Assembly: GCF_006175945.1 (NCBI RefSeq)
Contig: NZ_VAJL01000002.1
Location: 17,258-81,257, forward strand
Reading direction: 5' to 3'
Length of the DNA stretch: 64,000 nucleotides
From: Chryseobacterium mulctrae
GTDB taxonomy: Bacteria > Bacteroidota > Bacteroidia > Flavobacteriales > Weeksellaceae
Part shown: positions 1 to 64,000 of the stretch, piece after piece
How positions within the stretch are numbered: the stretch's first letter is position 1
Layout: each line of letters opens with the position of its first letter
Position numbers and translations under genes: made by a program
The notes under the pieces: generated by a model
Seen by the model: the letters and a program-made list of their open reading frames with translations, nothing else
The model's database searches: none
What the model was told of the DNA's origin: nothing

Positions 1-588
1 TTAGTTGTTAGGAAACATAAATCAGAACTCAATAAAGTACTTAAAAAAGTATCAGACATTAGCAGATTTGAAAGTTTGATTAAATTATTAGAACAAAAAT
101 TTCAGCCATTCTTGAATGGAACATATCTGTACGACAGTAAATCGATTCTAAAGATTTTTAATATGCGCCAGGATCACCAACGGTATAATAATGTTTACGA
201 AAAATTTCTTGAAGATTTAAATTTACATTTAGTTGATGCAATAAAATACTGCGATGATATCTTTACAAGGCGTTTCATTGTCTACGAGCCATTATCTATC
301 ATTGAAACACCCTTTTTTATTGATGTCGTAGGAGACAATTTAGATGAACCCCCTTCTTTAAATTTAATAAAACCAGTTAAGAATTTTAATTATGCTTTGC
401 AAAAATTAATTGACCCACACAGAAGAAATTATAGTGATTTTGATTTTTTCAGTAGGTTAATTTCTTCGCAAACTAATGATGTTGATGTAGAAGCAGAACT
501 TAAAAGAATGAGAGAAAATATTTTTGATGATGTAGAATATATTTCTTCTTGTAGATTAATCGAAAAAATATTAAAAAACGATGAATAA
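1..588 (+). CDS. HEPN-type protein, 3' part (first copy of the redundant end)
   Basis: The reading frame is open from base 1 to the TAA at 586-588 and is the C-terminal half of the gene that begins at 60797 on the circular molecule. Here the A-run near base 43 has six A, which joins this frame to the upstream frame. The copy at 61359 has five A, which splits the gene into two ORFs. Joining 60797-61358 to 1-588 and removing one T near 60880 gives 1149 bases, exactly 383 codons. This half has no recognised motif and is alpha-helical and acidic. The stop overlaps the start of the next gene (ATGAATAA), indicating translational coupling. A TTG start at 76 is possible but less likely than the fused frame. 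Confidence 0.75.
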   Translation, partial: LVVRKHKSELNKVLKKVSDISRFESLIKLLEQKFQPFLNGTYLYDSKSILKIFNMRQDHQRYNNVYEKFLEDLNLHLVDAIKYCDDIFTRRFIVYEPLSIIETPFFIDVVGDNLDEPPSLNLIKPVKNFNYALQKLIDPHRRNYSDFDFFSRLISSQTNDVDVEAELKRMRENIFDDVEYISSCRLIEKILKNDE

Positions 589-1339
589 CATCCTTTTAGA
601 AATCTTAAATGACTCAAAAATGAACTTGACAGACATGACCTTGCGGTCTACTTTTGGAACAAGCTTTAATGAAACAACGTTCGACATTTCTCCAAAAGAT
701 TTTTTGAAGTTCGCAAAAGAAGATTTAAAGGAAGGAAATGAAAAAGGTTTTATAAATAGTATAACAAATTCAAAAAGAGCGATCGACTGCCAAATTGATC
801 AAACAATCGAAACTCTAATTTCGAAGTATGAGAATTTTAATCCTATCATAAATGATTTTTTGCAATATTTCGAATTTGAATCTGATATTCCGATTAAGTT
901 AAGAATTATTCACGCCCTTAACTTGGCTCCTAGTTTAATAATTTCAAAATCGCGAACGTTACGGAATAAGTTGGAACATATGTACAAGAAACCTGAGATT
1001 GATGATGTAAAAGAGGCTTTAGATGTCGCGGATCTTTTCATACGGTCGGTTACTGGTAAACTTGGAATGCTCTGGTCAGAATTTGAGATCGTCGACTGGA
1101 AAGATAATGAATTGACCTTTGAGTACTTGGAAAAACAGTTTAAAATAGGCTACAAAAAAGATCACAAACTTATTAAAACCTACTCTATTGATTCGAATAA
1201 TTTAGAGTTTTATGGATTACTTAGGTTAATGATATCTAGTGAGGATGAAATAGAAATTGAAGAAACTTTCAAAATTCTTCTAAAACAAATAAATCATCCC
1301 ATGCCTATTGATAAAATTAGACTATATCAAGGTGATTAA
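581..1339 (+). CDS. HEPN-domain protein (252 aa), second gene of a coupled pair
   Basis: A 252-residue, mostly helical protein. Near residues 127-132 it reads RNKLEH, followed by a long helix; RN-x3-H (the R-x4-6-H motif) is the catalytic signature of HEPN RNases found in toxin and abortive-infection proteins. The ATG overlaps the stop of the preceding HEPN-type gene by 8 bases, so the two form one coupled operon inside the module bounded by repeats at 60740 and 1488. The motif is seen directly; RNase activity and a role in defence or as a toxin-antitoxin pair are inferences. The copy at 61938 is frameshifted by homopolymer indels, so this copy is taken as correct. Confidence 0.7.
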   Translation: MNNILLEILNDSKMNLTDMTLRSTFGTSFNETTFDISPKDFLKFAKEDLKEGNEKGFINSITNSKRAIDCQIDQTIETLISKYENFNPIINDFLQYFEFESDIPIKLRIIHALNLAPSLIISKSRTLRNKLEHMYKKPEIDDVKEALDVADLFIRSVTGKLGMLWSEFEIVDWKDNELTFEYLEKQFKIGYKKDHKLIKTYSIDSNNLEFYGLLRLMISSEDEIEIEETFKILLKQINHPMPIDKIRLYQGD

Positions 1340-1487
1340 CACATCGCCTGAAAGCGACTAAGCGAGACTGCTGATTTTCGGTAACAGGAAATTTGTTTTT
1401 ACTAAGAAAGTTTTATCTTGGCAGAGAAAACCAGTCCGCTTGAATAGCAACATCACTTAAGCTGCAAAAGTTAGCAGCTATAAAAAT

Positions 1488-1503
1488 AATCTCAAAAAAC
1501 GAT
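1488..1503 (+). repeat. Module-boundary repeat, copy 1 (TCTCAAAAAACGAT)
   Basis: One of five direct copies of TCTCAAAAAACGAT on the circle (others at 3552, 7538, 55646, 60740). It lies in the 365-base gap 1340-1704 between the HEPN operon and the helicase gene. Nothing else recognisable was seen in the gap apart from weak AT-rich promoter-like sequence. Confidence 0.8.
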
Positions 1504-1704
1504 CAGTGAAAGAAATACTTATTAATACTCGGTCTGGAGTAAAATTATTTCTACACTAATACAGATGATATTAAATATTTTTGAGGTGCTGTAAACTAAA
1601 AAAAAGGCTCCATTATTTATGCATATCTACGCAAAACAGAAAGATATTCGGTATATAGTTATAGCCAATTATAAAAAATAGCCAAAAAACAAAATAATCA
1701 CACA

Positions 1705-3456
1705 ATGTCATTTATTCCAACTGTTGAACAGGAAAAAATTTTCCGCTTTTTTAATTCTGAACAAAATAATGGAATTATTGATGCCGTTGCAGGTTCAGGA
1801 AAAACATCAACATTAATTGAAGGGATTAAACATTTGCCTATTAACAAGAAAATTTTATTTTGTGCTTTCAACAAAAAAATTCAAACTGAAATAAGTCAAA
1901 AAGTACAGAATTTTTCAAGACCTGTATTCGTAAAAACAACTTATGCTTTAGGTTTAAATATTCTAAAAATGAATAACAATAAATTCAAAGATTGTAATAT
2001 TGATGCCGATAAATATGATAAAATACTTTCTAAATACTTAGGAAAAGATCCTTTAAATGATTTACGTCAAAATGATGTGAAAGATGCTTTTGCTAAACTG
2101 AAAGAAACATTTGAAAAGAAGAAAAAATTAAAAAAAGAAATAGATTTCTCTGATCCGGAAGATTTTTCAAATTATAAAATGCGAGAGGTAGAGGAACTTT
2201 CTTTCTACGAAATTGCGGACAATAACTTCAAAAAATTGTTATCGTTATCTAGACTGACCTTAAGTTATAATCAAGGGAGAGAAGGAATTGCAAAGATTGC
2301 TAAATTTTACGGTTTAGATATAGATCTGAACTGTAATATAGAACTTGACTGTTATACAAAAATTGTTTCCTTAGTAATTAAAAAAGGGATTGAAAATGCA
2401 GAAAAAAATCAAAATATTGATTATTCGGATATGATATTTTTACCTGATGTTTTTAATTATACATCATTTTATAAATATGATATTATTTTCGTTGATGAAT
2501 GTCAAGATTTATCGAATGCTCAATTAAAAATTGTGATGAAATATTACAAAAAGACAGGAGGTAGAGTTTTTGCTGTAGGAGATCCTTTTCAATCTATTTA
2601 TGGATTTGCAGGTGCTTCACCAGAATCGTTCAATAATATAAAAAAACTATTAAATCCGGAAACTTTCAATCTGACAAATTGTTTTAGATGCAGTAAAAGT
2701 GTTGTTTCGTTAGCAAAAGACATTAGGGATGATATTTCTACTACAAATGTTCTTGAAGGAAAAGTAACAAAAATCGAATATAATGAAATCTTAAAAATTG
2801 TTCAACATAAGGATTTTATACTTTCAAGGTTTAACAAAGATATTGTACTTACATTCTTTAAATTAATAAGTTTGGGGAAAAGTTGTAAAATACTTGGTAA
2901 AGAAGAAATTCTTCAAGAGATAATAGATTTTATTCCCCGTAAATTCCACAAAAACCCTGATTTTTACGAAAATCTTATTGAAAATGTTGAGACAGTTTTA
3001 AACTCTTACAAAAGAAAGTTTTCGGATAATGAGACAAAAATTACAGTATTTGAAAGTATAAGAGATGTTATTATTTTTTCATATCACAATATTAAGGAAG
3101 CGGAAAATTTTAGTGATATGATTGAAGCTTTACGCAAACTTTTCAGTAATGAAAACGACGATAGCATAATTTTATCATCAATTCATAAATCTAAGGGTTT
3201 AGAATCTAAAAATGTTTTCATTCTCAATTATGACTCCTTACCTTTTATGCCAACAAAAGGAAATTTGCAGGATTGGCAGATATATCAAGAAAAATGCTTA
3301 AAATATGTCGCAATAACTCGAGCAGAGGTTAATTTGTATCAAGTTTTACCAATCCCAAAAGATTCAAATATTGACCAGACTATTATTAAAGCTGAAACAA
3401 ATAATATGATAGAGAGCGAATTAAATATTTCTGAAATTAATAACTTACCTCTATAA
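1705..3456 (+). CDS. UvrD/Rep-type superfamily 1A DNA helicase (583 aa)
   Basis: Walker A AGSGKT is near residues 29-34, Walker B with VDECQD near 262, motif III GDPFQSIYGF near 292, motif V HKSKGLES near 493 and motif VI YVAITRAE near 533. This is the full SF1A helicase order. At 583 residues it is shorter than UvrD/PcrA (about 720) and has no nuclease domain. The gene stands alone between two copies of the module-boundary repeat (1488 and 3552), so it behaves as a one-gene cassette. The second, partial copy from 63061 is frameshifted. Small stand-alone helicases of this kind occur in defence islands, but its role here is unknown; the helicase call itself is firm. Confidence 0.9.
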   Translation: MSFIPTVEQEKIFRFFNSEQNNGIIDAVAGSGKTSTLIEGIKHLPINKKILFCAFNKKIQTEISQKVQNFSRPVFVKTTYALGLNILKMNNNKFKDCNIDADKYDKILSKYLGKDPLNDLRQNDVKDAFAKLKETFEKKKKLKKEIDFSDPEDFSNYKMREVEELSFYEIADNNFKKLLSLSRLTLSYNQGREGIAKIAKFYGLDIDLNCNIELDCYTKIVSLVIKKGIENAEKNQNIDYSDMIFLPDVFNYTSFYKYDIIFVDECQDLSNAQLKIVMKYYKKTGGRVFAVGDPFQSIYGFAGASPESFNNIKKLLNPETFNLTNCFRCSKSVVSLAKDIRDDISTTNVLEGKVTKIEYNEILKIVQHKDFILSRFNKDIVLTFFKLISLGKSCKILGKEEILQEIIDFIPRKFHKNPDFYENLIENVETVLNSYKRKFSDNETKITVFESIRDVIIFSYHNIKEAENFSDMIEALRKLFSNENDDSIILSSIHKSKGLESKNVFILNYDSLPFMPTKGNLQDWQIYQEKCLKYVAITRAEVNLYQVLPIPKDSNIDQTIIKAETNNMIESELNISEINNLPL

Positions 3457-3551
3457 TTATCCTTTCTAGTAGTTTGCATACGAGATAAATATTTTTGTTA
3501 GAATCATTAGTATAAGTTAAGCCAATAAAAGATTATTACAATACTCATTAA

Positions 3552-3567
3552 AATCTCAAAAAACGAT
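3552..3567 (+). repeat. Module-boundary repeat, copy 2 (AATCTCAAAAAACGAT)
   Basis: Direct copy of the 14-base repeat with an A-rich 5' flank. It lies in the 528-base gap 3457-3984 after the helicase gene. The rest of the gap is AT-rich with no convincing ORF. Confidence 0.8.
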
Positions 3568-3984
3568 CAATTTTATTATTAGAGAAATCATAGTAAAATT
3601 ACATGAAAAATCACAGCAACTATTCAATGGAAATATGACTTTTATTTATATATGAGGAATAATGTTCCACACGTAAAATACTACATAAAGTCCGTGAGTC
3701 ACCGTCAAGATTAACTATAATTCACAATCAATCAAGTGACTTATCTGATGAAAAAGAAATTCTTTAGAATATGAAATATTTTATTAGTTTTATCGCTGAA
3801 AATTAACACACTTAGTACTACAAAAAATTCCTCATTTATGAATGTCCAGCAACGTTTTAACAAAGATGGAGTATAACAGGAATATTAATACCAAAATGAA
3901 CAAAATTTCTTGTGTATTATAATATGAGCATAATCTTAAGTGTCCAATTGTTCTATATATATTTTTATAAATTAAACAAAACTT

Positions 3985-4872
3985 ATGAAATTTAAATTAC
4001 TATTTACTGCTTTGAGTCTAGGTCTAAGTTTAGCTGCTTACGGCCAAAACATTTCTTTTGAGTCTGCTGAAGGCTACACTTTAGGAGAAATCAACAATCA
4101 ACAGGGCTGGAGTTATTACGGAACCACTACCCCCAACACAGCAACGATTATTAACACTACCTCTACATTGGGTACAAACTCAGCGAATGTTTTGGGAACA
4201 AACAGTTTTGATGATGGCGGAATTAGAAAGAACGTTGTTGGTTTTAATAAAACAGAATTTTCCTTTGACTATAAGATATCCGCTCTTGATGAATCAGACT
4301 ATTTTATCGCAGTTAGGGATAATTCAAATACAATATTAGCTGCTTTTGTTATCAATTACGAGCAGGGTAATGTGGCGATTTACGACGGTATCATTGATGA
4401 TGCAATAGAAACCTCTATTGATGTAACCCCTAATACCTGGTACAATTTTAAAATGGTCGTCGATATGACAAATCACTCTGTACAATATTTCCTTAATAAC
4501 ACTTCACTTGGCAGTAAAAATTTCCTGACCACAACTACGGGTTTCCAAGTCATTGATTTTGCTTATGATGATTTCGATTCGGGATTTACAGTTGATAACA
4601 TCAAAATCCTAAATGCTGATAATCTTTCGACAGCAGAAATTTCTCAAGTTAATCACCTCAATGTATATCCTAATCCCACTACTGATTACTTACATATTCT
4701 TACAAAAGAAAATATAGAAGATGTTGAAATTTATGATCTATCCGGAAAATTGGTAATAAGAGATAGGTCAGGAAAAAATGAAATCTCTGTATCATTTTTA
4801 AAAACAGCGACGTACATTATAAAAGTAAAAACGAAACAATCAACTTTTAGTGCAAAATTTAGCAAAAAATAA
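3985..4872 (+). CDS. Secreted protein with T9SS type A sorting tail (295 aa)
   Basis: An N-terminal signal peptide (about 20 residues, ending in AAYGQ) precedes a beta-rich region of about 190 residues resembling a jelly-roll/LamG fold. The C-terminal domain of about 75 residues begins near LNVYPNPTTDYLHI and contains VEIYDLSGKLV, the signature of type IX secretion type A sorting domains in Bacteroidetes. The product should be exported by T9SS and attached to or released from the cell surface. It is followed at once by a strong terminator, so it is monocistronic. Ligand or enzymatic activity is not evident. Confidence 0.85.
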   Translation: MKFKLLFTALSLGLSLAAYGQNISFESAEGYTLGEINNQQGWSYYGTTTPNTATIINTTSTLGTNSANVLGTNSFDDGGIRKNVVGFNKTEFSFDYKISALDESDYFIAVRDNSNTILAAFVINYEQGNVAIYDGIIDDAIETSIDVTPNTWYNFKMVVDMTNHSVQYFLNNTSLGSKNFLTTTTGFQVIDFAYDDFDSGFTVDNIKILNADNLSTAEISQVNHLNVYPNPTTDYLHILTKENIEDVEIYDLSGKLVIRDRSGKNEISVSFLKTATYIIKVKTKQSTFSAKFSKK

Positions 4873-4890
4873 CATCTTACTTTGATTTTA

Positions 4891-4920
4891 AAATCACTCC
4901 AAACTCGGAGTGATTTTTTA
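4891..4920 (+). terminator. Rho-independent terminator
   Basis: A 10-base perfect stem, AAATCACTCC / GGAGTGATTT, with a 6-base loop followed by T-rich sequence, 18 bases after the T9SS protein stop. Confidence 0.85.
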
Positions 4921-4979
4921 GCAGTAAAATAATTTGCATGATATTAAAAACTACTCGGGAACGAACTTAAAAATACTAT

Positions 4980-5525
4980 ATGCTTAAATTATCCTTTTTA
5001 AATGTGTTTTTCTCCATCTTTTTGGTTCCTCTTATGATGCAGTGTGAAGATGGACGCGGTGGTCCCTGTGATACATATACCCGTTATACCATTGAAGATA
5101 ATCTTTGTGAATTGTTGCCCGGTAAAATTAAATATGATCAAGGCGAGACAGTAAATTTTAAATTTGCAGTCAAGTCAAAACTCTCAATGAGTGGAAAACA
5201 AGTTGATATTTATGAGGAAACAAAACTAAACTCCGGCCTGTTGCTAGTCAATTTATCTGAACTCTTCAAGGGCAACACGGTCATTTTTCTAAAGGGTGAC
5301 AAGGTGGACGACACAAGATTTAAACCGGTTTACAATAATGCTACCGATTCATATGAGCTGGAAATAAGCATCAAATTAAATCGGGTGGGAATTTACTCTT
5401 TTGAATCAATGGCAACTTTCCGAGATCTCGGCGAGAATGATTTTAACTGTGCTCTCATTAACGTCACAACAAATATCAAGGACAATAACTTAGATGATGG
5501 GAGAACAGAATTTTCGGTTGATTAA
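4980..5525 (+). CDS. Putative lipoprotein (181 aa), unknown function
   Basis: A hydrophobic N-terminus ends in LMMQC, a plausible lipobox with Cys near residue 22, followed by a small Cys-containing polar domain rich in beta strands. No family was recognised. It sits between terminators on both sides, so it is probably transcribed alone. It shares the repeat-bounded module 3568-7537 with a T9SS protein and two outer-membrane barrels, which fits an envelope role, but this is only context. Confidence 0.65.
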   Translation: MLKLSFLNVFFSIFLVPLMMQCEDGRGGPCDTYTRYTIEDNLCELLPGKIKYDQGETVNFKFAVKSKLSMSGKQVDIYEETKLNSGLLLVNLSELFKGNTVIFLKGDKVDDTRFKPVYNNATDSYELEISIKLNRVGIYSFESMATFRDLGENDFNCALINVTTNIKDNNLDDGRTEFSVD

Positions 5526-5558
5526 TCTTTAAAAAAGAACTGCATTTTATAATAAACA

Positions 5559-5590
5559 AAAGCGTCGTGAAATTTCAGACGCTTTATTAT
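5559..5590 (+). terminator. Rho-independent terminator
   Basis: Stem AAAGCGTC / GACGCTTT with an 11-base loop and an AT-rich tail, just after the lipoprotein gene. The remaining sequence up to 5878 holds no gene that I can see. Confidence 0.75.
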
Positions 5591-5878
5591 TTGGTGATTA
5601 GAATTCTCATTAGATAATGTTACAAAACGACCTTCTAAATGATTTACATAATTCGGATTATATTAAATTCGGATTTACTCTGTCAATTTTAATGAATCAG
5701 AACGAAAACAAATGTCACCTTCAGAGTAGCAATTTTTCTCATTTCGGTATTTATTTGTCGGTTTTTTTAACACTTTAAATTTTTAAAAATAAAGATTAAA
5801 ATTACCATCTTACTTATCTACACTTTTAAAATTTTATTATTAAAGGAAAGTTTAATTGAATTTTTAATTTCGAACGGG

Positions 5879-6469
5879 CTAAAAATAATAGGCTACGCCC
5901 AATCTGTAAACATTTCTTTTGGCATCATAATACGTTAGAATGAGATCATCATACTGTTTAGTAAAGCCTTTAGAAACGGTACCCTCAATAATAAAATGAT
6001 TTGATATTTTGTAATCTATCCCTAAATCACCACTTATTCCTACTCTTCTCTTAAAATCATATGGCTGACTTATTTCATCGTCTGGAATATAGTTTAATTT
6101 TGGACCTGCCAGCAAAGAGAACTTTTTATAAAAATTGTATTTATAATAAAGAGGTAACTCTAAAAAAGTGACTCTATCAGTGTACGAAACCAGAAAACTG
6201 GTTTGAATGTATGTTTTTTTTGAAATTTGTTTTTCTAAAGCTATCCCTCCAAATAATTCCCCTCCGTTACTTAGATATCCCGAACGTTCTCCTATTTCAT
6301 CGATGGCATTTACATTAGAATAGTTCCATCCAGCCTTAATACCAAATTTCAAAGGATAATTTTGAGAATAGCACAGGAAGGATGCAAAGAAGAAGCAAGC
6401 ACTAAGAAGTAATTTATCGATGCTTTGATATTGCATAAAATATTTCATTTTGATAATAAAAGTTTTCAA
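5879..6469 (-). CDS. Outer-membrane beta-barrel protein, PorT/OmpA-barrel-like (196 aa)
   Basis: A signal-like hydrophobic segment ends in CYSQ near residue 35, followed by a repeated amphipathic strand pattern beginning FGIKAGWNYSN and ending RLGVAYYF with a terminal aromatic. This is typical of the small outer-membrane barrels (PorT-like, OMP_b-brl_2) of Flavobacteriia. The long N-terminus suggests the true start is an internal Met a few residues in. It is read in the same direction as the barrel gene at 6545. The barrel call is good; the transported substrate, if any, is unknown. Confidence 0.7.
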   Translation of the reverse strand: MKTFIIKMKYFMQYQSIDKLLLSACFFFASFLCYSQNYPLKFGIKAGWNYSNVNAIDEIGERSGYLSNGGELFGGIALEKQISKKTYIQTSFLVSYTDRVTFLELPLYYKYNFYKKFSLLAGPKLNYIPDDEISQPYDFKRRVGISGDLGIDYKISNHFIIEGTVSKGFTKQYDDLILTYYDAKRNVYRLGVAYYF

Positions 6470-6544
6470 AGCTGAAATTTCTAAATACTAATTAAAAAAT
6501 CAATTATTTAGAAAACATCAGCTTGATTACCTTGTTTTTAATTT

Positions 6545-7096
6545 TTAAAAGTCATATCCAATTTTAAAACTTAAATCAAATACTGCTTCGGTTACATTGT
6601 TATTAGTTGTAAATGCTGTACCAATACCTAATCCTGCTCTAAACTCATAATTAAAGTTATTGGCAAAATTTCTTCTGAATCCATATGTTGGAATCACATT
6701 GACTTGGTTTGAAAGACTCACATTGTTAGCATTGGAGATCACAAACCAATCCGGTATGTAACGGATCTGTAATCCGACATAATTAGCAGAATTATTTTTC
6801 GTATTTCTTCCATTTTCAGCACGCTTTGAAATATTGTAATAGTATTTTGGCTGTAAAGTAAATGAAGGATAGAATGCAAAGCCCGTTTTTCCATAAAGAT
6901 CTCCGCCCCAAATCGCAGGAAACAAACTAGCCTCCAGCCGCAAAGTTGTTCTGTTGGCAATCTTTGTCTCATTATAAAAATCTAAACCGAAAAGCCCTAT
7001 TTGAGCACCGGTAATATTTTTTTCAACATTATTATCTTGTGCCATTCCATAAATAGACAGTAATGCGAATGATATCAAGTAAAGTTGTTTTTTCAT
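6545..7096 (-). CDS. Outer-membrane protein, small beta-barrel (183 aa)
   Basis: A signal peptide of about 19 residues (ending YGMAQ) is followed by alternating strand pattern with aromatic girdles and a C-terminal KIGYDF that ends in Phe, as expected for an outer-membrane barrel recognised by BamA. It is 75 bases upstream of the second barrel gene on the same strand. No named family was recognised. Confidence 0.65.
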   Translation of the reverse strand: MKKQLYLISFALLSIYGMAQDNNVEKNITGAQIGLFGLDFYNETKIANRTTLRLEASLFPAIWGGDLYGKTGFAFYPSFTLQPKYYYNISKRAENGRNTKNNSANYVGLQIRYIPDWFVISNANNVSLSNQVNVIPTYGFRRNFANNFNYEFRAGLGIGTAFTTNNNVTEAVFDLSFKIGYDF

Positions 7097-7348
7097 AGGT
7101 ATTATTTTATTTCAGTTTTTAGATTGTATTTTTTCCAACAATAGATCGTAAAGATTCCATTTTCGTAGGATCAAGGCAACAAAACTAAGAAAATAAATCA
7201 TCAAAAATTTAAATACCTTTATGCTTACTTGCTAAATGTTTGATGAATTTTGTAGATTCAGAATATTGGAAAGTATAAAAAACGATCTATAAAGCGAATC
7301 GTATTACCCTTAGAAATCTGACCCTCTAAACACTTAAAAACCATTTTA

Positions 7349-7525
7349 TTGCGTACAATCCTTGTAATATGCTGCATCATTATGAGTATATTTCCTGTCG
7401 TGAGTGAATATTCTAATGTTTATAATGTGAAAGTTATTATTGGTATTGACGGGAAAGAGCTTAGTAGATTAGATATTCTATATCAATACAAATCGGGTAA
7501 ATGGAATCTTCTAAAAGGAAATTAA
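7349..7525 (+). CDS. Possible small secreted protein (58 aa from TTG, 47 aa from ATG at 7382)
   Basis: A short frame with a hydrophobic N-terminus (ILVICCIIMSIFPVV) followed by a polar tail, starting at TTG 7349 or ATG 7382 and ending 13 bases before repeat copy 3. It may be the remnant of a longer gene. The gap 7097-7348 has no other gene. Low confidence that it is expressed. Confidence 0.3.
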   Translation: MRTILVICCIIMSIFPVVSEYSNVYNVKVIIGIDGKELSRLDILYQYKSGKWNLLKGN

Positions 7526-7537
7526 ACATAATCATAA

Positions 7538-7553
7538 AATCTCAAAAAACGAT
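7538..7553 (+). repeat. Module-boundary repeat, copy 3 (AATCTCAAAAAACGAT)
   Basis: Direct copy of the 14-base repeat. Immediately downstream the reading frame of the VapE-like gene begins in mid-protein, so this repeat marks a recombination junction. A near-match (TATAAAAAACGAT) lies at 7274-7286. Confidence 0.8.
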
Positions 7554-7595
7554 AAAATATGATCTAATAATGAAGATGAAACCGATTATATTACA

Positions 7596-8522
7596 ATGTT
7601 AGCTGATACAGTAACCACAACAAAACAAGACCTTTGGAGAACCTGCTTCAAGAAATGGTTTGTGGCGATGGTTGCTTGCGTTCTGGATGAAAAACAAGTG
7701 AATCAAACTGTAATCGTATTCAGTGGAAAACAAGGTCTAGGTAAAACAACGTGGATGGAAAAACTAATGCCTAAACAATTGAAAGAATACATCTTTTCAG
7801 GCACGATAAACCCTAACAATAAAGACACTTTAATTCACTTAGCAGAATGTATGCTCATCAACCTGGACGAGCTCGAAAACTTGAATAGATCAGAAATCGG
7901 CAGCTTAAAAGAAATCATTACAAAAACCCATATCAGAATGCGAAAAGCTTATGGCCATAATAATGAAAATATGCCCCGACGCGCCAGCTTTGCCGGATCA
8001 GTTAACACTGCCCAATTCCTTAACGATACAACCGGCTCCCGCCGTTTCCTTTGTTTTGAAGTAGAAAACATAGAATACACCCACAAAATCGACATCAATA
8101 AAGTTTATGCACAGGCAGTAAAGCTCTATAAATCCGAATTCCGCCATTGGTTCAACCAGGAAGAAATCAAAGAAATCAATGCCAACAATGAACAGTACCA
8201 GCTAATGAGTCCAGAAGAAGAATTGTTATTAACATGGTTTGAACCGGCAACGAGAGAAACAGCAAACGCTTTCCTGAATGCTTCTCAAATTGCGGTCCGC
8301 CTGGCAACGGTTGCGAATATAAATGTGACAGACGGAACTGTCAATAAATTAGGCAAAGCTTTAAAGAAACATGGCTTTATCCGTATCGTAAGAAACAAAA
8401 GCTACGTCTACGTTGTAAATGTTCTCGATGTTGATGAAGTAGACAGAAGAGCACGCAAAAAAGAACATATTGAAACCGATAATTCCGAGGTCGGAAAGTT
8501 GCCGTACAGATTTCCGAATTAG
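7596..8522 (+). pseudogene. VapE-like primase/helicase-family protein, N-terminus lost
   Basis: Contains Walker A GKQGLGKTTWM near residue 44 and the VapE-family order of NLDELENL (Walker B-like) and GSRRFLCFEV. VapE-type (virulence-associated E) proteins of mobile elements are SF3-helicase-like and usually much longer, with an N-terminal primase-like region. Here the frame is open a few codons upstream of the ATG but stops inside the sequence adjoining repeat copy 3, so the N-terminal part was removed at that junction. A terminator follows. Whether the 308-residue remnant is made is unknown. Confidence 0.7.
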
Positions 8523-8564
8523 TAATCATTTTCTTTAAAATCAGCCAAAAATTATACTCTTTTG

Positions 8565-8595
8565 AAAAGCGGTGCCAAAAGCACTGCTTTTCTTT
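8565..8595 (+). terminator. Rho-independent terminator
   Basis: Stem AAAAGCGGTGC / GCACTGCTTTT (one G-T pair) with a 5-base loop and T-rich tail after the VapE-like gene. The rest of the gap to 8888 is very AT-rich with T-runs; it must contain the promoter of the next operon but no box was clear. Confidence 0.8.
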
Positions 8596-8888
8596 ATTTT
8601 ATGGCAGTAAGGGCAGTAACCACTTTTTATCAAAAAATTTTTTTTTATTTTTTTTCAAAAAAAAACATATGAATACGAACACTTATAAAGCAAAGTAAAA
8701 CACCCTTTTCCTTATTCTGCATTCTACTTCCTACGATTAACAGGTAAATTTTTTACATAAAAAGTGAAAATTTTCTTTTGGTGAAATTTGCTTACGTCCT
8801 TACTCCCTTTCTGAATTCCCTCTTTTTTCTTTCATTTGCATTTAGTACATTTAGAAATTAAATTAACTACTAAATATAGCCGCCTAAT

Positions 8889-9635
8889 ATGAGAATCATT
8901 ACCCAAGAAACTTTAGCCAAACCAATTGTGGAACGCGTCAAAAATCTTATTCTTAGAAAATTAAATTTAAAAGTTAGAGATGAATTGATTTTTATAGATA
9001 AGAATGTCTTTTTGCAGCTTATTCTAAAAGATATTATAATTCTAGCTATTGCAGATACTGACATTGAAAAAGCGCTGAAAATAGCATTATCAGAAAACTC
9101 CGCCTATCGTGACAATCCGGATATACGGAAAAACGAACTCGCAGAGGCAGCTGAAGAGTTTAAAATTGAGGTACTTGCTTTCTCAGACTTTCTTAATAAT
9201 TTAGAAGAAAACATGGATGATGAAGATATATATGATTGTGTTCTTTCCATTCTCAACTCTGAAGATGAACTTCTTCATGGAAAAATTTTGGAAGTAATAC
9301 GTCCGAAAATTGAAAGTTTTTTTCAACCCGTTTTGATAGAATTTGGGGAAGACGATTACCAATCAGTCGTACATAATTCTCTTTATTACGTACAGACAAT
9401 TGCACTTACTGATTCCTTAGAAGAAGCGGCTGAAGAAACTTTTTTCAGTGCAGAGGAAGAGTCTATTGCCCGGGGAATAACTTTAGAATCAACCTTAGAA
9501 TTGCTTCAAGATTGTAACAAGAAATATGAAGAGGAAATTAAAGCTTACAAGCTTGCTCTAAACATGCATTACCAGAATGCTGAAATACCTGTATCATTCA
9601 ATGTTTTTAAAAACGCTCTAGCTATTTATGATTAA
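8889..9635 (+). CDS. Unknown acidic helical protein (248 aa), first gene of a defence-like operon
   Basis: No family recognised. It is strongly acidic and predicted all-helical, with no membrane segment or Cys motif. The stop overlaps the start of the helicase gene by 8 bases, so it is translationally coupled to the helicase and nuclease. That makes it likely to be a subunit or regulator of the same complex. It opens the operon 8889-14720, whose last gene is cut by a Tn3-family element. Confidence 0.7.
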   Translation: MRIITQETLAKPIVERVKNLILRKLNLKVRDELIFIDKNVFLQLILKDIIILAIADTDIEKALKIALSENSAYRDNPDIRKNELAEAAEEFKIEVLAFSDFLNNLEENMDDEDIYDCVLSILNSEDELLHGKILEVIRPKIESFFQPVLIEFGEDDYQSVVHNSLYYVQTIALTDSLEEAAEETFFSAEEESIARGITLESTLELLQDCNKKYEEEIKAYKLALNMHYQNAEIPVSFNVFKNALAIYD

Positions 9636-12219
9636 TAAAACATTTACAATTGAAGACTTCTGGCAAATCAAAGGCTTCACTCCTAATGCTAGTCAGCGCA
9701 AAGCAATTTTACATACAGAAGGTCCACTTTTTTTAACTGCTGGTCCTGGTTCAGGAAAAACCCGGGTTCTTTTATGGCGAACTCTAAACCTAATTGTTTT
9801 TGAAAATGTTAAACCGGAGGATATTTTCTTGTCTACATTCACCGAAAAGGCTTCTTTGCAACTTCGTGACGGTCTGCGCACATTACTTGGTATTGTCACC
9901 AACTGCACTGGTAAACCGTATGATATTTCAAAAATGTCTATTGGTACTGTTCATTCCATATGTCAAAATCTAATAACGGACCGTCGTTTTTCAGATGGGG
10001 CTGCTCGGAAAAACGCACCTATATTACTTGATTCGCTCTCCCAATATTTCAAGATTTATAACAAACGCTTTTGGCAAAATTTATTACTAGCAGGTGGTTT
10101 CTCAGATGAAGAAGAAGCCAACATCATACTTACTGGGTATCTTAATGGGGACGAAAGAAATAATCGCCATATTGCTTGCCTTGCTGTTATTGGCTTGTTC
10201 AACAGATTTTCAGAAGAAAATTTGGATCCAGATAATGTAGCCACTGATAATGAAATTCTTTCTGCATTACTCCAGATGTATAAATTCTATAAGAATTCCT
10301 TACAAATAAACACATTTACCAAGCAGGTAGATTTTTCTTTACTTCAGCAGGAAGCTTTTCAAGCAATTGAAAATTTCCAAGATTCTGGCCAAGTTTTCAA
10401 GCATATCATTATTGACGAGTATCAAGATACCAACGCCATTCAGGAAAAACTGTATTTTGCTTTATCCGCTGGAAATAAAAATATTTGTGTTGTAGGTGAT
10501 GATGATCAAGCTCTATATCGTTTTCGCGGCGCCACAGTAGAAAACCTTGTGGAATTTGAAAGTAGGTGTAGCAAATCTTTAGGGATCAGGCCTACTCGTA
10601 TCGATTTGGATATTAATTACCGCTCCCGCAAAAAAATAGTTGACCTTTATAAACATTTTATAGTTCAGTCTGATTGGGAAAACCCGCTTTCTAAAGGAAC
10701 CTTTTTCAGAGTTCATAACAAAGAAATCAAAGCGCACAGCGTAGACGTAGCACCTTCTGTTGTTTGTTCAAATCACGATAGGACAATCAATGTTTATGAA
10801 GAAATTGCAAATTTTGTGCTTCAGTTAAAACAAGCTGGCAAAATTCAAGATTACAATCAATGTGCATTTTTGTTCCCATACTTAAAGGGTAGCAGTCGTG
10901 TTGATGGTTTTCAGCAGGCATTTGATAATCTCGGCATACCAGTATATGCACCTCGCGCAAATCCTTTCATTATGGTTGAAGAGGCAAGAGCATTTTTTGG
11001 TTTAATGATGAAGATTTTTGGTCGTCATCATTTTGGTCGGGAAGTTTTTGGTGATCAGAAAAGATTTCGTGATTGGATGATTGGCTGTCTTGCTTTTGCG
11101 GACGATATTATAAAAGAGGACGTTTCGCTGAAAGAATTTATTCAGGACAAGAAAATGGAGAAAGATGCAGCCTTGTCCGATTATCGTATATTAATTTCTC
11201 TAGTTTCTAAAAAGAAGTGGGATACTAATCAGCCTTTTACTTTATCAATGATGAAAGACTTTGCCGAAGTCCCTCGTCTCTCCGAAAAAGCCCGTAAAAA
11301 CCTGACAAATTCATATTTCAAAAAAATTATTGAATCAAAAGAAAAAGAAGGTACTCCTTATTCAATAAATTACATCATCAACAGAACAACCTCATTAGAC
11401 TGGACTGTTCTTGACTTATTTTATCAGCTCAATGGCTTCAGATACTTCCGCGAGATGTATCTTCTGGCTGAAGATGGTACAGACGAAGGCCCTATTTGTA
11501 ATCTTGGCCTTTTAAGCCAATACCTATCCCGTTTTATGGATGAATATGGCACACTCATAACAGCTTCATTTCTAAGTGATGACAAGTTCGTTCGTGTATT
11601 CTTCGCCTCCTATATTTACGCTTTGTTCCGTCTTGGAGAGACGGAATATGAAGATAGCGAAGACCCTTTTCCAAAAGGTCGTATTCCATTTTTAACAATC
11701 CACCAATCAAAAGGGCTTGAATTTCCTGTTGTTGTCATGGGAGCAGTTTTCAAAAGAGAATCCGGTCCGGATAAAAAAGAAATTATTATCAGGGAACTTC
11801 TCAAAAAAGAAGGCGAACCTTTGGATAAGATTTCCCATTACGATAATATGCGTATGTTTTATGTTGCCTTGTCGCGGGCTCAAAATCTTTTGGTCCTGCC
11901 TCGCTATACACATAATTCGAATGCAACTCCAATTTTTAAAGATATTTTCGCAAAATACCCTTTGGAATTGATTTCAGATTTTAATATTGATACAGTTCCT
12001 GTGGCGGATGTAAAAGACGAAGATTTGGGTAAGAGTTATTCTTATACTTCTGATTACTTGCTTTACAATAAATGCCCTCGCAATTATATGATTTTCAAAA
12101 AATATGGCTTCGTCCCTTCACGCTCACAAACGATGTTCTTCGGTTCCTTGGTACACCAGACAATAGAAGATCTGCACCATTTACTTATTAACGAAAGAAA
12201 TAAAGTCTCAGCTGTATGA
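9628..12219 (+). CDS. UvrD/AddA-type helicase carrying the first part of a nuclease domain (863 aa)
   Basis: SF1A motifs are in order: AGPGSGKTRVL near residue 38, IIDEYQDTN near 261, GDDDQALYRFRGA near 290, TIHQSKGLEFPVVV near 690 and FYVALSRAQNLL near 743. The last 60 residues contain YNKCPRNYMIFKKYG and FGSLVHQTIEDLHH, which are the opening of a RecB/AddB-type PD-(D/E)XK domain, including what would be the first Cys of its Fe-S cluster. The remaining nuclease motifs are in the next gene, which starts in the ATGA overlap. No long homopolymer lies at the junction, so the split may be real. Probably a DNA-unwinding subunit of a restriction or defence complex. Confidence 0.88.
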   Translation: MINKTFTIEDFWQIKGFTPNASQRKAILHTEGPLFLTAGPGSGKTRVLLWRTLNLIVFENVKPEDIFLSTFTEKASLQLRDGLRTLLGIVTNCTGKPYDISKMSIGTVHSICQNLITDRRFSDGAARKNAPILLDSLSQYFKIYNKRFWQNLLLAGGFSDEEEANIILTGYLNGDERNNRHIACLAVIGLFNRFSEENLDPDNVATDNEILSALLQMYKFYKNSLQINTFTKQVDFSLLQQEAFQAIENFQDSGQVFKHIIIDEYQDTNAIQEKLYFALSAGNKNICVVGDDDQALYRFRGATVENLVEFESRCSKSLGIRPTRIDLDINYRSRKKIVDLYKHFIVQSDWENPLSKGTFFRVHNKEIKAHSVDVAPSVVCSNHDRTINVYEEIANFVLQLKQAGKIQDYNQCAFLFPYLKGSSRVDGFQQAFDNLGIPVYAPRANPFIMVEEARAFFGLMMKIFGRHHFGREVFGDQKRFRDWMIGCLAFADDIIKEDVSLKEFIQDKKMEKDAALSDYRILISLVSKKKWDTNQPFTLSMMKDFAEVPRLSEKARKNLTNSYFKKIIESKEKEGTPYSINYIINRTTSLDWTVLDLFYQLNGFRYFREMYLLAEDGTDEGPICNLGLLSQYLSRFMDEYGTLITASFLSDDKFVRVFFASYIYALFRLGETEYEDSEDPFPKGRIPFLTIHQSKGLEFPVVVMGAVFKRESGPDKKEIIIRELLKKEGEPLDKISHYDNMRMFYVALSRAQNLLVLPRYTHNSNATPIFKDIFAKYPLELISDFNIDTVPVADVKDEDLGKSYSYTSDYLLYNKCPRNYMIFKKYGFVPSRSQTMFFGSLVHQTIEDLHHLLINERNKVSAV

Positions 12220-13046
12220 CAGATCTAGAAATTGAAGAAAAACTCAAAGAGATTTTCGAACAAAATTATGAGTTATTGAAACTGGAAGGCGGTCACGCTC
12301 TCACCGAGGCCACAAAAAATGATGCTTTTCAGCAGATCTTATATTATTACCGTAAGCTTAGTGATGTAGCAAAAAAAGTCACAGATACTGAAGTTAAATT
12401 AACTTTGCCTGATCAAAAAACCCCAGAAGGTCGTAGTTTTACGATTGAAGGTATAGTTGATATAGTCAGAGAAGATGATGAAGTCTGGATGTATGATATT
12501 AAAACACACGATCCACTCTATGTTCGTTCCAATTTAGATTTTTACCAAAAGCAATTAAATGTTTATTCCTACATTTGGGAAAACCTTCGGGGCAATAAGT
12601 TGGATCATACTGCTGTCATAAGCACAGTTCTGCCTGATGGGCTGAAAAACTCAATCGTCGAAGGAAATGTTTCAAGAGCAGAAAAAGAATTTGCAGACTG
12701 GCAGCCAATTATAGAAATCCCTTTTAAAGAGGAAAATGTTCAATCCACAATTGCGGATTTTGCAGATACGGTGGATAATATAGAAAAGCATTGCTTTACT
12801 CCTCCGCCCGTTGAAATACTTAATAGTTTAATTGAAGGTACAAGGTCTAAGTTCGCAACTAGAATTTGCAGAAACTGCGATGCGCGTTTTTCTTGTTCAT
12901 CATTTAGGGAATATGCTACCTCCATTCAGAAGGGCACTAATATGAACTTCAAAAAATATTATGAAGATTACGGCAGCGATGTGGAGAAAGAAGAATTTAT
13001 CAATGCATCTTTAATTTCAGAAAGGTCTAATGATATCCAATTATAA
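12216..13046 (+). CDS. PD-(D/E)XK nuclease with Cys cluster, RecB/Cas4-like (276 aa)
   Basis: GIVDIV near residue 79 and YDIKTHD near 93 give the D...D-x-K active-site pattern, followed by a QLNVYSYI segment that matches the motif downstream of the core in RecB-family nucleases. CRNCDARFSC near 218 supplies three Cys of a likely 4Fe-4S cluster; the fourth (CPRNY) is in the preceding protein. The 4-base overlap ATGA couples it to the helicase. Together they look like an AddAB-type helicase-nuclease split into two polypeptides. A 29-base gap separates it from the methyltransferase gene. Confidence 0.85.
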   Translation: MTDLEIEEKLKEIFEQNYELLKLEGGHALTEATKNDAFQQILYYYRKLSDVAKKVTDTEVKLTLPDQKTPEGRSFTIEGIVDIVREDDEVWMYDIKTHDPLYVRSNLDFYQKQLNVYSYIWENLRGNKLDHTAVISTVLPDGLKNSIVEGNVSRAEKEFADWQPIIEIPFKEENVQSTIADFADTVDNIEKHCFTPPPVEILNSLIEGTRSKFATRICRNCDARFSCSSFREYATSIQKGTNMNFKKYYEDYGSDVEKEEFINASLISERSNDIQL

Positions 13047-13075
13047 CTTATACTTAAAGTAACACTACTACAAAT

Positions 13076-14773
13076 ATGGCAATCGAAAAACTTAAACCAG
13101 ATTTTCAATTCGACGAAGAAAGAATTAAAAAACTATACGAAATAGTGCCCGAAGCATTTGCAGATGGTAAAATAAACTGGCATTCCCTTCAGGAAGCATT
13201 AGGACATTACAAAGAGGATGATGATGTTGATTCAGAACATTATGGTCTTTTTTGGCCAGGAAAGAGAGAAGCTAGACGTAAATCTGCAAGTCCAAGTACA
13301 GGAACACTCATTCCGGCCAATGATTTTTCATCAAAAGCAATTCATTCTGATAACTTATTTATTGAAGGTGAAAATCTTGAAGTATTGAAATTATTGCAGA
13401 AGGCTTATGCAGATAAGATTAAGATGATATATATTGATCCACCTTACAATACTGGTAACGATTTTATTTATGATGACAACTTTTCAGAAACTGTTGAAGA
13501 TTATATGAGAAGAACCGGTCAATTAGATGAAGATTCAAAACCATTAGCCACAAATTCAAGAGTTGATGGTCGTTTTCATAGTAAATGGCTTTCAATGATG
13601 TATCCCAGATTACGGCTGGCAAGAAACTTACTTAAGGAAGACGGTGTTATTTTCGTAAGTATTGATGATAATGAGGTAGCAAACTTAAAGTTATTGATGA
13701 ATGAAATTTTTGGCGAAGAAAATTTTTTAGGTCAATTTGTTATTAATTCTACACCAAATGCTAGGGATTACGGACATATTGGAAAAATGCACGAATACTG
13801 TTTATTTTATGGCAAAAATTCTACATTAACTGAAACATATCATTTGGAAGATAAGGATAAAAAGTTCAAGTATTCTGATGATATCGGGGATTATAATATA
13901 CACCCATTGTACAATAGTAATGTTGCTTTTACAAACATAAATCGACCTAACCTTTATTATCCTTTTTACCTCAATCTTGATAATAATATTGAAGAAGATT
14001 TCTATGAGATTTCATTAAAACCTTTTAAGAATTCAGTTGAAATATTTCCACCTAAATCGGTTAAAGATAATATTCAATTTGTCTGGCGATGGGGAAAGGA
14101 TAAGTCTGCATCGGAAATGAATGTAAATATCATAGGGTATAAAATTTCAGATGATGAGTATAGGATAGTGCAGAAAATGAGAACGACAGAGAAAGTTGTT
14201 AGATCATTGCTATTAGAAAAAGAATTTAGCAGTAGAAGAGGTACTTCGGATTTGGAAAAATTATTTGGAAAAAAAACTTTCAGTTTTCCAAAACCTCTTG
14301 AACTTATTAAAACTTTTATAAAAGTTGGTTCGACAGATGGCGACACAATACTTGATTTTTTCTCGGGTTCTGGCACATTAGCACAGGCGGTTTTAGAGTT
14401 AAATGCAGAAAGTGCTGAAACAAGAAATTTTATTACTGTTCAACTGCCTGTTAAAACGAAATTTGAAATTAACACCGAAATTAAAGATCTTGAGAATATT
14501 TCTGATATTACGGAAGCGAGAATTGAAAAATCAATAATTCAATGCCGAAAAATAAATAGTGAAAAAGACTTTTCTTATAAGAAATTTAGATTAAGTACTT
14601 CATCATTCAAAATTTGGCAAGATTACTTAGGTTCGGATATTACAGCCTTAGAAAAATTACTTTCAGAAAATTCTAATCCATTGATTTCCGACTGGGAAAT
14701 AGATAATTTGTTATCAGAAAGGGGTCGGTCGACGAAAAGTAAAAAAAACAGGGTTAAGGATAAAATCTATTAA
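13076..14773 (+). pseudogene. Beta-class DNA methyltransferase (type III Mod-like), 3' end replaced by transposon
   Basis: DPPYNTGNDF near residue 121 (motif IV) precedes DFFSGSGTLAQAV near 428 (motif I/FxGxG). This is the order of beta-class amino-methyltransferases, including type III Mod. The native frame runs to 14720, where the terminal inverted repeat of Tn-A begins, and the final residues are translated from the repeat. Both catalytic motifs are present, so a slightly shortened enzyme may still work, but the gene that would follow, such as a Res subunit or another partner, has been lost. It is the last gene of the 8889 operon. Confidence 0.88.
14721..14758 (+). repeat. Tn-A left terminal inverted repeat (38 bp)
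   Basis: Starts GGGGTCGGTCGACGAAAAGT and ends AGGGTTAAG. It differs from the right end by a G for A at position 7. It lies inside the methyltransferase reading frame. Confidence 0.92.
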
Positions 14774-14804
14774 AATTTAATTTTTAATAGATAAATTTAT
14801 AAAA

Positions 14805-15416
14805 CTAATTTGGGGAATCCTGTATTTTATTTTTTTTTATCCAGTTATGGAGGTTCGCCGGAGTCGAATTATAGCGTTTTGCTATAAATTTTTTGGTAGA
14901 ACCATTTTTAAGTAAAGCTTGTATTTCCAATTTGTGAGTATCAAGTTTACTTTTTCCTGGTCCTTTTGGTCTACCTAATTTAATTCCGTTTGCTTTTTTT
15001 GTCTGCAGCGCTTCTTTTGTTCTTTTGGAAATCAAGTCCCGTTCAATCTCTGATACCATAGAAAATACCATTGCCATCACTTTACTTTGTATGGTATCGT
15101 CAAGTTGCCAGTTTCCTTTGACAGTATAAATATTAATGCCTTTCTCTGTCGCAATAGAAATAATTTCCATGCATTCAAGCATACTTCGTCCCAATCTGGA
15201 AAATTCATTTAAAAGGATAGTATCTCCTTTTTGTAAATCCTCTATGATCTCACCAATTTTACGTTTTCTCCAGTGAATCTTTCCGGAGATTTTTTCTTCT
15301 ACAAAATCTACTTTACCTAAAGATTTGTCATTCGCTAAAAATAAAATTTCTGCTTTATTTTTTTCAAGATCCTGGTCAGCTGTTGATACCCTTAGATAAG
15401 CTACATTCTTTGACAT
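14805..15416 (-). CDS. tnpR: Serine resolvase of Tn-A (203 aa)
   Basis: AYLRVSTADQDLEKNK at the N-terminus carries the catalytic Ser of the resolvase/invertase family. EFSRLGRSMLECMEI and ERDLISKRTKEAL follow in the expected places, and a C-terminal helix-turn-helix ends in NSTPANLHNWIKKN. It should resolve cointegrates formed by TnpA at a res site in the 124-base divergent gap to tnpA. It is clearly different from the Tn-B resolvase (32669), so the two elements do not share a resolution system. Confidence 0.9.
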   Translation of the reverse strand: MSKNVAYLRVSTADQDLEKNKAEILFLANDKSLGKVDFVEEKISGKIHWRKRKIGEIIEDLQKGDTILLNEFSRLGRSMLECMEIISIATEKGINIYTVKGNWQLDDTIQSKVMAMVFSMVSEIERDLISKRTKEALQTKKANGIKLGRPKGPGKSKLDTHKLEIQALLKNGSTKKFIAKRYNSTPANLHNWIKKNKIQDSPN

Positions 15417-15540
15417 AAAAGCTATTTTAAAATTAAAGGTATAAATATTAAATTATTCTATATAAAAAAGTAAAATATAAATATGTATTTTTATTTAATT
15501 ATAACTTTATTGAAAACGGTCATTTTTACAATGTTATTTT
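15417..15540. promoter_or_regulatory. Divergent tnpR-tnpA gap, probable res site and promoters
   Basis: A 124-base AT-rich gap between divergent resolvase and transposase genes, the usual place of the res site in Tn3 elements. Several ATAAATAT-like repeats are visible, but subsites could not be assigned. Confidence 0.5.
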
Positions 15541-18501
15541 ATGGCTTTAAGAAAATCTATAACAGAACAAGAATTTACTTCATTAATAAATATTCCTCAG
15601 TCTGGAGAAGAACTTATAAGGATCTATTCTCTTTCAGATGACGATATAATTTTCATTAAGGCATCATGCAGAGGAAAAACCAATCATATTAGAGTATCAG
15701 TTTTACTTAGCTACATGAAATTTCCCGGAATTATTATTCCTACTGTATTTATTCCAGATGAAAGAATATTGGATCTATTATGTAATCAGCTAGAAATAGA
15801 TAAAAGCCACTGGAAGGATTATGATAATTTGGCTGAAACTCGCCAGGATCATATAAATATTTTGAGAAAAAACTATGGATATGAAAATTTCTCTTCAACT
15901 TACTATACTGATTCTCTATTCAATTTAACAAAATTTACTTTACAAACAGATAAAGGAATATTAATTGCGCAGCAGTTAGTAAAATTTTTGAGAGATGCTA
16001 AAATATTGATACCTAGAATATCTGTTGTACAGAAAATATGCTCAGAAGCCTTAATTAATGCAGAAAAGCAAATTCATGATACCCTGAGTTCTGTATTGTC
16101 CAATCATCAAAAACAGTTATTAGATACTCTTCTCAACTTACAGGAAAAAAGCAGCATCAGTCAACTAAATTGGCTGAAGCAATCCCCACAGGCGGTCAAT
16201 TCAAAATTTTTATTGATGCACATAAAGAGGTTGAAAACTATTAAAGACATTGATCTTCCAAAAGATATTGGTAAGGATATTCATCAAACACGGTTGTTGA
16301 AAATAGCCAGAGAAGGCAGGCAGATGACACCACAACATCTAAGGGATTTCGAAGAATCCCGGAGATACGCAACTTTAGTCGCAATACTTCTGGAAACCAA
16401 AGCTTCTATTATCGATGAAATTATAGAAATGAATGATAAAATCATCGGTTCTTTGTTCAGATATGCCAAGAATACACAAGCTCAAAAAATGCAGGAATCC
16501 GGAAAATCCATGGGAGAACAGCTCGGTGTATTTTTTAAAATTGGAAATGCACTTCTTGATGCCAGAGAAACTGGAGAAGATCCTTTCGATGCTGTTGAAT
16601 CGGTTATTTCATGGGAAGCTCTGGCTCAAAGTATTTTGGAAGCCAAGAACTTAACCGCTAAACAAAATTTTGATTCACTTTATTTTATATCCGATAAATA
16701 TTTCACGATCAAAAAATATGGTGGAGAATTTTTGAAAGAATTGGAACTCCGTTCAGCTCCTGTGGCAGAAGATATTCTAAAGGCAATAAATATTCTGATA
16801 GATTTATATGAAGGAAAAATAAAAAGACTGCCGGAAAAGCTACCCTCAAGTTTTATAAGAAAAAGATGGGAAGAACTTGTATTTACGGAGAACGGTATTG
16901 ATCGAAAGTTTTATGAACTGTGTATATTTTCTGAACTCAAGAACCATCTGCGTTCCGGAGATCTTTGGGTACAGGGTTCAAGACAGTACAAAGATTTTGA
17001 AGATTATCTTATTCCTTCAGACAGATTTACTGAAATGAGAGATCAGAATGGGGTTCCTCTGGACGTAGCGTTGAATGTAGAAGAGTTTCTTTCGGAACGG
17101 ATGGAACTTCTTTCCAATAAAATACAAATCGTTTGTAAACTTATCGAAAGCAATGAACTTCCGGACTCTTCTATTATTAATGACAGGATAAAGATTAAAC
17201 CTCTTGAAAACACAGTTCCTGAAGAAGCTGAAGTTTTAGGAAAAAAAATATACAGTTTGCTTCCTCTCATTAAAATCACAGATCTTTTGAAAGAAGTCGA
17301 TCAGTGGATGGGCTTCACAGATCAATTCACCCATTTGAAATCAGGAAATAAAAGTAATGATAAAAACTTTTTACTCACTGTAATACTGTCAGATGCCATC
17401 AATTTAGGCTTAAGAAAAATGTCGGAAGCTTCTCCGGGAACTTCCTACGCAAAACTTTCCTGGCTTCAGGCGTGGCACATCCGCGATGAAACGTATTCTT
17501 CAGCTTTAGCGGAAATTATAAATGTTCAATCCGCGCATCCATTTTCTTCTTACTGGGGAGAAGGAAAAACATCTTCTTCGGACGGTCAGCGTTTTGCCAC
17601 CGGAAGCTATGCACAAAGAACCGGAAATATTAATCCTAAATATGGAAGCGGTCCCGGAGTTCAGTTTTACACTCATGTCTCCGACCAATACGCACCTTTT
17701 CATACCAAGGTTATTAATGTGGGAGTAAGGGATGCAACCTATGTTTTGGACGGGCTTCTCTATCATGAATCTGATGTACAGATAGAAGAACATTATACAG
17801 ATACTTCGGGGTTTACCGATCATGTGTTTGCTTTGATGCAGTTATTGGGATTTAAATTTGCCCCAAGAATCAGAGATTTGAATGATAAGAAGCTTTTTAT
17901 TCCTGAAGCATCTACCGGTTATTCTGCGTTATCAGAACATATAGGAGGTAAAATTAACAGTAAAAAAATTATTCAAAACTGGGATGAGATCCTAAGATTG
18001 GCTGCTTCCATAAAAAATGGAACTGTTACGGCTTCACTGATTGTAAAGAAGATTGGAAGCTATCCAAGGCAAAACGGACTTGCAGTAGCATTGCGGGAAT
18101 TGGGTAAAATTGAAAGAACCTTATTTATGCTCGACTGGTACATGAGTCCGGAACTTAGGCGGAGAGTTACTGCGGGACTTAATAAAGGGGAAGCCAGAAA
18201 TGCTTTGGCAAGAGCCGTATATTTTAACAGGTTTGGAGAAGTCAGAGAACGGAGCTTTGAAAATCAACGGTATAAGGCAAGCGGTCTTAATTTGGTAACT
18301 GCTGCTATTGTTCTATGGAATACTGTTTATATTGAAAAAGCAGTGCAGCACCTGAAAGAACAGGGCGAAGAAATTAATGAAGAGTTACTTCAATATCTTT
18401 CTCCTTTAGGATGGGAACATATTCACCTTACCGGAGATTATGTTTGGGAAGAACGTATCAAACTTAAAAAAGGAGAGTTTAGATCGCTAAGAAAAGTATA
18501 A
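15541..18501 (+). CDS. tnpA: Tn3-family transposase TnpA (986 aa)
   Basis: Full length for the family (about 960-1000). The C-terminal catalytic half shows TYVLDGLLYHES, HYTDTSGFTDHVF and the NKGEARNALARAV block typical of the Tn3 DDE domain. From about residue 170 onward it is nearly identical to the Tn-B transposase (29038-31998), whereas the first 165 residues are only distantly similar. That N-terminal region binds the terminal repeats, and the inner parts of the repeats of the two elements also differ. It performs replicative transposition with 5-base target duplication. Confidence 0.95.
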   Translation: MALRKSITEQEFTSLINIPQSGEELIRIYSLSDDDIIFIKASCRGKTNHIRVSVLLSYMKFPGIIIPTVFIPDERILDLLCNQLEIDKSHWKDYDNLAETRQDHINILRKNYGYENFSSTYYTDSLFNLTKFTLQTDKGILIAQQLVKFLRDAKILIPRISVVQKICSEALINAEKQIHDTLSSVLSNHQKQLLDTLLNLQEKSSISQLNWLKQSPQAVNSKFLLMHIKRLKTIKDIDLPKDIGKDIHQTRLLKIAREGRQMTPQHLRDFEESRRYATLVAILLETKASIIDEIIEMNDKIIGSLFRYAKNTQAQKMQESGKSMGEQLGVFFKIGNALLDARETGEDPFDAVESVISWEALAQSILEAKNLTAKQNFDSLYFISDKYFTIKKYGGEFLKELELRSAPVAEDILKAINILIDLYEGKIKRLPEKLPSSFIRKRWEELVFTENGIDRKFYELCIFSELKNHLRSGDLWVQGSRQYKDFEDYLIPSDRFTEMRDQNGVPLDVALNVEEFLSERMELLSNKIQIVCKLIESNELPDSSIINDRIKIKPLENTVPEEAEVLGKKIYSLLPLIKITDLLKEVDQWMGFTDQFTHLKSGNKSNDKNFLLTVILSDAINLGLRKMSEASPGTSYAKLSWLQAWHIRDETYSSALAEIINVQSAHPFSSYWGEGKTSSSDGQRFATGSYAQRTGNINPKYGSGPGVQFYTHVSDQYAPFHTKVINVGVRDATYVLDGLLYHESDVQIEEHYTDTSGFTDHVFALMQLLGFKFAPRIRDLNDKKLFIPEASTGYSALSEHIGGKINSKKIIQNWDEILRLAASIKNGTVTASLIVKKIGSYPRQNGLAVALRELGKIERTLFMLDWYMSPELRRRVTAGLNKGEARNALARAVYFNRFGEVRERSFENQRYKASGLNLVTAAIVLWNTVYIEKAVQHLKEQGEEINEELLQYLSPLGWEHIHLTGDYVWEERIKLKKGEFRSLRKV

Positions 18502-18621
18502 TTATTACTTACCTTAAAATTAATATTATTGACAAATATAAACTTTTAATATTATGTTAACTCCCTTTGTTGTAGAACATTAAAAAGTGAAAAAAAATCT
18601 TTTTCGCATGAATTATTTTTC

Positions 18622-18629
18622 TATATTTG
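18622..18629 (+). promoter_or_regulatory. -7 box of the Tn-A cargo operon (TATATTTG)
   Basis: Exact match to the Bacteroidetes -7 consensus TAnnTTTG, 26 bases before the cargo peptide ATG and within a 150-base gap after tnpA. Confidence 0.65.
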
Positions 18630-18654
18630 GATTCTAACATTAAATATTAAATTT

Positions 18655-19006
18655 ATGAAAAAAAACTATTTTAGCGTTGTTTTTAACAGTTGGAATTTCA
18701 GGGATTGCTTTAGCGAATAATTCAGTACCTAATGTTTCTGAACATAAAATGGAAACAAAAGTTGTAACGAAGGAAAAAGGAGACAAAAAACAAGTTACAA
18801 CCTACAACTATGTGAATGGAGTGTTATTTTCTTGTACAATTGCAACACATACAAGACAATACGATACTTGTGGAAATTACGTAGGTACAGTTAAAGAATC
18901 ATACGAAGCTTATGGAAGTGGTTGTAGTGAAGCGGGTGAAGGAGGGTTACTAATTAAAGTAACAAGAATGATGACAGGATTTGGCGATTGCCCTGCAAAT
19001 TATTAA
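18655..19006 (+). CDS. Small secreted Cys-containing peptide, Tn-A cargo gene 1
   Basis: The open frame read from TTG 18677 lacks a proper start. The ATG at 18655 is followed by eight A; with seven A the frame becomes MKKTILALFLTVGISGIALA, a textbook signal peptide, so one A is probably a sequencing error. The mature part (about 95 residues) has four Cys in pairs (FSC/DTC and GSGC/FGDC) and is rich in Gly/Thr. The stop shares its last A with the ATG of the GLPGLI gene, so the three cargo genes are coupled. The function is unknown; it may be a secreted peptide handled by the two partner proteins. Confidence 0.65.
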
Positions 19007-19782
19007 TGACAGCATATATTAAATTTATTATGATTTTGTTCTGTGTTTTTTTCAAAGCACAGAACAATTTTATTGTTTACAATAAAATCATAGATGATGC
19101 TGGTGGTAATGAAAAAATTTATGAAAAAAATATACTTGTTTTTCAAGATAAATGGTCTATTTTTTTTAGCTACAGAGGAAGTTTGGAAGAAGTGAATGAT
19201 TTTTTGACTAATAGTGAAAAAATTAGGAGCAGCCAGATTATAAAAAATTCACTGGATGAGAAAAAATTTTATATAAAAGATAATTCTTTTACTAAGGAGA
19301 TTCTTTTTACGTTAGACAACTATCAAAAAATTGATTGGAATATTATTCAGAAAGATACGGAAATAATCTTAGGATATAAATGTCATAAAGCTTTAGGGAA
19401 ATTTAGAGGAAGAGATTTTATTGCTTACTTTACAACCGATTTGCCAGTTGATTTAGGTCCTTTAAAGTTTAGAGGATTACCTGGTGTAATTTTAAAAGTT
19501 TCAGATAAAGATAACTTGTTTACCTATGAAGCTGCTAAGATTGTATTAAATTTTCCACAGAAAATTGACATTAATTCTAAACTTCTTTTCTCATTTCCTG
19601 AAGAAAAGTCTAAGTACATTGATTATAAAGAATATATAAATATTGAAAATAACTACTTAAAAGATATTAAGTCAAAAGTTGAAGCAAATAGACCAGCTGG
19701 AACAATAGTAGTGAGTTCTTCCAAAGAAAGAGACTTTAAGATAGAAAAATCTTTCGAATGGGAAGAGTCTAAAAAGCCTTAA
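19006..19782 (+). CDS. GLPGLI family protein, Tn-A cargo gene 2 (about 258 aa)
   Basis: A signal peptide ending CVFFKAQ is followed by the family hallmark FRGLPGVILKVSDKDN near residue 160, preceded by ILGYKCHKALGKFRGRDFIAYFT as in other GLPGLI proteins. The family is confined to Bacteroidetes and its function is not established. The ATG at 19006 overlaps the upstream stop (TAATG), which decides the start; the stop likewise overlaps the start of the TonB-receptor-like gene. A second GLPGLI protein paired with a different secreted peptide lies at 25680. Confidence 0.85.
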   Translation: MTAYIKFIMILFCVFFKAQNNFIVYNKIIDDAGGNEKIYEKNILVFQDKWSIFFSYRGSLEEVNDFLTNSEKIRSSQIIKNSLDEKKFYIKDNSFTKEILFTLDNYQKIDWNIIQKDTEIILGYKCHKALGKFRGRDFIAYFTTDLPVDLGPLKFRGLPGVILKVSDKDNLFTYEAAKIVLNFPQKIDINSKLLFSFPEEKSKYIDYKEYINIENNYLKDIKSKVEANRPAGTIVVSSSKERDFKIEKSFEWEESKKP

Positions 19783-22433
19783 TGAAGTATTTATGTTTAT
19801 TATTCATCATATTATTTCTTAAAATCTCTGCTCAAACAGAGATAAAAGGTTTAGTATGGTCAGAAAATAAACAGGCGGTTTCAAGAGCCAATGTGATTCT
19901 TACCGATTCACAGGATAATATAATAACTTTCGTCTTTAGTGATAAAGACGGAAGTTTTTTGCTTAATACGGATAAATTCGGAAATTTTAATCTGAATATT
20001 TCTGCGATGGGCTATTTTTCTAAGAAATTCCCTGTTTCTATAATTAAAAGAGGTGAAAGCAAAAATTTTAAAACCATTATTCTTGAGACTGATAAAGTAA
20101 AAGAAATAAAGGAAGTAGTTATTAGCAGAACTTCGCCGATCAAGATTAAGAAAGACACTATAGAATATTCTGCTAAAAATTTTTCTAATGGAACAGAGCA
20201 AAATGTAGAAGATCTCTTAAAAAAACTTCCGGGAATTACTGTTCTTAGTGATGGTAAAATAAAATTCGGAAATAAAGAGGTTTCCAGGGTGATGATAGAA
20301 AATGATGATCTTTTTGAAAGAGGTTATCAGACACTTACCCAAAATATGCCTTCCAAACCTTTAGATAAAGTTCAGGTTCTTAAAAATTATTCAAAAAATA
20401 AGCTTCTCAAAAATATTGAAGCTTCAGAAAGTATTGCCCTTAATCTTACATTAAAAGAAGATGCCAAAGGTAAGTGGTTTGGAAATGTTTTGTTAGCTTC
20501 TACAAGTTATAAAGAAGATATGCGACAGGGAAAACTCAATCTGATGAACTTTACAAAGAGACAAAAAATCTATTTTCTTCTGAATGCCAATAATTTGGGT
20601 TTAAATGAAATGAAGGGTGTAGAATACTTAACCAATCCAAGCTCGGATAATGATGTTGAAAATGTTGGAACCAATATTAACACACTATCAATAATTAATC
20701 TTCATCAAAAAAACTTTCAGTTTGATGATAAGCGCACTAATTTTAACAATGATAAGTTAGTTTCACTTAATTATATTTATAATTTTAAAACCGATTGGAA
20801 ATTAAAGTTTGTAACTATTTTTAATGAAATAGAAAATAGAAACTATATCAATTCTTTTTATAAATTTAATTTTAACGGTTTAGATTTTATTAATAGTGAG
20901 GATAAAATATGGAAGCAAAATAACAGAAATATTGTTGGGAAGGTAGAACTTTCAAAAGACTTAAAAAATAACTCAAACTTACAATTCTATAATAAAGTTT
21001 CATCCTTAAATGAAAATAATAATAATATTTTTCTTTTTAATGAACAGTTGAATAATCAAATTGGAAAGAATGAACTTTTTGCCAACGAAAATAGATTGAC
21101 TTACACTAAGAAAATAGATTCATCCAAAGCTTTAGTAGCAGTAGCACGATATATTTTTCAAAACCGCCCATATGATTTTACTGATGAAAATGATGTTTTT
21201 TCTCAAATACTAAACAATCCTGATGCTCAAAAAATAAATCAGATTATTGATTCTAAAATGAATTTTGGGGGATTAAAACTTTCTTATCTTAAAAAGTATG
21301 CAGAAGAACACAGCCTGGAATTACAGTTAGGAAACGAGTTCAGAAAAGATTTTTTAAGCTCAAACCTTCATATTTTTAATTCAAATAATGAAGCGATAAG
21401 TTTTGATAAATCAGAGTTTATTAATCATACAGATTATGTTCAGAATAATGTTTTTGCTCAGATTAAATATAACAAAAAAGTAAAAAATTGGAGCTATGGT
21501 TTTACCATTTTAAATCAAATGATTCATTCTGATTTAAATCAAAATAAACAGAATGGTTTCTATGTTTCTCCGTTAGCAAATATTGGTTACCAAAACAGAA
21601 AAATAGGAAATTTTAATTTGAATGCAGGAAGGAAATTTTCCACAGTCAGTATCAACGATGTTTATACTAACTATATCTATCAGGGAAACAGAAACTTTAA
21701 ACAGAGCAATGTAAATTTTGCTGTTTTGCAAGATTGTAATTTAGGATTTAGCTACAACGTGGGAGAGCAAATGTCTCAATATCTTAATTTCAATATTAAT
21801 TTTTTCAAAAGTGGAGATTATTTGTCTAATAATATGATTGTAAATCCTAATTACACTTTTAATCAAACAATTTTGGTAAAGAATAATAGCAATTTATCTG
21901 CAAGCTTAGAATTAAGAAAATACTTAAAGCCTATAAGATCAAGATTGAGTATTTTAAGCTCTTATATGCAATCGGGCTATGAAAATAGTGTAAATAATCA
22001 ACCTTTAATAAAAACTAAATTTATCAATTGGAAGGCAGCTTTTGAAATGAAATCAGGCTGGACAAAATTTATTAATTATGAATGCGGTTATGAATGGGCA
22101 TTCAATACTATTTCTTCGAAAGTGAATTCTAACAAATACATAGATCAAAAAGGTTTTTTGAACCTTTATTTTACTATAAATTCACAGTTTAGGATTGAGT
22201 CTCTTGTAGAATATTATAAATTTGGAAATACAGCTCAAAAAACTACTCAGTTTTGGGATATTAAAGCGAACTATACTTTAAAGAAGTATAATATGAGTAT
22301 TTTTATTCAGGGCAATAATCTTTTAAATTCAAACAGTATTCAGAGATACTCAATAAATAATATAAGTGAGAGTTTATACACACAAAGACTGTTGCCACGC
22401 CATATAGTGTTAGGTATTAACAAAAATTTCTGA
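19782..22433 (+). CDS. TonB-dependent-receptor-like outer-membrane protein, Tn-A cargo gene 3 (883 aa)
   Basis: A signal peptide (ending LKISAQ) is followed by a carboxypeptidase-regulatory-like domain (residues 20-110, IKGLVWSENKQAVSRANVIL), a plug domain (about 115-225, LLKKLPGITVLSDG) and a long beta-barrel ending GINKNF. The terminal Phe fits BamA recognition. It starts in a TAATG overlap with the GLPGLI gene. The C-terminal 1.46 kb is repeated, apparently identical, in inverted orientation at 42146-43607. Its likely role is transport or export of a peptide or ligand across the outer membrane; the link to the cargo peptide is inferred. Confidence 0.85.
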   Translation: MKYLCLLFIILFLKISAQTEIKGLVWSENKQAVSRANVILTDSQDNIITFVFSDKDGSFLLNTDKFGNFNLNISAMGYFSKKFPVSIIKRGESKNFKTIILETDKVKEIKEVVISRTSPIKIKKDTIEYSAKNFSNGTEQNVEDLLKKLPGITVLSDGKIKFGNKEVSRVMIENDDLFERGYQTLTQNMPSKPLDKVQVLKNYSKNKLLKNIEASESIALNLTLKEDAKGKWFGNVLLASTSYKEDMRQGKLNLMNFTKRQKIYFLLNANNLGLNEMKGVEYLTNPSSDNDVENVGTNINTLSIINLHQKNFQFDDKRTNFNNDKLVSLNYIYNFKTDWKLKFVTIFNEIENRNYINSFYKFNFNGLDFINSEDKIWKQNNRNIVGKVELSKDLKNNSNLQFYNKVSSLNENNNNIFLFNEQLNNQIGKNELFANENRLTYTKKIDSSKALVAVARYIFQNRPYDFTDENDVFSQILNNPDAQKINQIIDSKMNFGGLKLSYLKKYAEEHSLELQLGNEFRKDFLSSNLHIFNSNNEAISFDKSEFINHTDYVQNNVFAQIKYNKKVKNWSYGFTILNQMIHSDLNQNKQNGFYVSPLANIGYQNRKIGNFNLNAGRKFSTVSINDVYTNYIYQGNRNFKQSNVNFAVLQDCNLGFSYNVGEQMSQYLNFNINFFKSGDYLSNNMIVNPNYTFNQTILVKNNSNLSASLELRKYLKPIRSRLSILSSYMQSGYENSVNNQPLIKTKFINWKAAFEMKSGWTKFINYECGYEWAFNTISSKVNSNKYIDQKGFLNLYFTINSQFRIESLVEYYKFGNTAQKTTQFWDIKANYTLKKYNMSIFIQGNNLLNSNSIQRYSINNISESLYTQRLLPRHIVLGINKNF

Positions 22434-22480
22434 TTAATATATAAAATCTATTCAAAGCAAAAAATATGATAGATTTTATC

Positions 22481-22518
22481 CTTAACCCTGTTTTTTTTAC
22501 TTTTCGTCGACTGACCCC
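22481..22518 (-). repeat. Tn-A right terminal inverted repeat (38 bp)
   Basis: Reverse complement of a GGGGTCAGTCGACG...GTTAAG repeat, followed directly by the target duplication CATTT (22519-22523). Confidence 0.92.
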
Positions 22519-22706
22519 CATTTACGCCCTGTAATCACTTCAATATCCTGTACATGGATAGTATATTCCAGCTTTCCTATTTCTAAAGATGAAAGTATCA
22601 TAAAAAGTATATCCATCATCGTAGCCGAATAATCATACCTTCCGGAAGTAATGACATTATGCTGATAAATCATTTTATTCTCTGTATTAACGTCTATTAA
22701 TTCCAT
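22519..22706 (-). pseudogene. Rep_3 replication initiator, N-terminal fragment
   Basis: From the ATG at 22706 the frame reads NKMIYQHNVITSGRYDYSA and ends GRKW at the Tn-A end, which is the start of the Rep_3 winged-helix domain 1. It continues in frame at 28174 (NLKQLREATESIGSRMFE). The joined gene would be 930 bases, 309 residues. The interruption inactivates this initiator. Four iterons lie directly upstream. Confidence 0.85.
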
Positions 22707-22784
22707 AATTATAATTTGAGAAACAAATGTAAAAATAAAAAACCACGTATAAAACCACAGTGGCTTAAATTATGGTATTTAACA

Positions 22785-22868
22785 CTTATAAAAAGTGGTT
22801 TTTAGCTTATAAAAAGTGGTTTTTAGCTTATAAAAAGTGGTTTTTAGCTTATAAAAAGTGGTTTTTAA
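22785..22868. repeat. Four tandem 21-bp iterons, origin of the small plasmid
   Basis: Four adjacent units of CTTATAAAAAGTGGTTTTTA(G) upstream of the Rep start, with a diverged half unit near 22745-22766. This is the expected binding array for the interrupted Rep_3 protein. With Rep broken, this origin is probably silent. Confidence 0.85.
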
Positions 22869-23439
22869 ACTTATAATAGTCTATTAATCAAACAATTGCA
22901 GGTCTTTAAAATACTAAAATAAGAAAGTAATAAATATTTAAAGAATACGTTTGTTCAATCGGACTTTTATCTTTTCCATTGGAGCGAAAATTTTCCGGAC
23001 ATCCTGTCATGTGCAGAGTGGAAGAAAAACAAAAAGAAAAAAAAACAGAGATTCGAGAAAATCGGGTTGCGGGCGGATGTTATGTATCACATAATATAAT
23101 TAATAGATAAAAACTATTGTTAGTGTGGTGATTTGGTGAGCTGTCCGGCTGTCTGATCAAGGCGATATCGCTTCCGGAAGTGATCTGAATTCTCCTTCAG
23201 TTTTTCTGTTTTTGCCTTTATTTTTTGCGGAGTGTTTAGAGTGTTTTTTGACTGTTCCGGATTTGCGATTTAGTTAATGGGCGATCTGAAGTATTATCAT
23301 TTTGGACTGTTTTGATTAGGGTATGAGCTGGGCGATATTTTAGAATTATGGGAGCTGTACCTGGATAAAATAATCATAGGTTGCAGAATAAAAAAAGGAA
23401 TTGCTATATTTGAGTAGAAAAAGTATGTTTTCAGTAAGG

Positions 23440-23509
23440 GCAAGTAGTACCTTTTGACGTCAAAAACCTACGCTATCGCTCCGATTTCTGCCACAAAAGG
23501 ACAACTTGC
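23440..23509. other. Candidate oriT hairpin upstream of mob genes
   Basis: GCAAGTAGTACCTTTTG (23440-23456) and CAAAAGGACAACTTGC (23494-23509) form an imperfect inverted repeat about 220 bases before mobC, the usual place of a nic region. In the large gap 22869-23728 I also see a hairpin AAGCTCTCC/GGAGAGCTT (23631-23653), one arm of a 22-base inverted repeat at 23595, and otherwise no gene. Confidence 0.5.
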
Positions 23510-23594
23510 TTTTCTCCTATCGTCAAAAAGGGACAGCAGAATGCTTTAAGGACTGATGTACGCTTTTACAGAAAGGTAGTTAAAATGAGAATTT

Positions 23595-23616
23595 TTAATA
23601 GTCGGAAAAAACAATA
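23595..23616 (+). repeat. 22-bp inverted repeat, left arm flanking the mob cassette
   Basis: TTTAATAGTCGGAAAAAACA(AT) here is the exact reverse complement of 25498-25519, enclosing mobC, mobA and the following gene. A 17-base match also occurs at 50765-50781 next to the main origin. Confidence 0.7.
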
Positions 23617-23728
23617 CCGGGGAAAATAAAAAGCTCTCCGTGTTGGAGAGCTTAATGATACAATAATAATGAGTTAGTTATATAAAGTATTTTTTAATGA
23701 CCACTAAGATATAAAATACAACTGAATT

Positions 23729-24136
23729 ATGGAAGAAGAAAATACAGACGATTGGGAATCACTACTCCATGCAGAATTTGAGAAAGTAGATAGACAAAAC
23801 CAATATATAGAGCGAGGAAAGCTCGGAGGTCGCCCGAAACTAAGCACCCCAAAATCGGAGCGTTTGGCTCTCAGGTTTACTCCTTCAGAGATGAAAATGC
23901 TAAAAGAAAGAGCGGATAAAAAAAAGCTGAAGCTTACGGATTACAGCCGTTTGATTCTTTTAGAAAAAAAACTTCCGGACTATGAAAAAAACATTATGCT
24001 CACTGAGTATGCAACCAATTTCCGGAGAATAGCCAATTACATGAAGAAAGAAATATTTACTCCCGGAGAGCGAGCAGATCTGCTCAAGGAAATTGAGGGA
24101 GCAATAAAAGGCATAAAAACACAGGTAAAATGGTAA
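23729..24136 (+). CDS. mobC: Mobilization accessory protein, MobC/ribbon-helix-helix type (135 aa)
   Basis: A basic protein with RLALRFTPSEMKMLKERADK, a ribbon-helix-helix-type DNA-binding start, and NFRRIANYMKKE, the pattern of MobC relaxosome proteins. The final codons overlap the relaxase start by 7 bases. It should bind oriT and assist nicking by the relaxase. The oriT-like hairpin lies just upstream. Confidence 0.8.
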   Translation: MEEENTDDWESLLHAEFEKVDRQNQYIERGKLGGRPKLSTPKSERLALRFTPSEMKMLKERADKKKLKLTDYSRLILLEKKLPDYEKNIMLTEYATNFRRIANYMKKEIFTPGERADLLKEIEGAIKGIKTQVKW

Positions 24137-24909
24137 TCTCTGCATCTACAAGGAATGTGAGTTCCCGATCCATTGCGTACCAGCAGAGCGACAAGGAGCA
24201 GAGTGTTGAAGTTTGCCGGAACGGACTTTCCGGAGAGAAGCCGAAAGACCTGTTTGCAGAATTTAAAGAGATTGCGGATAAGAACCCCCGAACCGAAAAT
24301 AAATACGTTACTGCGGTGATCTCGCCTCCGAAAGAGTACAGCCAAAATTTAAACCTTAACGATTGGGCAAAACTGGCAGAGGATTATTTAAAGCGAGAGA
24401 AAATCGGAAGGGATAATCAATATTTGGTGCATCTGCACCAATCTACGGACGACAAACATCTGCATATTATCGCCAACCGTATTGATTTTCACGGTAAAAA
24501 TCAGGTCACGAGCCATAATATAGGAGAACGAGCATCCAAACATGCGGAAGTATTATCCAAAGAGCGGAGCTGGAAGACGGCAAAAGAAATCAGCGGAGAG
24601 AAGAAAGCGGAAATCAAAAACGTTTTACTCCAGGAAAAAGGGGAAAGTAAAAGTTTGAGTGATTTAGTAGACCGTATGGATAAAAGGGGCTACATCATGC
24701 AGATCAGCAAGAACTCGAAAGGCTTAAACGGTGCAAGGATCATCCCGAAAGCAGATATAAATACAAACCCTTCAGTATTAGAAAAAGTAACGAAACAAGG
24801 CTTTAAATTAAGCGATATCGATCCGAAACTGAAAATTAAAGAAATAGCGTTAGATATCGCAAAAAGCATGACCAAAGATATATCGAGAGACATGGGAATG
24901 TCATTATAA
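24130..24909 (+). CDS. mobA: Relaxase/mobilization nuclease MobA (259 aa)
   Basis: HLHQSTDDKHLHIIANRID near residues 100-118 contains the metal-binding HxDxxxxHxH-type motif of MOB relaxases, with N-terminal RSIAYQQSDKEQSV supplying candidate catalytic Tyr. It nicks oriT and pilots the strand in conjugative mobilization. At 259 residues it is a minimal relaxase without a primase or helicase domain, as on other small Bacteroidetes plasmids. It needs conjugation machinery from elsewhere; only a fragment of a coupling protein is present at 33298. Confidence 0.85.
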   Translation: MVISASTRNVSSRSIAYQQSDKEQSVEVCRNGLSGEKPKDLFAEFKEIADKNPRTENKYVTAVISPPKEYSQNLNLNDWAKLAEDYLKREKIGRDNQYLVHLHQSTDDKHLHIIANRIDFHGKNQVTSHNIGERASKHAEVLSKERSWKTAKEISGEKKAEIKNVLLQEKGESKSLSDLVDRMDKRGYIMQISKNSKGLNGARIIPKADINTNPSVLEKVTKQGFKLSDIDPKLKIKEIALDIAKSMTKDISRDMGMSL

Positions 24910-24929
24910 ACATTAAAAAAATAACAATT

Positions 24930-25496
24930 ATGGAAGAAAATAAGAATCAAAATCAAGGGAAGTTTGACCCAAAAGCAGTGGTTGAAGATTTAAAAATAAC
25001 TACTGCAGCACTTCAACAGGAAACCCAAAAATTAAACTCCGGAATCTCCGGAATGGATGCAAAGCTGAAGGAAGCCAGAACGCTGATCGATCACAGCCTG
25101 AAGGAACTCAAAGAAAGTGTTTTGGATATCCGTGTTGGAATCTCTCCGGAAGATCTGAAGAAGCTCGAAGCCTACAAAGATTATTTTAAGCATTATAAAC
25201 CGATACTGTACATTTCCCTTTTTGTGATGCTTTCAGGGTGGGGATTGGCTCTATTCGGGGCTTATTCCGGAATGAAGTATTATAAAGAAAGTGTGCGTAC
25301 CAAAGAGGAAGTAAGAACGCAGGTTCTTCAGGAAATTAACCAGGGCGGAAATATTATCGTAGAAAAATCAAAATGGGATAGTTATGTAGAACAGTCGCAG
25401 GTTCTCAGGGCGTGGCAGAAGTCGAATCCCAAAGACAGCGAATCATTAGAAATCTATTACAAAGGCTATCAGGATTTCAAAAAAGGGAAGAAATAA
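24930..25496 (+). CDS. Membrane-anchored coiled-coil protein of the mob cassette (188 aa)
   Basis: The N-terminal half is a coiled coil (LKITTAALQQETQKLNSGIS), followed by one transmembrane helix near residues 90-110 (ILYISLFVMLSGWGLALFGA) and a basic tail. It begins 20 bases after mobA and ends two bases before the right arm of the 22-base inverted repeat, so it belongs to the mob cassette. Proteins of this layout commonly accompany Bacteroidetes mobA; its role may be to bring the relaxosome to the membrane. Confidence 0.65.
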   Translation: MEENKNQNQGKFDPKAVVEDLKITTAALQQETQKLNSGISGMDAKLKEARTLIDHSLKELKESVLDIRVGISPEDLKKLEAYKDYFKHYKPILYISLFVMLSGWGLALFGAYSGMKYYKESVRTKEEVRTQVLQEINQGGNIIVEKSKWDSYVEQSQVLRAWQKSNPKDSESLEIYYKGYQDFKKGKK

Positions 25497-25497
25497 A

Positions 25498-25519
25498 TTG
25501 TTTTTTCCGACTATTAAAG
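25498..25519 (-). repeat. 22-bp inverted repeat, right arm flanking the mob cassette
   Basis: ATTGTTTTTTCCGACTATTA(AA), the perfect reverse complement of 23595-23616. Confidence 0.7.
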
Positions 25520-25537
25520 CATTTTAGAGCGGTGATA

Positions 25538-25608
25538 ATTGCGCATAAATCGGCTTCGCCTACTCATGTATGTTGAGAGAATTATAAATTCTCTCAACAT
25601 ACATTCGG
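25538..25608 (+). repeat. 71-bp element with an 18-bp perfect hairpin, copy 1
   Basis: Starts ATTGCGCATAAATCGGCTTC and contains ATGTATGTTGAGAGAATT / AATTCTCTCAACATACAT with a 3-base loop (25566-25604). An almost identical element lies in inverted orientation at 39524-39595 on the other plasmid segment. It may be a single-strand origin, a resolution site or a strong bidirectional structural element. Confidence 0.75.
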
Positions 25609-25627
25609 ATAAGCAATCATAATAAAA

Positions 25628-25657
25628 AAAGGCTTCTACAATTTTGTAGAAGCCTTT
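25628..25657 (-). terminator. Bidirectional terminator
   Basis: AAAGGCTTCTACAA / TTGTAGAAGCCTTT, a 14-base perfect stem with an A-run on the left that gives a T-run for the minus-strand GLPGLI gene. Confidence 0.85.
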
Positions 25658-25679
25658 GGTCTTTGGTTTGATTGAATTG

Positions 25680-26471
25680 CTATCTTTCAAATGAGTTATT
25701 AAATTTTTTCCCCATTTTTATTAAATTTTCTCTTTGTTCTTTACTAAATCTCGGATTATCAGGATAAGGATTGCTCTTAAATTCTTCTCTTTTTTTGATG
25801 TATGCGTCTCGTGTAGTTCTAATTCCAGCTTCTACAGCTTCTATTGTTTCCTGCTTTTTTTCAATTGCAATTATAGATATTTTATCATAACTATTAAAGT
25901 CCTCAACATCCATTACAAGACCTGGTAATCCTTTAAATCTATAAGGACCATCTGGAATTGAAATTTCTTTTGTATACCACGCGGTGTATTGCCTTTTATT
26001 AAATAAAGTAGTAGCTTTAAAGCAAGTATATCCAAGAATTTTTTTCTGTTCTTTATAATTTAAATTCCAAGTTGGATTTTCAGAATCAAATGTAAAATTA
26101 TCTTTACCAATAGGGCTTGTTACTGTTACCTTACCATTATTATTAAATACAGAATATTTAATTTTATATTTTGGAAGATCTTTAGCATTAATTTCAATAG
26201 GTGCTCCTGTTGTATTAGATAATTTACTTCGAATCGCCTTTCTTGTATCAAGGTGTGCTTGGCTTATATATAAAGAAGAAGATTTACCTAAAAAGAGAGT
26301 CATTGTCTCCTGATCTCTTTTTGCCACATCCAAAGTATCTGTATTATAACTATAAAGATACTTTATTTCAAGTTCTGAAGTAATTCTTTCTTTTTGTTGA
26401 GAAAATAAAGTAATACTAATTGTAAATAATAATAAAAGAAAAAATTTACTCATCATATAATATTTAAGCAA
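25680..26471 (-). CDS. GLPGLI family protein (263 aa), partner of a secreted peptide
   Basis: A signal peptide (LLLLFTISITLFSQ) is followed by ILGYTCFKATTLFNKRQYTA and FKGLPGLVMDVEDFN, the family signature, near residues 150-200. The first ATG overlaps the peptide stop by 8 bases; Met at 26456 is an alternative start. It is a paralogue of the Tn-A cargo protein at 19006 but clearly diverged. Here no TonB-receptor-like gene follows, only a terminator. Family function is not established. Confidence 0.85.
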   Translation of the reverse strand: MLKYYMMSKFFLLLLFTISITLFSQQKERITSELEIKYLYSYNTDTLDVAKRDQETMTLFLGKSSSLYISQAHLDTRKAIRSKLSNTTGAPIEINAKDLPKYKIKYSVFNNNGKVTVTSPIGKDNFTFDSENPTWNLNYKEQKKILGYTCFKATTLFNKRQYTAWYTKEISIPDGPYRFKGLPGLVMDVEDFNSYDKISIIAIEKKQETIEAVEAGIRTTRDAYIKKREEFKSNPYPDNPRFSKEQRENLIKMGKKFNNSFER

Positions 26472-26727
26472 GTCCCCAACCTTCTACTGGCGCAGCACAA
26501 AATTCTTCCATTTGTCTTACTTCGACATCAATACATCCTGGATCATCAACACCTGGTGTGAATTCAAAAGTTTCAGTATAACCACAACTAGATGTAATTG
26601 TTACTGGAAAATAAAAAACAGCAGTCTTTGATTCTTTAGATTTAACAGTCTCTTCTGTTTTAGCTTCAGCTGCAAAACTCAATGTAAAGCCTCCTAATAG
26701 CAAGGATGCAAATAAAATTTTTTTCAT
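26464..26727 (-). CDS. Small secreted Cys-containing peptide (87 aa)
   Basis: A signal peptide of about 20 residues (LFASLLLGGFTLSFAAEA) is followed by a short mature peptide with three Cys (SSCGY, DPGCID, EEFCAAP) and an acidic character. It is the first gene of a two-gene operon with a GLPGLI protein, the same order as in Tn-A although the peptides share little sequence. It has its own promoter, similar to that of the lipoprotein at 36039. Its nature (structural peptide, bacteriocin or substrate of GLPGLI) is unknown. Confidence 0.7.
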   Translation of the reverse strand: MKKILFASLLLGGFTLSFAAEAKTEETVKSKESKTAVFYFPVTITSSCGYTETFEFTPGVDDPGCIDVEVRQMEEFCAAPVEGWGLA

Positions 26728-26823
26728 AATTTGAAAGTTTAAAATTTTGTTTTATTTAGTTTGAAGATCAAATATATAAATATTTCTCATTACAATGGAA
26801 AAAATAATATATTTAATCATTGA

Positions 26824-26862
26824 TGCAAATATATTGAGGTAATACGACAAAACTTGACGTAT
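26824..26862 (-). promoter_or_regulatory. Promoter of the peptide/GLPGLI operon
   Basis: On the minus strand TATATTTG (26824-26831) matches TAnnTTTG, and ACGACAAAACTTGACG (plus-strand text, from 26847) lies just upstream of it. Nearly the same sequence stands before the lipoprotein gene at 36707, so both operons appear to share control. Confidence 0.55.
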
Positions 26863-26952
26863 TATAATTAATATAACAAATTTTTCAGCCGTCACTTCAG
26901 TCTTCTCATTTTTCAAACGTTTGCCGTTCGTTGCTCCTTAGTTCAAAATTCA

Positions 26953-27429
26953 CTAATCTTTATCCAGTCCTTTTTCTTTGGCTTCAATGAAATTTCTCTG
27001 TACTAAATTATCAGAGAAGTTTTTAACGCTATGTACTAAACTTTCGTGTATCTCAAGTTGTTTATTATATGAGGTTCTGAAATACTCAATTTGATTTTCC
27101 ATCGCTTTTAAATATTCTTTAGAACTTTCAATCTGTTCTTTTAGGAATGGGTACTCTGTAATACGTTTTTTAAATTCCTCATATTCTTCTTCAGTAAAGT
27201 ATTCAACGTAAGGAAATTCCTCATTTTCTTGAATGTCCGCAGGTGTCCGCAGTGTGTCCTGAGATGTGTCCGTAGATGATTTTTTTCTTAACAGTTCAGC
27301 TACTTCTTCGGACAAGGTGTATTTGCCCCCGTCAATGCTGATCAAATCAGAAATCCAACGTCTAATAGTACGCTCATTTTTGCCAAGTTCGGACGCTATG
27401 TCCGCAGTTGAATATTTTTTGTCCGCCAT
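26953..27429 (-). CDS. Plasmid HTH protein with coiled coil (158 aa)
   Basis: YSTADIASELGKNERTIRRW at the N-terminus is a MerR/HTH_17-like helix-turn-helix, followed by a linker and a long coiled coil (residues 80-140). It lies 3 bases after the rep C-terminal part, in the rep operon. On the related backbone at 41590-41635 only the last few codons of this gene survive beside a truncated rep. Probably a replication or copy-number accessory protein. Confidence 0.7.
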   Translation of the reverse strand: MADKKYSTADIASELGKNERTIRRWISDLISIDGGKYTLSEEVAELLRKKSSTDTSQDTLRTPADIQENEEFPYVEYFTEEEYEEFKKRITEYPFLKEQIESSKEYLKAMENQIEYFRTSYNKQLEIHESLVHSVKNFSDNLVQRNFIEAKEKGLDKD

Positions 27430-27432
27430 AAC

Positions 27433-28179
27433 TTATTTTTTCACAGGTAATATTCCTTTTTTCTGATATACACCAACCAAGTAACCAACAGAATTTTCAA
27501 TTTTCAATTTTCTCTGTCTGATCTTCTCATTTAGTTCTGTAATTAAGATGTCAAAATCCTTTTCTTTTTCTTTTCCGGCAATCAACTCCGCCTGTTCCTG
27601 ATTAAAGCCATAAGCAACGAGTTTAGAAGCGAATTTTTGAAGATTTATAGATTTTTCAAAATCAATTTCTAATTGTTTAAACTTTTGAGAATTGACATGC
27701 AGCGTTACCCAATGAAAAGAGCGACCTCTCTTTTTTAGTTCAAAATCAATTTCAATATCCGTGTTTTCATTGATCTGTTTTTTAGCAATATCTAATACTC
27801 TTTCTTTAAATTGACTTATTTTATCAAATTGTTCATTCCCTTTTTTATCTATCAATCCAAGCATTTTTTTTAGTTCATCAATTTCAAAACGCTTACTTCC
27901 TACACTTCGCCATTGGCAGGCAATTCCGTACAACCGTTTTGCATATTTTGAAGAACAATTTAGAACTGATTTTAGCTGAAGAGCTGTAAAATTATTTTTC
28001 AACTCGAAGAAGTATTGGGAAGCCAACGGATTAAGTGTAACAGTGAAGCTGCCGGTTCCGAGTAAGTATTTAACCCGAGAGAACAACCAAATTTGTTCTA
28101 AACTTTCTTTCGTCTCAATTTCAAACATTCGAGAACCGATACTTTCTGTTGCTTCTCTCAATTGTTTTAAGTTCCATTT
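27433..28179 (-). pseudogene. Rep_3 replication initiator, C-terminal part
   Basis: The second winged-helix domain of a Rep_3 protein: LRREAT-like ESIGSRMFEIETKESLEQIW, then RSFHWVTLHVNSQKF and a C-terminal tail ending QKKGILPVKK. The frame starts in the CATTT duplication at the Tn-B end and is the continuation of 22706-22519. Alone it would have to start at an internal codon and lacks domain 1. A homologous truncated copy lies at 41648-42060. Confidence 0.85.
28175..28179 (+). repeat. Target-site duplication CATTT, partner of 22519-22523
   Basis: Five bases abutting the Tn-B left end, identical to the five bases after the Tn-A right end. Tn3-family transposases make 5-base duplications. Confidence 0.85.
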
Positions 28180-28217
28180 GGGGTCAGTCGACGAAAAGTA
28201 AAATTTTGTACGTTAAG
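28180..28217 (+). repeat. Tn-B left terminal inverted repeat (38 bp)
   Basis: Begins GGGGTCAGTCGACGAAAAGT and ends GTACGTTAAG. It joins directly to the interrupted rep gene. Confidence 0.92.
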
Positions 28218-28269
28218 GATAAAATCTATTAGATTTCAATATTTAATAGTTTAAGTAAATGTTTCTAAT

Positions 28270-28746
28270 TTAATCTTGATTTGTTAGATCATCTATGTGA
28301 ACAATCTCTCCAGAATGGTTGAAGGTTACTATTTCATCAAATTTATATTCTACACCATTAATTTTTTGAGTTCCAATTAACCTATATCTAACTTGGTCAC
28401 TTTCGGGAAAATAATGTGTCAATCTCCATTCCTCTACGGTTATATATGGTTTATAAAACCAATTTTGAAACATATAATATAATTTAATATATGCTTTTGA
28501 TGGATTTGAATGTCCGTAAAAATATTCTACATCATCAGAGAAAAAAGGTATTATCCAAGGATATATATTATCAAATCTTTCTCGAATATGTCTAGATTCA
28601 ATAAATCTTGCCGCTTGTAATTCATATCTATCATCTGTAAAATTATCAGCAGCATAATAATCTTTTGAATAAAATTCTAACTTTAACCATAAACTAAGTA
28701 CAATAATGATACTAACAAAAATGTATATTTTTTTCCCCTTACTCAT
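28270..28746 (-). CDS. Membrane-anchored hypothetical protein, Tn-B cargo (158 aa)
   Basis: One N-terminal transmembrane helix (IYIFVSIIIVLSLWLKLEFY) is followed by a soluble domain rich in Tyr/Trp and charged residues. No family was recognised. Its ATG overlaps the stop of the 58-residue membrane protein upstream (ATGAGTAA), so the two are coupled cargo genes of Tn-B. Confidence 0.55.
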   Translation of the reverse strand: MSKGKKIYIFVSIIIVLSLWLKLEFYSKDYYAADNFTDDRYELQAARFIESRHIRERFDNIYPWIIPFFSDDVEYFYGHSNPSKAYIKLYYMFQNWFYKPYITVEEWRLTHYFPESDQVRYRLIGTQKINGVEYKFDEIVTFNHSGEIVHIDDLTNQD

Positions 28747-28915
28747 TATTTTTTTTCATATTAAATCCTACAATTGCACATATAATTCCTAAGCTGGTTG
28801 ATAGTAAGAATGGATTTCCCATCTGACTATTAGCTAAAGTAGAGTAAAGCGCCAAAATTGCAATTCCAAAAATATTTCCAAGGACAAAACCGACTATTGC
28901 TAACAAGATTTTCAT
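28739..28915 (-). CDS. Small membrane protein, Tn-B cargo (58 aa)
   Basis: Starts at the ATG at 28915 and reads KILLAIVGFVLGNIFGIAIL, then a second hydrophobic stretch SLGIICAIVGF and a short basic/polar tail. Two transmembrane helices are likely. It is coupled to the next gene by an 8-base overlap and lies 122 bases downstream of tnpA. Function unknown. Confidence 0.5.
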   Translation of the reverse strand: MKILLAIVGFVLGNIFGIAILALYSTLANSQMGNPFLLSTSLGIICAIVGFNMKKNNE

Positions 28916-29037
28916 AAATACCCTAAAATTTAAAATGTTTACTAATTTAGATAAATTCTACATTTTTTATTATAGTTGACCTATTATAATAATATACTTT
29001 CATAATATCAGCATAATTTAATGATTGACATTGCTTG

Positions 29038-31998
29038 TTACAAATTTCTCAAAGCTCTAAACTCTCCTTTTTTAAGTTTGATTCTCTCTTCCCAAACATA
29101 ATCTCCGGTAAGGTGAATATGTTCCCATCCTAAAGGAGAAAGATATTGAAGTAACTCTTCATTAATTTCTTCGCCCTGTTCTTTCAGGTGCTGCACTGCT
29201 TTTTCAATATAAACCGTATTCCATAAAACAATAGCAGCGGTTACCAAATTAAGACCGCTTGCCTTATACCGTTGATTTTCAAAGCTACGTTCTCTGACTT
29301 CTCCAAACCTGTTAAAATATACAGCTCTTGCCAAAGCATTTCTGGCTTCCCCTTTATTAAGCCCCGCAGTAACTCTGCGCCTAAGTTCCGGACTCATGTA
29401 CCAGTCGAGCATAAATAAGGTTCTTTCAATTTTACCCAATTCCCGCAATGCTACAGCCAGTCCGTTTTGCCTTGGATAACTTCCAATCTTCTTTACAATG
29501 AGTGAAGCTGTAACAGTTCCATTTTTTATGGAAGCTGCAAGCCTTAAAATTTCGTCCCAATTTTGAATAATCTTTTTACTGTTGATTGTTCCTCCTATAT
29601 GTTCTGATAAAGCAGAATAGCCCGTAGATGCTTCAGGAATAAATAGCTTCTTATCATTTAAATCTCTAATTCTTGGGGCGAATTTAAATCCCAATAACTG
29701 CATCAAAGCAAACACATGATCGGTAAACCCCGAAGTATCTGTATAATGTTCTTCTATCTGTACATCAGATTCATGATAGAGAAGCCCATCCAAAACATAG
29801 GTAGCATCCCTCACTCCTACATTGATGACCTTGGTATGGAAAGGCGCGTACTGATCGGAGATATGAGTATAAAACTGAACTCCGGGACTGCTTCCATATT
29901 TCGGATTAATATTTCCGGTTCTTTGCGCATAGCTTCCGGTAGCAAACCTTTGACCGTCCGAAGAAGATGTTTTGCCTTCTCCCCAGTAAGAAGAAAATGA
30001 ATGATCGGATTGAGTATTGATAATTTCCGCTAATGCTGAAGAATACGTTTCATCCCGGATATGCCACGCCTGAAGCCATGAGAGTTTTGCATAGGAAGTT
30101 CCCGGAGAAGCTTCAGACATTTTTCTTAAACCCAAATTGATGGCATCTGACAGTATTACAGTAAGTAACAGTTTTTTTTCATCAGCTTTATTTCCGGATT
30201 TTAGATGAATAAATTTGTCTGTAAAGCCCGTCCACTGATCGACTTCTTTCAAAAGATCGGTAATTTTAATAAGAGGAAGCAAACCGTATATTTTTTTTCC
30301 TAAAACTTCAGCTTCTTCAGGAACTGTATTTTCAAGAGGTTTAATTTTTATTCTGTCTTTAATAATAGAAGAGTCCGGAAGTTCATTGCTTTCAATAAGT
30401 TTACAAACGATTTGTATTTTATTTGAAAGAAGCTCCATCCGCTCTGAAAGAAACTTTTCTACATTCAAAGCTACATCAAGAGGAACTTGATTCTGATCTC
30501 TCATTTCAGTAAATCTGTCTGCAGGAATAAGATAATCTTCAAAATCTTTGTACTGTCTTGATCCCTGCACCCAAAGATCTCCGGAACGCAGATGGTTCTT
30601 GAGTTCAGAAAATATGCACAGTTCATAAAACTTTCTATCGGTACCGTTCTCAGTAAATACAAGTTCTTCCCATCTTTTTCTTATAAAACCTGATGGTAGC
30701 TTTTCCGGAAGCCTTTTTATTTTTCCTTCATATAAGTCGATCAGGATAGCCACTGCCTTTAAAATATCTTCTGCTACAGGGGCAGAACGGAGTTCTAACT
30801 CTTTCAGAAATTCTCCACCATATTTTTTTATCGTGAAATATTTATCGGATATAAAATATAGTGAGTCAAAATTTTGTTTAGCCGTTAAGTTTTTAGCTTC
30901 CGAAATACTTTGAGCCAGAGCTTCCCACGAAATAACCGACTCAACAGCATCGAAAGGATCTTCTCCTGTTTCTCTTGCATCAAGAAGTGCATTTCCAATT
31001 TTAAAAAATATACCGAGCTGTTCTCCCATAGATTTTCCAGAGTCCTGCATTTTTTGTGTTTGTGTATTCTTTGCATATCTGAATAAAGAACCGATGATCT
31101 TATCATTCATTTCTATAATTTCATCGAAAATAGAAGCTTTGGTTTCCAGAAGTATTGCTACCAATGTTGCGTATCTCCGGGATTCTTCAAAATCCCTTAG
31201 ATGCTGTGGTGTCATCTGTCTCCCTTCTCTGGCTATTTTTAGTAATCGGTTTTGATGAATATCCTTACCAATATCTTTTGGAAAATTAATATCTTTAATT
31301 GTTCTCAACCTCTTTATGTGCATCAGTAAAAATTTTGAATTGACCGCCTGTGGGGATTGCTTGAGCCAATTTAGTTGACTGACGCTGCCTTTTTCCTGTA
31401 AGTTGAGAAGAGCATCTAATAACTGTTTCTGATGATTGGACAATGAAGAACTCAGGGTATCATAAATTTGCTTTTCTGCATTGATTAGGACTTCTGAGCA
31501 AAGCCTTTCAATTGTATTGATAGAAGGAAGCTGTATTTTATTTGTCCTTAAATAAGTGATGAATTCCTCAGCTATAATTACAGCTCTATCTGTTTGTAGT
31601 GCTTTATCATGAATATATTTTAAAGAAGCTTCCTGCTCAAATTCACTATATGTTTTGAAGCCAAAAATTTTTCTGATTAATGTAATATGCTCTCTTCTGG
31701 TTACATCCCGAACAGCGTATTTTTCCCAAACAGATTGATTAATATTAAGTTGTTCGCAAACATATTGTAATAGCAAAAACTCCGGAGTTTCGTTAGATTT
31801 TAAAACCTTGCCTGGAAACCGTAGATAACATAGTTGTATAGCAAACCCTAATTTGTTTGCAGTGCCTCTACAATTTTGCTCAATAATTATAATATCAGAT
31901 TCCGCAAGAGTATACCAACGTATGATGTCTTCTTTTAAAGAAGGAGACTCAATTAAATTTTCTTTCTCTTTTTCAGATAATATTTTTCTTAAAGCCAT
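29038..31998 (-). CDS. tnpA: Tn3-family transposase TnpA (986 aa)
   Basis: Full-length Tn3 transposase with the same catalytic half as Tn-A (HYTDTSGFTDHVF, NKGEARNALARAV) and near identity to it from about residue 170. Residues 1-165 are strongly diverged (only scattered matches), in step with the different inner terminal-repeat sequence of Tn-B. The mosaic suggests recombination within tnpA exchanged the end-recognition domain. It is oriented opposite to tnpA of Tn-A. Confidence 0.95.
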   Translation of the reverse strand: MALRKILSEKEKENLIESPSLKEDIIRWYTLAESDIIIIEQNCRGTANKLGFAIQLCYLRFPGKVLKSNETPEFLLLQYVCEQLNINQSVWEKYAVRDVTRREHITLIRKIFGFKTYSEFEQEASLKYIHDKALQTDRAVIIAEEFITYLRTNKIQLPSINTIERLCSEVLINAEKQIYDTLSSSLSNHQKQLLDALLNLQEKGSVSQLNWLKQSPQAVNSKFLLMHIKRLRTIKDINFPKDIGKDIHQNRLLKIAREGRQMTPQHLRDFEESRRYATLVAILLETKASIFDEIIEMNDKIIGSLFRYAKNTQTQKMQDSGKSMGEQLGIFFKIGNALLDARETGEDPFDAVESVISWEALAQSISEAKNLTAKQNFDSLYFISDKYFTIKKYGGEFLKELELRSAPVAEDILKAVAILIDLYEGKIKRLPEKLPSGFIRKRWEELVFTENGTDRKFYELCIFSELKNHLRSGDLWVQGSRQYKDFEDYLIPADRFTEMRDQNQVPLDVALNVEKFLSERMELLSNKIQIVCKLIESNELPDSSIIKDRIKIKPLENTVPEEAEVLGKKIYGLLPLIKITDLLKEVDQWTGFTDKFIHLKSGNKADEKKLLLTVILSDAINLGLRKMSEASPGTSYAKLSWLQAWHIRDETYSSALAEIINTQSDHSFSSYWGEGKTSSSDGQRFATGSYAQRTGNINPKYGSSPGVQFYTHISDQYAPFHTKVINVGVRDATYVLDGLLYHESDVQIEEHYTDTSGFTDHVFALMQLLGFKFAPRIRDLNDKKLFIPEASTGYSALSEHIGGTINSKKIIQNWDEILRLAASIKNGTVTASLIVKKIGSYPRQNGLAVALRELGKIERTLFMLDWYMSPELRRRVTAGLNKGEARNALARAVYFNRFGEVRERSFENQRYKASGLNLVTAAIVLWNTVYIEKAVQHLKEQGEEINEELLQYLSPLGWEHIHLTGDYVWEERIKLKKGEFRALRNL

Positions 31999-32131
31999 AA
32001 TTTCAAATTATTCTTTGCACAAACGATCCTTTTTGCAACAGAAATCAGAATGTTCGGGAAGCATGAATTTTACAGTCGCAAAAAAGTATTGCAAAATAAA
32101 AATATTTTGCGATATGTTTGTGCGAAATTTT

Positions 32132-32139
32132 TATCTTTG
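32132..32139 (+). promoter_or_regulatory. -7 box of the toxin-antitoxin/resolvase operon (TATCTTTG)
   Basis: Matches TAnnTTTG, 16 bases before the antitoxin ATG. The divergent gap 31999-32155 to tnpA also contains GCAAAATAAAAATATTTTGC (32090-32109), an inverted repeat that may be part of the res site or an operator. Confidence 0.6.
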
Positions 32140-32155
32140 TGTAAATAATCTTATC

Positions 32156-32374
32156 ATGAAAAGTATTGTTATTTATCCGGATAACCCAAAACAATTCTCC
32201 GTTATTGAAGCTTTTTTAGAAGAAATGAAAATCCGTTTTAAAAGGCAGGAAGACACTATAATTTCTGAAGAAATAAAACAATCTGTCTTAGAAGGTATAA
32301 AAGATGCAGAAGAGGGAAGGCTCATTTCAAGTGAAGAAGTAAGAAAAAAAGCGGAGGCTTTATGTTCGAAATAG
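32156..32374 (+). CDS. Antitoxin of a RelE/ParE-type module (72 aa)
   Basis: The ATG at 32156 is chosen from the -7 box just upstream; the same frame extends further upstream but without support. An acidic helical protein (LEGIKDAEEGRLISSEEVRK), typical of small antitoxins of RelB/ParD-like modules. Its end overlaps the toxin start by 13 bases, the usual coupling. Carried inside Tn-B, it would stabilise the transposon on its host molecule. Confidence 0.75.
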   Translation: MKSIVIYPDNPKQFSVIEAFLEEMKIRFKRQEDTIISEEIKQSVLEGIKDAEEGRLISSEEVRKKAEALCSK

Positions 32375-32658
32375 AATGGACTGAAAAAGCAGAACGTTTA
32401 TATCTGGAAGCTTTGGAATTTTGGATCAACCATAACAAGTCTGCCACTTATTCAAAGAAGATCGTAAAACAGGTTTCTGAAAAAGAAGATTACATTGCCA
32501 ATAATCCATACGCAGGACAGGAAGTTTTTGATATTTCTAGTGTACGTTATGTAGTTGTCCTTAGAAAATTTTTAATTTTTTATAGAATCAATAACAAAAC
32601 AATTCAAATTCTTTCCTTTTGGGACGGACATAAAAATCCACAAGATTTAGAATTATAA
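32362..32658 (+). CDS. RelE/ParE-superfamily toxin (98 aa)
   Basis: FEIEWTEKAERLYLEALEFW at the N-terminus and VRYVVVLRKFLIFYRINNKT near the C-terminus follow the RelE/ParE fold (beta-alpha-alpha-beta-beta-beta). It directly follows the antitoxin and is followed 10 bases later by the resolvase. Toxins of this superfamily act on mRNA (RelE) or gyrase (ParE); which applies here cannot be told from sequence alone. Confidence 0.8.
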   Translation: MFEIEWTEKAERLYLEALEFWINHNKSATYSKKIVKQVSEKEDYIANNPYAGQEVFDISSVRYVVVLRKFLIFYRINNKTIQILSFWDGHKNPQDLEL

Positions 32659-32668
32659 AATACTATCT

Positions 32669-33220
32669 ATGTTAATAGGATATGCCAGAGTCTCCACTCA
32701 GGAGCAGGATAATTCGCTTCAGATTGAAGCTTTGAGAAAAGCCGGTTGTGAACTTATCTTTGAGGAAAAGGTTTCCGGAGGAAGATGGGATCGCCCTAAA
32801 CTTAAAGAACTTCTTAGCCATCTTCGCAAAGACGATATTGTTATTGTCTGGAAGCTGGACAGGCTTTCCCGATCACTGAAGGATCTTCTCTTCTTGATAG
32901 AACAGATTGAAGGTAAAAAATCGGGATTCCGAAGCCTTACAGAATCTATTGACACAACCACATCTTCAGGAAGAATGATGATGCAGATGGTAGGAGTTTT
33001 TGCGGAATTTGAAAGGGAAATGCTTAAAGAACGTACTAAAAAAGGACTTGAACACGCCCGAAAAGAAGGAAGAATCGGGGGGAGAAAACCTAAACTGAAA
33101 GAAGTCCAAAGAAAAGAAATAAAACATCTTATCCAATCGGGACGAAAAACAGCTCCCGAAGTAGCCAAACTATTCGATGTTCATCCGGCTACTATTTACC
33201 GACTAATTAAATCAGTTTAA
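32669..33220 (+). CDS. tnpR: Serine resolvase of Tn-B (183 aa)
   Basis: IGYARVSTQEQDNSLQIEAL with catalytic Ser, KLDRLSRSLKDLL, ASS-like GRMMMQMVGVFAEFEREM and a C-terminal helix-turn-helix (APEVAKLFDVHPATIYRLIK). A canonical Tn3-type resolvase. It is at the end of the toxin-antitoxin operon, an arrangement that ties resolution to the addiction module. It resembles the recombinase at 51512 more than the Tn-A resolvase. Confidence 0.92.
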   Translation: MLIGYARVSTQEQDNSLQIEALRKAGCELIFEEKVSGGRWDRPKLKELLSHLRKDDIVIVWKLDRLSRSLKDLLFLIEQIEGKKSGFRSLTESIDTTTSSGRMMMQMVGVFAEFEREMLKERTKKGLEHARKEGRIGGRKPKLKEVQRKEIKHLIQSGRKTAPEVAKLFDVHPATIYRLIKSV

Positions 33221-33254
33221 TCTATTAAAACAAAACCTTTTAATAGATTTTATC

Positions 33255-33292
33255 CTTAACGTACAAAATTTTACTTTTCGTCGACTGACCCC
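33255..33292 (-). repeat. Tn-B right terminal inverted repeat (38 bp)
   Basis: Reverse complement of 28180-28217. The adjoining DNA (TATAT) begins a truncated conjugation gene. Confidence 0.92.
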
Positions 33293-33297
33293 TATAT

Positions 33298-34485
33298 ATG
33301 CCATTTTCAGCATACGCAAGGGAGTACGCAAGTGCAATTATTAAGAACCTCATGAAAGAAAGCATCCGGAAAGAGGATTTTTGGAGCAGATCTGCAACGG
33401 ATTTACTTACTGCAGTAATTTGGTATTTAAGAAAAAAACACCCTCAATATTGCGATTTGCCCCATGCTTTGGCTCTTCTTCAAAACCCTTATAAAGAATT
33501 GATTGAGAGACTTTGTGAAGATAAAGAGGTTCGGAGTATGATTATTTCCATTGCTACTGCAGTAGAAAGCGGAGCGAGTGAACAGATAGCCGGAGTAGTA
33601 GGAAGTTTACAGGGAGCTGTTGCACAAATTAATACTCCGGAATTTATGTGGATTTTTGGAGCTGATGAATTTGATTTACGGTTAAATAGTTTAGAAAACC
33701 CTAGTATTATGGTTGTAGGAAGCCATCCTACAATATCCGGAACAATTGCGCCTCTTTGTAGCCTGGTTACTTCTGTAGGTTCTAAAATGATGAACCAACC
33801 GGATAGATTGCCATCAACTGTGATGCTGGATGAATCACCTACGGTATTTATTCCGAATATAGAAGTAATTCCGAACACAGGGAGAAGCAATAAAATATCG
33901 ACAATTTTATTCGTTCAGGATTTAAGCCAATTAATTGATGGTTACGGAAAAGAGAAAGCAGATGTATTGTTTTCTGCTTGTGGGAGTCATTTTTATGGAA
34001 GGGTTGCAAGTAGTCATACTGCAGATATTTTAAGTAAACAGTTTGGAAAAGAAGACAGACTTTTTGAAACTAAAAGTACAAATAAGAAAAATACATCCAT
34101 ATTACAGAATAATAAAGGGAAAAGTTATTCTTACCAGGAAAGAGATGTTTTTAAGAGTTCCGAATTTATGAACTTAGGAGTAGGAGAGTTTGTAGGACGC
34201 ATTGTAGAAAATGAAAATCCTTTGATTTATGCTCAATATAAAATGAGTAAAACAAATACAAAGGTAGATTTAGCAAGTGTAGTTCCGAGAACTAGTCCAA
34301 GAAAAATACAAGAGTATTACGAGAGAGTATCAAAAGAAGCCGAACAAATTTTAAAAGGAGAATTGGAATATCCAAAGGCAGTAAACAGAGAAGAACTGAT
34401 TAAACCCACATTAGAAGAAGAGCAGGAAAGAAAAGAATCACAGGACGAAGATTTTAATTTTATTAAGAAAGTAGGCGGAGAATAG
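33298..34485 (+). pseudogene. TraG/VirD4-type coupling protein, C-terminal fragment (395 aa)
   Basis: The remaining part contains ATDLLTAVIWYLRKK, GVVGSLQGAVAQINTPEFMW and STILFVQDLSQLIDGYGKEK, the C-terminal half of the T4SS coupling-protein ATPase in Bacteroidetes mobilization/conjugation modules. The N-terminal half with the membrane anchor and Walker A is missing because Tn-B inserted at 33292. Therefore this plasmid probably cannot drive its own transfer. No downstream tra genes are present. Confidence 0.8.
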
Positions 34486-34558
34486 ATAAAATGAGAAATC
34501 AATCGGAATACAGAATTTTATTAATTGAGTATAGATCAACTTCGTAAAAGAGTATATT

Positions 34559-34566
34559 TATATTTG
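34559..34566 (+). promoter_or_regulatory. -7 box (TATATTTG) for the PAPS-reductase-like gene
   Basis: Matches TAnnTTTG. It lies 105 bases upstream of the gene, followed by TTCGCAAAGTAAATGC, which recurs inverted after the gene. Confidence 0.5.
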
Positions 34567-34670
34567 TGAATTCGCAAAGTAAATGCAAAAAACTTTAACT
34601 AAAACCCTAATATTTGCATCTACTATACTATTTTTTAAGCAGAGTAGATTCAATCAAATTATAAAAACAA

Positions 34671-35537
34671 ATGAGAAATATAATTCCAATATCAGGTAAG
34701 GATTCTTTAGCTACAGCAATAGTTCAAAGAACAATAGATCCTGAACTCGATTATGAATTTGTTTTCAATCCTACTGGTGCTGAATTACCTGAAGTACTTA
34801 CATGGATTGATAAAGTAGAAGGATATTTGGGAAAAGAAATTATAAAAGTTGGTGCTAATCTTAATGATATTATTGAGAGTTACAATTATTTTCTTCCAAA
34901 TGGGCAATCAAGATATTGCACAAGACAGGCAAAAATCGAACCTTTTATAAGCTGGATTAATGGAGAAAGTGCGAAGGTGTATTATGGTATTAGAGCTGAT
35001 GAAAATAGACAAGGCTTTAATAACTCTACTAGTCCTAATATTTTGCCAGTATATCCATTGCAGGAAATGGGAGTTAATCTTTCCGGAGTATATGATATTA
35101 TTAATACAAGAGGTTTGAAACCTCCAACATTTTTCTGGAAAAGTGTATATGAAGAAGTTTGTAGAATCATAGGAACTGACGTTAGGTTTTTACTACCAGA
35201 ATGGTATTTCGACATGCTCTTCGCATGGAGAAGTAGAGCCAATTGTTATTTCTGTTTTAATCAAAGATTATATGAACTTGTGGGGCTTTTAGAACACCAT
35301 CCGGATCTATTTGATATTGCAGAATCATACGAGTATAAGGGCGGTGATAATCCTTACTATTGGAAGAAAGATTATCCATTAAAAAAAATACGTGAAAATG
35401 CAGATCGTATCAAGAAAAAAAGGATTAATACTATTTGTAAAATAATAGCACCAAAGATGATTTTAGAGCTATTTGAGGAAGAAGATTTCTTTGATATACT
35501 TGAATTAAAGAGTTGTGGGCTTTTCTGTGGCAAATGA
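34671..35537 (+). CDS. PAPS-reductase/adenine nucleotide alpha-hydrolase-like protein (288 aa)
   Basis: SGKDSLATAI at residues 8-17 is the PP-loop motif of ATP-pyrophosphatases and PAPS reductases. Cys in RYCTRQAK near 82 and CYFC near 191 resemble the metal/Fe-S or sulfur-transfer cysteines in phage and defence-associated members (DndC-like, CysH-like). No cysD/cysN or dnd partners are nearby. The gene stands alone, flanked by inverted copies of a GTAAATGC-containing sequence (34571 and 35541-35600). It may be a nucleic-acid or tRNA-modifying enzyme on a mobile cassette. Confidence 0.7.
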   Translation: MRNIIPISGKDSLATAIVQRTIDPELDYEFVFNPTGAELPEVLTWIDKVEGYLGKEIIKVGANLNDIIESYNYFLPNGQSRYCTRQAKIEPFISWINGESAKVYYGIRADENRQGFNNSTSPNILPVYPLQEMGVNLSGVYDIINTRGLKPPTFFWKSVYEEVCRIIGTDVRFLLPEWYFDMLFAWRSRANCYFCFNQRLYELVGLLEHHPDLFDIAESYEYKGGDNPYYWKKDYPLKKIRENADRIKKKRINTICKIIAPKMILELFEEEDFFDILELKSCGLFCGK

Positions 35538-35678
35538 TTATTTGCATTTACTTAGAAAATTTTCGCATCAACTATGCAAATTCGCATTTACTTTACAAAT
35601 TGACAATATTACATGGTTATAAAAATTACGATATTACGTTTCCTCAAATTTCCTAACTGTTGTGAATTTTAAGCACAA

Positions 35679-35707
35679 AAAACTCCTACAAAAAGTAGGA
35701 GCTTTTA
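35679..35707. terminator. Bidirectional terminator
   Basis: CTCCTAC / GTAGGAG stem with an A5 loop, flanked by A-run and T-run, between the convergent PAPS-reductase-like gene and the gene at 35717. Confidence 0.8.
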
Positions 35708-35716
35708 ATGAGTTAT

Positions 35717-36034
35717 TTATCTTTTATATAACTTAAAATTATTTAAATATTTCTTAAATAATGACCATATGAATAATACAATTAAGCCTAATAAAAATTC
35801 TATATAGAAGATAAATTCTATATAGCTAGTAATTAGCAATATAAGGATGAAAAATCCTATTAAATAACTAAATAAATGTTCCTTTTTTAATAAGACTAAA
35901 ATACTATAAATAGAACTACCAAATATTACTGAAATTATAAACTTGGTGACTGGAAATTCCATATTTTTAGTAAAGCCACCAGTTATAATAACAATAAAGA
36001 ATATAGGAGCTATAATTTTATAGATTCTTTTCAT
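35717..36034 (-). CDS. Small polytopic membrane protein, possible immunity protein (105 aa)
   Basis: Three to four transmembrane helices (IAPIFFIVIITGG, FIISVIFGSSIYSILVLL, YLIGFFILILLITS, FLLGLIVLFIWSL) with a basic C-terminus. It begins 4 bases after the stop of the bacteriocin-like lipoprotein gene and so is in the same operon. Size, topology and position resemble immunity proteins of membrane-active bacteriocins, but no family was recognised; the role is inferred from context only. Confidence 0.55.
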   Translation of the reverse strand: MKRIYKIIAPIFFIVIITGGFTKNMEFPVTKFIISVIFGSSIYSILVLLKKEHLFSYLIGFFILILLITSYIEFIFYIEFLLGLIVLFIWSLFKKYLNNFKLYKR

Positions 36035-36038
36035 ACGA

Positions 36039-36707
36039 TTATTTTTGACAATCTTCTAAACATGCAAGTGCTTCATACCCAGCTACGGCAAATCCAGCCG
36101 TTCCACATGCCCATCCTGCCCATAAAGCAAAAGGACCGGCTACAGAAGCACATGTAGCAGCCCCTGTTGCTGTGTAAAATACCATTTTTGCTCTTCCTAG
36201 TTTCGAACAAGTAGAACATTTAACCTTACTTCCTAAACTTATCTCATTGTAATATAAATCACTTGCACTTTCTATAATGTTGTATAGATCAGTCTGATTA
36301 TATTCGTACAACTGAGGAAATTTAGAATATATTTGCTTTGAATGATAATTGAGTTTAGTCTTAGCATCTGTTACTTCTTGTTGAGTATATCCTGATAAAG
36401 AAATAAAATAAGCATCATCTTTCTGAGATTCTAAAGTTTCTCTATTAAAATTAGCTACAAAATTTTGTTTCTTTGGCATTTCTTCAAAAAAAACAATCAT
36501 ATCAGATAAAGCTCTAAAATCTACATCCTCAGACAAAGCAGTTGGTAAATCTTTATCGCTTATTCTTGCCATAGTTTTTGAATCACCTTTTGCAGTAGTC
36601 GTGTTTTGAGTTAATTCTGAAGAATCATTTTCACTACATGAAATTAAAGTAGTTAATGAAAATAGAGCAACTGTGGCAGCTGCTAATAAAATTTTAATTT
36701 TTTTCAT
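36039..36707 (-). CDS. Lipoprotein with Cys-rich, halocin C8-like C-terminal domain (222 aa)
   Basis: A signal peptide with lipobox (TTLISC, Cys near 24), a helical middle region, and a C-terminal domain of about 60 residues with six Cys (KCSTC, ATCAS, GWACG, LACLEDC) separated by Gly/Ala-rich hydrophobic stretches. That pattern resembles halocin C8-like and other hydrophobic disulfide bacteriocin domains released from a larger precursor. The next gene encodes a small membrane protein suitable as immunity protein. Bacteriocin function is an inference; a surface lipoprotein of other function is possible. Confidence 0.6.
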   Translation of the reverse strand: MKKIKILLAAATVALFSLTTLISCSENDSSELTQNTTTAKGDSKTMARISDKDLPTALSEDVDFRALSDMIVFFEEMPKKQNFVANFNRETLESQKDDAYFISLSGYTQQEVTDAKTKLNYHSKQIYSKFPQLYEYNQTDLYNIIESASDLYYNEISLGSKVKCSTCSKLGRAKMVFYTATGAATCASVAGPFALWAGWACGTAGFAVAGYEALACLEDCQK

Positions 36708-36842
36708 AATGTTTATTTTTTATGGGTTAAAGTGTAGGCGAATATAAATATTATTTTTAGTTTGTGAAATAATATTTATGTATTTTTTTTTTTCAATACT
36801 CTAATTAATAGTTATTTGTAATTATTAAATATCATTATTAAT

Positions 36843-36888
36843 GCAAAAGTATAGGAGAAAAACGACAAAACTCGACGTGTTAAAATAA
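36843..36888 (-). promoter_or_regulatory. Promoter of the lipoprotein operon
   Basis: The minus strand reads TACTTTTG (36843-36850), fitting TAnnTTTG, preceded by a block (ACGACAAAACTCGACG in plus text, from 36859) nearly identical to that before the peptide gene at 26727. The remainder of the gap 36708-37140 shows no gene. Confidence 0.5.
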
Positions 36889-37140
36889 AAGCTGAAAATA
36901 TTCGAAAAAGTTTATTGCTCAGTAGTTTTTTTTACGCCTACACCAAATTTGTTATAAAATAACAAAATAGGAAAAATTTATCTTTAGGACATGCAGGTGG
37001 GCGACCGCAACTTTATTTTAGATAATGTAATATTATTAATCCTTTCTCTATAGGATTTACAAAGAATTGAAAATTTACAAGTTCATACATGTCAGATTTA
37101 TGGTAGCAATAAAAGGGAAAAAAATAAAATGTTTAGATTA

Positions 37141-37172
37141 AAAAGGAGTACTGAATTTCAGCACTCCTTTTT
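37141..37172. terminator. Bidirectional terminator
   Basis: AAAAGGAGTACTGAA / TTCAGCACTCCTTTT stem with one mismatch, just after higA. Confidence 0.75.
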
Positions 37173-37193
37173 ATATTGATAATAATTTAGTAT

Positions 37194-37502
37194 CTAGGCA
37201 AATTCGAATTTATCTAATTCAATATGCTTTTCTTCAAACTCTTTTTCGGCTTCTCTTAGATCGTAAGCAGTTTGTAAGCGAATCCAAAATGCAGCATTAC
37301 CTCCAAAAACTTTGGAAATTCTTATTGCCATAATGGGAGTAATTGCGCTTTTACCGTTAACAATATTAGATAAAGTAGGTCGTGTAATACCTAGAAATTT
37401 AGCAGTTCTATCAACTGTTAATTTATTTGGTTTAATAATCTGGTTCGAAATAATTTCACCAGGATGCGTATTGTGCTTGATAGCACGAACTATAGGTTTC
37501 AT
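37194..37502 (-). CDS. higA: HigA-type antitoxin, XRE helix-turn-helix (102 aa)
   Basis: THPGEIISNQI near the N-terminus and FLGITRPTLSNIVNGKSAIT form the HTH of the HigA addiction-module antitoxins, followed by AIRISKVFGGNAAFWIRLQ. It follows the toxin gene by 32 bases, the toxin-first order typical of HigBA. It represses the operon and neutralises HigB, stabilising the plasmid segment. Confidence 0.9.
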   Translation of the reverse strand: MKPIVRAIKHNTHPGEIISNQIIKPNKLTVDRTAKFLGITRPTLSNIVNGKSAITPIMAIRISKVFGGNAAFWIRLQTAYDLREAEKEFEEKHIELDKFEFA

Positions 37503-37534
37503 ATAATAAAATTCGATTTTTCGGTTCTACAATC

Positions 37535-37819
37535 TTAATGAGTATCTAATAGATCTAGATCATAAGCATTTTTACTTTCAAATCTAAAAATGATGCGATA
37601 ATTACCAGTAACGTCCACAGACCAAAACCCTTTTAATTTCCCCTTTAATGGATGCAATCGCAGTCCTTTAAAAGGCTCAAAATCTTGAGGAACTTCTTCA
37701 ACACTATCAATAATATCTAAAATTTCACGTATTCTATCAATCATTTCTGAGGGTAATTTACTAGAATCATCTTTCGTCCAGTATTTTTTTAAGCCTTTAT
37801 GCGTTATAGAATAGATCAT
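37535..37819 (-). CDS. higB: HigB-type toxin, RelE superfamily (94 aa)
   Basis: FKGLRLHPLKGKLKGFWSVD followed by TGNYRIIFRFE and a C-terminal DLDLLDTH is the HigB pattern (ribosome-dependent mRNA endonuclease). It is the first gene of the higBA operon. Length is normal for the family. Confidence 0.88.
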   Translation of the reverse strand: MIYSITHKGLKKYWTKDDSSKLPSEMIDRIREILDIIDSVEEVPQDFEPFKGLRLHPLKGKLKGFWSVDVTGNYRIIFRFESKNAYDLDLLDTH

Positions 37820-38071
37820 TACTCTTATTAATTGTAAGGTGTAAAGTTACGCATTACGTTTTAGATATGCAAATTATTATTTATTTTGAAAAAATTTCAG
37901 TTGTCAATTCCTCAGTCTTCTTGTTTTTTTCAAAACACTTGACGTTCGTTGTTCTTTTGTTCAATTTTTTAAGATTCGGATATTTACAGAGCAGACGATA
38001 TCAAAAAAATAAAATAGCATAAACAAGAAAATCCGGAATTACTTCCAGATTTTTATTTTAAGAAAAAGAAC

Positions 38072-38124
38072 TGTTCAGATTTTGTAAATCCTGCCGTTAA
38101 GTTGTTCAGATTTTATAAATCCTG
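38072..38124. repeat. Two direct 22-bp repeats upstream of higBA
   Basis: TGTTCAGATTTTGTAAATCC(TG) at 38072-38093 and the same with one change at 38103-38124, spaced 31 bases from start to start. They lie in the gap 37820-38152, which also contains a 75-base stretch (37894-37970) similar to 26881-26950. Possibly protein-binding or partition sites. Confidence 0.55.
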
Positions 38125-38152
38125 TTCTTTTCTAAAGCAAAGATATGTATTA

Positions 38153-38350
38153 TTAATTTAAAGGTTCACCAAATAATAACATATCAACATCATGTCTAAT
38201 TTTTAGTTCAGACCAGGAAATATTTTTATTGTAGGACAATTTATCTATTTTTTCATCTTGCTTTTGAGCAAAATAATGCAATCCTAAAATAGACACAAAG
38301 TTTAGGACAAGCAATGCAATGATTAAATTTTGTTTAGATACATTTTTCAT
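38153..38350 (-). CDS. Small membrane protein (65 aa), unknown
   Basis: One N-terminal transmembrane helix (LIIALLVLNFVSILGLHYFA) and a polar C-terminal tail. It lies 49 bases downstream of the RHH partition gene on the same strand. No family recognised. Confidence 0.5.
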   Translation of the reverse strand: MKNVSKQNLIIALLVLNFVSILGLHYFAQKQDEKIDKLSYNKNISWSELKIRHDVDMLLFGEPLN

Positions 38351-38399
38351 ATTTATTATTTTTAAAGTTATTTTTATCTAATTCTAATACTCAATTTCA

Positions 38400-38657
38400 T
38401 TATTCCAATTCTTTCATTACTTCTTCACGACTTACTTTAAAATATGTTCTTTCAATAGCATTTAGAACAAGAGTTTTAATATCTGTATTTTCTTTAAATG
38501 CTTTTTCCCTTAAAAACTCATAGGTATCTAAAGGCATATTCATAAGGAATTTTTTTGTCAATGGTTTCTCTTTAACAGGGACGACCATTTGCAAAGGTGT
38601 TTTTCTTTCTTTTGTAAGATTTTTTGCAAAATCGCCTAATTTAGTAGGTTTTCCCAT
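38400..38657 (-). CDS. Partition-associated small DNA-binding protein, RHH-like (85 aa)
   Basis: KKFLMNMPLDTYEFLREKAF followed by a helix with TLVLNAIERTYF matches the ribbon-helix-helix fold used by ParB-type centromere-binding proteins in small par systems. It is 29 bases downstream of parA in the same operon. It probably binds the palindromic TATATACGTA repeats upstream of parA. Confidence 0.7.
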   Translation of the reverse strand: MGKPTKLGDFAKNLTKERKTPLQMVVPVKEKPLTKKFLMNMPLDTYEFLREKAFKENTDIKTLVLNAIERTYFKVSREEVMKELE

Positions 38658-38686
38658 AATATATATGTATATACGGATATATGATT

Positions 38687-39265
38687 TTAAATTCTTTCCA
38701 ATACTTCACGAGTTAGGTTTTCTATCTGAAACTTGGCTTTTTGGTCTGTAATTTCATTATTTATTGCAGAACGAGTAAAAGCTACCAAGTCGGAAATGTA
38801 ATTTTTTGCAATTGGGATTTTATGCTTTTCCATTGCTTCGTGCATTTCACCGGTTAATGTGGTATTTGGTTTTACCATATTAAAAACAATTAACGCCTTT
38901 TTTTCGCTCTTTGAATCTTTAATAATACTTATTGTGTCTTCTATTGCTAAGAGGTCATAAATTCCGGTTTTTGTAGGTATTACAATAACATTTGCCAACT
39001 TAGCCAATTCAGGAAGTTTCTCATTAAGATAGGGCGGAGTGTCAATAAAAATAAAATCGAAGTCTGATTTTAAGACATCATTCATTTCATCTGCAGAAAA
39101 AACTGGAATATCTGATGCCGTTCGGGAACGCCATAAAGAACCCTGTAAATCCAAATCTATAATGCAGACTTTAACCTCATTATTTAACGCTAAAGCCATA
39201 TTAAAAGTCAGGGTAGACTTTCCTACACCTCCTTTTTGGTGCGTTGTTAAAATGATTTTTGCCAT
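38687..39265 (-). CDS. parA: ParA-type partition ATPase (192 aa)
   Basis: LTTHQKGGVGKSTLTFNMAL contains the deviant Walker A motif (KGGVGKST), then CIIDLDLQGSLWRSRTA and FIFIDTPPYLNEK (Walker B). A short ParA (type Ib) with no N-terminal HTH. Paired with the small RHH-like protein, it should segregate this plasmid segment. A second, unrelated partition operon lies at 47212, showing that two plasmid backbones were fused. Confidence 0.9.
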   Translation of the reverse strand: MAKIILTTHQKGGVGKSTLTFNMALALNNEVKVCIIDLDLQGSLWRSRTASDIPVFSADEMNDVLKSDFDFIFIDTPPYLNEKLPELAKLANVIVIPTKTGIYDLLAIEDTISIIKDSKSEKKALIVFNMVKPNTTLTGEMHEAMEKHKIPIAKNYISDLVAFTRSAINNEITDQKAKFQIENLTREVLERI

Positions 39266-39269
39266 ATTA

Positions 39270-39299
39270 TATATACGTATGTGTGTATTTACGTATATA
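39270..39299. promoter_or_regulatory. Perfect 10-bp palindrome upstream of parA
   Basis: TATATACGTA (39270-39279) and TACGTATATA (39290-39299). A related TATATGTATATACGG lies between parA and the RHH gene (38660-38674). Likely operator or centromere of the par system. Confidence 0.65.
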
Positions 39300-39523
39300 C
39301 AAAAATATGCAAAAAAAATTAATTTATTTGTTATTCAATTAGATATATAATTTTTGGTTGTGATTTGGCAAAATGGTGCGAGGAATTGTACCATTTTTTT
39401 ATTTTATTCTCAGTTTGATACCCCTACAGAATGAAAAAAGACAGCTAAAAAACCGTCTTTAAAAAACACAAAATGATGAAAATTGCATTTCTGCAACTCT
39501 GCAATATAAATATATTCTTTTTT

Positions 39524-39595
39524 CCGAATGTATGTTGAGAGAATTTATAATTCTCCTCAACATACATGAGTAGGCGAAGCCGATTTATGCGCAAT
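39524..39595 (-). repeat. 72-bp hairpin element, copy 2
   Basis: Reverse complement of the element at 25538-25608 with one extra base in the hairpin arm. It lies in the gap 39300-39611, which also holds small hairpins near 39371-39397 and 39455-39472 but no gene. Confidence 0.75.
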
Positions 39596-39611
39596 CAAAA
39601 AAAACATTGCT

Positions 39612-39959
39612 TTAGAGGTCTTTAAACTTCCGGTACTGCTCAATTCCCATTTTTTCTATTACAAAATCTTCCATCCCGATATCTCTTTTTTCTCTAACAT
39701 ATCGGGTAAAGGATAAAATACTTTTACAGGCTTCATATCCTTTGGACTGCATATCTTTTCTAATGTTTTCTTGCAGACCCTCTAACCATTCTGTATAATC
39801 TTCCAAAGTAGGTTCTATGGGTAGATGATGATAGAGATAGCTTGCATTACCGTAAGAAAACAGCAAAGAATGATACTCTTTGTCTTGTTCTGCAAGGTTA
39901 CTAATGAAATTTTCCTGCGCTGTATTGTATTTTTCTAAAGGATGTTTTACGGTTATCAT
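39612..39959 (-). CDS. Hypothetical protein (115 aa)
   Basis: An acidic helical protein with no recognised motif. It begins 18 bases after the stop of the zinc-ribbon endonuclease gene, so it may be its operon partner (for example a regulator or inhibitor). No other evidence. Confidence 0.5.
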   Translation of the reverse strand: MITVKHPLEKYNTAQENFISNLAEQDKEYHSLLFSYGNASYLYHHLPIEPTLEDYTEWLEGLQENIRKDMQSKGYEACKSILSFTRYVREKRDIGMEDFVIEKMGIEQYRKFKDL

Positions 39960-39977
39960 TTGATAAAGATATAATAT

Positions 39978-41582
39978 TTATGGTTTGGAGCTTAAACCTG
40001 TTATAGTCGAAAAAACAATTCTTCCCTTTTTTTCTTTGTGTTTTCTCCTTCTCCATACAATAATTGGAGTATAGAAAATTTTATATAAAAAATTATTTTC
40101 TTTTTTTCTGTCAATTTCTTTTATAGCAGTTGAAATAAAATTTTCAATGTTTTTATAATCATAGTACGCAATTCGCAAAAGATTAATTTTCTTTTTTTTA
40201 CAATAATTGTTCTTTTTTAAATCACTTGAAATTGTTTCCAAAAATTTCTCTAAGCCTTTAAAGTGATTGACAGCTTCAAAATGTTGTAAACCGTCAAATT
40301 CAATGCATAAATTATATTTTGGAAGATAAAAATCATAAGCTAAACTTTGTATATTTTTCAAGTTTGGAAATGTTTTTTCTTTGCTGAATTGCAGTTTATG
40401 AAGAAGCAAATATCTCTCTACTTTTTTCGCTCCTTTTGATTCTCCTGGTTTACATTTAGGGCAAGTAGCAGTAGATTCTTTTATATGTTGTTTATAATGC
40501 CAACTAGGAGTATTACAATTTTTGCAAATTAGATTAAATTTTATTTTTCCCCTTCTGTCTCTACCAATTCTATTATTATATTCAAATTCATCTTCCAAAT
40601 TTGCAGAAAAAATTAATTGTCTAATTTCGGATATATAATCTTCTGCAGTTTTTCTATATTTTCTTTTTTTATTACAATGATTACATCCTCTCTGGATTCC
40701 TATATTGGTTGCTGATTGTATGAAAGGCTCAGTATGGTCTAAGATATTGCAACCTAATTTTACTAAATTATTTCCAAAATCATCTTGCAGTATCTTTCCT
40801 TTTTTATCTTTTAAAAAATCAATGATGTAGTAATTTTCGCTAATAATTTTATCATTAGAGCTTTTGATAATCGTTTTTAAATCCTCAATACACAAAGATC
40901 TAATTTCACTTCTTATCTCAGAAAGACATCCCGAGCAATTATAAGATTTATCTGATTTACTATTTGCACTTATAGAAAATACAGGATTTTTACCGTTTTC
41001 ATCTTTATGTTTCAAGCATTCTACTTTTACCATTTTTTTATTTTCTTCATTAAAAAAAACTTTTAATGGTTTATAAAAAAACTCTCCTGCAATAAATTTT
41101 TTTGTAAGATCGTTGAATGTATTTTCTATATTAATTTTCCTTTTCTCTTCATGTTTTTTTTCTTTTTTCTCTTCCCTGCATTTTTTACAATCAGGTGTAT
41201 ATCCATGAAAATGACCATTTAGTGTCTGAGTTATATTTGTTTCTTGATGAAGAGTACAATCTAAAGTAATAACGTTATTTTCAAAGCCTTTAATATTATA
41301 AATATCTCCAAAGAGTGTTATAGATTTTTGTTGAATACTATCGACTGTATATTTACTATTGGATTCCGAAAAACAACCGGAACAATCAGAGGGCTTAGCC
41401 TTATAATCTAAATTAGTATTTACTAGATTACCATGTTTATTACAAAAGGCAACTACTTTTCTCCTATAATATTTGTCGGGTTCCCCCACATGTAAAATAG
41501 TATAGGCTCCAACACCATGATGCAGATCATACATTTTTTGTACATACTCTTTATTTGTTTTATGTTCTTTGTGTTTTCCCAT
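39978..41582 (-). CDS. Multi-zinc-ribbon protein with Vsr/PD-(D/E)XK-like endonuclease domain (534 aa)
   Basis: At least five CxxC pairs (CSGCFSE, CKKCREE, CSGCLSE, CNHCNKK, CKNC...CPKC) are spread over residues 1-390, interspersed with 'ITLDC/LGCNILDH' repeats, which look like tandem DNA-binding zinc ribbons. The C-terminal 130 residues have SLAYDFYLPKYNL and CIEFDGLQHF, the core of Vsr-like/PD-(D/E)XK endonucleases. It seems to be a modular site-specific endonuclease, either phage-derived or defensive. It occupies the place of the HTH gene next to the truncated rep; remnants of the HTH gene remain at 41590-41635. Confidence 0.7.
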   Translation of the reverse strand: MGKHKEHKTNKEYVQKMYDLHHGVGAYTILHVGEPDKYYRRKVVAFCNKHGNLVNTNLDYKAKPSDCSGCFSESNSKYTVDSIQQKSITLFGDIYNIKGFENNVITLDCTLHQETNITQTLNGHFHGYTPDCKKCREEKKEKKHEEKRKINIENTFNDLTKKFIAGEFFYKPLKVFFNEENKKMVKVECLKHKDENGKNPVFSISANSKSDKSYNCSGCLSEIRSEIRSLCIEDLKTIIKSSNDKIISENYYIIDFLKDKKGKILQDDFGNNLVKLGCNILDHTEPFIQSATNIGIQRGCNHCNKKRKYRKTAEDYISEIRQLIFSANLEDEFEYNNRIGRDRRGKIKFNLICKNCNTPSWHYKQHIKESTATCPKCKPGESKGAKKVERYLLLHKLQFSKEKTFPNLKNIQSLAYDFYLPKYNLCIEFDGLQHFEAVNHFKGLEKFLETISSDLKKNNYCKKKKINLLRIAYYDYKNIENFISTAIKEIDRKKENNFLYKIFYTPIIVWRRRKHKEKKGRIVFSTITGLSSKP

Positions 41583-41647
41583 GTGGTATTATATATTGAT
41601 CCAATCCTTTTTCTTTGGCTTCAATGAAGTTGTATAATTTTTAAGGT

Positions 41648-42060
41648 TTAATTTTTTACAGGTAATATTCCTTTTTTCTGATAAACACCCACCAAGTAGC
41701 CGACAGAATTTTCAATTTTCAGTTTTCTCTGTCTTATTTTCTCATTCAACTCTGTAATTAAGATGTCAAAATTGGATTCTTTTTCTTTTCCGGCAATCAA
41801 CTCTGCTTGTATTTGAGAAAACCCGTAAACGACCAGTTTTGATATGTATTTTTGATTATCTATGCTTTCTTCAAAATTTATTATCAGCTGTTGAGCCATT
41901 TTAGCGTTAACATAGATTTCAACCCATCGAAAAGAACGCCCCTGTTTTATCAATTTATAATCAAAATAAATGTCGCTTTCTTCATTGATTTGTTTTTTAG
42001 CAATATCCAAAACATTTTTTCTAAAAGCAGATATTTCTTCAAACTGTTCTTTCCCTTTTT
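41648..42060 (-). pseudogene. Second Rep_3 initiator, C-terminal fragment cut by Tn-A end
   Basis: Reads KKGKEQFEEISAFRKNVLDI from the junction at 42060, then RSFRWVEIYVNAKMAQQL and the same C-terminal tail (QKKGILPVKN) as the rep at 27433. The N-terminal domain and upstream origin are missing. It shows that 33293-42060 derives from a plasmid related to, but different from, the small plasmid 22519-28179. Confidence 0.82.
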
Positions 42061-43607
42061 GGGGTCAGTCGACGAAAAGTAAAAAAAACAGGGTTAAGGA
42101 TAAAATCTATCATATTTTTTGCTTTGAATAGATTTTATATATTAATCAGAAATTTTTGTTAATACCTAACACTATATGGCGTGGCAACAGTCTTTGTGTG
42201 TATAAACTCTCACTTATATTATTTATTGAGTATCTCTGAATACTGTTTGAATTTAAAAGATTATTGCCCTGAATAAAAATACTCATATTATACTTCTTTA
42301 AAGTATAGTTCGCTTTAATATCCCAAAACTGAGTAGTTTTTTGAGCTGTATTTCCAAATTTATAATATTCTACAAGAGACTCAATCCTAAACTGTGAATT
42401 TATAGTAAAATAAAGGTTCAAAAAACCTTTTTGATCTATGTATTTGTTAGAATTCACTTTCGAAGAAATAGTATTGAATGCCCATTCATAACCGCATTCA
42501 TAATTAATAAATTTTGTCCAGCCTGATTTCATTTCAAAAGCTGCCTTCCAATTGATAAATTTAGTTTTTATTAAAGGTTGATTATTTACACTATTTTCAT
42601 AGCCCGATTGCATATAAGAGCTTAAAATACTCAATCTTGATCTTATAGGCTTTAAGTATTTTCTTAATTCTAAGCTTGCAGATAAATTGCTATTATTCTT
42701 TACCAAAATTGTTTGATTAAAAGTGTAATTAGGATTTACAATCATATTATTAGACAAATAATCTCCACTTTTGAAAAAATTAATATTGAAATTAAGATAT
42801 TGAGACATTTGCTCTCCCACGTTGTAGCTAAATCCTAAATTACAATCTTGCAAAACAGCAAAATTTACATTGCTCTGTTTAAAGTTTCTGTTTCCCTGAT
42901 AGATATAGTTAGTATAAACATCGTTGATACTGACTGTGGAAAATTTCCTTCCTGCATTCAAATTAAAATTTCCTATTTTTCTGTTTTGGTAACCAATATT
43001 TGCTAACGGAGAAACATAGAAACCATTCTGTTTATTTTGATTTAAATCAGAATGAATCATTTGATTTAAAATGGTAAAACCATAGCTCCAATTTTTTACT
43101 TTTTTGTTATATTTAATCTGAGCAAAAACATTATTCTGAACATAATCTGTATGATTAATAAACTCTGATTTATCAAAACTTATCGCTTCATTATTTGAAT
43201 TAAAAATATGAAGGTTTGAGCTTAAAAAATCTTTTCTGAACTCGTTTCCTAACTGTAATTCCAGGCTGTGTTCTTCTGCATACTTTTTAAGATAAGAAAG
43301 TTTTAATCCCCCAAAATTCATTTTAGAATCAATAATCTGATTTATTTTTTGAGCATCAGGATTGTTTAGTATTTGAGAAAAAACATCATTTTCATCAGTA
43401 AAATCATATGGGCGGTTTTGAAAAATATATCGTGCTACTGCTACTAAAGCTTTGGATGAATCTATTTTCTTAGTGTAAGTCAATCTATTTTCGTTGGCAA
43501 AAAGTTCATTCTTTCCAATTTGATTATTCAACTGTTCATTAAAAAGAAAAATATTATTATTATTTTCATTTAAGGATGAAACTTTATTATAGAATTGTAA
43601 GTTTGAG
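42061..43607 (-). mobile_element. Partial second copy of the Tn-A right end
   Basis: The 38-base right-end repeat (42061-42098, type A) and 1.5 kb of cargo are the reverse complement of 20959-22518; the encoded protein is identical. The rest of the element is missing and the copy ends abruptly at the IS3-type element. The bases before the TIR (TTTTT) belong to rep fragment 2. Confidence 0.88.
42146..43607 (-). pseudogene. TonB-receptor-like cargo protein, C-terminal fragment
   Basis: Encodes the same barrel as residues about 395-883 of the protein at 19782 and ends at the same stop. The signal peptide, regulatory and plug domains are absent, because the IS3-type element lies at the break. 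Not expected to be exported or functional. Confidence 0.88.
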
Positions 43608-43665
43608 TGTACGTCTTCAAACTAACTTGGACATTTTGGAATAAATCCTTAAGGAGTATTTAGGG

Positions 43666-44673
43666 TTATAAATTTATAAATTTCTGTTGAAAATACAACT
43701 GTCTTCTTTTTCGGATTGAATCCGATTTTATTTGTCTTCTTTTTTCCAAAATTTGCTCAGATCTTCCGAAGTACACATCTGCTGGAGGAAGGTTTTTCAA
43801 AGATTCGTGATATCGCTTGTTATTGTAGTTTTCTACGAATTTTTCTAAAGCTTCCACAAGTTCTTCAGGATGATAGAAGTGATTGAGTTTTACCACATTT
43901 TTCATCGTTCTGTGGTATCGTTCTATTTTCCCTTGGGTTTGCGGATGCATCGGCTTTCCGTGAACCTGCTTCATCTTCAAATCGTCTTTCAGGTAGGTTC
44001 TGAGTTCGTTTGATATGTAGCAGGAACCATTGTCTGAGAGTAATTTCGGTTTGGCTTTAGACTTTAATTTTGCTTTTTCAATCGCTGTATTTACTGTTCT
44101 TTTCACATCTTCAGCCTTCATCGAATCACAGAGTTCCCAGTGGATGATATACCTGCTGTAGTCGTCTAAAACAGTGCTCAGATAGTACCAACCCCAACCA
44201 ATCACTTTAAAATAAGTGAAATCTGTTTGCCACATTTGATGCACAAATTCTGTCTTATCCTTAAATTCATTTGCTGCTGAAAGTAAAAAATGATTCGGTG
44301 CAGGGATTAAATCCCGTTGCTTCAAAATCCTGTAAACACTGGATTCTGAGATGAAAATACCTTGTTCATCGGTAATTTTGTGCGCCAGTTCTCTTGAGGA
44401 AAGTTCTGTATGTTCCAAAGCGATTTCTACTACCAAATCTTTTTGTTCTTCCGGAATGCTATTCCATTGTCTTTTAGATGTTCTTTTGGACGTTTCCAAG
44501 CCATCGTAGCCGTTTTCAAGGTATTTCTGATACCACTTATAGAAAGTACTTCTTGCAATCCCAAAGCTTTCCAAGGTTCGTTTTACACCAATTTCACTCG
44601 TAGTAACTTCTTGAATAATTTCGTATTTCTCACTTGCTGATAATCTCATAAACTTTCTGTATTTATGGGTCAA
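43666..44673 (-). CDS. IS3-type transposase OrfB, DDE integrase core (335 aa)
   Basis: An N-terminal helix-turn-helix (RTLESFGIARSTFYKWYQKY) precedes an rve-type core with catalytic acidic residues in QTDFTYF, LSDNGSCY and GKIERYHRTMK, spaced as D-D-(35)-E. The start overlaps the orfA stop by 4 bases (ATGA). In the IS3 family, OrfA and OrfB are commonly fused by frameshifting, but here the ATGA overlap allows coupling. Confidence 0.88.
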   Translation of the reverse strand: MTHKYRKFMRLSASEKYEIIQEVTTSEIGVKRTLESFGIARSTFYKWYQKYLENGYDGLETSKRTSKRQWNSIPEEQKDLVVEIALEHTELSSRELAHKITDEQGIFISESSVYRILKQRDLIPAPNHFLLSAANEFKDKTEFVHQMWQTDFTYFKVIGWGWYYLSTVLDDYSRYIIHWELCDSMKAEDVKRTVNTAIEKAKLKSKAKPKLLSDNGSCYISNELRTYLKDDLKMKQVHGKPMHPQTQGKIERYHRTMKNVVKLNHFYHPEELVEALEKFVENYNNKRYHESLKNLPPADVYFGRSEQILEKRRQIKSDSIRKRRQLYFQQKFINL

Positions 44674-45023
44674 TCCAGCATGTCTAAGCTTTTTTTTACA
44701 ATGTCATAGCGCAGAACCAAATCGGCAACCATTTCCTTCAGTCGGGCATTCTCTTTCTTCAAATCCGACACTTCATCACTCGTGGCTTCTCTAATGACAT
44801 CGCCGTTGAGTCGTTTTTTACCGGCTTCCATAAATTCTTTGTTCCAGGAATAAAACTGAGATTGGGCAATATTATGCTGTCGGCATAGTTCCGCTACAGA
44901 AGTTTCTGCACGAAGCCCTTCCATTACGATTAAAATTTTCTGCTCGGCTGTAAAGATCCTCCTTGTATTTTTACGGATGTCTTTTATGAATTTTTCGGAA
45001 CTTTTCTTTTTAGGTGTTTCCAT
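44670..45023 (-). CDS. IS3-type OrfA, helix-turn-helix (about 117 aa)
   Basis: EQKILIVMEGLRAETSVAEL and CRQHNIAQSQFYSWNKEF form the HTH of IS3-family OrfA, followed by a coiled coil with ENARLKEMVADL. METPKKK at 45023 is taken as the start because the upstream extension is poorly supported. It binds the IS ends and pairs with OrfB. Confidence 0.82.
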   Translation of the reverse strand: METPKKKSSEKFIKDIRKNTRRIFTAEQKILIVMEGLRAETSVAELCRQHNIAQSQFYSWNKEFMEAGKKRLNGDVIREATSDEVSDLKKENARLKEMVADLVLRYDIVKKSLDMLD

Positions 45024-45158
45024 AATTAAATGTAATTCTTTTTTTGAAAACACTCCTTAACTTTTATACTATATAGTGTCTACTTTTTGCTGACGATTTA
45101 CAGGAAATTAAAAAACAAAATTATAACAATATAACAATTAATTAAATCATATAATATT

Positions 45159-45392
45159 ATGAAAAAGGCTACAATTATTATCATCGGAATATTTGCAACA
45201 GCAATTCTATTAAGCCTTGAATTTTATATAGGCTATGAAATGGGTTACCAACATCATAAAGATGAAGCAAACGGAAGAGCCAAAGAAATGATTCTTAACG
45301 ATGAAATTCCTAACTATTATATGGTCGTTGGAACTTTGGATTTTATCATCAATAATAAATCCGGAGAATTGGAAGAAACTTTAAAAAAATAA
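45159..45392 (+). CDS. Small membrane-anchored protein (77 aa)
   Basis: One N-terminal transmembrane helix (IIIIGIFATAILLSLEFYIG) and an acidic tail. It is preceded by an AT-rich leader (ATAACAATTAATTAAA) that recurs before 46058 and 46260. First gene of the main replicon segment. Unknown function. Confidence 0.5.
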   Translation: MKKATIIIIGIFATAILLSLEFYIGYEMGYQHHKDEANGRAKEMILNDEIPNYYMVVGTLDFIINNKSGELEETLKK

Positions 45393-45394
45393 TT

Positions 45395-45595
45395 ATGAAA
45401 AAGTTAATTTTCAAAATAAAATCTTTTTTTGTAATTACTTACAGCAGATCCTTTAAAGATTTTGAAAAGGAGTATTTTCAAAAAAGCACCGAACTATTTT
45501 TTATTGACGGAGAAAGAAAATTTTCTGAAAAAGAAAAATATTATCTGGAGATAATCAACACTTGTTTTAACCCAAAAGTTTTAAAACAGAACTAA
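45395..45595 (+). CDS. Hypothetical protein (66 aa)
   Basis: A basic protein with a hydrophobic N-terminus, starting 2 bases after the previous stop and so in the same operon. No family recognised. Confidence 0.45.
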   Translation: MKKLIFKIKSFFVITYSRSFKDFEKEYFQKSTELFFIDGERKFSEKEKYYLEIINTCFNPKVLKQN

Positions 45596-45632
45596 TCAAA
45601 AATCATTAATTTAATCTTTTAAAATCAATATC

Positions 45633-45977
45633 ATGAGTATTAAAAATTCAGTTCGATTAATCGGACACACAGGAAAAGAAGTTGAAGTAATTAACTTTGA
45701 AAACGGAAGTTTAAAAGCTTCAGTAACGTTGGCAACAAATGACCATTACACCAATGCAAAAGGCGAAAAGGTCGAAGAAACACAATGGCACAATCTCGTA
45801 GCATTCGGAAAGACTGCCGAAATCCTTCAGAAATATGTTTCCAAAGGAAAAGAAATTGGAATTGAGGGAAAACTCACTTATAGAAGCTATGACGATAAAG
45901 ACGGGGTGAAAAAATACATTACGGAAATCAGAGTAGAAGAAGTTTTATTGTTAGGTTCTAAAGACACAAATTCTTAA
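45633..45977 (+). CDS. ssb: Single-stranded DNA-binding protein (114 aa)
   Basis: SVRLIGHTGKEVEVINFENG and TQWHNLVAFGKTAEILQKYV are the OB-fold motifs of bacterial/plasmid SSB, followed by KGKEIGIEGKLTYRSY. It lacks the acidic C-terminal tip of chromosomal SSB (ends SKDTNS), as in some short plasmid SSBs. It should protect single-stranded DNA in replication or transfer. A terminator follows at once. Confidence 0.92.
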   Translation: MSIKNSVRLIGHTGKEVEVINFENGSLKASVTLATNDHYTNAKGEKVEETQWHNLVAFGKTAEILQKYVSKGKEIGIEGKLTYRSYDDKDGVKKYITEIRVEEVLLLGSKDTNS

Positions 45978-45985
45978 TTCTTTTA

Positions 45986-46016
45986 ATGAAAGGCTTTTAA
46001 TTAAGCCTTTCATTTA
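45986..46016 (+). terminator. Rho-independent terminator after ssb
   Basis: ATGAAAGGCTT / AAGCCTTTCAT stem with a 6-base loop and T-rich tail. Confidence 0.8.
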
Positions 46017-46057
46017 TATAACATTATAACCATTAATTAAACATTATAATATTTCTT

Positions 46058-46180
46058 ATGAAAAATACTATTAAACCCCATCAAGATAATTTACACCCTA
46101 TAATCGCAATAATAATACTTGTTGCCTGTATGGCTCTGGTCACAATTGTAGATAGTGGAAATCACACATTTTTAAAATAA
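46058..46180 (+). CDS. Small membrane peptide (40 aa)
   Basis: Open from the ATG at 46058 to the TAA at 46180. It has a polar N-terminus and one transmembrane helix (PIIAIIILVACMALVTIV). The leader before it (ATTATAACCATTAATTAAAC) is one of the recurring leaders of this region, which supports expression. Confidence 0.45.
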   Translation: MKNTIKPHQDNLHPIIAIIILVACMALVTIVDSGNHTFLK

Positions 46181-46259
46181 AATTTATAACAATATAACAT
46201 TTAATTAAAAATTAAGTGTTATATTTGTATTAACATTATAACCAATAATTAAATATTAT

Positions 46260-46475
46260 ATGAACGCTCCAAAATATGTAAGCTTCGAAGTTTTAAAAGT
46301 AGAAGATACAAGAAAGACAGGCTCAACAGTAGCCGTAGGAAGAATTTTAACAGGACTTTGTTATGAAAGTAGTAATACTGTTTTTTTCTCTGATGATAAT
46401 GGTCAGGATTGGACTTTTTATGTTGGAGATACTTGTGAGATTTTAGAAACAAAAAAACAAACACAAATGTTTTAA
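46260..46475 (+). CDS. Hypothetical protein (71 aa)
   Basis: A small soluble protein with beta strands (YVSFEVLKVEDTRKTGSTVA). A TATATTTG -7 box lies near 46213 and the recurring AT-rich leader directly precedes the ATG. Two bases separate it from the next gene. Unknown function. Confidence 0.5.
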   Translation: MNAPKYVSFEVLKVEDTRKTGSTVAVGRILTGLCYESSNTVFFSDDNGQDWTFYVGDTCEILETKKQTQMF

Positions 46476-46477
46476 TT

Positions 46478-46783
46478 ATGGGATTATCAGTAAAAAATAC
46501 AAATAAGGCAATTGAAATTTTAGAATTAATTGCAGGAAAATCTTTAAAGCTTTACGCTTACGATGAAGAGACGAAATATAAAACCAATGCAATTTTGGGA
46601 GCAGATAGAAAATTTGACGGAAGTTATGAAAGCATCTGCATGAATGTAAAAAATATTCCTTCAGATATTTTAGACGAATTTGAAGTTAGAAGATATGATA
46701 TAGGAAATTCCTCTTATATAAGAACTGAATGGGAAGAAAAGAACAAAGAAACCGAGAATTTAACTCAGATAGGTTGGTTTTAA
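46478..46783 (+). CDS. Hypothetical protein (101 aa)
   Basis: A soluble mixed alpha/beta protein with no recognised motif, in the operon of small genes upstream of parA. Starts 2 bases after the previous stop. Confidence 0.5.
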   Translation: MGLSVKNTNKAIEILELIAGKSLKLYAYDEETKYKTNAILGADRKFDGSYESICMNVKNIPSDILDEFEVRRYDIGNSSYIRTEWEEKNKETENLTQIGWF

Positions 46784-46805
46784 TAATTATCTAAATTCAT
46801 TAGAA

Positions 46806-47129
46806 ATGGCAAGAGTTAATACAAGACCAGATATTATCTATGTCAAAGATTTGACAGAACAGGATAAAGATAATTTTGAGAAAATATTAAATAAGTTTCG
46901 AACCACCAATAATGGCGAAGCGGTTAAAAAGCTTTTTTTCGAATTTCTGAAGAATGAAGAATTGAGAATTGAGCAATCAAAAGAAATTTTGAAACTTCAA
47001 TCTGATTTGCAAAATGCTCAGAAAGAAAAAACGAAATTTTTAAGTGATACGGATAAATTGATTAACTCAATTTCTACAGTTGAAGAAAGTTTAAAAAAAG
47101 CTAAAATTGAATTAACTAAATTAAAATAA
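46806..47129 (+). CDS. Coiled-coil plasmid protein (107 aa)
   Basis: The N-terminal part is helical (EQDKDNFEKILNKFRTTNNG), followed by a coiled coil to the C-terminus (ILKLQSDLQNAQKEKTKFLS). It could be a partition or replication accessory protein by position just upstream of the par operon. No family recognised. Confidence 0.5.
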   Translation: MARVNTRPDIIYVKDLTEQDKDNFEKILNKFRTTNNGEAVKKLFFEFLKNEELRIEQSKEILKLQSDLQNAQKEKTKFLSDTDKLINSISTVEESLKKAKIELTKLK

Positions 47130-47136
47130 AAAATAA

Positions 47137-47195
47137 TTCGTTATTCGTTCCAGGATCTGAACGATTTCAGCTCAATCCGGAACGAATTTAACGAA
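47137..47195. promoter_or_regulatory. Inverted repeat upstream of parA, operator or centromere candidate
   Basis: TTCGTTATTCGTTCC (47137-47151) and GGAACGAATTTAACGAA (47179-47195) are near-perfect inverted repeats ending 16 bases before the parA start. Confidence 0.6.
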
Positions 47196-47211
47196 CTAAA
47201 ATATACAGTAC

Positions 47212-47976
47212 ATGAAAGCAAAAGTAATATCAATTTTTACGCAAAAAGGCGGTGTAACAAAAACCACAAGTACAATTAATATTTCGGGTGTAATGGCTGA
47301 AATGGGCTTGAAAGTTTTAGTTATTGATTTTGACACGCAATGTCATTTATCGTTAGGTTATGGAGTAGATGCAGAGAATGAATATAATGTTGAAGATTTT
47401 TTAAAATCTGTTGAACCTGTTAGATATGTAAATAAAGGAAAAGGTGAAAATGTTAGTGTAATTGCAGGTAAATTAACTTTGTCAACCAAAAACTTAAATA
47501 GGAAGAGCCTAAAAAAAGCATTGAAAAAAATTGGTGATGATTTCGATTATATTTTGATTGATTGTCCACCTAAACCTATTAATGATGATTTAGGCTTTGG
47601 AGAAATTGCAGTTTATGCATCTGATTATATAATTTCTCCTGTTGATTATGACGCTTTTACTTTGGATGGTTTAACTTCATTAATTATAAAAATTAATGAA
47701 TTGCAGACCAATGAAGAATTGAAGGCAAAATATTTAGGGTTTTTCTTCGCTAAAGTAGAAGAAAATACGAAAGATTTTAAAGAAGCTTACAGAGAACTTT
47801 CGGAAAGCCCAATTTCTGATATGCTTTTTAAAAGTTATGTAAGAAAGAATGCGTTTATTAGAACAAGTATAAATCTTGGTGAATCAGCAGTGTTTTTAAA
47901 GCCCTATAGCCCTGTTTCTATGGATTACAGAAAGTTAGCTGATGAATTAATACAAAAGATTAAGAGTAATGCATAA
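47212..47976 (+). CDS. parA: ParA-family partition ATPase (254 aa)
   Basis: ISIFTQKGGVTKTTSTINIS carries the deviant Walker A with an unusual Thr in KGGVTKTT, and LVIDFDTQCHLSLGYG and FDYILIDCPPKPIND follow. It resembles Soj/ParA ATPases. Its stop overlaps the start of the next gene by 8 bases. It segregates the main replicon together with that gene product. Confidence 0.9.
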   Translation: MKAKVISIFTQKGGVTKTTSTINISGVMAEMGLKVLVIDFDTQCHLSLGYGVDAENEYNVEDFLKSVEPVRYVNKGKGENVSVIAGKLTLSTKNLNRKSLKKALKKIGDDFDYILIDCPPKPINDDLGFGEIAVYASDYIISPVDYDAFTLDGLTSLIIKINELQTNEELKAKYLGFFFAKVEENTKDFKEAYRELSESPISDMLFKSYVRKNAFIRTSINLGESAVFLKPYSPVSMDYRKLADELIQKIKSNA

Positions 47977-48457
47977 AAAGCCAATAATGAAAGGATTAGA
48001 TAAGCTTAAAACAGCAGGAACAAACTTGCAGGTGAGTAATGATAAAATAGAAGAGAAAAAGCATGTATATTCTGATAAAAACAGTGTTGTCTTAGCCGTA
48101 ACTCTTCCTGTCAGCATGATTACTTATCTGAAAGAACTCGTAATTCATAAGATTGAATCTGATTATAGCTATAGTGAAGGTTCTGCCGTAAGAGAAGGAA
48201 TCAAACTATTACAAGAAGCTTCGCCCTTTGTGAAGCAACGTCCAGACGATGTACCTGTGCCGACAAAAAAAGGTAGAAAATCTACAGCAAATAAAGATAT
48301 TATAAAGAAAAACACTTCATTTCTAATTAGTGAAGCAGATCAAAATTTTATCTATAATTTTATTTATCACAAGCAAAAGGGTGGGGGAGTATTTATTAAG
48401 GAAGAATTATTTTCCTTGTTAATTGAGCATTTAGAAAATAAGTATAAACTTAAATAA
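47969..48457 (+). CDS. ParB-like partner of ParA (162 aa)
   Basis: A basic protein with VVLAVTLPVSMITYLKELVI, an RHH-like strand-helix-helix, and a second helical domain (SFLISEADQNFIYNFIYH). Coupled to parA. It does not look like a classical large ParB; it is probably the centromere-binding partner acting on the inverted repeat at 47137. Confidence 0.6.
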   Translation: MHKKPIMKGLDKLKTAGTNLQVSNDKIEEKKHVYSDKNSVVLAVTLPVSMITYLKELVIHKIESDYSYSEGSAVREGIKLLQEASPFVKQRPDDVPVPTKKGRKSTANKDIIKKNTSFLISEADQNFIYNFIYHKQKGGGVFIKEELFSLLIEHLENKYKLK

Positions 48458-48463
48458 AAAGTC

Positions 48464-48724
48464 ATGGCTTTAATTAATTGTCCGGAGTGTTCCAAATCGA
48501 TTTCAGATAGTGCAAATAATTGCCCTTATTGCGGTTATCCTATCAATACCACCAAAGTTTTAAAACCGAAAGGACAGGGGTGTTTTATGCAAACTCTAAA
48601 TGCAGGTTGTTTGATAATCGTTGTAATTTTTGTTTTTGCTTTAGTGATAGGCGGAATTGCCACATTTTCAAAAATCAAAAAACCATCTAAGAACGCAGAC
48701 AGTACAGAATTAAAGTCAAAATAA
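48464..48724 (+). CDS. Zinc-ribbon plus transmembrane protein (86 aa)
   Basis: INCPECSKSISDSANNCPYC is a zinc ribbon (two CxxC pairs), followed by one transmembrane helix (AGCLIIVVIFVFALVIGGIA) and a basic tail. Such 'zinc-ribbon domain-containing' membrane proteins are common in bacteria without known function. It lies 6 bases after the ParB-like gene and is followed by a terminator. Confidence 0.7.
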   Translation: MALINCPECSKSISDSANNCPYCGYPINTTKVLKPKGQGCFMQTLNAGCLIIVVIFVFALVIGGIATFSKIKKPSKNADSTELKSK

Positions 48725-48730
48725 AAAAAA

Positions 48731-48775
48731 GAGCTCTAATAAATTAGAACTCCTCAAACAAAATAATTTGTTTTT
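48731..48775 (+). terminator. Terminator hairpins after the par operon
   Basis: GAGCTCTAAT / ATTAGAACTC stem, then a smaller AAACAAA...TTTGTTTTTT structure with a T-run. Confidence 0.65.
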
Positions 48776-48823
48776 TCCTAACACGAATTTACAAATATTT
48801 TTCCTAACACCAAAAATATTACG

Positions 48824-49093
48824 ATGAAAAAGACAGAAAGTAAAGGTTTTTTTTGTGTAGCATATTTAACTAACGAAAAAAAAACAATATGGTACAACAA
48901 GGTTTGGAAGCCTTCAAAAATGGCAGATTACTTAGATAAAGAAAATAAGCCGTGGTTATGGATTAAGATTTATCTTCATAAAAACGATTACTTTTCTAAT
49001 CCGAAGGCTAATAATTATCATTCAATTTTTGATAAAGAACATCCTGTACAGGATTTTACATTTCAACAATTTGCAAAAAATAACATAGGATGA
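48824..49093 (+). CDS. Hypothetical protein upstream of rep (89 aa)
   Basis: A basic, aromatic-rich soluble protein (KTIWYNKVWKPSKMADYLDK). Its stop overlaps the ATG of the next small gene (ATGA). First gene of the rep operon. No family recognised. Confidence 0.55.
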   Translation: MKKTESKGFFCVAYLTNEKKTIWYNKVWKPSKMADYLDKENKPWLWIKIYLHKNDYFSNPKANNYHSIFDKEHPVQDFTFQQFAKNNIG

Positions 49094-49230
49094 AAAAGAA
49101 TTATTTACAGAGAATCAAAGAAATAGATAGTAAAGAAATAAAACTTTCTTCTGATAAAAATATTATTTACTACGACATTAATAAGCCTAAAAATGTTGTA
49201 AAAACTTTTGATGAAAAAAAGAGAAAATAG
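49090..49230 (+). CDS. Small protein between the leader gene and rep (46 aa)
   Basis: Starts in an ATGA overlap and ends at TAG 49230, overlapping the likely rep start at 49211. Its last codons depend on a seven-A run that is probably one base too long. Basic, no motif. Confidence 0.4.
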   Translation: MKKNYLQRIKEIDSKEIKLSSDKNIIYYDINKPKNVVKTFDEKKRK

Positions 49231-50303
49231 AGTATATAAATATTTCAAATCTAATCTATAGCGAAATTTTCAAAAATTCCGGTGAATTGATAGATGCACC
49301 CATTGAAGCAATTAGAATAATCTTTATTTTGATACATCAGGCAAAATCAGTCAATTTCAACCAACCTCGTGCGCCTTATACACCTTCACTATTTGAAGAA
49401 GAATTTCTTTCACGAGATAATACATTTGCAAATTTTATTATTCCTACTGAATTAATATCACCATCGAGAAATGTTCAAAGAATTGAAAAAGCCTTACATC
49501 TTTTAATACAGCGTACATTAAGAACAGTGGTTCAAAAAAACTCTAAAGGTGAAGAAATTAGAAGTGTTATTCCTCTTATAGCAAATAATTCGTTCACAAG
49601 GGGTAAAGTATATTTAGAAGTAAATAGTTATTGGTTGGAAAAAATGGCAAATATTGAATTTTACAATGATGTACTTTTCAATTTGGCTTATAATATTCCC
49701 AACACTCAACAAATATTTTTTGCTCTATGGTTGAGATCAATACCGATGTATAAAGATGCTGAATTCAAAAAAGAAACATATACAAGCTGGACACAAATTA
49801 ACATTGAAACACTAAAAAAGAAATTTAGTTTAGAAGGTAGAGATAAAGATTACATAAGTGAAAAATTCTTAAAACCAATACAGGCGAAATTATATGAATT
49901 TAATGATAGAAGTTTTGCTTTCACCTATAAAAATGGGACTTACTACATTATCGCATTAGATGTGAATCGAAATAAGATTTTAGAAAGGCTTAAACCTGAA
50001 AATGCATATAAAGCCAAGGTAAAGTATCAAATTAATTACTTGCAAAGAAGACACAAAATTGATAAAGATAGCTTAGAACATATTGAAACTATTTATTTAA
50101 ATAGTTCGGCAGATATGGAATTAATGAATGATGCATATGACAATTTAAAAAAATCTGTTAGAAAACAGGATATTAAAATGACAGATTTAACAGGATTGAA
50201 ATTTTTAGCAAAATGGCAAGTAGAAATTCAAAATCAGTATGAAAATTCAGAAAAATTCAAACAATTTCCAAAAGGATATCCTAAGTTGATTACTTCAGAA
50301 TAA
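49211..50303 (+). CDS. Rep_3-family replication initiator of the main replicon (about 363 aa)
   Basis: The open frame from TTG 49287 (338 residues) lacks a natural start. ATG 49211 is followed by seven A; with six A the frame becomes KKEKIEYINISNLIYSEIFK and runs into IDAPIEAIRIIFILIHQAKS, so one A is probably an error. Two winged-helix domains follow, with WTQINIETLKKKFSLEGRDK typical of this Rep family. Eleven iterons follow the stop directly. It is the only full-length Rep on the molecule, so it should be the active initiator. Confidence 0.78.
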
Positions 50304-50304
50304 T

Positions 50305-50954
50305 GCTGAATGTTTGGAGTATTTTAAAAACTATTGCTGAATGTTTGGAGTTTTTTTGCTGAATGTTTGGAGTGAATTTGCTGAATGTTTGGAGTAATTG
50401 AAGTTTTTAGGATAAAAAACATACAAAATTGCAAAGTTTGCTGAATGTTTGGAGTATAATTTTATATTTTTTAATAGTTTTCAATACAATGATGGTAAAG
50501 GGGTTACAGCATCACAAAAAAGTGAACTTTTTTTGCAGAATGTTTGGAGTGCATATTGCCTATTTCTGCTGAATGTTTGGAGTGTTTTTGCTGAATGTTT
50601 GGAGTGTTTTTGCTGAATGTTTGGGGTGTAAATGCGTGCCAAGTCCTTTCAGTAATGGGTTACGGGCGACTCTAAAAGTATTATATAAAGGAGTATTAAA
50701 GTTTATAATAAAAGGAGTTCGCTATGCTCACGATCTTTTTTTTGTCCTTTCGGATAATTTTTTTATAGTCGGAAAAAACAAACTATAATTTTTCTCTATC
50801 GTAAAAAGAAAAAAGTTGCGAAAAAAAGAAAAATTTTTATCGGAATTGCTGAATGTTTGGAGTATTTAATAATTCGTTATTACAATTCGGATCTGATGCA
50901 GCTTACTATCTTTAAGATTAGTTTTATCGAACTATTTTGCTGAATGTTTGGAGT
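50305..50954. repeat. Main origin: eleven 16-bp iterons (GCTGAATGTTTGGAGT)
   Basis: Exact or one-mismatch copies start at 50305, 50336, 50358, 50380, 50440, 50535 (GCAG variant), 50568, 50590, 50612 (GGGGT variant), 50848 and 50939, all in the same orientation. A sequence ATAGTCGGAAAAAACAA shared with the mob cassette lies at 50765. This is the replication origin bound by the Rep protein at 49211; the short frame inside it is not a gene. Confidence 0.92.
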
Positions 50955-51015
50955 ATTTTTTCAAAATTACTGTTAACCGTAAAGTTGATATTATATTTCA
51001 TAATAATTTTATAAT

Positions 51016-51252
51016 ATGAAAACATTTGATAAAATTAAATCTACCTTAGACAATTTGGAAACTAATATTGAAAGAAAAAAATATCTCAAGTCTATACAGA
51101 ATGACCCAAACATTGGAAGACATGACTTAAGGAGAATTGTCTGTAATACGATGGAAGAAACCAACTTTATTGAATCTTACTATAAAGTTGAATTTGAGAA
51201 TAATTTAAAAACTATTATCATAAAAATAATTGCATTTTTTGAAAAAAAATAA
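51016..51252 (+). CDS. Hypothetical protein (78 aa)
   Basis: Helical, basic, ending in Lys-rich sequence; reads FDKIKSTLDNLETNIERKKY at the N-terminus. The ATG is preceded by AT-rich sequence resembling the leaders of this replicon. No family recognised. Confidence 0.45.
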   Translation: MKTFDKIKSTLDNLETNIERKKYLKSIQNDPNIGRHDLRRIVCNTMEETNFIESYYKVEFENNLKTIIIKIIAFFEKK

Positions 51253-51394
51253 TTTAAACCTTTCAATTTTTCTTGAATTTTCAATTATGAAATTCATAAT
51301 TAATTGAAGGCATTTAGTGTCAGTGCTAAATTAAAAATAATTATATAATCAACATTATATAATTTGTTTTAGTTTAAAAAAACGGTAGTATTTT

Positions 51395-51454
51395 GAGATT
51401 TTGAAAAATGCAACTTTGAATTCTTATTTTTTCAAATAATTTTCTCAAAATCTC
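51395..51454. promoter_or_regulatory. Inverted repeat before the serine recombinase, possible res-type site
   Basis: GAGATTTTGA (51395-51404) and TCAAAATCTC (51445-51454), followed by GTAT, 58 bases before the recombinase start. The right arm, TCTCAAAATCTCGTAT, weakly resembles the module-boundary repeat. The gap 51253-51511 has nothing else. Confidence 0.45.
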
Positions 51455-51511
51455 GTATCATTAAACAAAGTTTCATAAATTTACATAGTATGAGTTTAAT
51501 GTAACAAAAAT

Positions 51512-52117
51512 ATGAAAATAGGATATGCTCGGGTTTCAACCAAAGATCAAAATTTGCATTTACAAATTGAAGCCTTAGAAAAAGCAGGTTGTGAGAAAAT
51601 TTATCAGGAGAAAATTTCGGGTGCAACAAAGAATCGTCCCGAACTTGATAAGATGATTGACCAGTTTCGAGAAGGTGACGAACTTTATGTGTGGCGATTG
51701 GACAGATTGGGTAGAAGTTTAAAAAACATTATTGATCTTGTCTTAAGTTTGAGTGATAAAGGAATTTTAATAAAAGGTCTTGTAGATGGTGTAGATACTT
51801 CAACTATCAATGGACGACTATTTTTGAATCTCATGGCTTCTTTAGCTGAATATGAAAGAGAGTTAATAAGAGAAAGAACCAACGCAGGACTACAATCTGC
51901 AAGAGCAAGAGGTAGACTCGGTGGCAGACCAAAAGGTTATACTGCAGAAACAATTTCTAAACTGTTACTTCTGCGCAATATATACAAAGATGTCACGAAA
52001 CGTCCCGAAGATATTTATAAGCCTTTTGGATTGACTAGGGCTACCTTTTATCGGTATGCTAAAATTCTGGACAATTATAGTGATGAAGAAATTAAAAAAA
52101 TGGGTATTAAAAGGTAA
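51512..52117 (+). CDS. Serine recombinase, resolvase/invertase family (201 aa)
   Basis: IGYARVSTKDQNLHLQIEAL (catalytic Ser), RLDRLGRSLKNIIDL, TINGRLFLNLMASLAEYERE and a C-terminal HTH (YKPFGLTRATFYRYAKIL). Not part of either Tn3 element; it stands alone beside the main origin with an inverted repeat just upstream. It could resolve plasmid multimers, or act on the directly repeated module-boundary sites; the latter is speculation. Confidence 0.9.
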   Translation: MKIGYARVSTKDQNLHLQIEALEKAGCEKIYQEKISGATKNRPELDKMIDQFREGDELYVWRLDRLGRSLKNIIDLVLSLSDKGILIKGLVDGVDTSTINGRLFLNLMASLAEYERELIRERTNAGLQSARARGRLGGRPKGYTAETISKLLLLRNIYKDVTKRPEDIYKPFGLTRATFYRYAKILDNYSDEEIKKMGIKR

Positions 52118-52279
52118 AAGTTCGCTAATCCAAAGATAAATTTGAGCGAAACAAAACTGTATGAAACTAATAATCAATTAATCAAAATAATATTTTATAT
52201 TAGTAGCATAAATGGCTTTGCGAATATCATATAGTTTGGATTGACGCAATGCGTAAATTTGGAAGTTAGCAGAAAGTTT

Positions 52280-53116
52280 ATGAACACAAATCGTAACAAA
52301 AATTATATTGTAAATTACATTTTCATTTTTGGCATTTTGATTCTATTTTTAAATGATCAAATATTCAAATTTGAATTTTCAAATTATTTTACTGGAAAAT
52401 TATCTGATGTTTGTGGAATAATTATTTTTCCATTTTTTTTGACATATATTTTCCCAAAACTCAAGCAGAATAGTGTTTTTGCTGCAGCTATTATTTTCTC
52501 ATTTTGGAAAAGTCAATATTCACAAAGTCTGATTAATTTCTACAATGAAATTTCACCAATTCAAACATCAAGAATTATTGATTATTCTGATTTGTTTGTT
52601 TTATTACTTTTGCCAATACCATATTATCTGATTAAAAATGTTCACAAAATAGATTTTTTAACAATAAAAAAACTGAATCCAAAATTTATTTTTGTCATAT
52701 CTTTATTCATATTTATTGCAGAAGCACCGCCACCAAGTCATTACTTTACTATGAATAATGGAAATCTTCAATGTTACAAATGCAATATGAAAGTAAACCA
52801 TAGCAAAGACTACGTACTTAATAAACTTAAACAAAATGGAATCGAATTTGACACGGTGAGACTAATTCATTATCGAAGTGTTATTGATTCTACAAGTGGA
52901 GGAAAAAAATATATTAAAAATGAGTTAATTATTGACAATGATACTTTACGAAATATAAGTTTTACTATTTTCCCTCTAAAAGGGAATAGAACTCAAATTT
53001 ATTTCAACGGTGCTGATGTTTCACAGGATTTGAGAAGAGATGATTTTAAGTTGCAAAGAAAAATGCGGAAATATTATCGTAAAATTGTTTTCGATGAAAT
53101 TAAAAGATCATTCTAA
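52280..53116 (+). CDS. Polytopic membrane protein (about 278 aa), unknown
   Basis: The ATG at 52280 is chosen because it precedes NTNRNKNYIVNYIFIFGILI. About four transmembrane helices in the first 150 residues are followed by a soluble C-terminal domain with two Cys (CYKC) and several beta strands. No family recognised. It stands between the serine recombinase and the IS91-type element. Confidence 0.6.
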   Translation: MNTNRNKNYIVNYIFIFGILILFLNDQIFKFEFSNYFTGKLSDVCGIIIFPFFLTYIFPKLKQNSVFAAAIIFSFWKSQYSQSLINFYNEISPIQTSRIIDYSDLFVLLLLPIPYYLIKNVHKIDFLTIKKLNPKFIFVISLFIFIAEAPPPSHYFTMNNGNLQCYKCNMKVNHSKDYVLNKLKQNGIEFDTVRLIHYRSVIDSTSGGKKYIKNELIIDNDTLRNISFTIFPLKGNRTQIYFNGADVSQDLRRDDFKLQRKMRKYYRKIVFDEIKRSF

Positions 53117-53356
53117 AAAAACCTTCTGCTAATAACTAAGCTTTCGTCTTGTCCGCAGGACACGAGATGAAAGCCCGTTGAACGGAAGCTCCGGGAGCTT
53201 TTTTGGCCGTCTATGTAGTTTTCGATTTTAGGATTTAGGGTAACAAAGCAGTTTTTTGGAATGACTGCTTTTTTTTGTGGCATTTGGTAGCCTTTATGAG
53301 TGGTTTTCTGCAGGTTTTTCTTCGCTGCAGCATATAAATTCCCTTACCCGCAAAGG

Positions 53357-54463
53357 TTATTTTGCAGACAATGGTTGGATAACGAAAAGAAATTCCGGTG
53401 GCGGACCGCGCTGCCCGAAAACAGCTATAGTGACTAAGTTTCCTTCCTTGCAACTTCGACATTTCCGGAGCAAAGTTTTCGGTTTTGCTGCAGTAACTCT
53501 GATTTTCAAATCGGATTGCAGTGCCTGCAGTTTCCCACGCTTCCAGCTGCTGCTCAGGATGCCGTAATGCCGGATCCTTACAAATCTTTTCGGTAAAATA
53601 TGCATCGAAAACCTCCGGACAAACTCCGTGTTTGCAAGAGTCATTTCCTTTTTTTCGCCGCCTTTGCGGTAATCTTTGTACTCAAAACGGACCTGCTGAT
53701 CCGTCACTTCTTTTATGCGGTGATTGCTGATGGCGACTTTGTGAGTGTATCTCCCCAAGTACTCGATCACCTGTTTCGGGCCGCCAAAAGGCCGCTTGGC
53801 ATATACGACCCAGTTCTTGGTGAAGAGTTTCTCCATTAAATCCCGGTCAGTAATTCCACAGGCTCTTAAGGAAGTCACAAACTTTGCCCGAAAGACTTTG
53901 CTCAGCGCTTTTACTGGAAACAGAAACTTATCCGTCCTTACTTTCTTTCTCCATTTTCCCTGCATCGTGAGACCACCTCCCGGCACAATGCAGTGCAGAT
54001 GCGGATGAAGACTCAGGTTTTGTCCCCACGTGTGCAAAACACCAATCATGCCCAGCTGCAGGCCTTCGGTTTTGCCGAACTGGTTCAAAGTGGCCCAGGC
54101 GGCCTCAAACAGGATCTTGTAAATAAGTTGGGGCTGGGATATTGCGAGCCCATTCAACTCCTCCGGCAGGGTAAAAACCACATGGTAATAGCTGCAGGGC
54201 AAGAGGTCCTGTTCGCGCTTCTGGATCCATTCTTCCCGTTTATGACCCTGGCACTGCGGACAGTGCCGGTTACGGCAGGAGTTGTAACTGATGGAAAGAT
54301 TTCCGCAACCATCACACGTATCAATATGACCACCCAAGGCAGAAGTCCGGCAGTTGGACAATGCCCGCAATGTCTTTTCCTGATGAACGCTGAAGTTTTG
54401 GGATGATAAATTGATTTTGCGAAGAACTTCTGCTACATTCGCACCTTTACTTCGGGCCTGCAT
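53357..54463 (-). CDS. IS91-family transposase (about 368 aa)
   Basis: CDGCGNLSISYNSCRNRHCP is the N-terminal zinc-binding region of IS91/IS801 transposases, followed by YYHVVFTLPEEL, LHPHLHCIVPGGG (HUH) and the RYTHKVAISNHRI segment with the catalytic Tyr. The internal Met at 54463 (MQARSKGANV) is taken as the start because the upstream frame overlaps the recombinase gene. It mediates rolling-circle-like transposition. Confidence 0.88.
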   Translation of the reverse strand: MQARSKGANVAEVLRKINLSSQNFSVHQEKTLRALSNCRTSALGGHIDTCDGCGNLSISYNSCRNRHCPQCQGHKREEWIQKREQDLLPCSYYHVVFTLPEELNGLAISQPQLIYKILFEAAWATLNQFGKTEGLQLGMIGVLHTWGQNLSLHPHLHCIVPGGGLTMQGKWRKKVRTDKFLFPVKALSKVFRAKFVTSLRACGITDRDLMEKLFTKNWVVYAKRPFGGPKQVIEYLGRYTHKVAISNHRIKEVTDQQVRFEYKDYRKGGEKKEMTLANTEFVRRFSMHILPKRFVRIRHYGILSSSWKRGKLQALQSDLKIRVTAAKPKTLLRKCRSCKEGNLVTIAVFGQRGPPPEFLFVIQPLSAK

Positions 54464-55434
54464 TCCTGCTGCATAAAGTAAATACCGTATCCAAAGGACT
54501 GTGCGGTTTTTGGTCCGAGAGCTGGCACACATGAAGATATTCCATTGTACTTTCAATACGCTCATGACCCAGAAGTTTCTGCACCATAATGATCGGAACA
54601 CCGTCTTCCAGCAGATGAGTCGCATAGCTGTGTCGTAGCGTGTGGGTGTGCACCTCTTTGGTGATGCCTGCTTTTTTAGAGATGGTTTTTATTACCCACT
54701 GCACGCCACGCTGACTGTAGCGGGAATCGAAATCTTTTCTATTCGGAGCTAAAACATCAATATCTTCGATATTCCTGTTTTGATTGCCATTAAACAGATA
54801 CTGATTAGGATTCTCAATACTGATAAAGGTTTTCAGTCCACTGATCAAATGTTCCGACAAAGGAACATACCGGTCTTTGCTCCCTTTACCCTGAACAACA
54901 TGTAACATCTTCCGGTCAAAATCCAGATGCTGAAGTTCGATATTCCTTACTTCCATACACCGCAGTCCACAGCCGTAAATAAGTCCGATGAGCAGTTTAT
55001 GTTTCAGGAGTTCGGCGGATTGAAGCATACGCCAGATCTCTTCCCGACTCAGGATGACAGGAAGCTTTTTCACTTGTGGAATAGCGGGAAGATGCAGAAA
55101 ACTATAAGGCAGGCCTTCCGTTTTCAATAAAAAGCGAAGTCCGTAAACGGTGTGTTTAAAGTAAGTTTGGGAAGGAGTTTTGGAGCGTTGCTGCAGTTCA
55201 AAAAGATAATCTTTGACCTGTTCGGGATCCAACTCGGTAGGCAGGGTTTTAAAATGCAGTGCCAGGGCTGTCACATGGCGGGAATAATTGTCGAACGTTC
55301 TGGGGCTCCTGCCCAAGATCGAAATATTCCTTTCGAAGCGTTGCAGCAGTTCGGCAAAACCACTAACTTCGCTCGAGGCACGGTTCAGAATTTTGTTTAC
55401 CCTTAACTCCTCCGGAGATTTTTTTTGTAGCCAT
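54447..55434 (-). CDS. Tyrosine recombinase of the IS91-type element (about 329 aa)
   Basis: Catalytic residues are seen in GCGLRCMEVRNIE (Arg), GKGSKDR (Lys), HTHTLRHSYATHLLE (His-x-x-Arg) and LGHERIESTMEYLH (His, Tyr). The frame from TTG 55316 is shortened. ATG 55434 followed by seven instead of eight A gives KSPEELRVNKILNRASSEVS in frame, so one A is probably an error. It is coupled by overlap to the IS91-type transposase, an arrangement common in Bacteroidetes. Confidence 0.85.
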
Positions 55435-55645
55435 TTTAAAGATTTTTTGTTGTTTTACCAAAGTTAATAAAACAGCGAAGGGAAAAGCTACCGGAGGTTT
55501 AGTTCAACAAGGATTTTGCAATAGTGGGGCGAAACTGCAAAGTTCAACGGCAGTTTTTCGGTTCAAATTTTGTTCAAAATTGAAGATTTGTGCTTCGAAT
55601 GCCCCACCATCGCAAAGGAGCCCCGAAACGTTCTAGATCAAATAA

Positions 55646-55661
55646 AGTCTCAAAAAACGAT
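55646..55661 (+). repeat. Module-boundary repeat, copy 4 (AGTCTCAAAAAACGAT)
   Basis: Direct copy of the 14-base repeat just outside the IS91-type element, opening the surface-protein module. The gap 55662-55902 holds no gene. Confidence 0.8.
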
Positions 55662-55902
55662 ACTCTAAATTACATTTGTAAATGATAAAAACTCTTTGAG
55701 GCAAGTCATAGAGTTTATTATTCTTTATTTCAGACAAATTAGTACTGTAAAATTTTAATTTATATATCTAAGTATTAAATGCAGTAAGTTTATTCGACCC
55801 TATCAACAAGACTTCCCGTGATTTAAGCTTTTCTTACACATACTGCAACCTTATAACTCGATACTGGGAGTAGGAATAAATCATCTATAATAATATGATT
55901 TA

Positions 55903-56622
55903 ATGATAATTATGTTTATTTTGTGGCAGGAAAAATTACAGTTGAATAAAATTCCAATAACCAGAATTATACATGTCGGATATCTGAAATATCAAAACAA
56001 TTTCAACAGTTTCCGTATATTTTTAATTTTAATATTCTCCATGTGTCATTCTTTTCTTTCTGCCCAGGATTCTATTGAACATGAGATAAGACAGCAGGTA
56101 AGTATTGTAATGGCTAAAGGAGCCATTATTTATTCCACAGAGGAAAATTTCAACAAGCAGATCCTTAACAAGGATATCAGACTTAAAGGTGGTGATTTTT
56201 TGTTTAATGTCAGTAAAAAAGATCAAATACTGATTAAATCCACAGCTAGCGCCTCTAGTAAAAAAACGCCGCTAAAGGATCAGTTGCAAAATGCAGTCAA
56301 AAAGAAGAAAAAAGACGAACAGGATACGGTTGATAAAAAGATTAGAGCGTTTGAAAAGCAAAAAGAACTTTTTCACAGCCATCAGTTTTATCACCATCCT
56401 TCTTCAGGACAGTTTTTGACAGTTTATCAGGTCGCTAAAGATTATATAGTTCCGAATAATCACCACGATAATTTTTCAAAGACAGTTCACAGATATCATA
56501 ATTTTCTCATAACATCATCTTTAAATTATCTTCATTCTTACAAATATTTTCATTACAATAACAAATCTTTAGATTATTGTTATTCTCAAGTCTATTCTGT
56601 AAGACCGCCACCCATAGTATAG
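55903..56622 (+). CDS. Secreted protein of unknown function (239 aa)
   Basis: A signal-like segment in the first 50 residues (RIFLILIFSMCHSFLSAQ) suggests the true start is an internal codon. The mature part has a short helical region rich in Lys (NAVKKKKKDEQDTVDKKIRA) and a C-terminal segment with many His/Tyr. No family recognised. It is 67 bases before the lectin-like gene. Confidence 0.55.
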   Translation: MIIMFILWQEKLQLNKIPITRIIHVGYLKYQNNFNSFRIFLILIFSMCHSFLSAQDSIEHEIRQQVSIVMAKGAIIYSTEENFNKQILNKDIRLKGGDFLFNVSKKDQILIKSTASASSKKTPLKDQLQNAVKKKKKDEQDTVDKKIRAFEKQKELFHSHQFYHHPSSGQFLTVYQVAKDYIVPNNHHDNFSKTVHRYHNFLITSSLNYLHSYKYFHYNNKSLDYCYSQVYSVRPPPIV

Positions 56623-56689
56623 AATAAAAAGGCATTTATTTTTTTCACATCTCAACAGACAATCGAGATAATTATTCTAATACTTTTAT

Positions 56690-59374
56690 ATGAAAAATAA
56701 AATATTTTTAATTCTATTATTAGTAGCTGTTAATTCAACACTAATTTTAGCTCAAAGCGCAGGTAAGTTATATCTGTCATCTGCAGGAACAGGGGTAGGC
56801 CACGTTTATGATATTACGGGTAATACGCCATCAACTGTTCAAACCACATTGCCTGCTTCAATTACATCACCGGCATATTACAATGCAAATAACGGTGCAT
56901 CTGTAAGTAATTTAGCAATTGGTTACGATACTACGGTCGCGAACCAACCGCTTGTTTTTATTAACTCCAATACTGCGGCAAACAGTCCGATATTAAAAAA
57001 TGGAACTGCAACAGGACTTACCTTACCTGCTGTTACCATCGGAGGTTTAGGAACTAATAATGTTTTGGGAAACAATTTCGGACAAGTCTTTGGTTTTAAT
57101 GGTAAAAATCTTTACAGGTTGTATCCTACTGTTTCTGCTGCTATTCCTATTACAGGCGATGCAATTTGGAATGCTAATGGTGATGGAACTGCTGGTAATC
57201 CTCGTTCAACCATTTTTGCAAGTGATACATTTTATGATTATGAAAATAATGTTTACACGATTCTTCAGCATCAAAATGGTACAACTTTTATAAGGTATCT
57301 ATATAAAATCGCTATTAACGGAGCTGTAACTTCTGCAACAGCAACTCAAATTACACAGATCACAGGACCTGTTGGGGTAAGAAATGCAACGGCAAATACT
57401 GCCACAACTATAGATGTAGGAAATATAAGAGGTACTGCATACTTGAATGGCTTTGTCTTTGCTTCTTCAGGAAATGGGAATGATACCGTTGTTATATATC
57501 GTATTAACATTTCTACTGGAGTATCAGAATACCTTACTCAATATACATTAACAGGATTAGGCAGTTCAAATATTGATCTTGCATCTGTTGATTATTTTCA
57601 GCCATTCACATTTAATTGTGGTGGAACAGCATTTCAGGGAACCACTCCGTATAGGGCCGGGACATCTTCAACAAGAACATTACGTATTCCTGTTTCAGAT
57701 ATTTATGGACCCGGAAATTATGTTTTAAATGTAATTGGAACGGATTTTACAAATCCCGCTCACTCAGTTACAGTAACTACGGCAACGACTTTCATTGATG
57801 TTCCCATTACTTACAACGGGACAGGAGCTGCAGGATCAAGAACTCTTACCGTTGACCTGAATGGAAGTACAACAACGTGTACTGTAACAGCGACAATAGA
57901 ACCAGATACAGATATCGACGGATTGGCAAATACTGTAGATCTCGATGATGATAATGATGGTATTACAGACTGTACAGAAAATGGTTTGGCTGCCGCATCA
58001 TTTTTAAACAATTTTACTTTCGTCCCAAATAATAATGCTTCCGGAGTAAGTGCAAATATTGCACAGTTGACTCCAAATGCGGGCTCTCAAAGTGGTCAAT
58101 ACTGGTCAGTCGGAAAAGTAGATTTTACAAAAAGTTTTTCTTTTACTTTTGATGCATTTGTAGGAGAATTTGATGCCGGTGCTGATGGTATAGCGGTCGT
58201 ATTTCAAAACTCCCCTGCCGGAACAGCTGCTGTTGGAGCAACAGGTGTGGGAATGGGTGCACAGAATATTGCTAACGGTCTAGTTCTGGAATTGGACACT
58301 TATGATAATGGACCTGGTGTTGGAGATATTGTTGCGGATCACGGTCAGATTTGGGATTCTGACAATCAGGGTGCCGGTCTTACAACTTCCGTTGATTTGG
58401 GTCAGTTGGAAAATAATGCCTATCATCCTGTGGTAGTTACCTGGAATGCAGGGACGCAAACCCTATCGTATACAGTTGATGGAATAACTGCAGGAACTCT
58501 TACAACTGCTAATTTTGCAAATACTTATTTTGGAGCCAGCAAAGTTCGTTTTGGTTTTACCGCTTCCACAGGAGGGTCAACAAACGTACACCGTATAAGA
58601 ATCAATGATTTCTGCAGTACCCCTATTGAACTTGATACAGATAACGACGGGATATCTAATCACTTAGATACAGATTCAGACGGCGACAGCTGTCCTGATG
58701 CAATTGAAGGTTCCGAAAATGTCACTTATTCTATGGTTAATCCTTTGACTTCTCCAACCAATCCGGGACAGATCAATGTAAGATTTAACGGAACGACAGC
58801 AGGTACACCTTCTCAGATCATCAGTACTGCTACAGCAGCCAATGGTGTTCCTCAGGTTGTCAATAATGGTGCAAATAACAGCAATGCGAGTATTGGTCTT
58901 GTTGCAGGTGCAGCAGCTGCAGGTGTAGCAGACAATACAGGTTCTTCTCCTGTTTCAGGAGTAGGTCAGGCTGTCGGGAATTCTCAGAACTCAGCACTTA
59001 ATGACTGTAAATGCTATAGAAACCCAACCATAACCTTAGGAACTGATAATGCGACGATACACGGTATTACCGCATTTAACAGGGCGGGAGTAAATAATAC
59101 AAACTGGCCAATGATCAGGAATAACGGGTGGACAGCTCTTGAAGCCAATACCAAAGCGTTTGTAATGAATAGAATGCCTGCTGCAGCTACTACTGCAGGT
59201 GCTGTTATTGCCGGTGAGCCTGTAAATGTAGCGTTGACTGCTCCTGTTATAGCTGTTCCGATAGTTGGAATGACGTTCTATGATACAACCAATAACTGTA
59301 TGAAAATAAATACAGATGGTACTCGAACGGGATGGAAGTGTTTTAACACGCAGTCTTGTCCTGAAGAAAATTAA
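56690..59374 (+). CDS. Large surface protein with lectin-like domain and TSP3-like repeats (894 aa)
   Basis: A signal peptide (ending LILAQ) is followed by an N-terminal region of about 320 residues with a propeller-like pattern, then calcium-binding repeats (DTDIDGLANTVDLDDDNDGI), an L-type lectin-like jelly roll (FDAGADGIAVVFQNSPAGTA, residues 440-640), a second D-rich repeat (DTDNDGISNHLDTDSDGDSC) and a C-terminal tail of about 150 residues. The tail (GMTFYDTTNNCMKINTDG) resembles the end of the next protein. Likely a surface adhesin exported across the outer membrane. It is 17 bases upstream of its partner. Confidence 0.75.
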   Translation: MKNKIFLILLLVAVNSTLILAQSAGKLYLSSAGTGVGHVYDITGNTPSTVQTTLPASITSPAYYNANNGASVSNLAIGYDTTVANQPLVFINSNTAANSPILKNGTATGLTLPAVTIGGLGTNNVLGNNFGQVFGFNGKNLYRLYPTVSAAIPITGDAIWNANGDGTAGNPRSTIFASDTFYDYENNVYTILQHQNGTTFIRYLYKIAINGAVTSATATQITQITGPVGVRNATANTATTIDVGNIRGTAYLNGFVFASSGNGNDTVVIYRINISTGVSEYLTQYTLTGLGSSNIDLASVDYFQPFTFNCGGTAFQGTTPYRAGTSSTRTLRIPVSDIYGPGNYVLNVIGTDFTNPAHSVTVTTATTFIDVPITYNGTGAAGSRTLTVDLNGSTTTCTVTATIEPDTDIDGLANTVDLDDDNDGITDCTENGLAAASFLNNFTFVPNNNASGVSANIAQLTPNAGSQSGQYWSVGKVDFTKSFSFTFDAFVGEFDAGADGIAVVFQNSPAGTAAVGATGVGMGAQNIANGLVLELDTYDNGPGVGDIVADHGQIWDSDNQGAGLTTSVDLGQLENNAYHPVVVTWNAGTQTLSYTVDGITAGTLTTANFANTYFGASKVRFGFTASTGGSTNVHRIRINDFCSTPIELDTDNDGISNHLDTDSDGDSCPDAIEGSENVTYSMVNPLTSPTNPGQINVRFNGTTAGTPSQIISTATAANGVPQVVNNGANNSNASIGLVAGAAAAGVADNTGSSPVSGVGQAVGNSQNSALNDCKCYRNPTITLGTDNATIHGITAFNRAGVNNTNWPMIRNNGWTALEANTKAFVMNRMPAAATTAGAVIAGEPVNVALTAPVIAVPIVGMTFYDTTNNCMKINTDGTRTGWKCFNTQSCPEEN

Positions 59375-59391
59375 TTTTAAAAAATGAAAAA

Positions 59392-59958
59392 ATGAAACTG
59401 ATATATTCAATATTTTTAGGTCTGTCATGTTCAGCAATATTTTCTGCGCAGATCGCCATCGGAAAGACGACTACACAGACGGGTGTGTCTTTAGAATTTG
59501 GAACAGGTAATAAGGGGTTGATATTGCCGTGGGTAACGGCTGCAGCCAATGTAAGTTTAAATCCGGGAGCCACTGCGAGAGGCGGAGCTCTTATTTTTGA
59601 CCGAAATGACAGCAGGGTTAAGCTTTCAAGAAATAACGGAACTTGGGTTGACCTTACGGTACGCACCACAGAATTACCTGCGGTAGGAGCAAATGTTGTA
59701 GTTACGGCTCCCATCCAGGCAAGTCCGGCTGTTGAGCAGTCCACTGCAAAAGCTCAGATTGGAGGTGTTTTTACGGATAACACTCCAGGAATTCTTGTGT
59801 TGGCTGATACCAATAAAGCGATGATTCCGCCTTTGGTGGCAGATCCTGCCAATACGATCAAAAGTCCTGCACCGGGAATGATTGTTTACGACACCGTTAA
59901 AAAGCTGTTTTGCGTTTACAACGGAACGGTCTGGTCTTACTGGAGAGCAGATAGCTAA
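59392..59958 (+). CDS. Secreted protein paired with the lectin-like protein (188 aa)
   Basis: A signal peptide (FLGLSCSAIFSAQ) is followed by a beta-rich domain of about 170 residues ending GMIVYDTVKKLFCVYNG, a tail like that of the preceding surface protein. Probably co-assembled or co-exported with it. A terminator follows. Confidence 0.65.
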   Translation: MKLIYSIFLGLSCSAIFSAQIAIGKTTTQTGVSLEFGTGNKGLILPWVTAAANVSLNPGATARGGALIFDRNDSRVKLSRNNGTWVDLTVRTTELPAVGANVVVTAPIQASPAVEQSTAKAQIGGVFTDNTPGILVLADTNKAMIPPLVADPANTIKSPAPGMIVYDTVKKLFCVYNGTVWSYWRADS

Positions 59959-59984
59959 AAGCGGATTAAATATTAAATTTTTAC

Positions 59985-60016
59985 AACAACCACTTCATTA
60001 TGAAGTGGTTGTTTAT
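59985..60016 (+). terminator. Rho-independent terminator
   Basis: CAACCACTTCA / TGAAGTGGTTG stem with a 3-base loop and T-rich tail after the surface-protein operon. Confidence 0.85.
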
Positions 60017-60120
60017 TTAAATTAAGCTGGTCCAATAACCCTAGAACTTTCCTAGTAAATTACGGCAATTAGTTACACTTATGTAATTAGTCTCATAAAA
60101 TGATAGGAAAAACCAAGATT

Positions 60121-60649
60121 ATGGAGTTTATTCATTTCATAAGTAAATCAACTTTAGATAGCATAAAAAATAAAGGACTTCAAACCGAAAGTCACTATCA
60201 GGGTTTTGGAATTTTATATATCCATTGATTAAAATTGATTTAAAAGCACCTAACGAGGAATTTGTTCCTGAAGAAAGAGAAATGAATTCTAATTTATCGA
60301 TTGAAGAATTATGGGAAGGAATTGGTGCGTTACATATCAGGCAAGCAAACGAAAAAGTATTTGGCGTTGTTTTTAGTCTTAGTTCTGATTTTGGCCAATG
60401 GAAATTAATATTGATGTGAGAAGTCATATATCGAAACAATTTGCGTTTGAATTTGATAAACTAAAGACAAATGATGTTTTCTATCAAAAAAATTTAAATT
60501 TAACTGAAGTTGTTGAAAGCATTTCAGCGACAAAGTATACCCTTGAAACGAAATTTAAGGTTATTTCGGAATCTGGCTTGAGATCATTAATTGAATGCTA
60601 TAAAAAATCTGGTGGAGGAATCTGGGAAGCGATTTCAGTTTTTGTTTAA
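60121..60649 (+). pseudogene. Frameshifted gene for a 175-aa protein, possible ART/DarT-like N-terminus
   Basis: The ATG at 60121 gives MEFIHFISKSTLDSIKNKGL, then the frame shifts near 60220 (PLIKIDLKAPNEEFVPEERE) and again near 60405 (MEINIDVRSHISKQF). Restoring a TATA/TA repeat difference and one C gives one open frame of 176 codons, so the shifts may be sequencing errors. The opening 'H-x-x-x...L-x-S-I-x-x-x-G-L' resembles the start of DarT/RES/ADP-ribosyltransferase-like toxins, but the match is weak. It is the last gene of the surface-protein module. Confidence 0.4.
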
Positions 60650-60739
60650 TAACAAAAAATATTGAAGCGAACATGATAAAACGAATCGTAAAATTTTAAA
60701 ACATCTGATCCGCCGCTGGCAGATATATTTATTAAAGGT

Positions 60740-60755
60740 AATCTCAAAAAACGAT
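60740..60755 (+). repeat. Module-boundary repeat, copy 5 (AATCTCAAAAAACGAT)
   Basis: Direct copy of the 14-base repeat, 41 bases before the HEPN operon start. It separates the surface-protein module from the HEPN module. Confidence 0.8.
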
Positions 60756-60796
60756 TATAAGAAATTGACTGAAAAACTTGACGCATTAACATTTAT

Positions 60797-61945
60797 ATGG
60801 ATAATATTTACAAAAAACTAGAGACAATTAGGGATGTTTGGAATTTTAAATATCTGGGATTATCCATATTGTCAAAGCGAAATAAATTTTAATGAAGATG
60901 CCAAAACAAATTATTTTGGTGATATGATGGGATATTTTTACGATACACTTGATATGCTAAAAATATCTGTTGATAGAAGCGGTCTGCCAGAAGTTTTTTC
61001 ATATCATATTAGTTTACTACAGATTGTATATGTACAGCAAGACTTTATAGAGGATATGCTAAGATTGTTTTCAACTAATTTTAATAAGGGAGATTTAAAG
61101 AAAGATGAAAATTATGCAATTAATAGAGACATAAGAAATGAATTGGTGGGTCATCCTATTCGACGTGATAAAACAGGAAAACTAGTGTCTTCTACTTTAT
61201 TTTTCTTACGAGGCACTCAAGGGAAAATCGAATATCTCAGATATCATAAGGATAATGATTTTAGGTTTGAATTAGTAGAGCATAACATTAATGACGTTGT
61301 GAGCAGGCATGAACTTTTTTTGAATGCATGGTTAGATATAATTATTGAAAAATTGAGTTTAGTTGTTAGGAAACATAAATCAGAACTCAATAAAGTACTT
61401 AAAAAGTATCAGACATTAGCAGATTTGAAAGTTTGATTAAATTATTAGAACAAAAATTTCAGCCATTCTTGAATGGAACATATCTGTACGACAGTAAATC
61501 GATTCTAAAGATTTTTAATATGCGCCAGGATCACCAACGGTATAATAATGTTTACGAAAAATTTCTTGAAGATTTAAATTTACATTTAGTTGATGCAATA
61601 AAATACTGCGATGATATCTTTACAAGGCGTTTCATTGTCTACGAGCCATTATCTATCATTGAAACACCCTTTTTTATTGATGTCGTAGGAGACAATTTAG
61701 ATGAACCCCCTTCTTTAAATTTAATAAAACCAGTTAAGAATTTTAATTATGCTTTGCAAAAATTAATTGACCCACACAGAAGAAATTATAGTGATTTTGA
61801 TTTTTTCAGTAGGTTAATTTCTTCGCAAACTAATGATGTTGATGTAGAAGCAGAACTTAAAAGAATGAGAGAAAATATTTTTGATGATGTAGAATATATT
61901 TCTTCTTGTAGATTAATCGAAAAAATATTAAAAAACGATGAATAA
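60797..61945 (+). CDS. HEPN-type protein (382 aa after correction), first gene of a coupled pair
   Basis: As printed, the frame is broken twice: the ATG at 60797 frame (DNIYKKLETIRDVWNFKYLG) changes to the second frame at a TTTT near 60880, and a five-A run at about 61400 makes a stop (TGA) overlapping TTG 61433. With one T removed and the sixth A seen in the first copy, a single 382-residue ORF results. RNELVGHP near residue 127 is an R-x5-H HEPN motif. The next gene is also HEPN-type and is coupled by an ATGAATAA overlap. Likely an RNase toxin or defence effector pair; not experimentally known. Confidence 0.65.
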
Positions 61946-62693
61946 CATCCTTTTAGAAATCTTAAATGACTCAAAAATGAACTTGACAGACATGACCTTG
62001 CGGTCTACTTTTGGAAACAAGCTTTAATGAAACAACGTTCGACATTTCTCCAAAGATTTTTTGAAGTTCGCAAAAGAAGATTTAAAGGAAGGAAATGAAA
62101 AAGGTTTTATAAATAGTATAACAAATTCAAAAGAGCGATCGACTGCCAAATTGATCAAACAATCGAAACTCTAATTTCGAAGTATGAGAATTTTAATCCT
62201 ATCATAAATGATTTTTTGCAATATTTCGAATTTGAATCTGATATTCCGATTAAGTTAAGAATTATTCACGCCCTTAACTTGGCTCCTAGTTTAATAATTT
62301 CAAAATCGCGAACGTTACGGAATAAGTTGGAACATATGTACAAGAAACCTGAGATTGATGATGTAAAAGAGGCTTTAGATGTCGCGGATCTTTTCATACG
62401 GTCGGTTACTGGTAAACTTGGAATGCTCTGGTCAGAATTTGAGATCGTCGACTGGAAAGATAATGATTGACCTTTGAGTACTTGGAAAAACAGTTTAAAA
62501 TAGGCTACAAAAAGATCACAAACTTATTAAAACCTACTCTATTGATTCGAATAATTTAGAGTTTTATGGATTACTTAGGTTAATGATATCTAGTGAGGAT
62601 GAAATAGAAATTGAAGAAACTTTCAAAATTCTTCTAAAACAAATAAATCATCCCATGCCTATTGATAAAATTAGACTATATCAAGGTGATTAA
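61938..62693 (+). pseudogene. Second copy of HEPN gene 2, frameshifted
   Basis: Same gene as 581-1339 but with an extra A near 62017 and missing bases near 62057, 62130, 62466 and 62510. Only the middle part (62216-62470) is open. An assembly artefact, not a real second gene. Confidence 0.9.
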
Positions 62694-62842
62694 CACATCG
62701 CCTGAAAGCGACTAAGCGAGACTGCTGATTTTCGGTAACAGGAAATTTGTTTTTACTAAGAAAGTTTTATCTTGGCAGAGAAAACCAGTCCGCTTGAATA
62801 GCAACATCACTTAAGCTGCAAAAGTTAGCAGCTATAAAAATA

Positions 62843-62857
62843 ATCTCAAAAACGATC
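62843..62857 (+). repeat. Module-boundary repeat, redundant copy of site 1
   Basis: Same locus as 1488-1503 with one A missing. Confidence 0.85.
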
Positions 62858-63060
62858 AGTGAAAGAAATACTTATTAATACTCGGTCTGGAGTAAAATTA
62901 TTTCTACACTAATACAGATGATATTAAATATTTTTGAGGTGCTGTAAACTAAAAAAAAGGCTCCATTATTTATGCATATCTACGCAAAACAGAAAGATAT
63001 TCGGTATATAGTTATAGCCAATTATAAAAAAATAGCCAAAAAACAAAATAATCACACAAT

Positions 63061-64000
63061 GTCATTTATTCCAACTGTTGAACAGGAAAAATTTTCCGCT
63101 TTTTTTAATTCTGAACAAAATAATGGAATTATTGATGCCGTTGCAGGTTCAGGAAAAACATCAACATTAATTGAAGGGATTAAACATTTGCCTATTAACA
63201 AGAAAATTTTATTTTGTGCTTTCAACAAAAAAATTCAAACTGAAATAAGTCAAAAAGTACAGAATTTTTCAAGACCTGTATTCGTAAAAACAACTTATGC
63301 TTTAGGTTTAAATATTCTAAAAATGAATAACAATAAATTCAAAGATTGTAATATTGATGCCGATAAATATGATAAAATACTTTCTAAATACTTAGGAAAA
63401 GATCCTTTAAATGATTTACGTCAAAATGATGTGAAAGATGCTTTTGCTAAACTGAAAGAAACATTTGAAAAGAAGAAAAAATTAAAAAAAGAAATAGATT
63501 TCTCTGATCCGGAAGATTTTTCAAATTATAAAATGCGAGAGGTAGAGGAACTTTCTTTCTACGAAATTGCGGACAATAACTTCAAAAAATTGTTATCGTT
63601 ATCTAGACTGACCTTAAGTTATAATCAAGGGAGAGAAGGAATTGCAAAGATTGCTAAATTTTACGGTTTAGATATAGATCTGAACTGTAATATAGAACTT
63701 GACTGTTATACAAAAATTGTTTCCTTAGTAATTAAAAAAGGGATTGAAAATGCAGAAAAAATCAAAATATTGATTATTCGGATATGATATTTTTACCTGA
63801 TGTTTTAATTATACATCATTTTATAAATATGATATTATTTTCGTTGATGAATGTCAAGATTTATCGAATGCTCAATTAAAAATTGTGATGAAATATTACA
63901 AAAAGACAGGAGGTAGAGTTTTTGCTGTAGGAGATCCTTTTCAATCTATTTATGGATTTGCAGGTGCTTCACCAGAATCGTTCAATAATATAAAAAAACT
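63061..64000 (+). pseudogene. Second copy of the helicase gene, frameshifted and cut by the window end
   Basis: Same gene as 1705-3456. Two compensating indels near 63090 change EKIFRFF to EKFSAFF; a lost A near 63760 ends the frame after IENAEKIKI. An assembly artefact. Confidence 0.9.

Follow-up and report, generated by a model that had tools for sequence, protein, structure and literature searches.

What kind of recombination may have divided this DNA into modules separated by one short, directly repeated sequence, and which enzyme would drive it? The window, by which we mean the whole stretch of 64,000 nucleotides analyzed here, carries the 14-mer core TCTCAAAAAACGAT in five exact copies (1490, 3554, 7540, 55648, and 60742), all on the + strand and all intergenic with respect to ORFs of at least 80 aa. 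A first-order model predicts 0.0016 exact copies per strand. Pattern counts and ORF positions thus bear out the preliminary description of a 14-bp direct repeat lying five times between genes on one strand, where composition predicts far less than one copy, except that each of its site positions was 2 bases too low. When up to two mismatches were allowed, the window held 8 matches, against a mean of 2.28 and a maximum of 6 in 100 shuffles. Since positions 1-2648 equal 61359-64000 at 99.5% identity, the sequence represents a circle of about 61.4 kb with five sites. In the second copy of site 1490, near 62842, the A-run is one A shorter, probably an assembly error.

The comparisons described below make it highly probable (about 0.85) that such arrays form a platform for gene cassettes, operated by a small serine recombinase. 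The platform is apparently an integron-like gene-collecting system with an unrelated enzyme, present in Chryseobacterium and its relatives; no description of such a system was found in open-access full text. Comparison supports the sites themselves, their polarity, the switching of their flanks, and the position of the breakpoint. The features of the window are as follows.

Between 51383-51384 (CG, host side) and GT, + strand: boundary of the recombinase unit, placed by comparison of recombinase loci
51385 to 51399, + strand: left end of the recombinase unit, an inverted core-like half-site, GTAGTATTTTGAGAT, with a sharp homology start beside differing host flanks
51440 to 51459, + strand: motif TTTTCTCAAAATCTCGTATC 5' of the recombinase gene, with good conservation among the clade A loci compared from Chryseobacterium
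51512 to 52117, + strand: small serine recombinase of clade A (201 aa; PF00239, 150.5 bits)
52163 to 52182, + strand: proposed entry site 3' of the recombinase gene, GAAACTAATAATCAATTAAT, last bases AT (junction comparison)
52183 to 55661, + strand: cassette 1, 291-aa ORF (no Pfam match), core at 55648-55661; apparently interrupted by an IS91-like element
53357 to 55316, - strand: IS91-like transposase and tyrosine recombinase (PF04986/PF14319, PF00589), apparently a separate insertion
55662 to 60104, + strand: cassette 2, ORFs of 239, 894, and 188 aa, the 894-aa product having an L-type lectin domain; variant core TCTCATAAAATGAT at 60091-60104
60105 to 60755, + strand: cassette 3, core at 60742-60755
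60756 to 61362, + strand: cassette 4, which crosses the circle junction and extends as far as the core at 1490-1503, with ORFs at 60834-61436, 61433-61945 (= 76-588), and 581-1339 (ORF listing)
1490 to 1503, + strand: core closing cassette 4 (exact match)
1504 to 3567, + strand: cassette 5, UvrD-like helicase (1705-3456), core at 3554-3567
3568 to 7553, + strand: cassette 6 (one or several), Por sorting tail protein (3985-4872), 181-aa ORF, and beta-barrel-like protein (5879-6469, other strand), core at 7540-7553

The cassette-like division proposed earlier is supported, except that its 5.1-kb module is two cassettes because of the variant core at 60091. Likewise, the VapE-like gene reported at the third site was recovered as a 308-aa ORF at 7596 matching PF05272; the match begins at position 17 of the 217-position profile, and at most a small 5' part of the domain can therefore be missing.

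The core is not confined to the plasmid. In the host genome, TCTCAAAAAACGAT occurs at 23 places, 14 of them chromosomal, and across 148 Chryseobacterium genomes an extended core gave 343 matches, compared with 4 for the reversed control pattern. The half-site consensus is A(A/G)TCTCA(A/C)AAAACG, followed by AT, or by AA in Pedobacter, where the core ends in CGAA (AA in 53 of the 54 matches listed from five genomes). Endings are mixed in Dyadobacter, with AA in 11 and AT in 5 of the 16 matches listed. There is no conserved arm 5' of the core (at most 0.13 bit at positions -24 to -3); of the ATAAAA-like 5' flank described previously, the A-richness persists, with good conservation only at -2 (A) and -1 (A/G). 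The right half-site is also nearly unconserved, which is unusual for an enzyme that binds DNA as a dimer. Arrays occur both on plasmid and on chromosome, a single genome having as many as about 25 sites, and the core forms the 3' end of each cassette, the median cassette being about 1 kb and mostly a single ORF.

The recombinase gene at 51512-52117 lies about 4 kb upstream of the first site previously described in that array and points in the same direction as the array. Its product aligns with the DNA-invertase chain 4m6f of the PDB over residues 1-145, sharing Ser9, which we take to be the nucleophile, Arg7, and DRLGRS; together with the PF00239 match, this alignment places a resolvase catalytic domain in the protein. 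The array recombinases in general are small serine enzymes of 186 to 201 aa, falling into two clades that each form one group, are not sisters in a 55-row tree, and occupy the same place at arrays. Over 54 recombinase loci, 128 of 130 sites lay downstream on the same strand, which is the polar arrangement of a cassette array beside a recombinase known from integrons. For clade A (43 loci), 79 sites were downstream in the same orientation, 1 downstream opposite, 0 upstream same, and 1 upstream opposite, with 0 matches for the reversed pattern; for clade B (11 loci), the counts were 49, 0, 0, and 0, again with a reversed control of 0. By comparison, 20 other resolvase loci, 8 of them from Chryseobacterium, showed no polarity bias (1, 1, 1, and 1; reversed control, 2). 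In the DNA examined, 13 of the 43 loci in clade A and 1 of the 11 in clade B had no site at up to one mismatch; some contigs are short. Furthermore, some array recombinases are decayed, and other arrays, such as 1224136-1255655 in genome G003, lack any recombinase match in their vicinity. A clade A unit and a clade B unit use one and the same left boundary in two genomes. The motif TTTTCTCAAAATCTCGTATC, altered in Sphingobacterium, Pedobacter, and Dyadobacter, is possibly a second binding or operator site.

Recombination at the site itself is indicated by the switching of flanks. Among 468 distinct sites, 70-71 pairs had the same upstream and a different downstream flank, and 66 pairs showed the reverse, compared with 5 and 0, 0 and 4, and 7 and 1 same-left and same-right pairs in controls offset by +150, -150, and +300, respectively. 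The comparison across genomes envisaged in the preliminary description thus shows that in many genomes the directly oriented site borders differing genes. It supports the idea that site-specific recombination at a new target, neither attC nor dif, has assembled a cassette-like array. Core letters went more with the left flank: cores were identical in 43 of the 71 pairs alike on the left and in 22 of the 66 alike on the right (P = 0.002), and in 28 of 39 versus 5 of 20 when flanks were at least 97% alike. One core variant kept its letters ahead of three different cassettes. Within one genome, plasmid and chromosome differ by a 4,340-bp core-to-core segment whose plasmid junction, the left junction of cassette 3, has the variant letters of the left core. 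The core nevertheless differed in 28 of 71 same-left pairs, and still did so in 11 of the 39 whose flanks were almost the same; several of these pairs have one sequence in common (L208). Core letters must therefore also mutate, or the breakpoint varies.

Non-core counterparts of cassette starts narrow the breakpoint further. The last dinucleotide of the core itself preceded the counterpart in 21 of 28 groups, against a background of 10.3%, and was unmatched in 7; the match was 18/25 after three look-alike groups were dropped (P about 4e-13) and 15/25 with ties counted against it (P about 2e-9). These values fit a crossover of 2 bp at core positions 13-14, the right edge of the 14-mer, and a 2-bp crossover is typical of the invertase/resolvase family. 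In the window, a non-core sequence with the same AT precedes the cassette start at 52183, and at another locus (L088) the window DNA from 52181 (AT; cassette from 52183) stands behind a core, with 95.5% identity over 88 bp. Chryseobacterium aquifrigidense has a core joined at AT to the inside of a clade B recombinase gene, near position 96 of that gene, with 99.2% identity beyond the junction. Three of the 11 clade B loci (L202, L203, and, less well, L206) also have a core-like sequence overlapping the end of the recombinase gene at its stop codon.

In the mechanism that we propose, each cassette would carry the conserved half-site at its 3' end, followed by the crossover AT (AA in Pedobacter), downstream of a recombinase gene directed into the array. 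Exchange at the AT would proceed by a staggered 2-bp cut, and the partner of a cassette core could be the AT opening another cassette, the end of the recombinase gene, or a loosely matching AT elsewhere, so that cassettes would be deleted, inserted, or reordered. Because the right half-site is barely constrained, new DNA behind an AT could become a cassette once a core stood at its far end. We infer that the adjacent serine recombinase is the catalyst, that cassettes pass through circular intermediates, and that the 3' end of the recombinase gene plays an attI-like role.

It is important to consider other origins for these patterns. The 14-mer might be a regulatory element, part of a promoter or operator, with flank switches arising by homologous recombination or independent insertions. 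Its position shortly 5' of genes (a median of 62 bp to the first same-strand ATG over 107 cassettes) would suit such a role, but the breakpoint data already contradict it: 136 flank-switch pairs far exceed the offset controls, and non-core junctions usually have only about a dinucleotide in common. A 14-bp match is also short for RecA recombination, and we regard this explanation as very unlikely. Equally slim is the chance of a true integron or pdif-module array, in which a tyrosine recombinase (IntI or XerC/D) would act on attC or dif sites. The array layout and cassette size are integron-like and a tyrosine recombinase adjoins the first window core, yet that enzyme scores 158 bits against a cutoff of 265 for integron integrases, its gene overlaps the IS91-like transposase gene, and the sites are nearly all direct and not two-armed, with no conserved upstream arm and no fold signal.

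The remaining alternative, that cassettes are nonautonomous rolling-circle (IS91/Helitron-like) elements whose core end comes to lie before an AT target through a Y2 transposase acting in trans, is improbable. It would account for one constant and one variable end and for the AT at the target; moreover, an IS91-like element adjoins the first window core, and two related tyrosine recombinase copies lie inside the chromosomal array, and the copy that was checked has an IS91-like gene next to it. Against it, the array neighbor is a serine recombinase in two clades, in a linkage count that covered serine recombinase loci, and a clade A and a clade B unit meet the host at the same nucleotide. No hairpin signal precedes the core (mean z, -0.28 at 120 sites versus -0.17 at 113 controls; RNA parameters, 20 shuffles per site). 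The Y2 gene stands beside one window array, whereas no core lies within the 18-20 kb examined around each of three related tyrosine recombinases elsewhere (G000:C1 863475, 866989, and 978735), in a check that covered two of nine 316-aa copies. The tyrosine recombinase was accordingly rejected as the driver on its IS91-like context, its score below the IntI cutoff, its coreless relatives, and the linkage of arrays to serine recombinases; in G003, no PF00589 match lies beside two of the three arrays. A link to dif and the chromosome terminus, suggested by an array at 50% of the host's own chromosome contig, was dropped because the G003 arrays lie at 1.22, 2.37, and 4.95 Mb.

A serine-recombinase cassette platform would share much with integrons, the textbook gene-collecting platform, which depends on a single lineage of enzymes and on single-stranded sites that fold. 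Both have a recombinase gene at one end of a polar array; mostly single-ORF cassettes of about 1 kb that carry the site at their 3' end; arrays that include a recombinase and others that do not, some decayed recombinases, and chromosomal and plasmid forms; and many cassettes of unknown function. Integrons, however, use an IntI-family tyrosine recombinase, whereas the enzyme linked here is a PF00239 serine recombinase whose gene points into the array. The site here is a half-site of 16 bp, where crossover probably spans 2 bp, and shows no attC folding; neither upstream conservation nor the 120-site fold test revealed R''/L''/L'/R' arms with a single-strand fold. The pdif modules of Acinetobacter plasmids are likewise bounded by short recombination sites, but those are two-armed 28-bp XerC/XerD sites in alternating orientation; the array sites have no such structure, their orientation is nearly uniform, and the linked recombinase belongs to another family. 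DNA invertases and resolvases (Gin, Mpi, and Tn3 type) share the enzyme family, although inversion systems place inverted sites around a segment, whereas here the sites are direct and the arrays consist of different genes; the NCBIfam Mpi model gave the window recombinase 57.9 bits (cutoff, 272). The serine transposases of IS607 and TnpX type have a similarly relaxed target, with little beyond a dinucleotide, but they move their own gene, while here the apparently mobile units are cassettes that lack a recombinase. The IS607 model gave 23.1 bits (cutoff, 110).

The integron idea has probably evolved at least twice, in this case with two separate serine-recombinase clades acting on the same one-sided 16-bp site; because only the half-site of the cassette itself and the dinucleotide would matter, almost any DNA could be captured. 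If so, a second platform working on double-stranded half-sites would mean that cassette capture evolved independently, and variable regions in Chryseobacterium and its relatives would be explained. The cassettes would also represent a reservoir of uncharacterized genes, some of them defense-like, and the recombinase would offer a compact enzyme with minimal target demands.

A clean empty chromosomal site was found neither by one pattern search nor by one flank search. The former returned three genomes, of which the only new one (G158) was a chance match without homology; in the latter, 136 of 148 genomes matched, but most of the matches listed stopped well short of the boundary. A scan of the phylum with TCTCAMAAAACGAT gave matches in 47 of 395 genomes. 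Outside Chryseobacterium there were one or two per genome, and the reversed control also matched in about 28 genomes, so that the exact core is not phylum-wide. Among three plasmid records opened, those of C. balustinum and Emticicia had no core at up to one mismatch, and the one from C. shandongense had two, with one mismatch each. Some cassette tails also contain AACGTT, mostly near -23 (17 of 359, versus 3 of 349 in the control).

The 14-mer core TCTCAAAAAACGAT, which the preliminary description had counted five times on a single strand, does occur in five copies on the + strand of the window, where 0.0016 would be expected per strand. The window is part of a circle of about 61.4 kb, and contig C2 (81,257 bases) has a redundant end; its seven exact core places come from the circle's five sites, two of which are counted twice through that end. 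In the redundant copy of the site at 1490 (window 62842), the A-run is one A short, and this probable homopolymer error makes one core invisible to exact searches. Altogether, the host genome has 23 exact core places, including 12 on one strand inside 38 kb of the chromosome, two more chromosomal copies elsewhere, and two on contig C3. An extended form, ARTCTCAMAAAACGAT, was matched in 89 of 148 Chryseobacterium genomes (the host included), with 343 matches summed over these genomes versus 4 for the reversed pattern.

Alignment of 399 sites, each with at most one mismatch, gave the conserved block A(A/G)TCTCA(A/C)AAAACGAT. Its right edge is abrupt, only a weak A/T preference (at most 0.14 bit) being found past it, and all columns left of -2 hold at most 0.13 bit. 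Among the matches listed, several array-array alignments start around position 12 of the core or a few bases to its left, and stop at position 14 or 15; many others start or stop within cassettes. As a side observation, of 359 cassette tails, 17 have AACGTT within their last 70 bases, for the most part around -23, and 16 have AGATATA; the controls gave 3 of 349 and 1, respectively. Tails with these motifs lie among the core left flanks (e.g., loci L012, L013, and L038), as if a minority of cassettes perhaps had an extended 3' tail.

Flanking DNA was found to switch at the core. The 468 distinct sites yielded 71 pairs that share the left flank but not the right, and 66 that share the right but not the left (70 and 66 among 467 sites in a rerun), counts to be read as non-independent due to the relatedness of the genomes, sampled at one per species. 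When the comparison point was offset from the core, these counts fell to 5 and 0 (+150 bases), 0 and 4 (-150), and 7 and 1 (+300). Cores were identical in 43 of 71 same-left versus 22 of 66 same-right pairs, and in 28 of 39 versus 5 of 20 where the flanks were at least 97% alike; therefore, the core letters mostly, not always, travel with the upstream cassette. One core, TCTCATAAAATGAT, keeps its letters unchanged before three different cassettes. Switching can also be seen within the host, where the plasmid junction at window 60091 corresponds to the chromosome minus 4,340 bp, core to core, with 628 of 628 bases identical to the left and 99.4% identity over 3,929 bases to the right.

To locate the crossover point, we searched for DNA following a core that also occurs elsewhere without a preceding core. 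In 21 of 28 counterpart groups (three of the 21 being ties), the core's own last two letters stand immediately before the junction, the background for AT being 10.3%. After removing three look-alike groups, the dinucleotide was shared in 18 of 25 (P about 4e-13), or in 15 of 25 (P about 2e-9) with ties counted against. In hand counts by genus of the matches listed, Pedobacter (five genomes) has the same core with AA in place of AT in 53 of 54, Dyadobacter (two genomes) a mix of 11 AA and 5 AT, and Epilithonimonas (two genomes) 10 AT and 2 AA. A crossover dinucleotide most simply explains why these positions differ between lineages and are shared at junctions.

The gene common to the upstream side of the arrays encodes a small serine recombinase (window 51512-52117, 201 aa; clade A). 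The sites around 43 clade A loci (67 to 97% identity in the best segment, fragments among them) comprise 79 downstream on the same strand, 1 downstream on the other strand, 0 upstream on the same strand, and 1 upstream on the other. The same four counts were 49, 0, 0, and 0 for the 11 loci of clade B, whose enzyme is 43 to 46% identical, and 1, 1, 1, and 1 for 20 other resolvases (40 to 60% identical, 8 from Chryseobacterium). At least one site was found in 30 of 43 clade A and 10 of 11 clade B loci; some recombinase loci are without cores, and some arrays are without a recombinase match nearby. At 35 of 43 clade A loci, the recombinase frame is still open for 190 aa or more, so decayed or partial copies also exist. 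Each clade forms a single group in a 55-row tree, and the two are not sisters there. No cores were detected in the 20 kb surrounding the plasmid's second, different serine resolvase (window 32669-33220, 41% identical). Separately, a tyrosine recombinase adjoins an IS91-like Y2 transposase at window 53357-55316; a related 316-aa tyrosine recombinase has nine equally scoring matches in the host genome (G000:C1 2362923, 2388029, and others), two of them within the chromosomal array.

Linkage, family, and breakpoint together lead us to infer, from sequence, that the small serine recombinase catalyzes the reaction. A serine recombinase site is expected to comprise two facing half-sites, and the clade A unit's left end (GT-RGTATTTTGAGAT) closely resembles the core when read in reverse. 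From this likeness, a closed circle of recombinase unit and cassettes would bear two facing half-sites; cassettes retain the left one alone. The recombinase gene's 3' end looks like the entry point: a core-like sequence overlaps its stop codon in 3 of 11 clade B loci (L202, L203, and, less well, L206), and the window's first cassette begins after AT, 65 bases behind the gene.

Fusions at AT also involve recombinase genes. The chromosomal flank is 95 to 96% identical between C. aquifrigidense (G045) and genome G020, and at the same nucleotide, the CG/GT boundary, G020 has a clade B unit and G045 a clade A unit. A later core in G045 is fused at TTG-AT-AAAG to the interior of the clade B recombinase gene, and from there the sequences agree at 99.2% over 2,395 bases. 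Cores are likewise fused, at different AT positions, to apparent 5'-truncated recombinase genes in L132, L175, L227, L136, L207, and L243, as if newer units had repeatedly taken the place of older ones.

In its working, this array system resembles an integron. A true integron is unlikely, as the defining enzyme (a linked IntI-family tyrosine recombinase) and site features (attC arms folding as a single strand) were absent where tested. Among the papers listed in searches of open-access full text, we recognized none describing such a system, and none with the core sequence.

We defined a cassette as the DNA separating neighboring sites at a spacing of 120 to 4,500 bp, which gave 139 distinct ones with a median of 1,048 bp (quartiles, 612 and 1,844). 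ORFs of 50 aa or more are present in 127, the largest ORF lies on the core's strand in 107, and 79 have a single ORF. Protein scans took in 119 of the 127 cassette proteins. Among the 25 listed of 83 Pfam families, the commonest were the YhcG/DUF1016 nuclease (5), beta-lactamase-family proteins (3), and Por sorting tails (3), and two proteins were AbiC-like; the commonest PADLOC models match five cassette proteins, probably the YhcG-like ones. On an annotated C. shandongense plasmid with two one-mismatch cores, a restriction endonuclease separates the recombinase from the first core, and two Abi proteins are encoded further along, past the last core found.

Several minor observations concern individual cassettes. 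One of about 272 bp with a 69-aa ORF has three copies in differing contexts of one array (G000:C1 2357840, 2368409, and 2390807). Leaders similar to CAAAATAAAATTTTATATTAG, perhaps a recurring promoter, open several otherwise unlike cassettes (window 52183; L040, L105, L136, L236, and L248). Where the chromosomal copy (L009:311-1459) has one 382-aa ORF, the plasmid copy (window 60834-61945) has two, of 200 and 170 aa, owing to either a frameshift or an assembly error near the circle junction. Finally, Pedobacter sp. MC2016-05 (L150, G553) is a large array carrier, with 24 matches to the CGAA core form and none to the reversed pattern.
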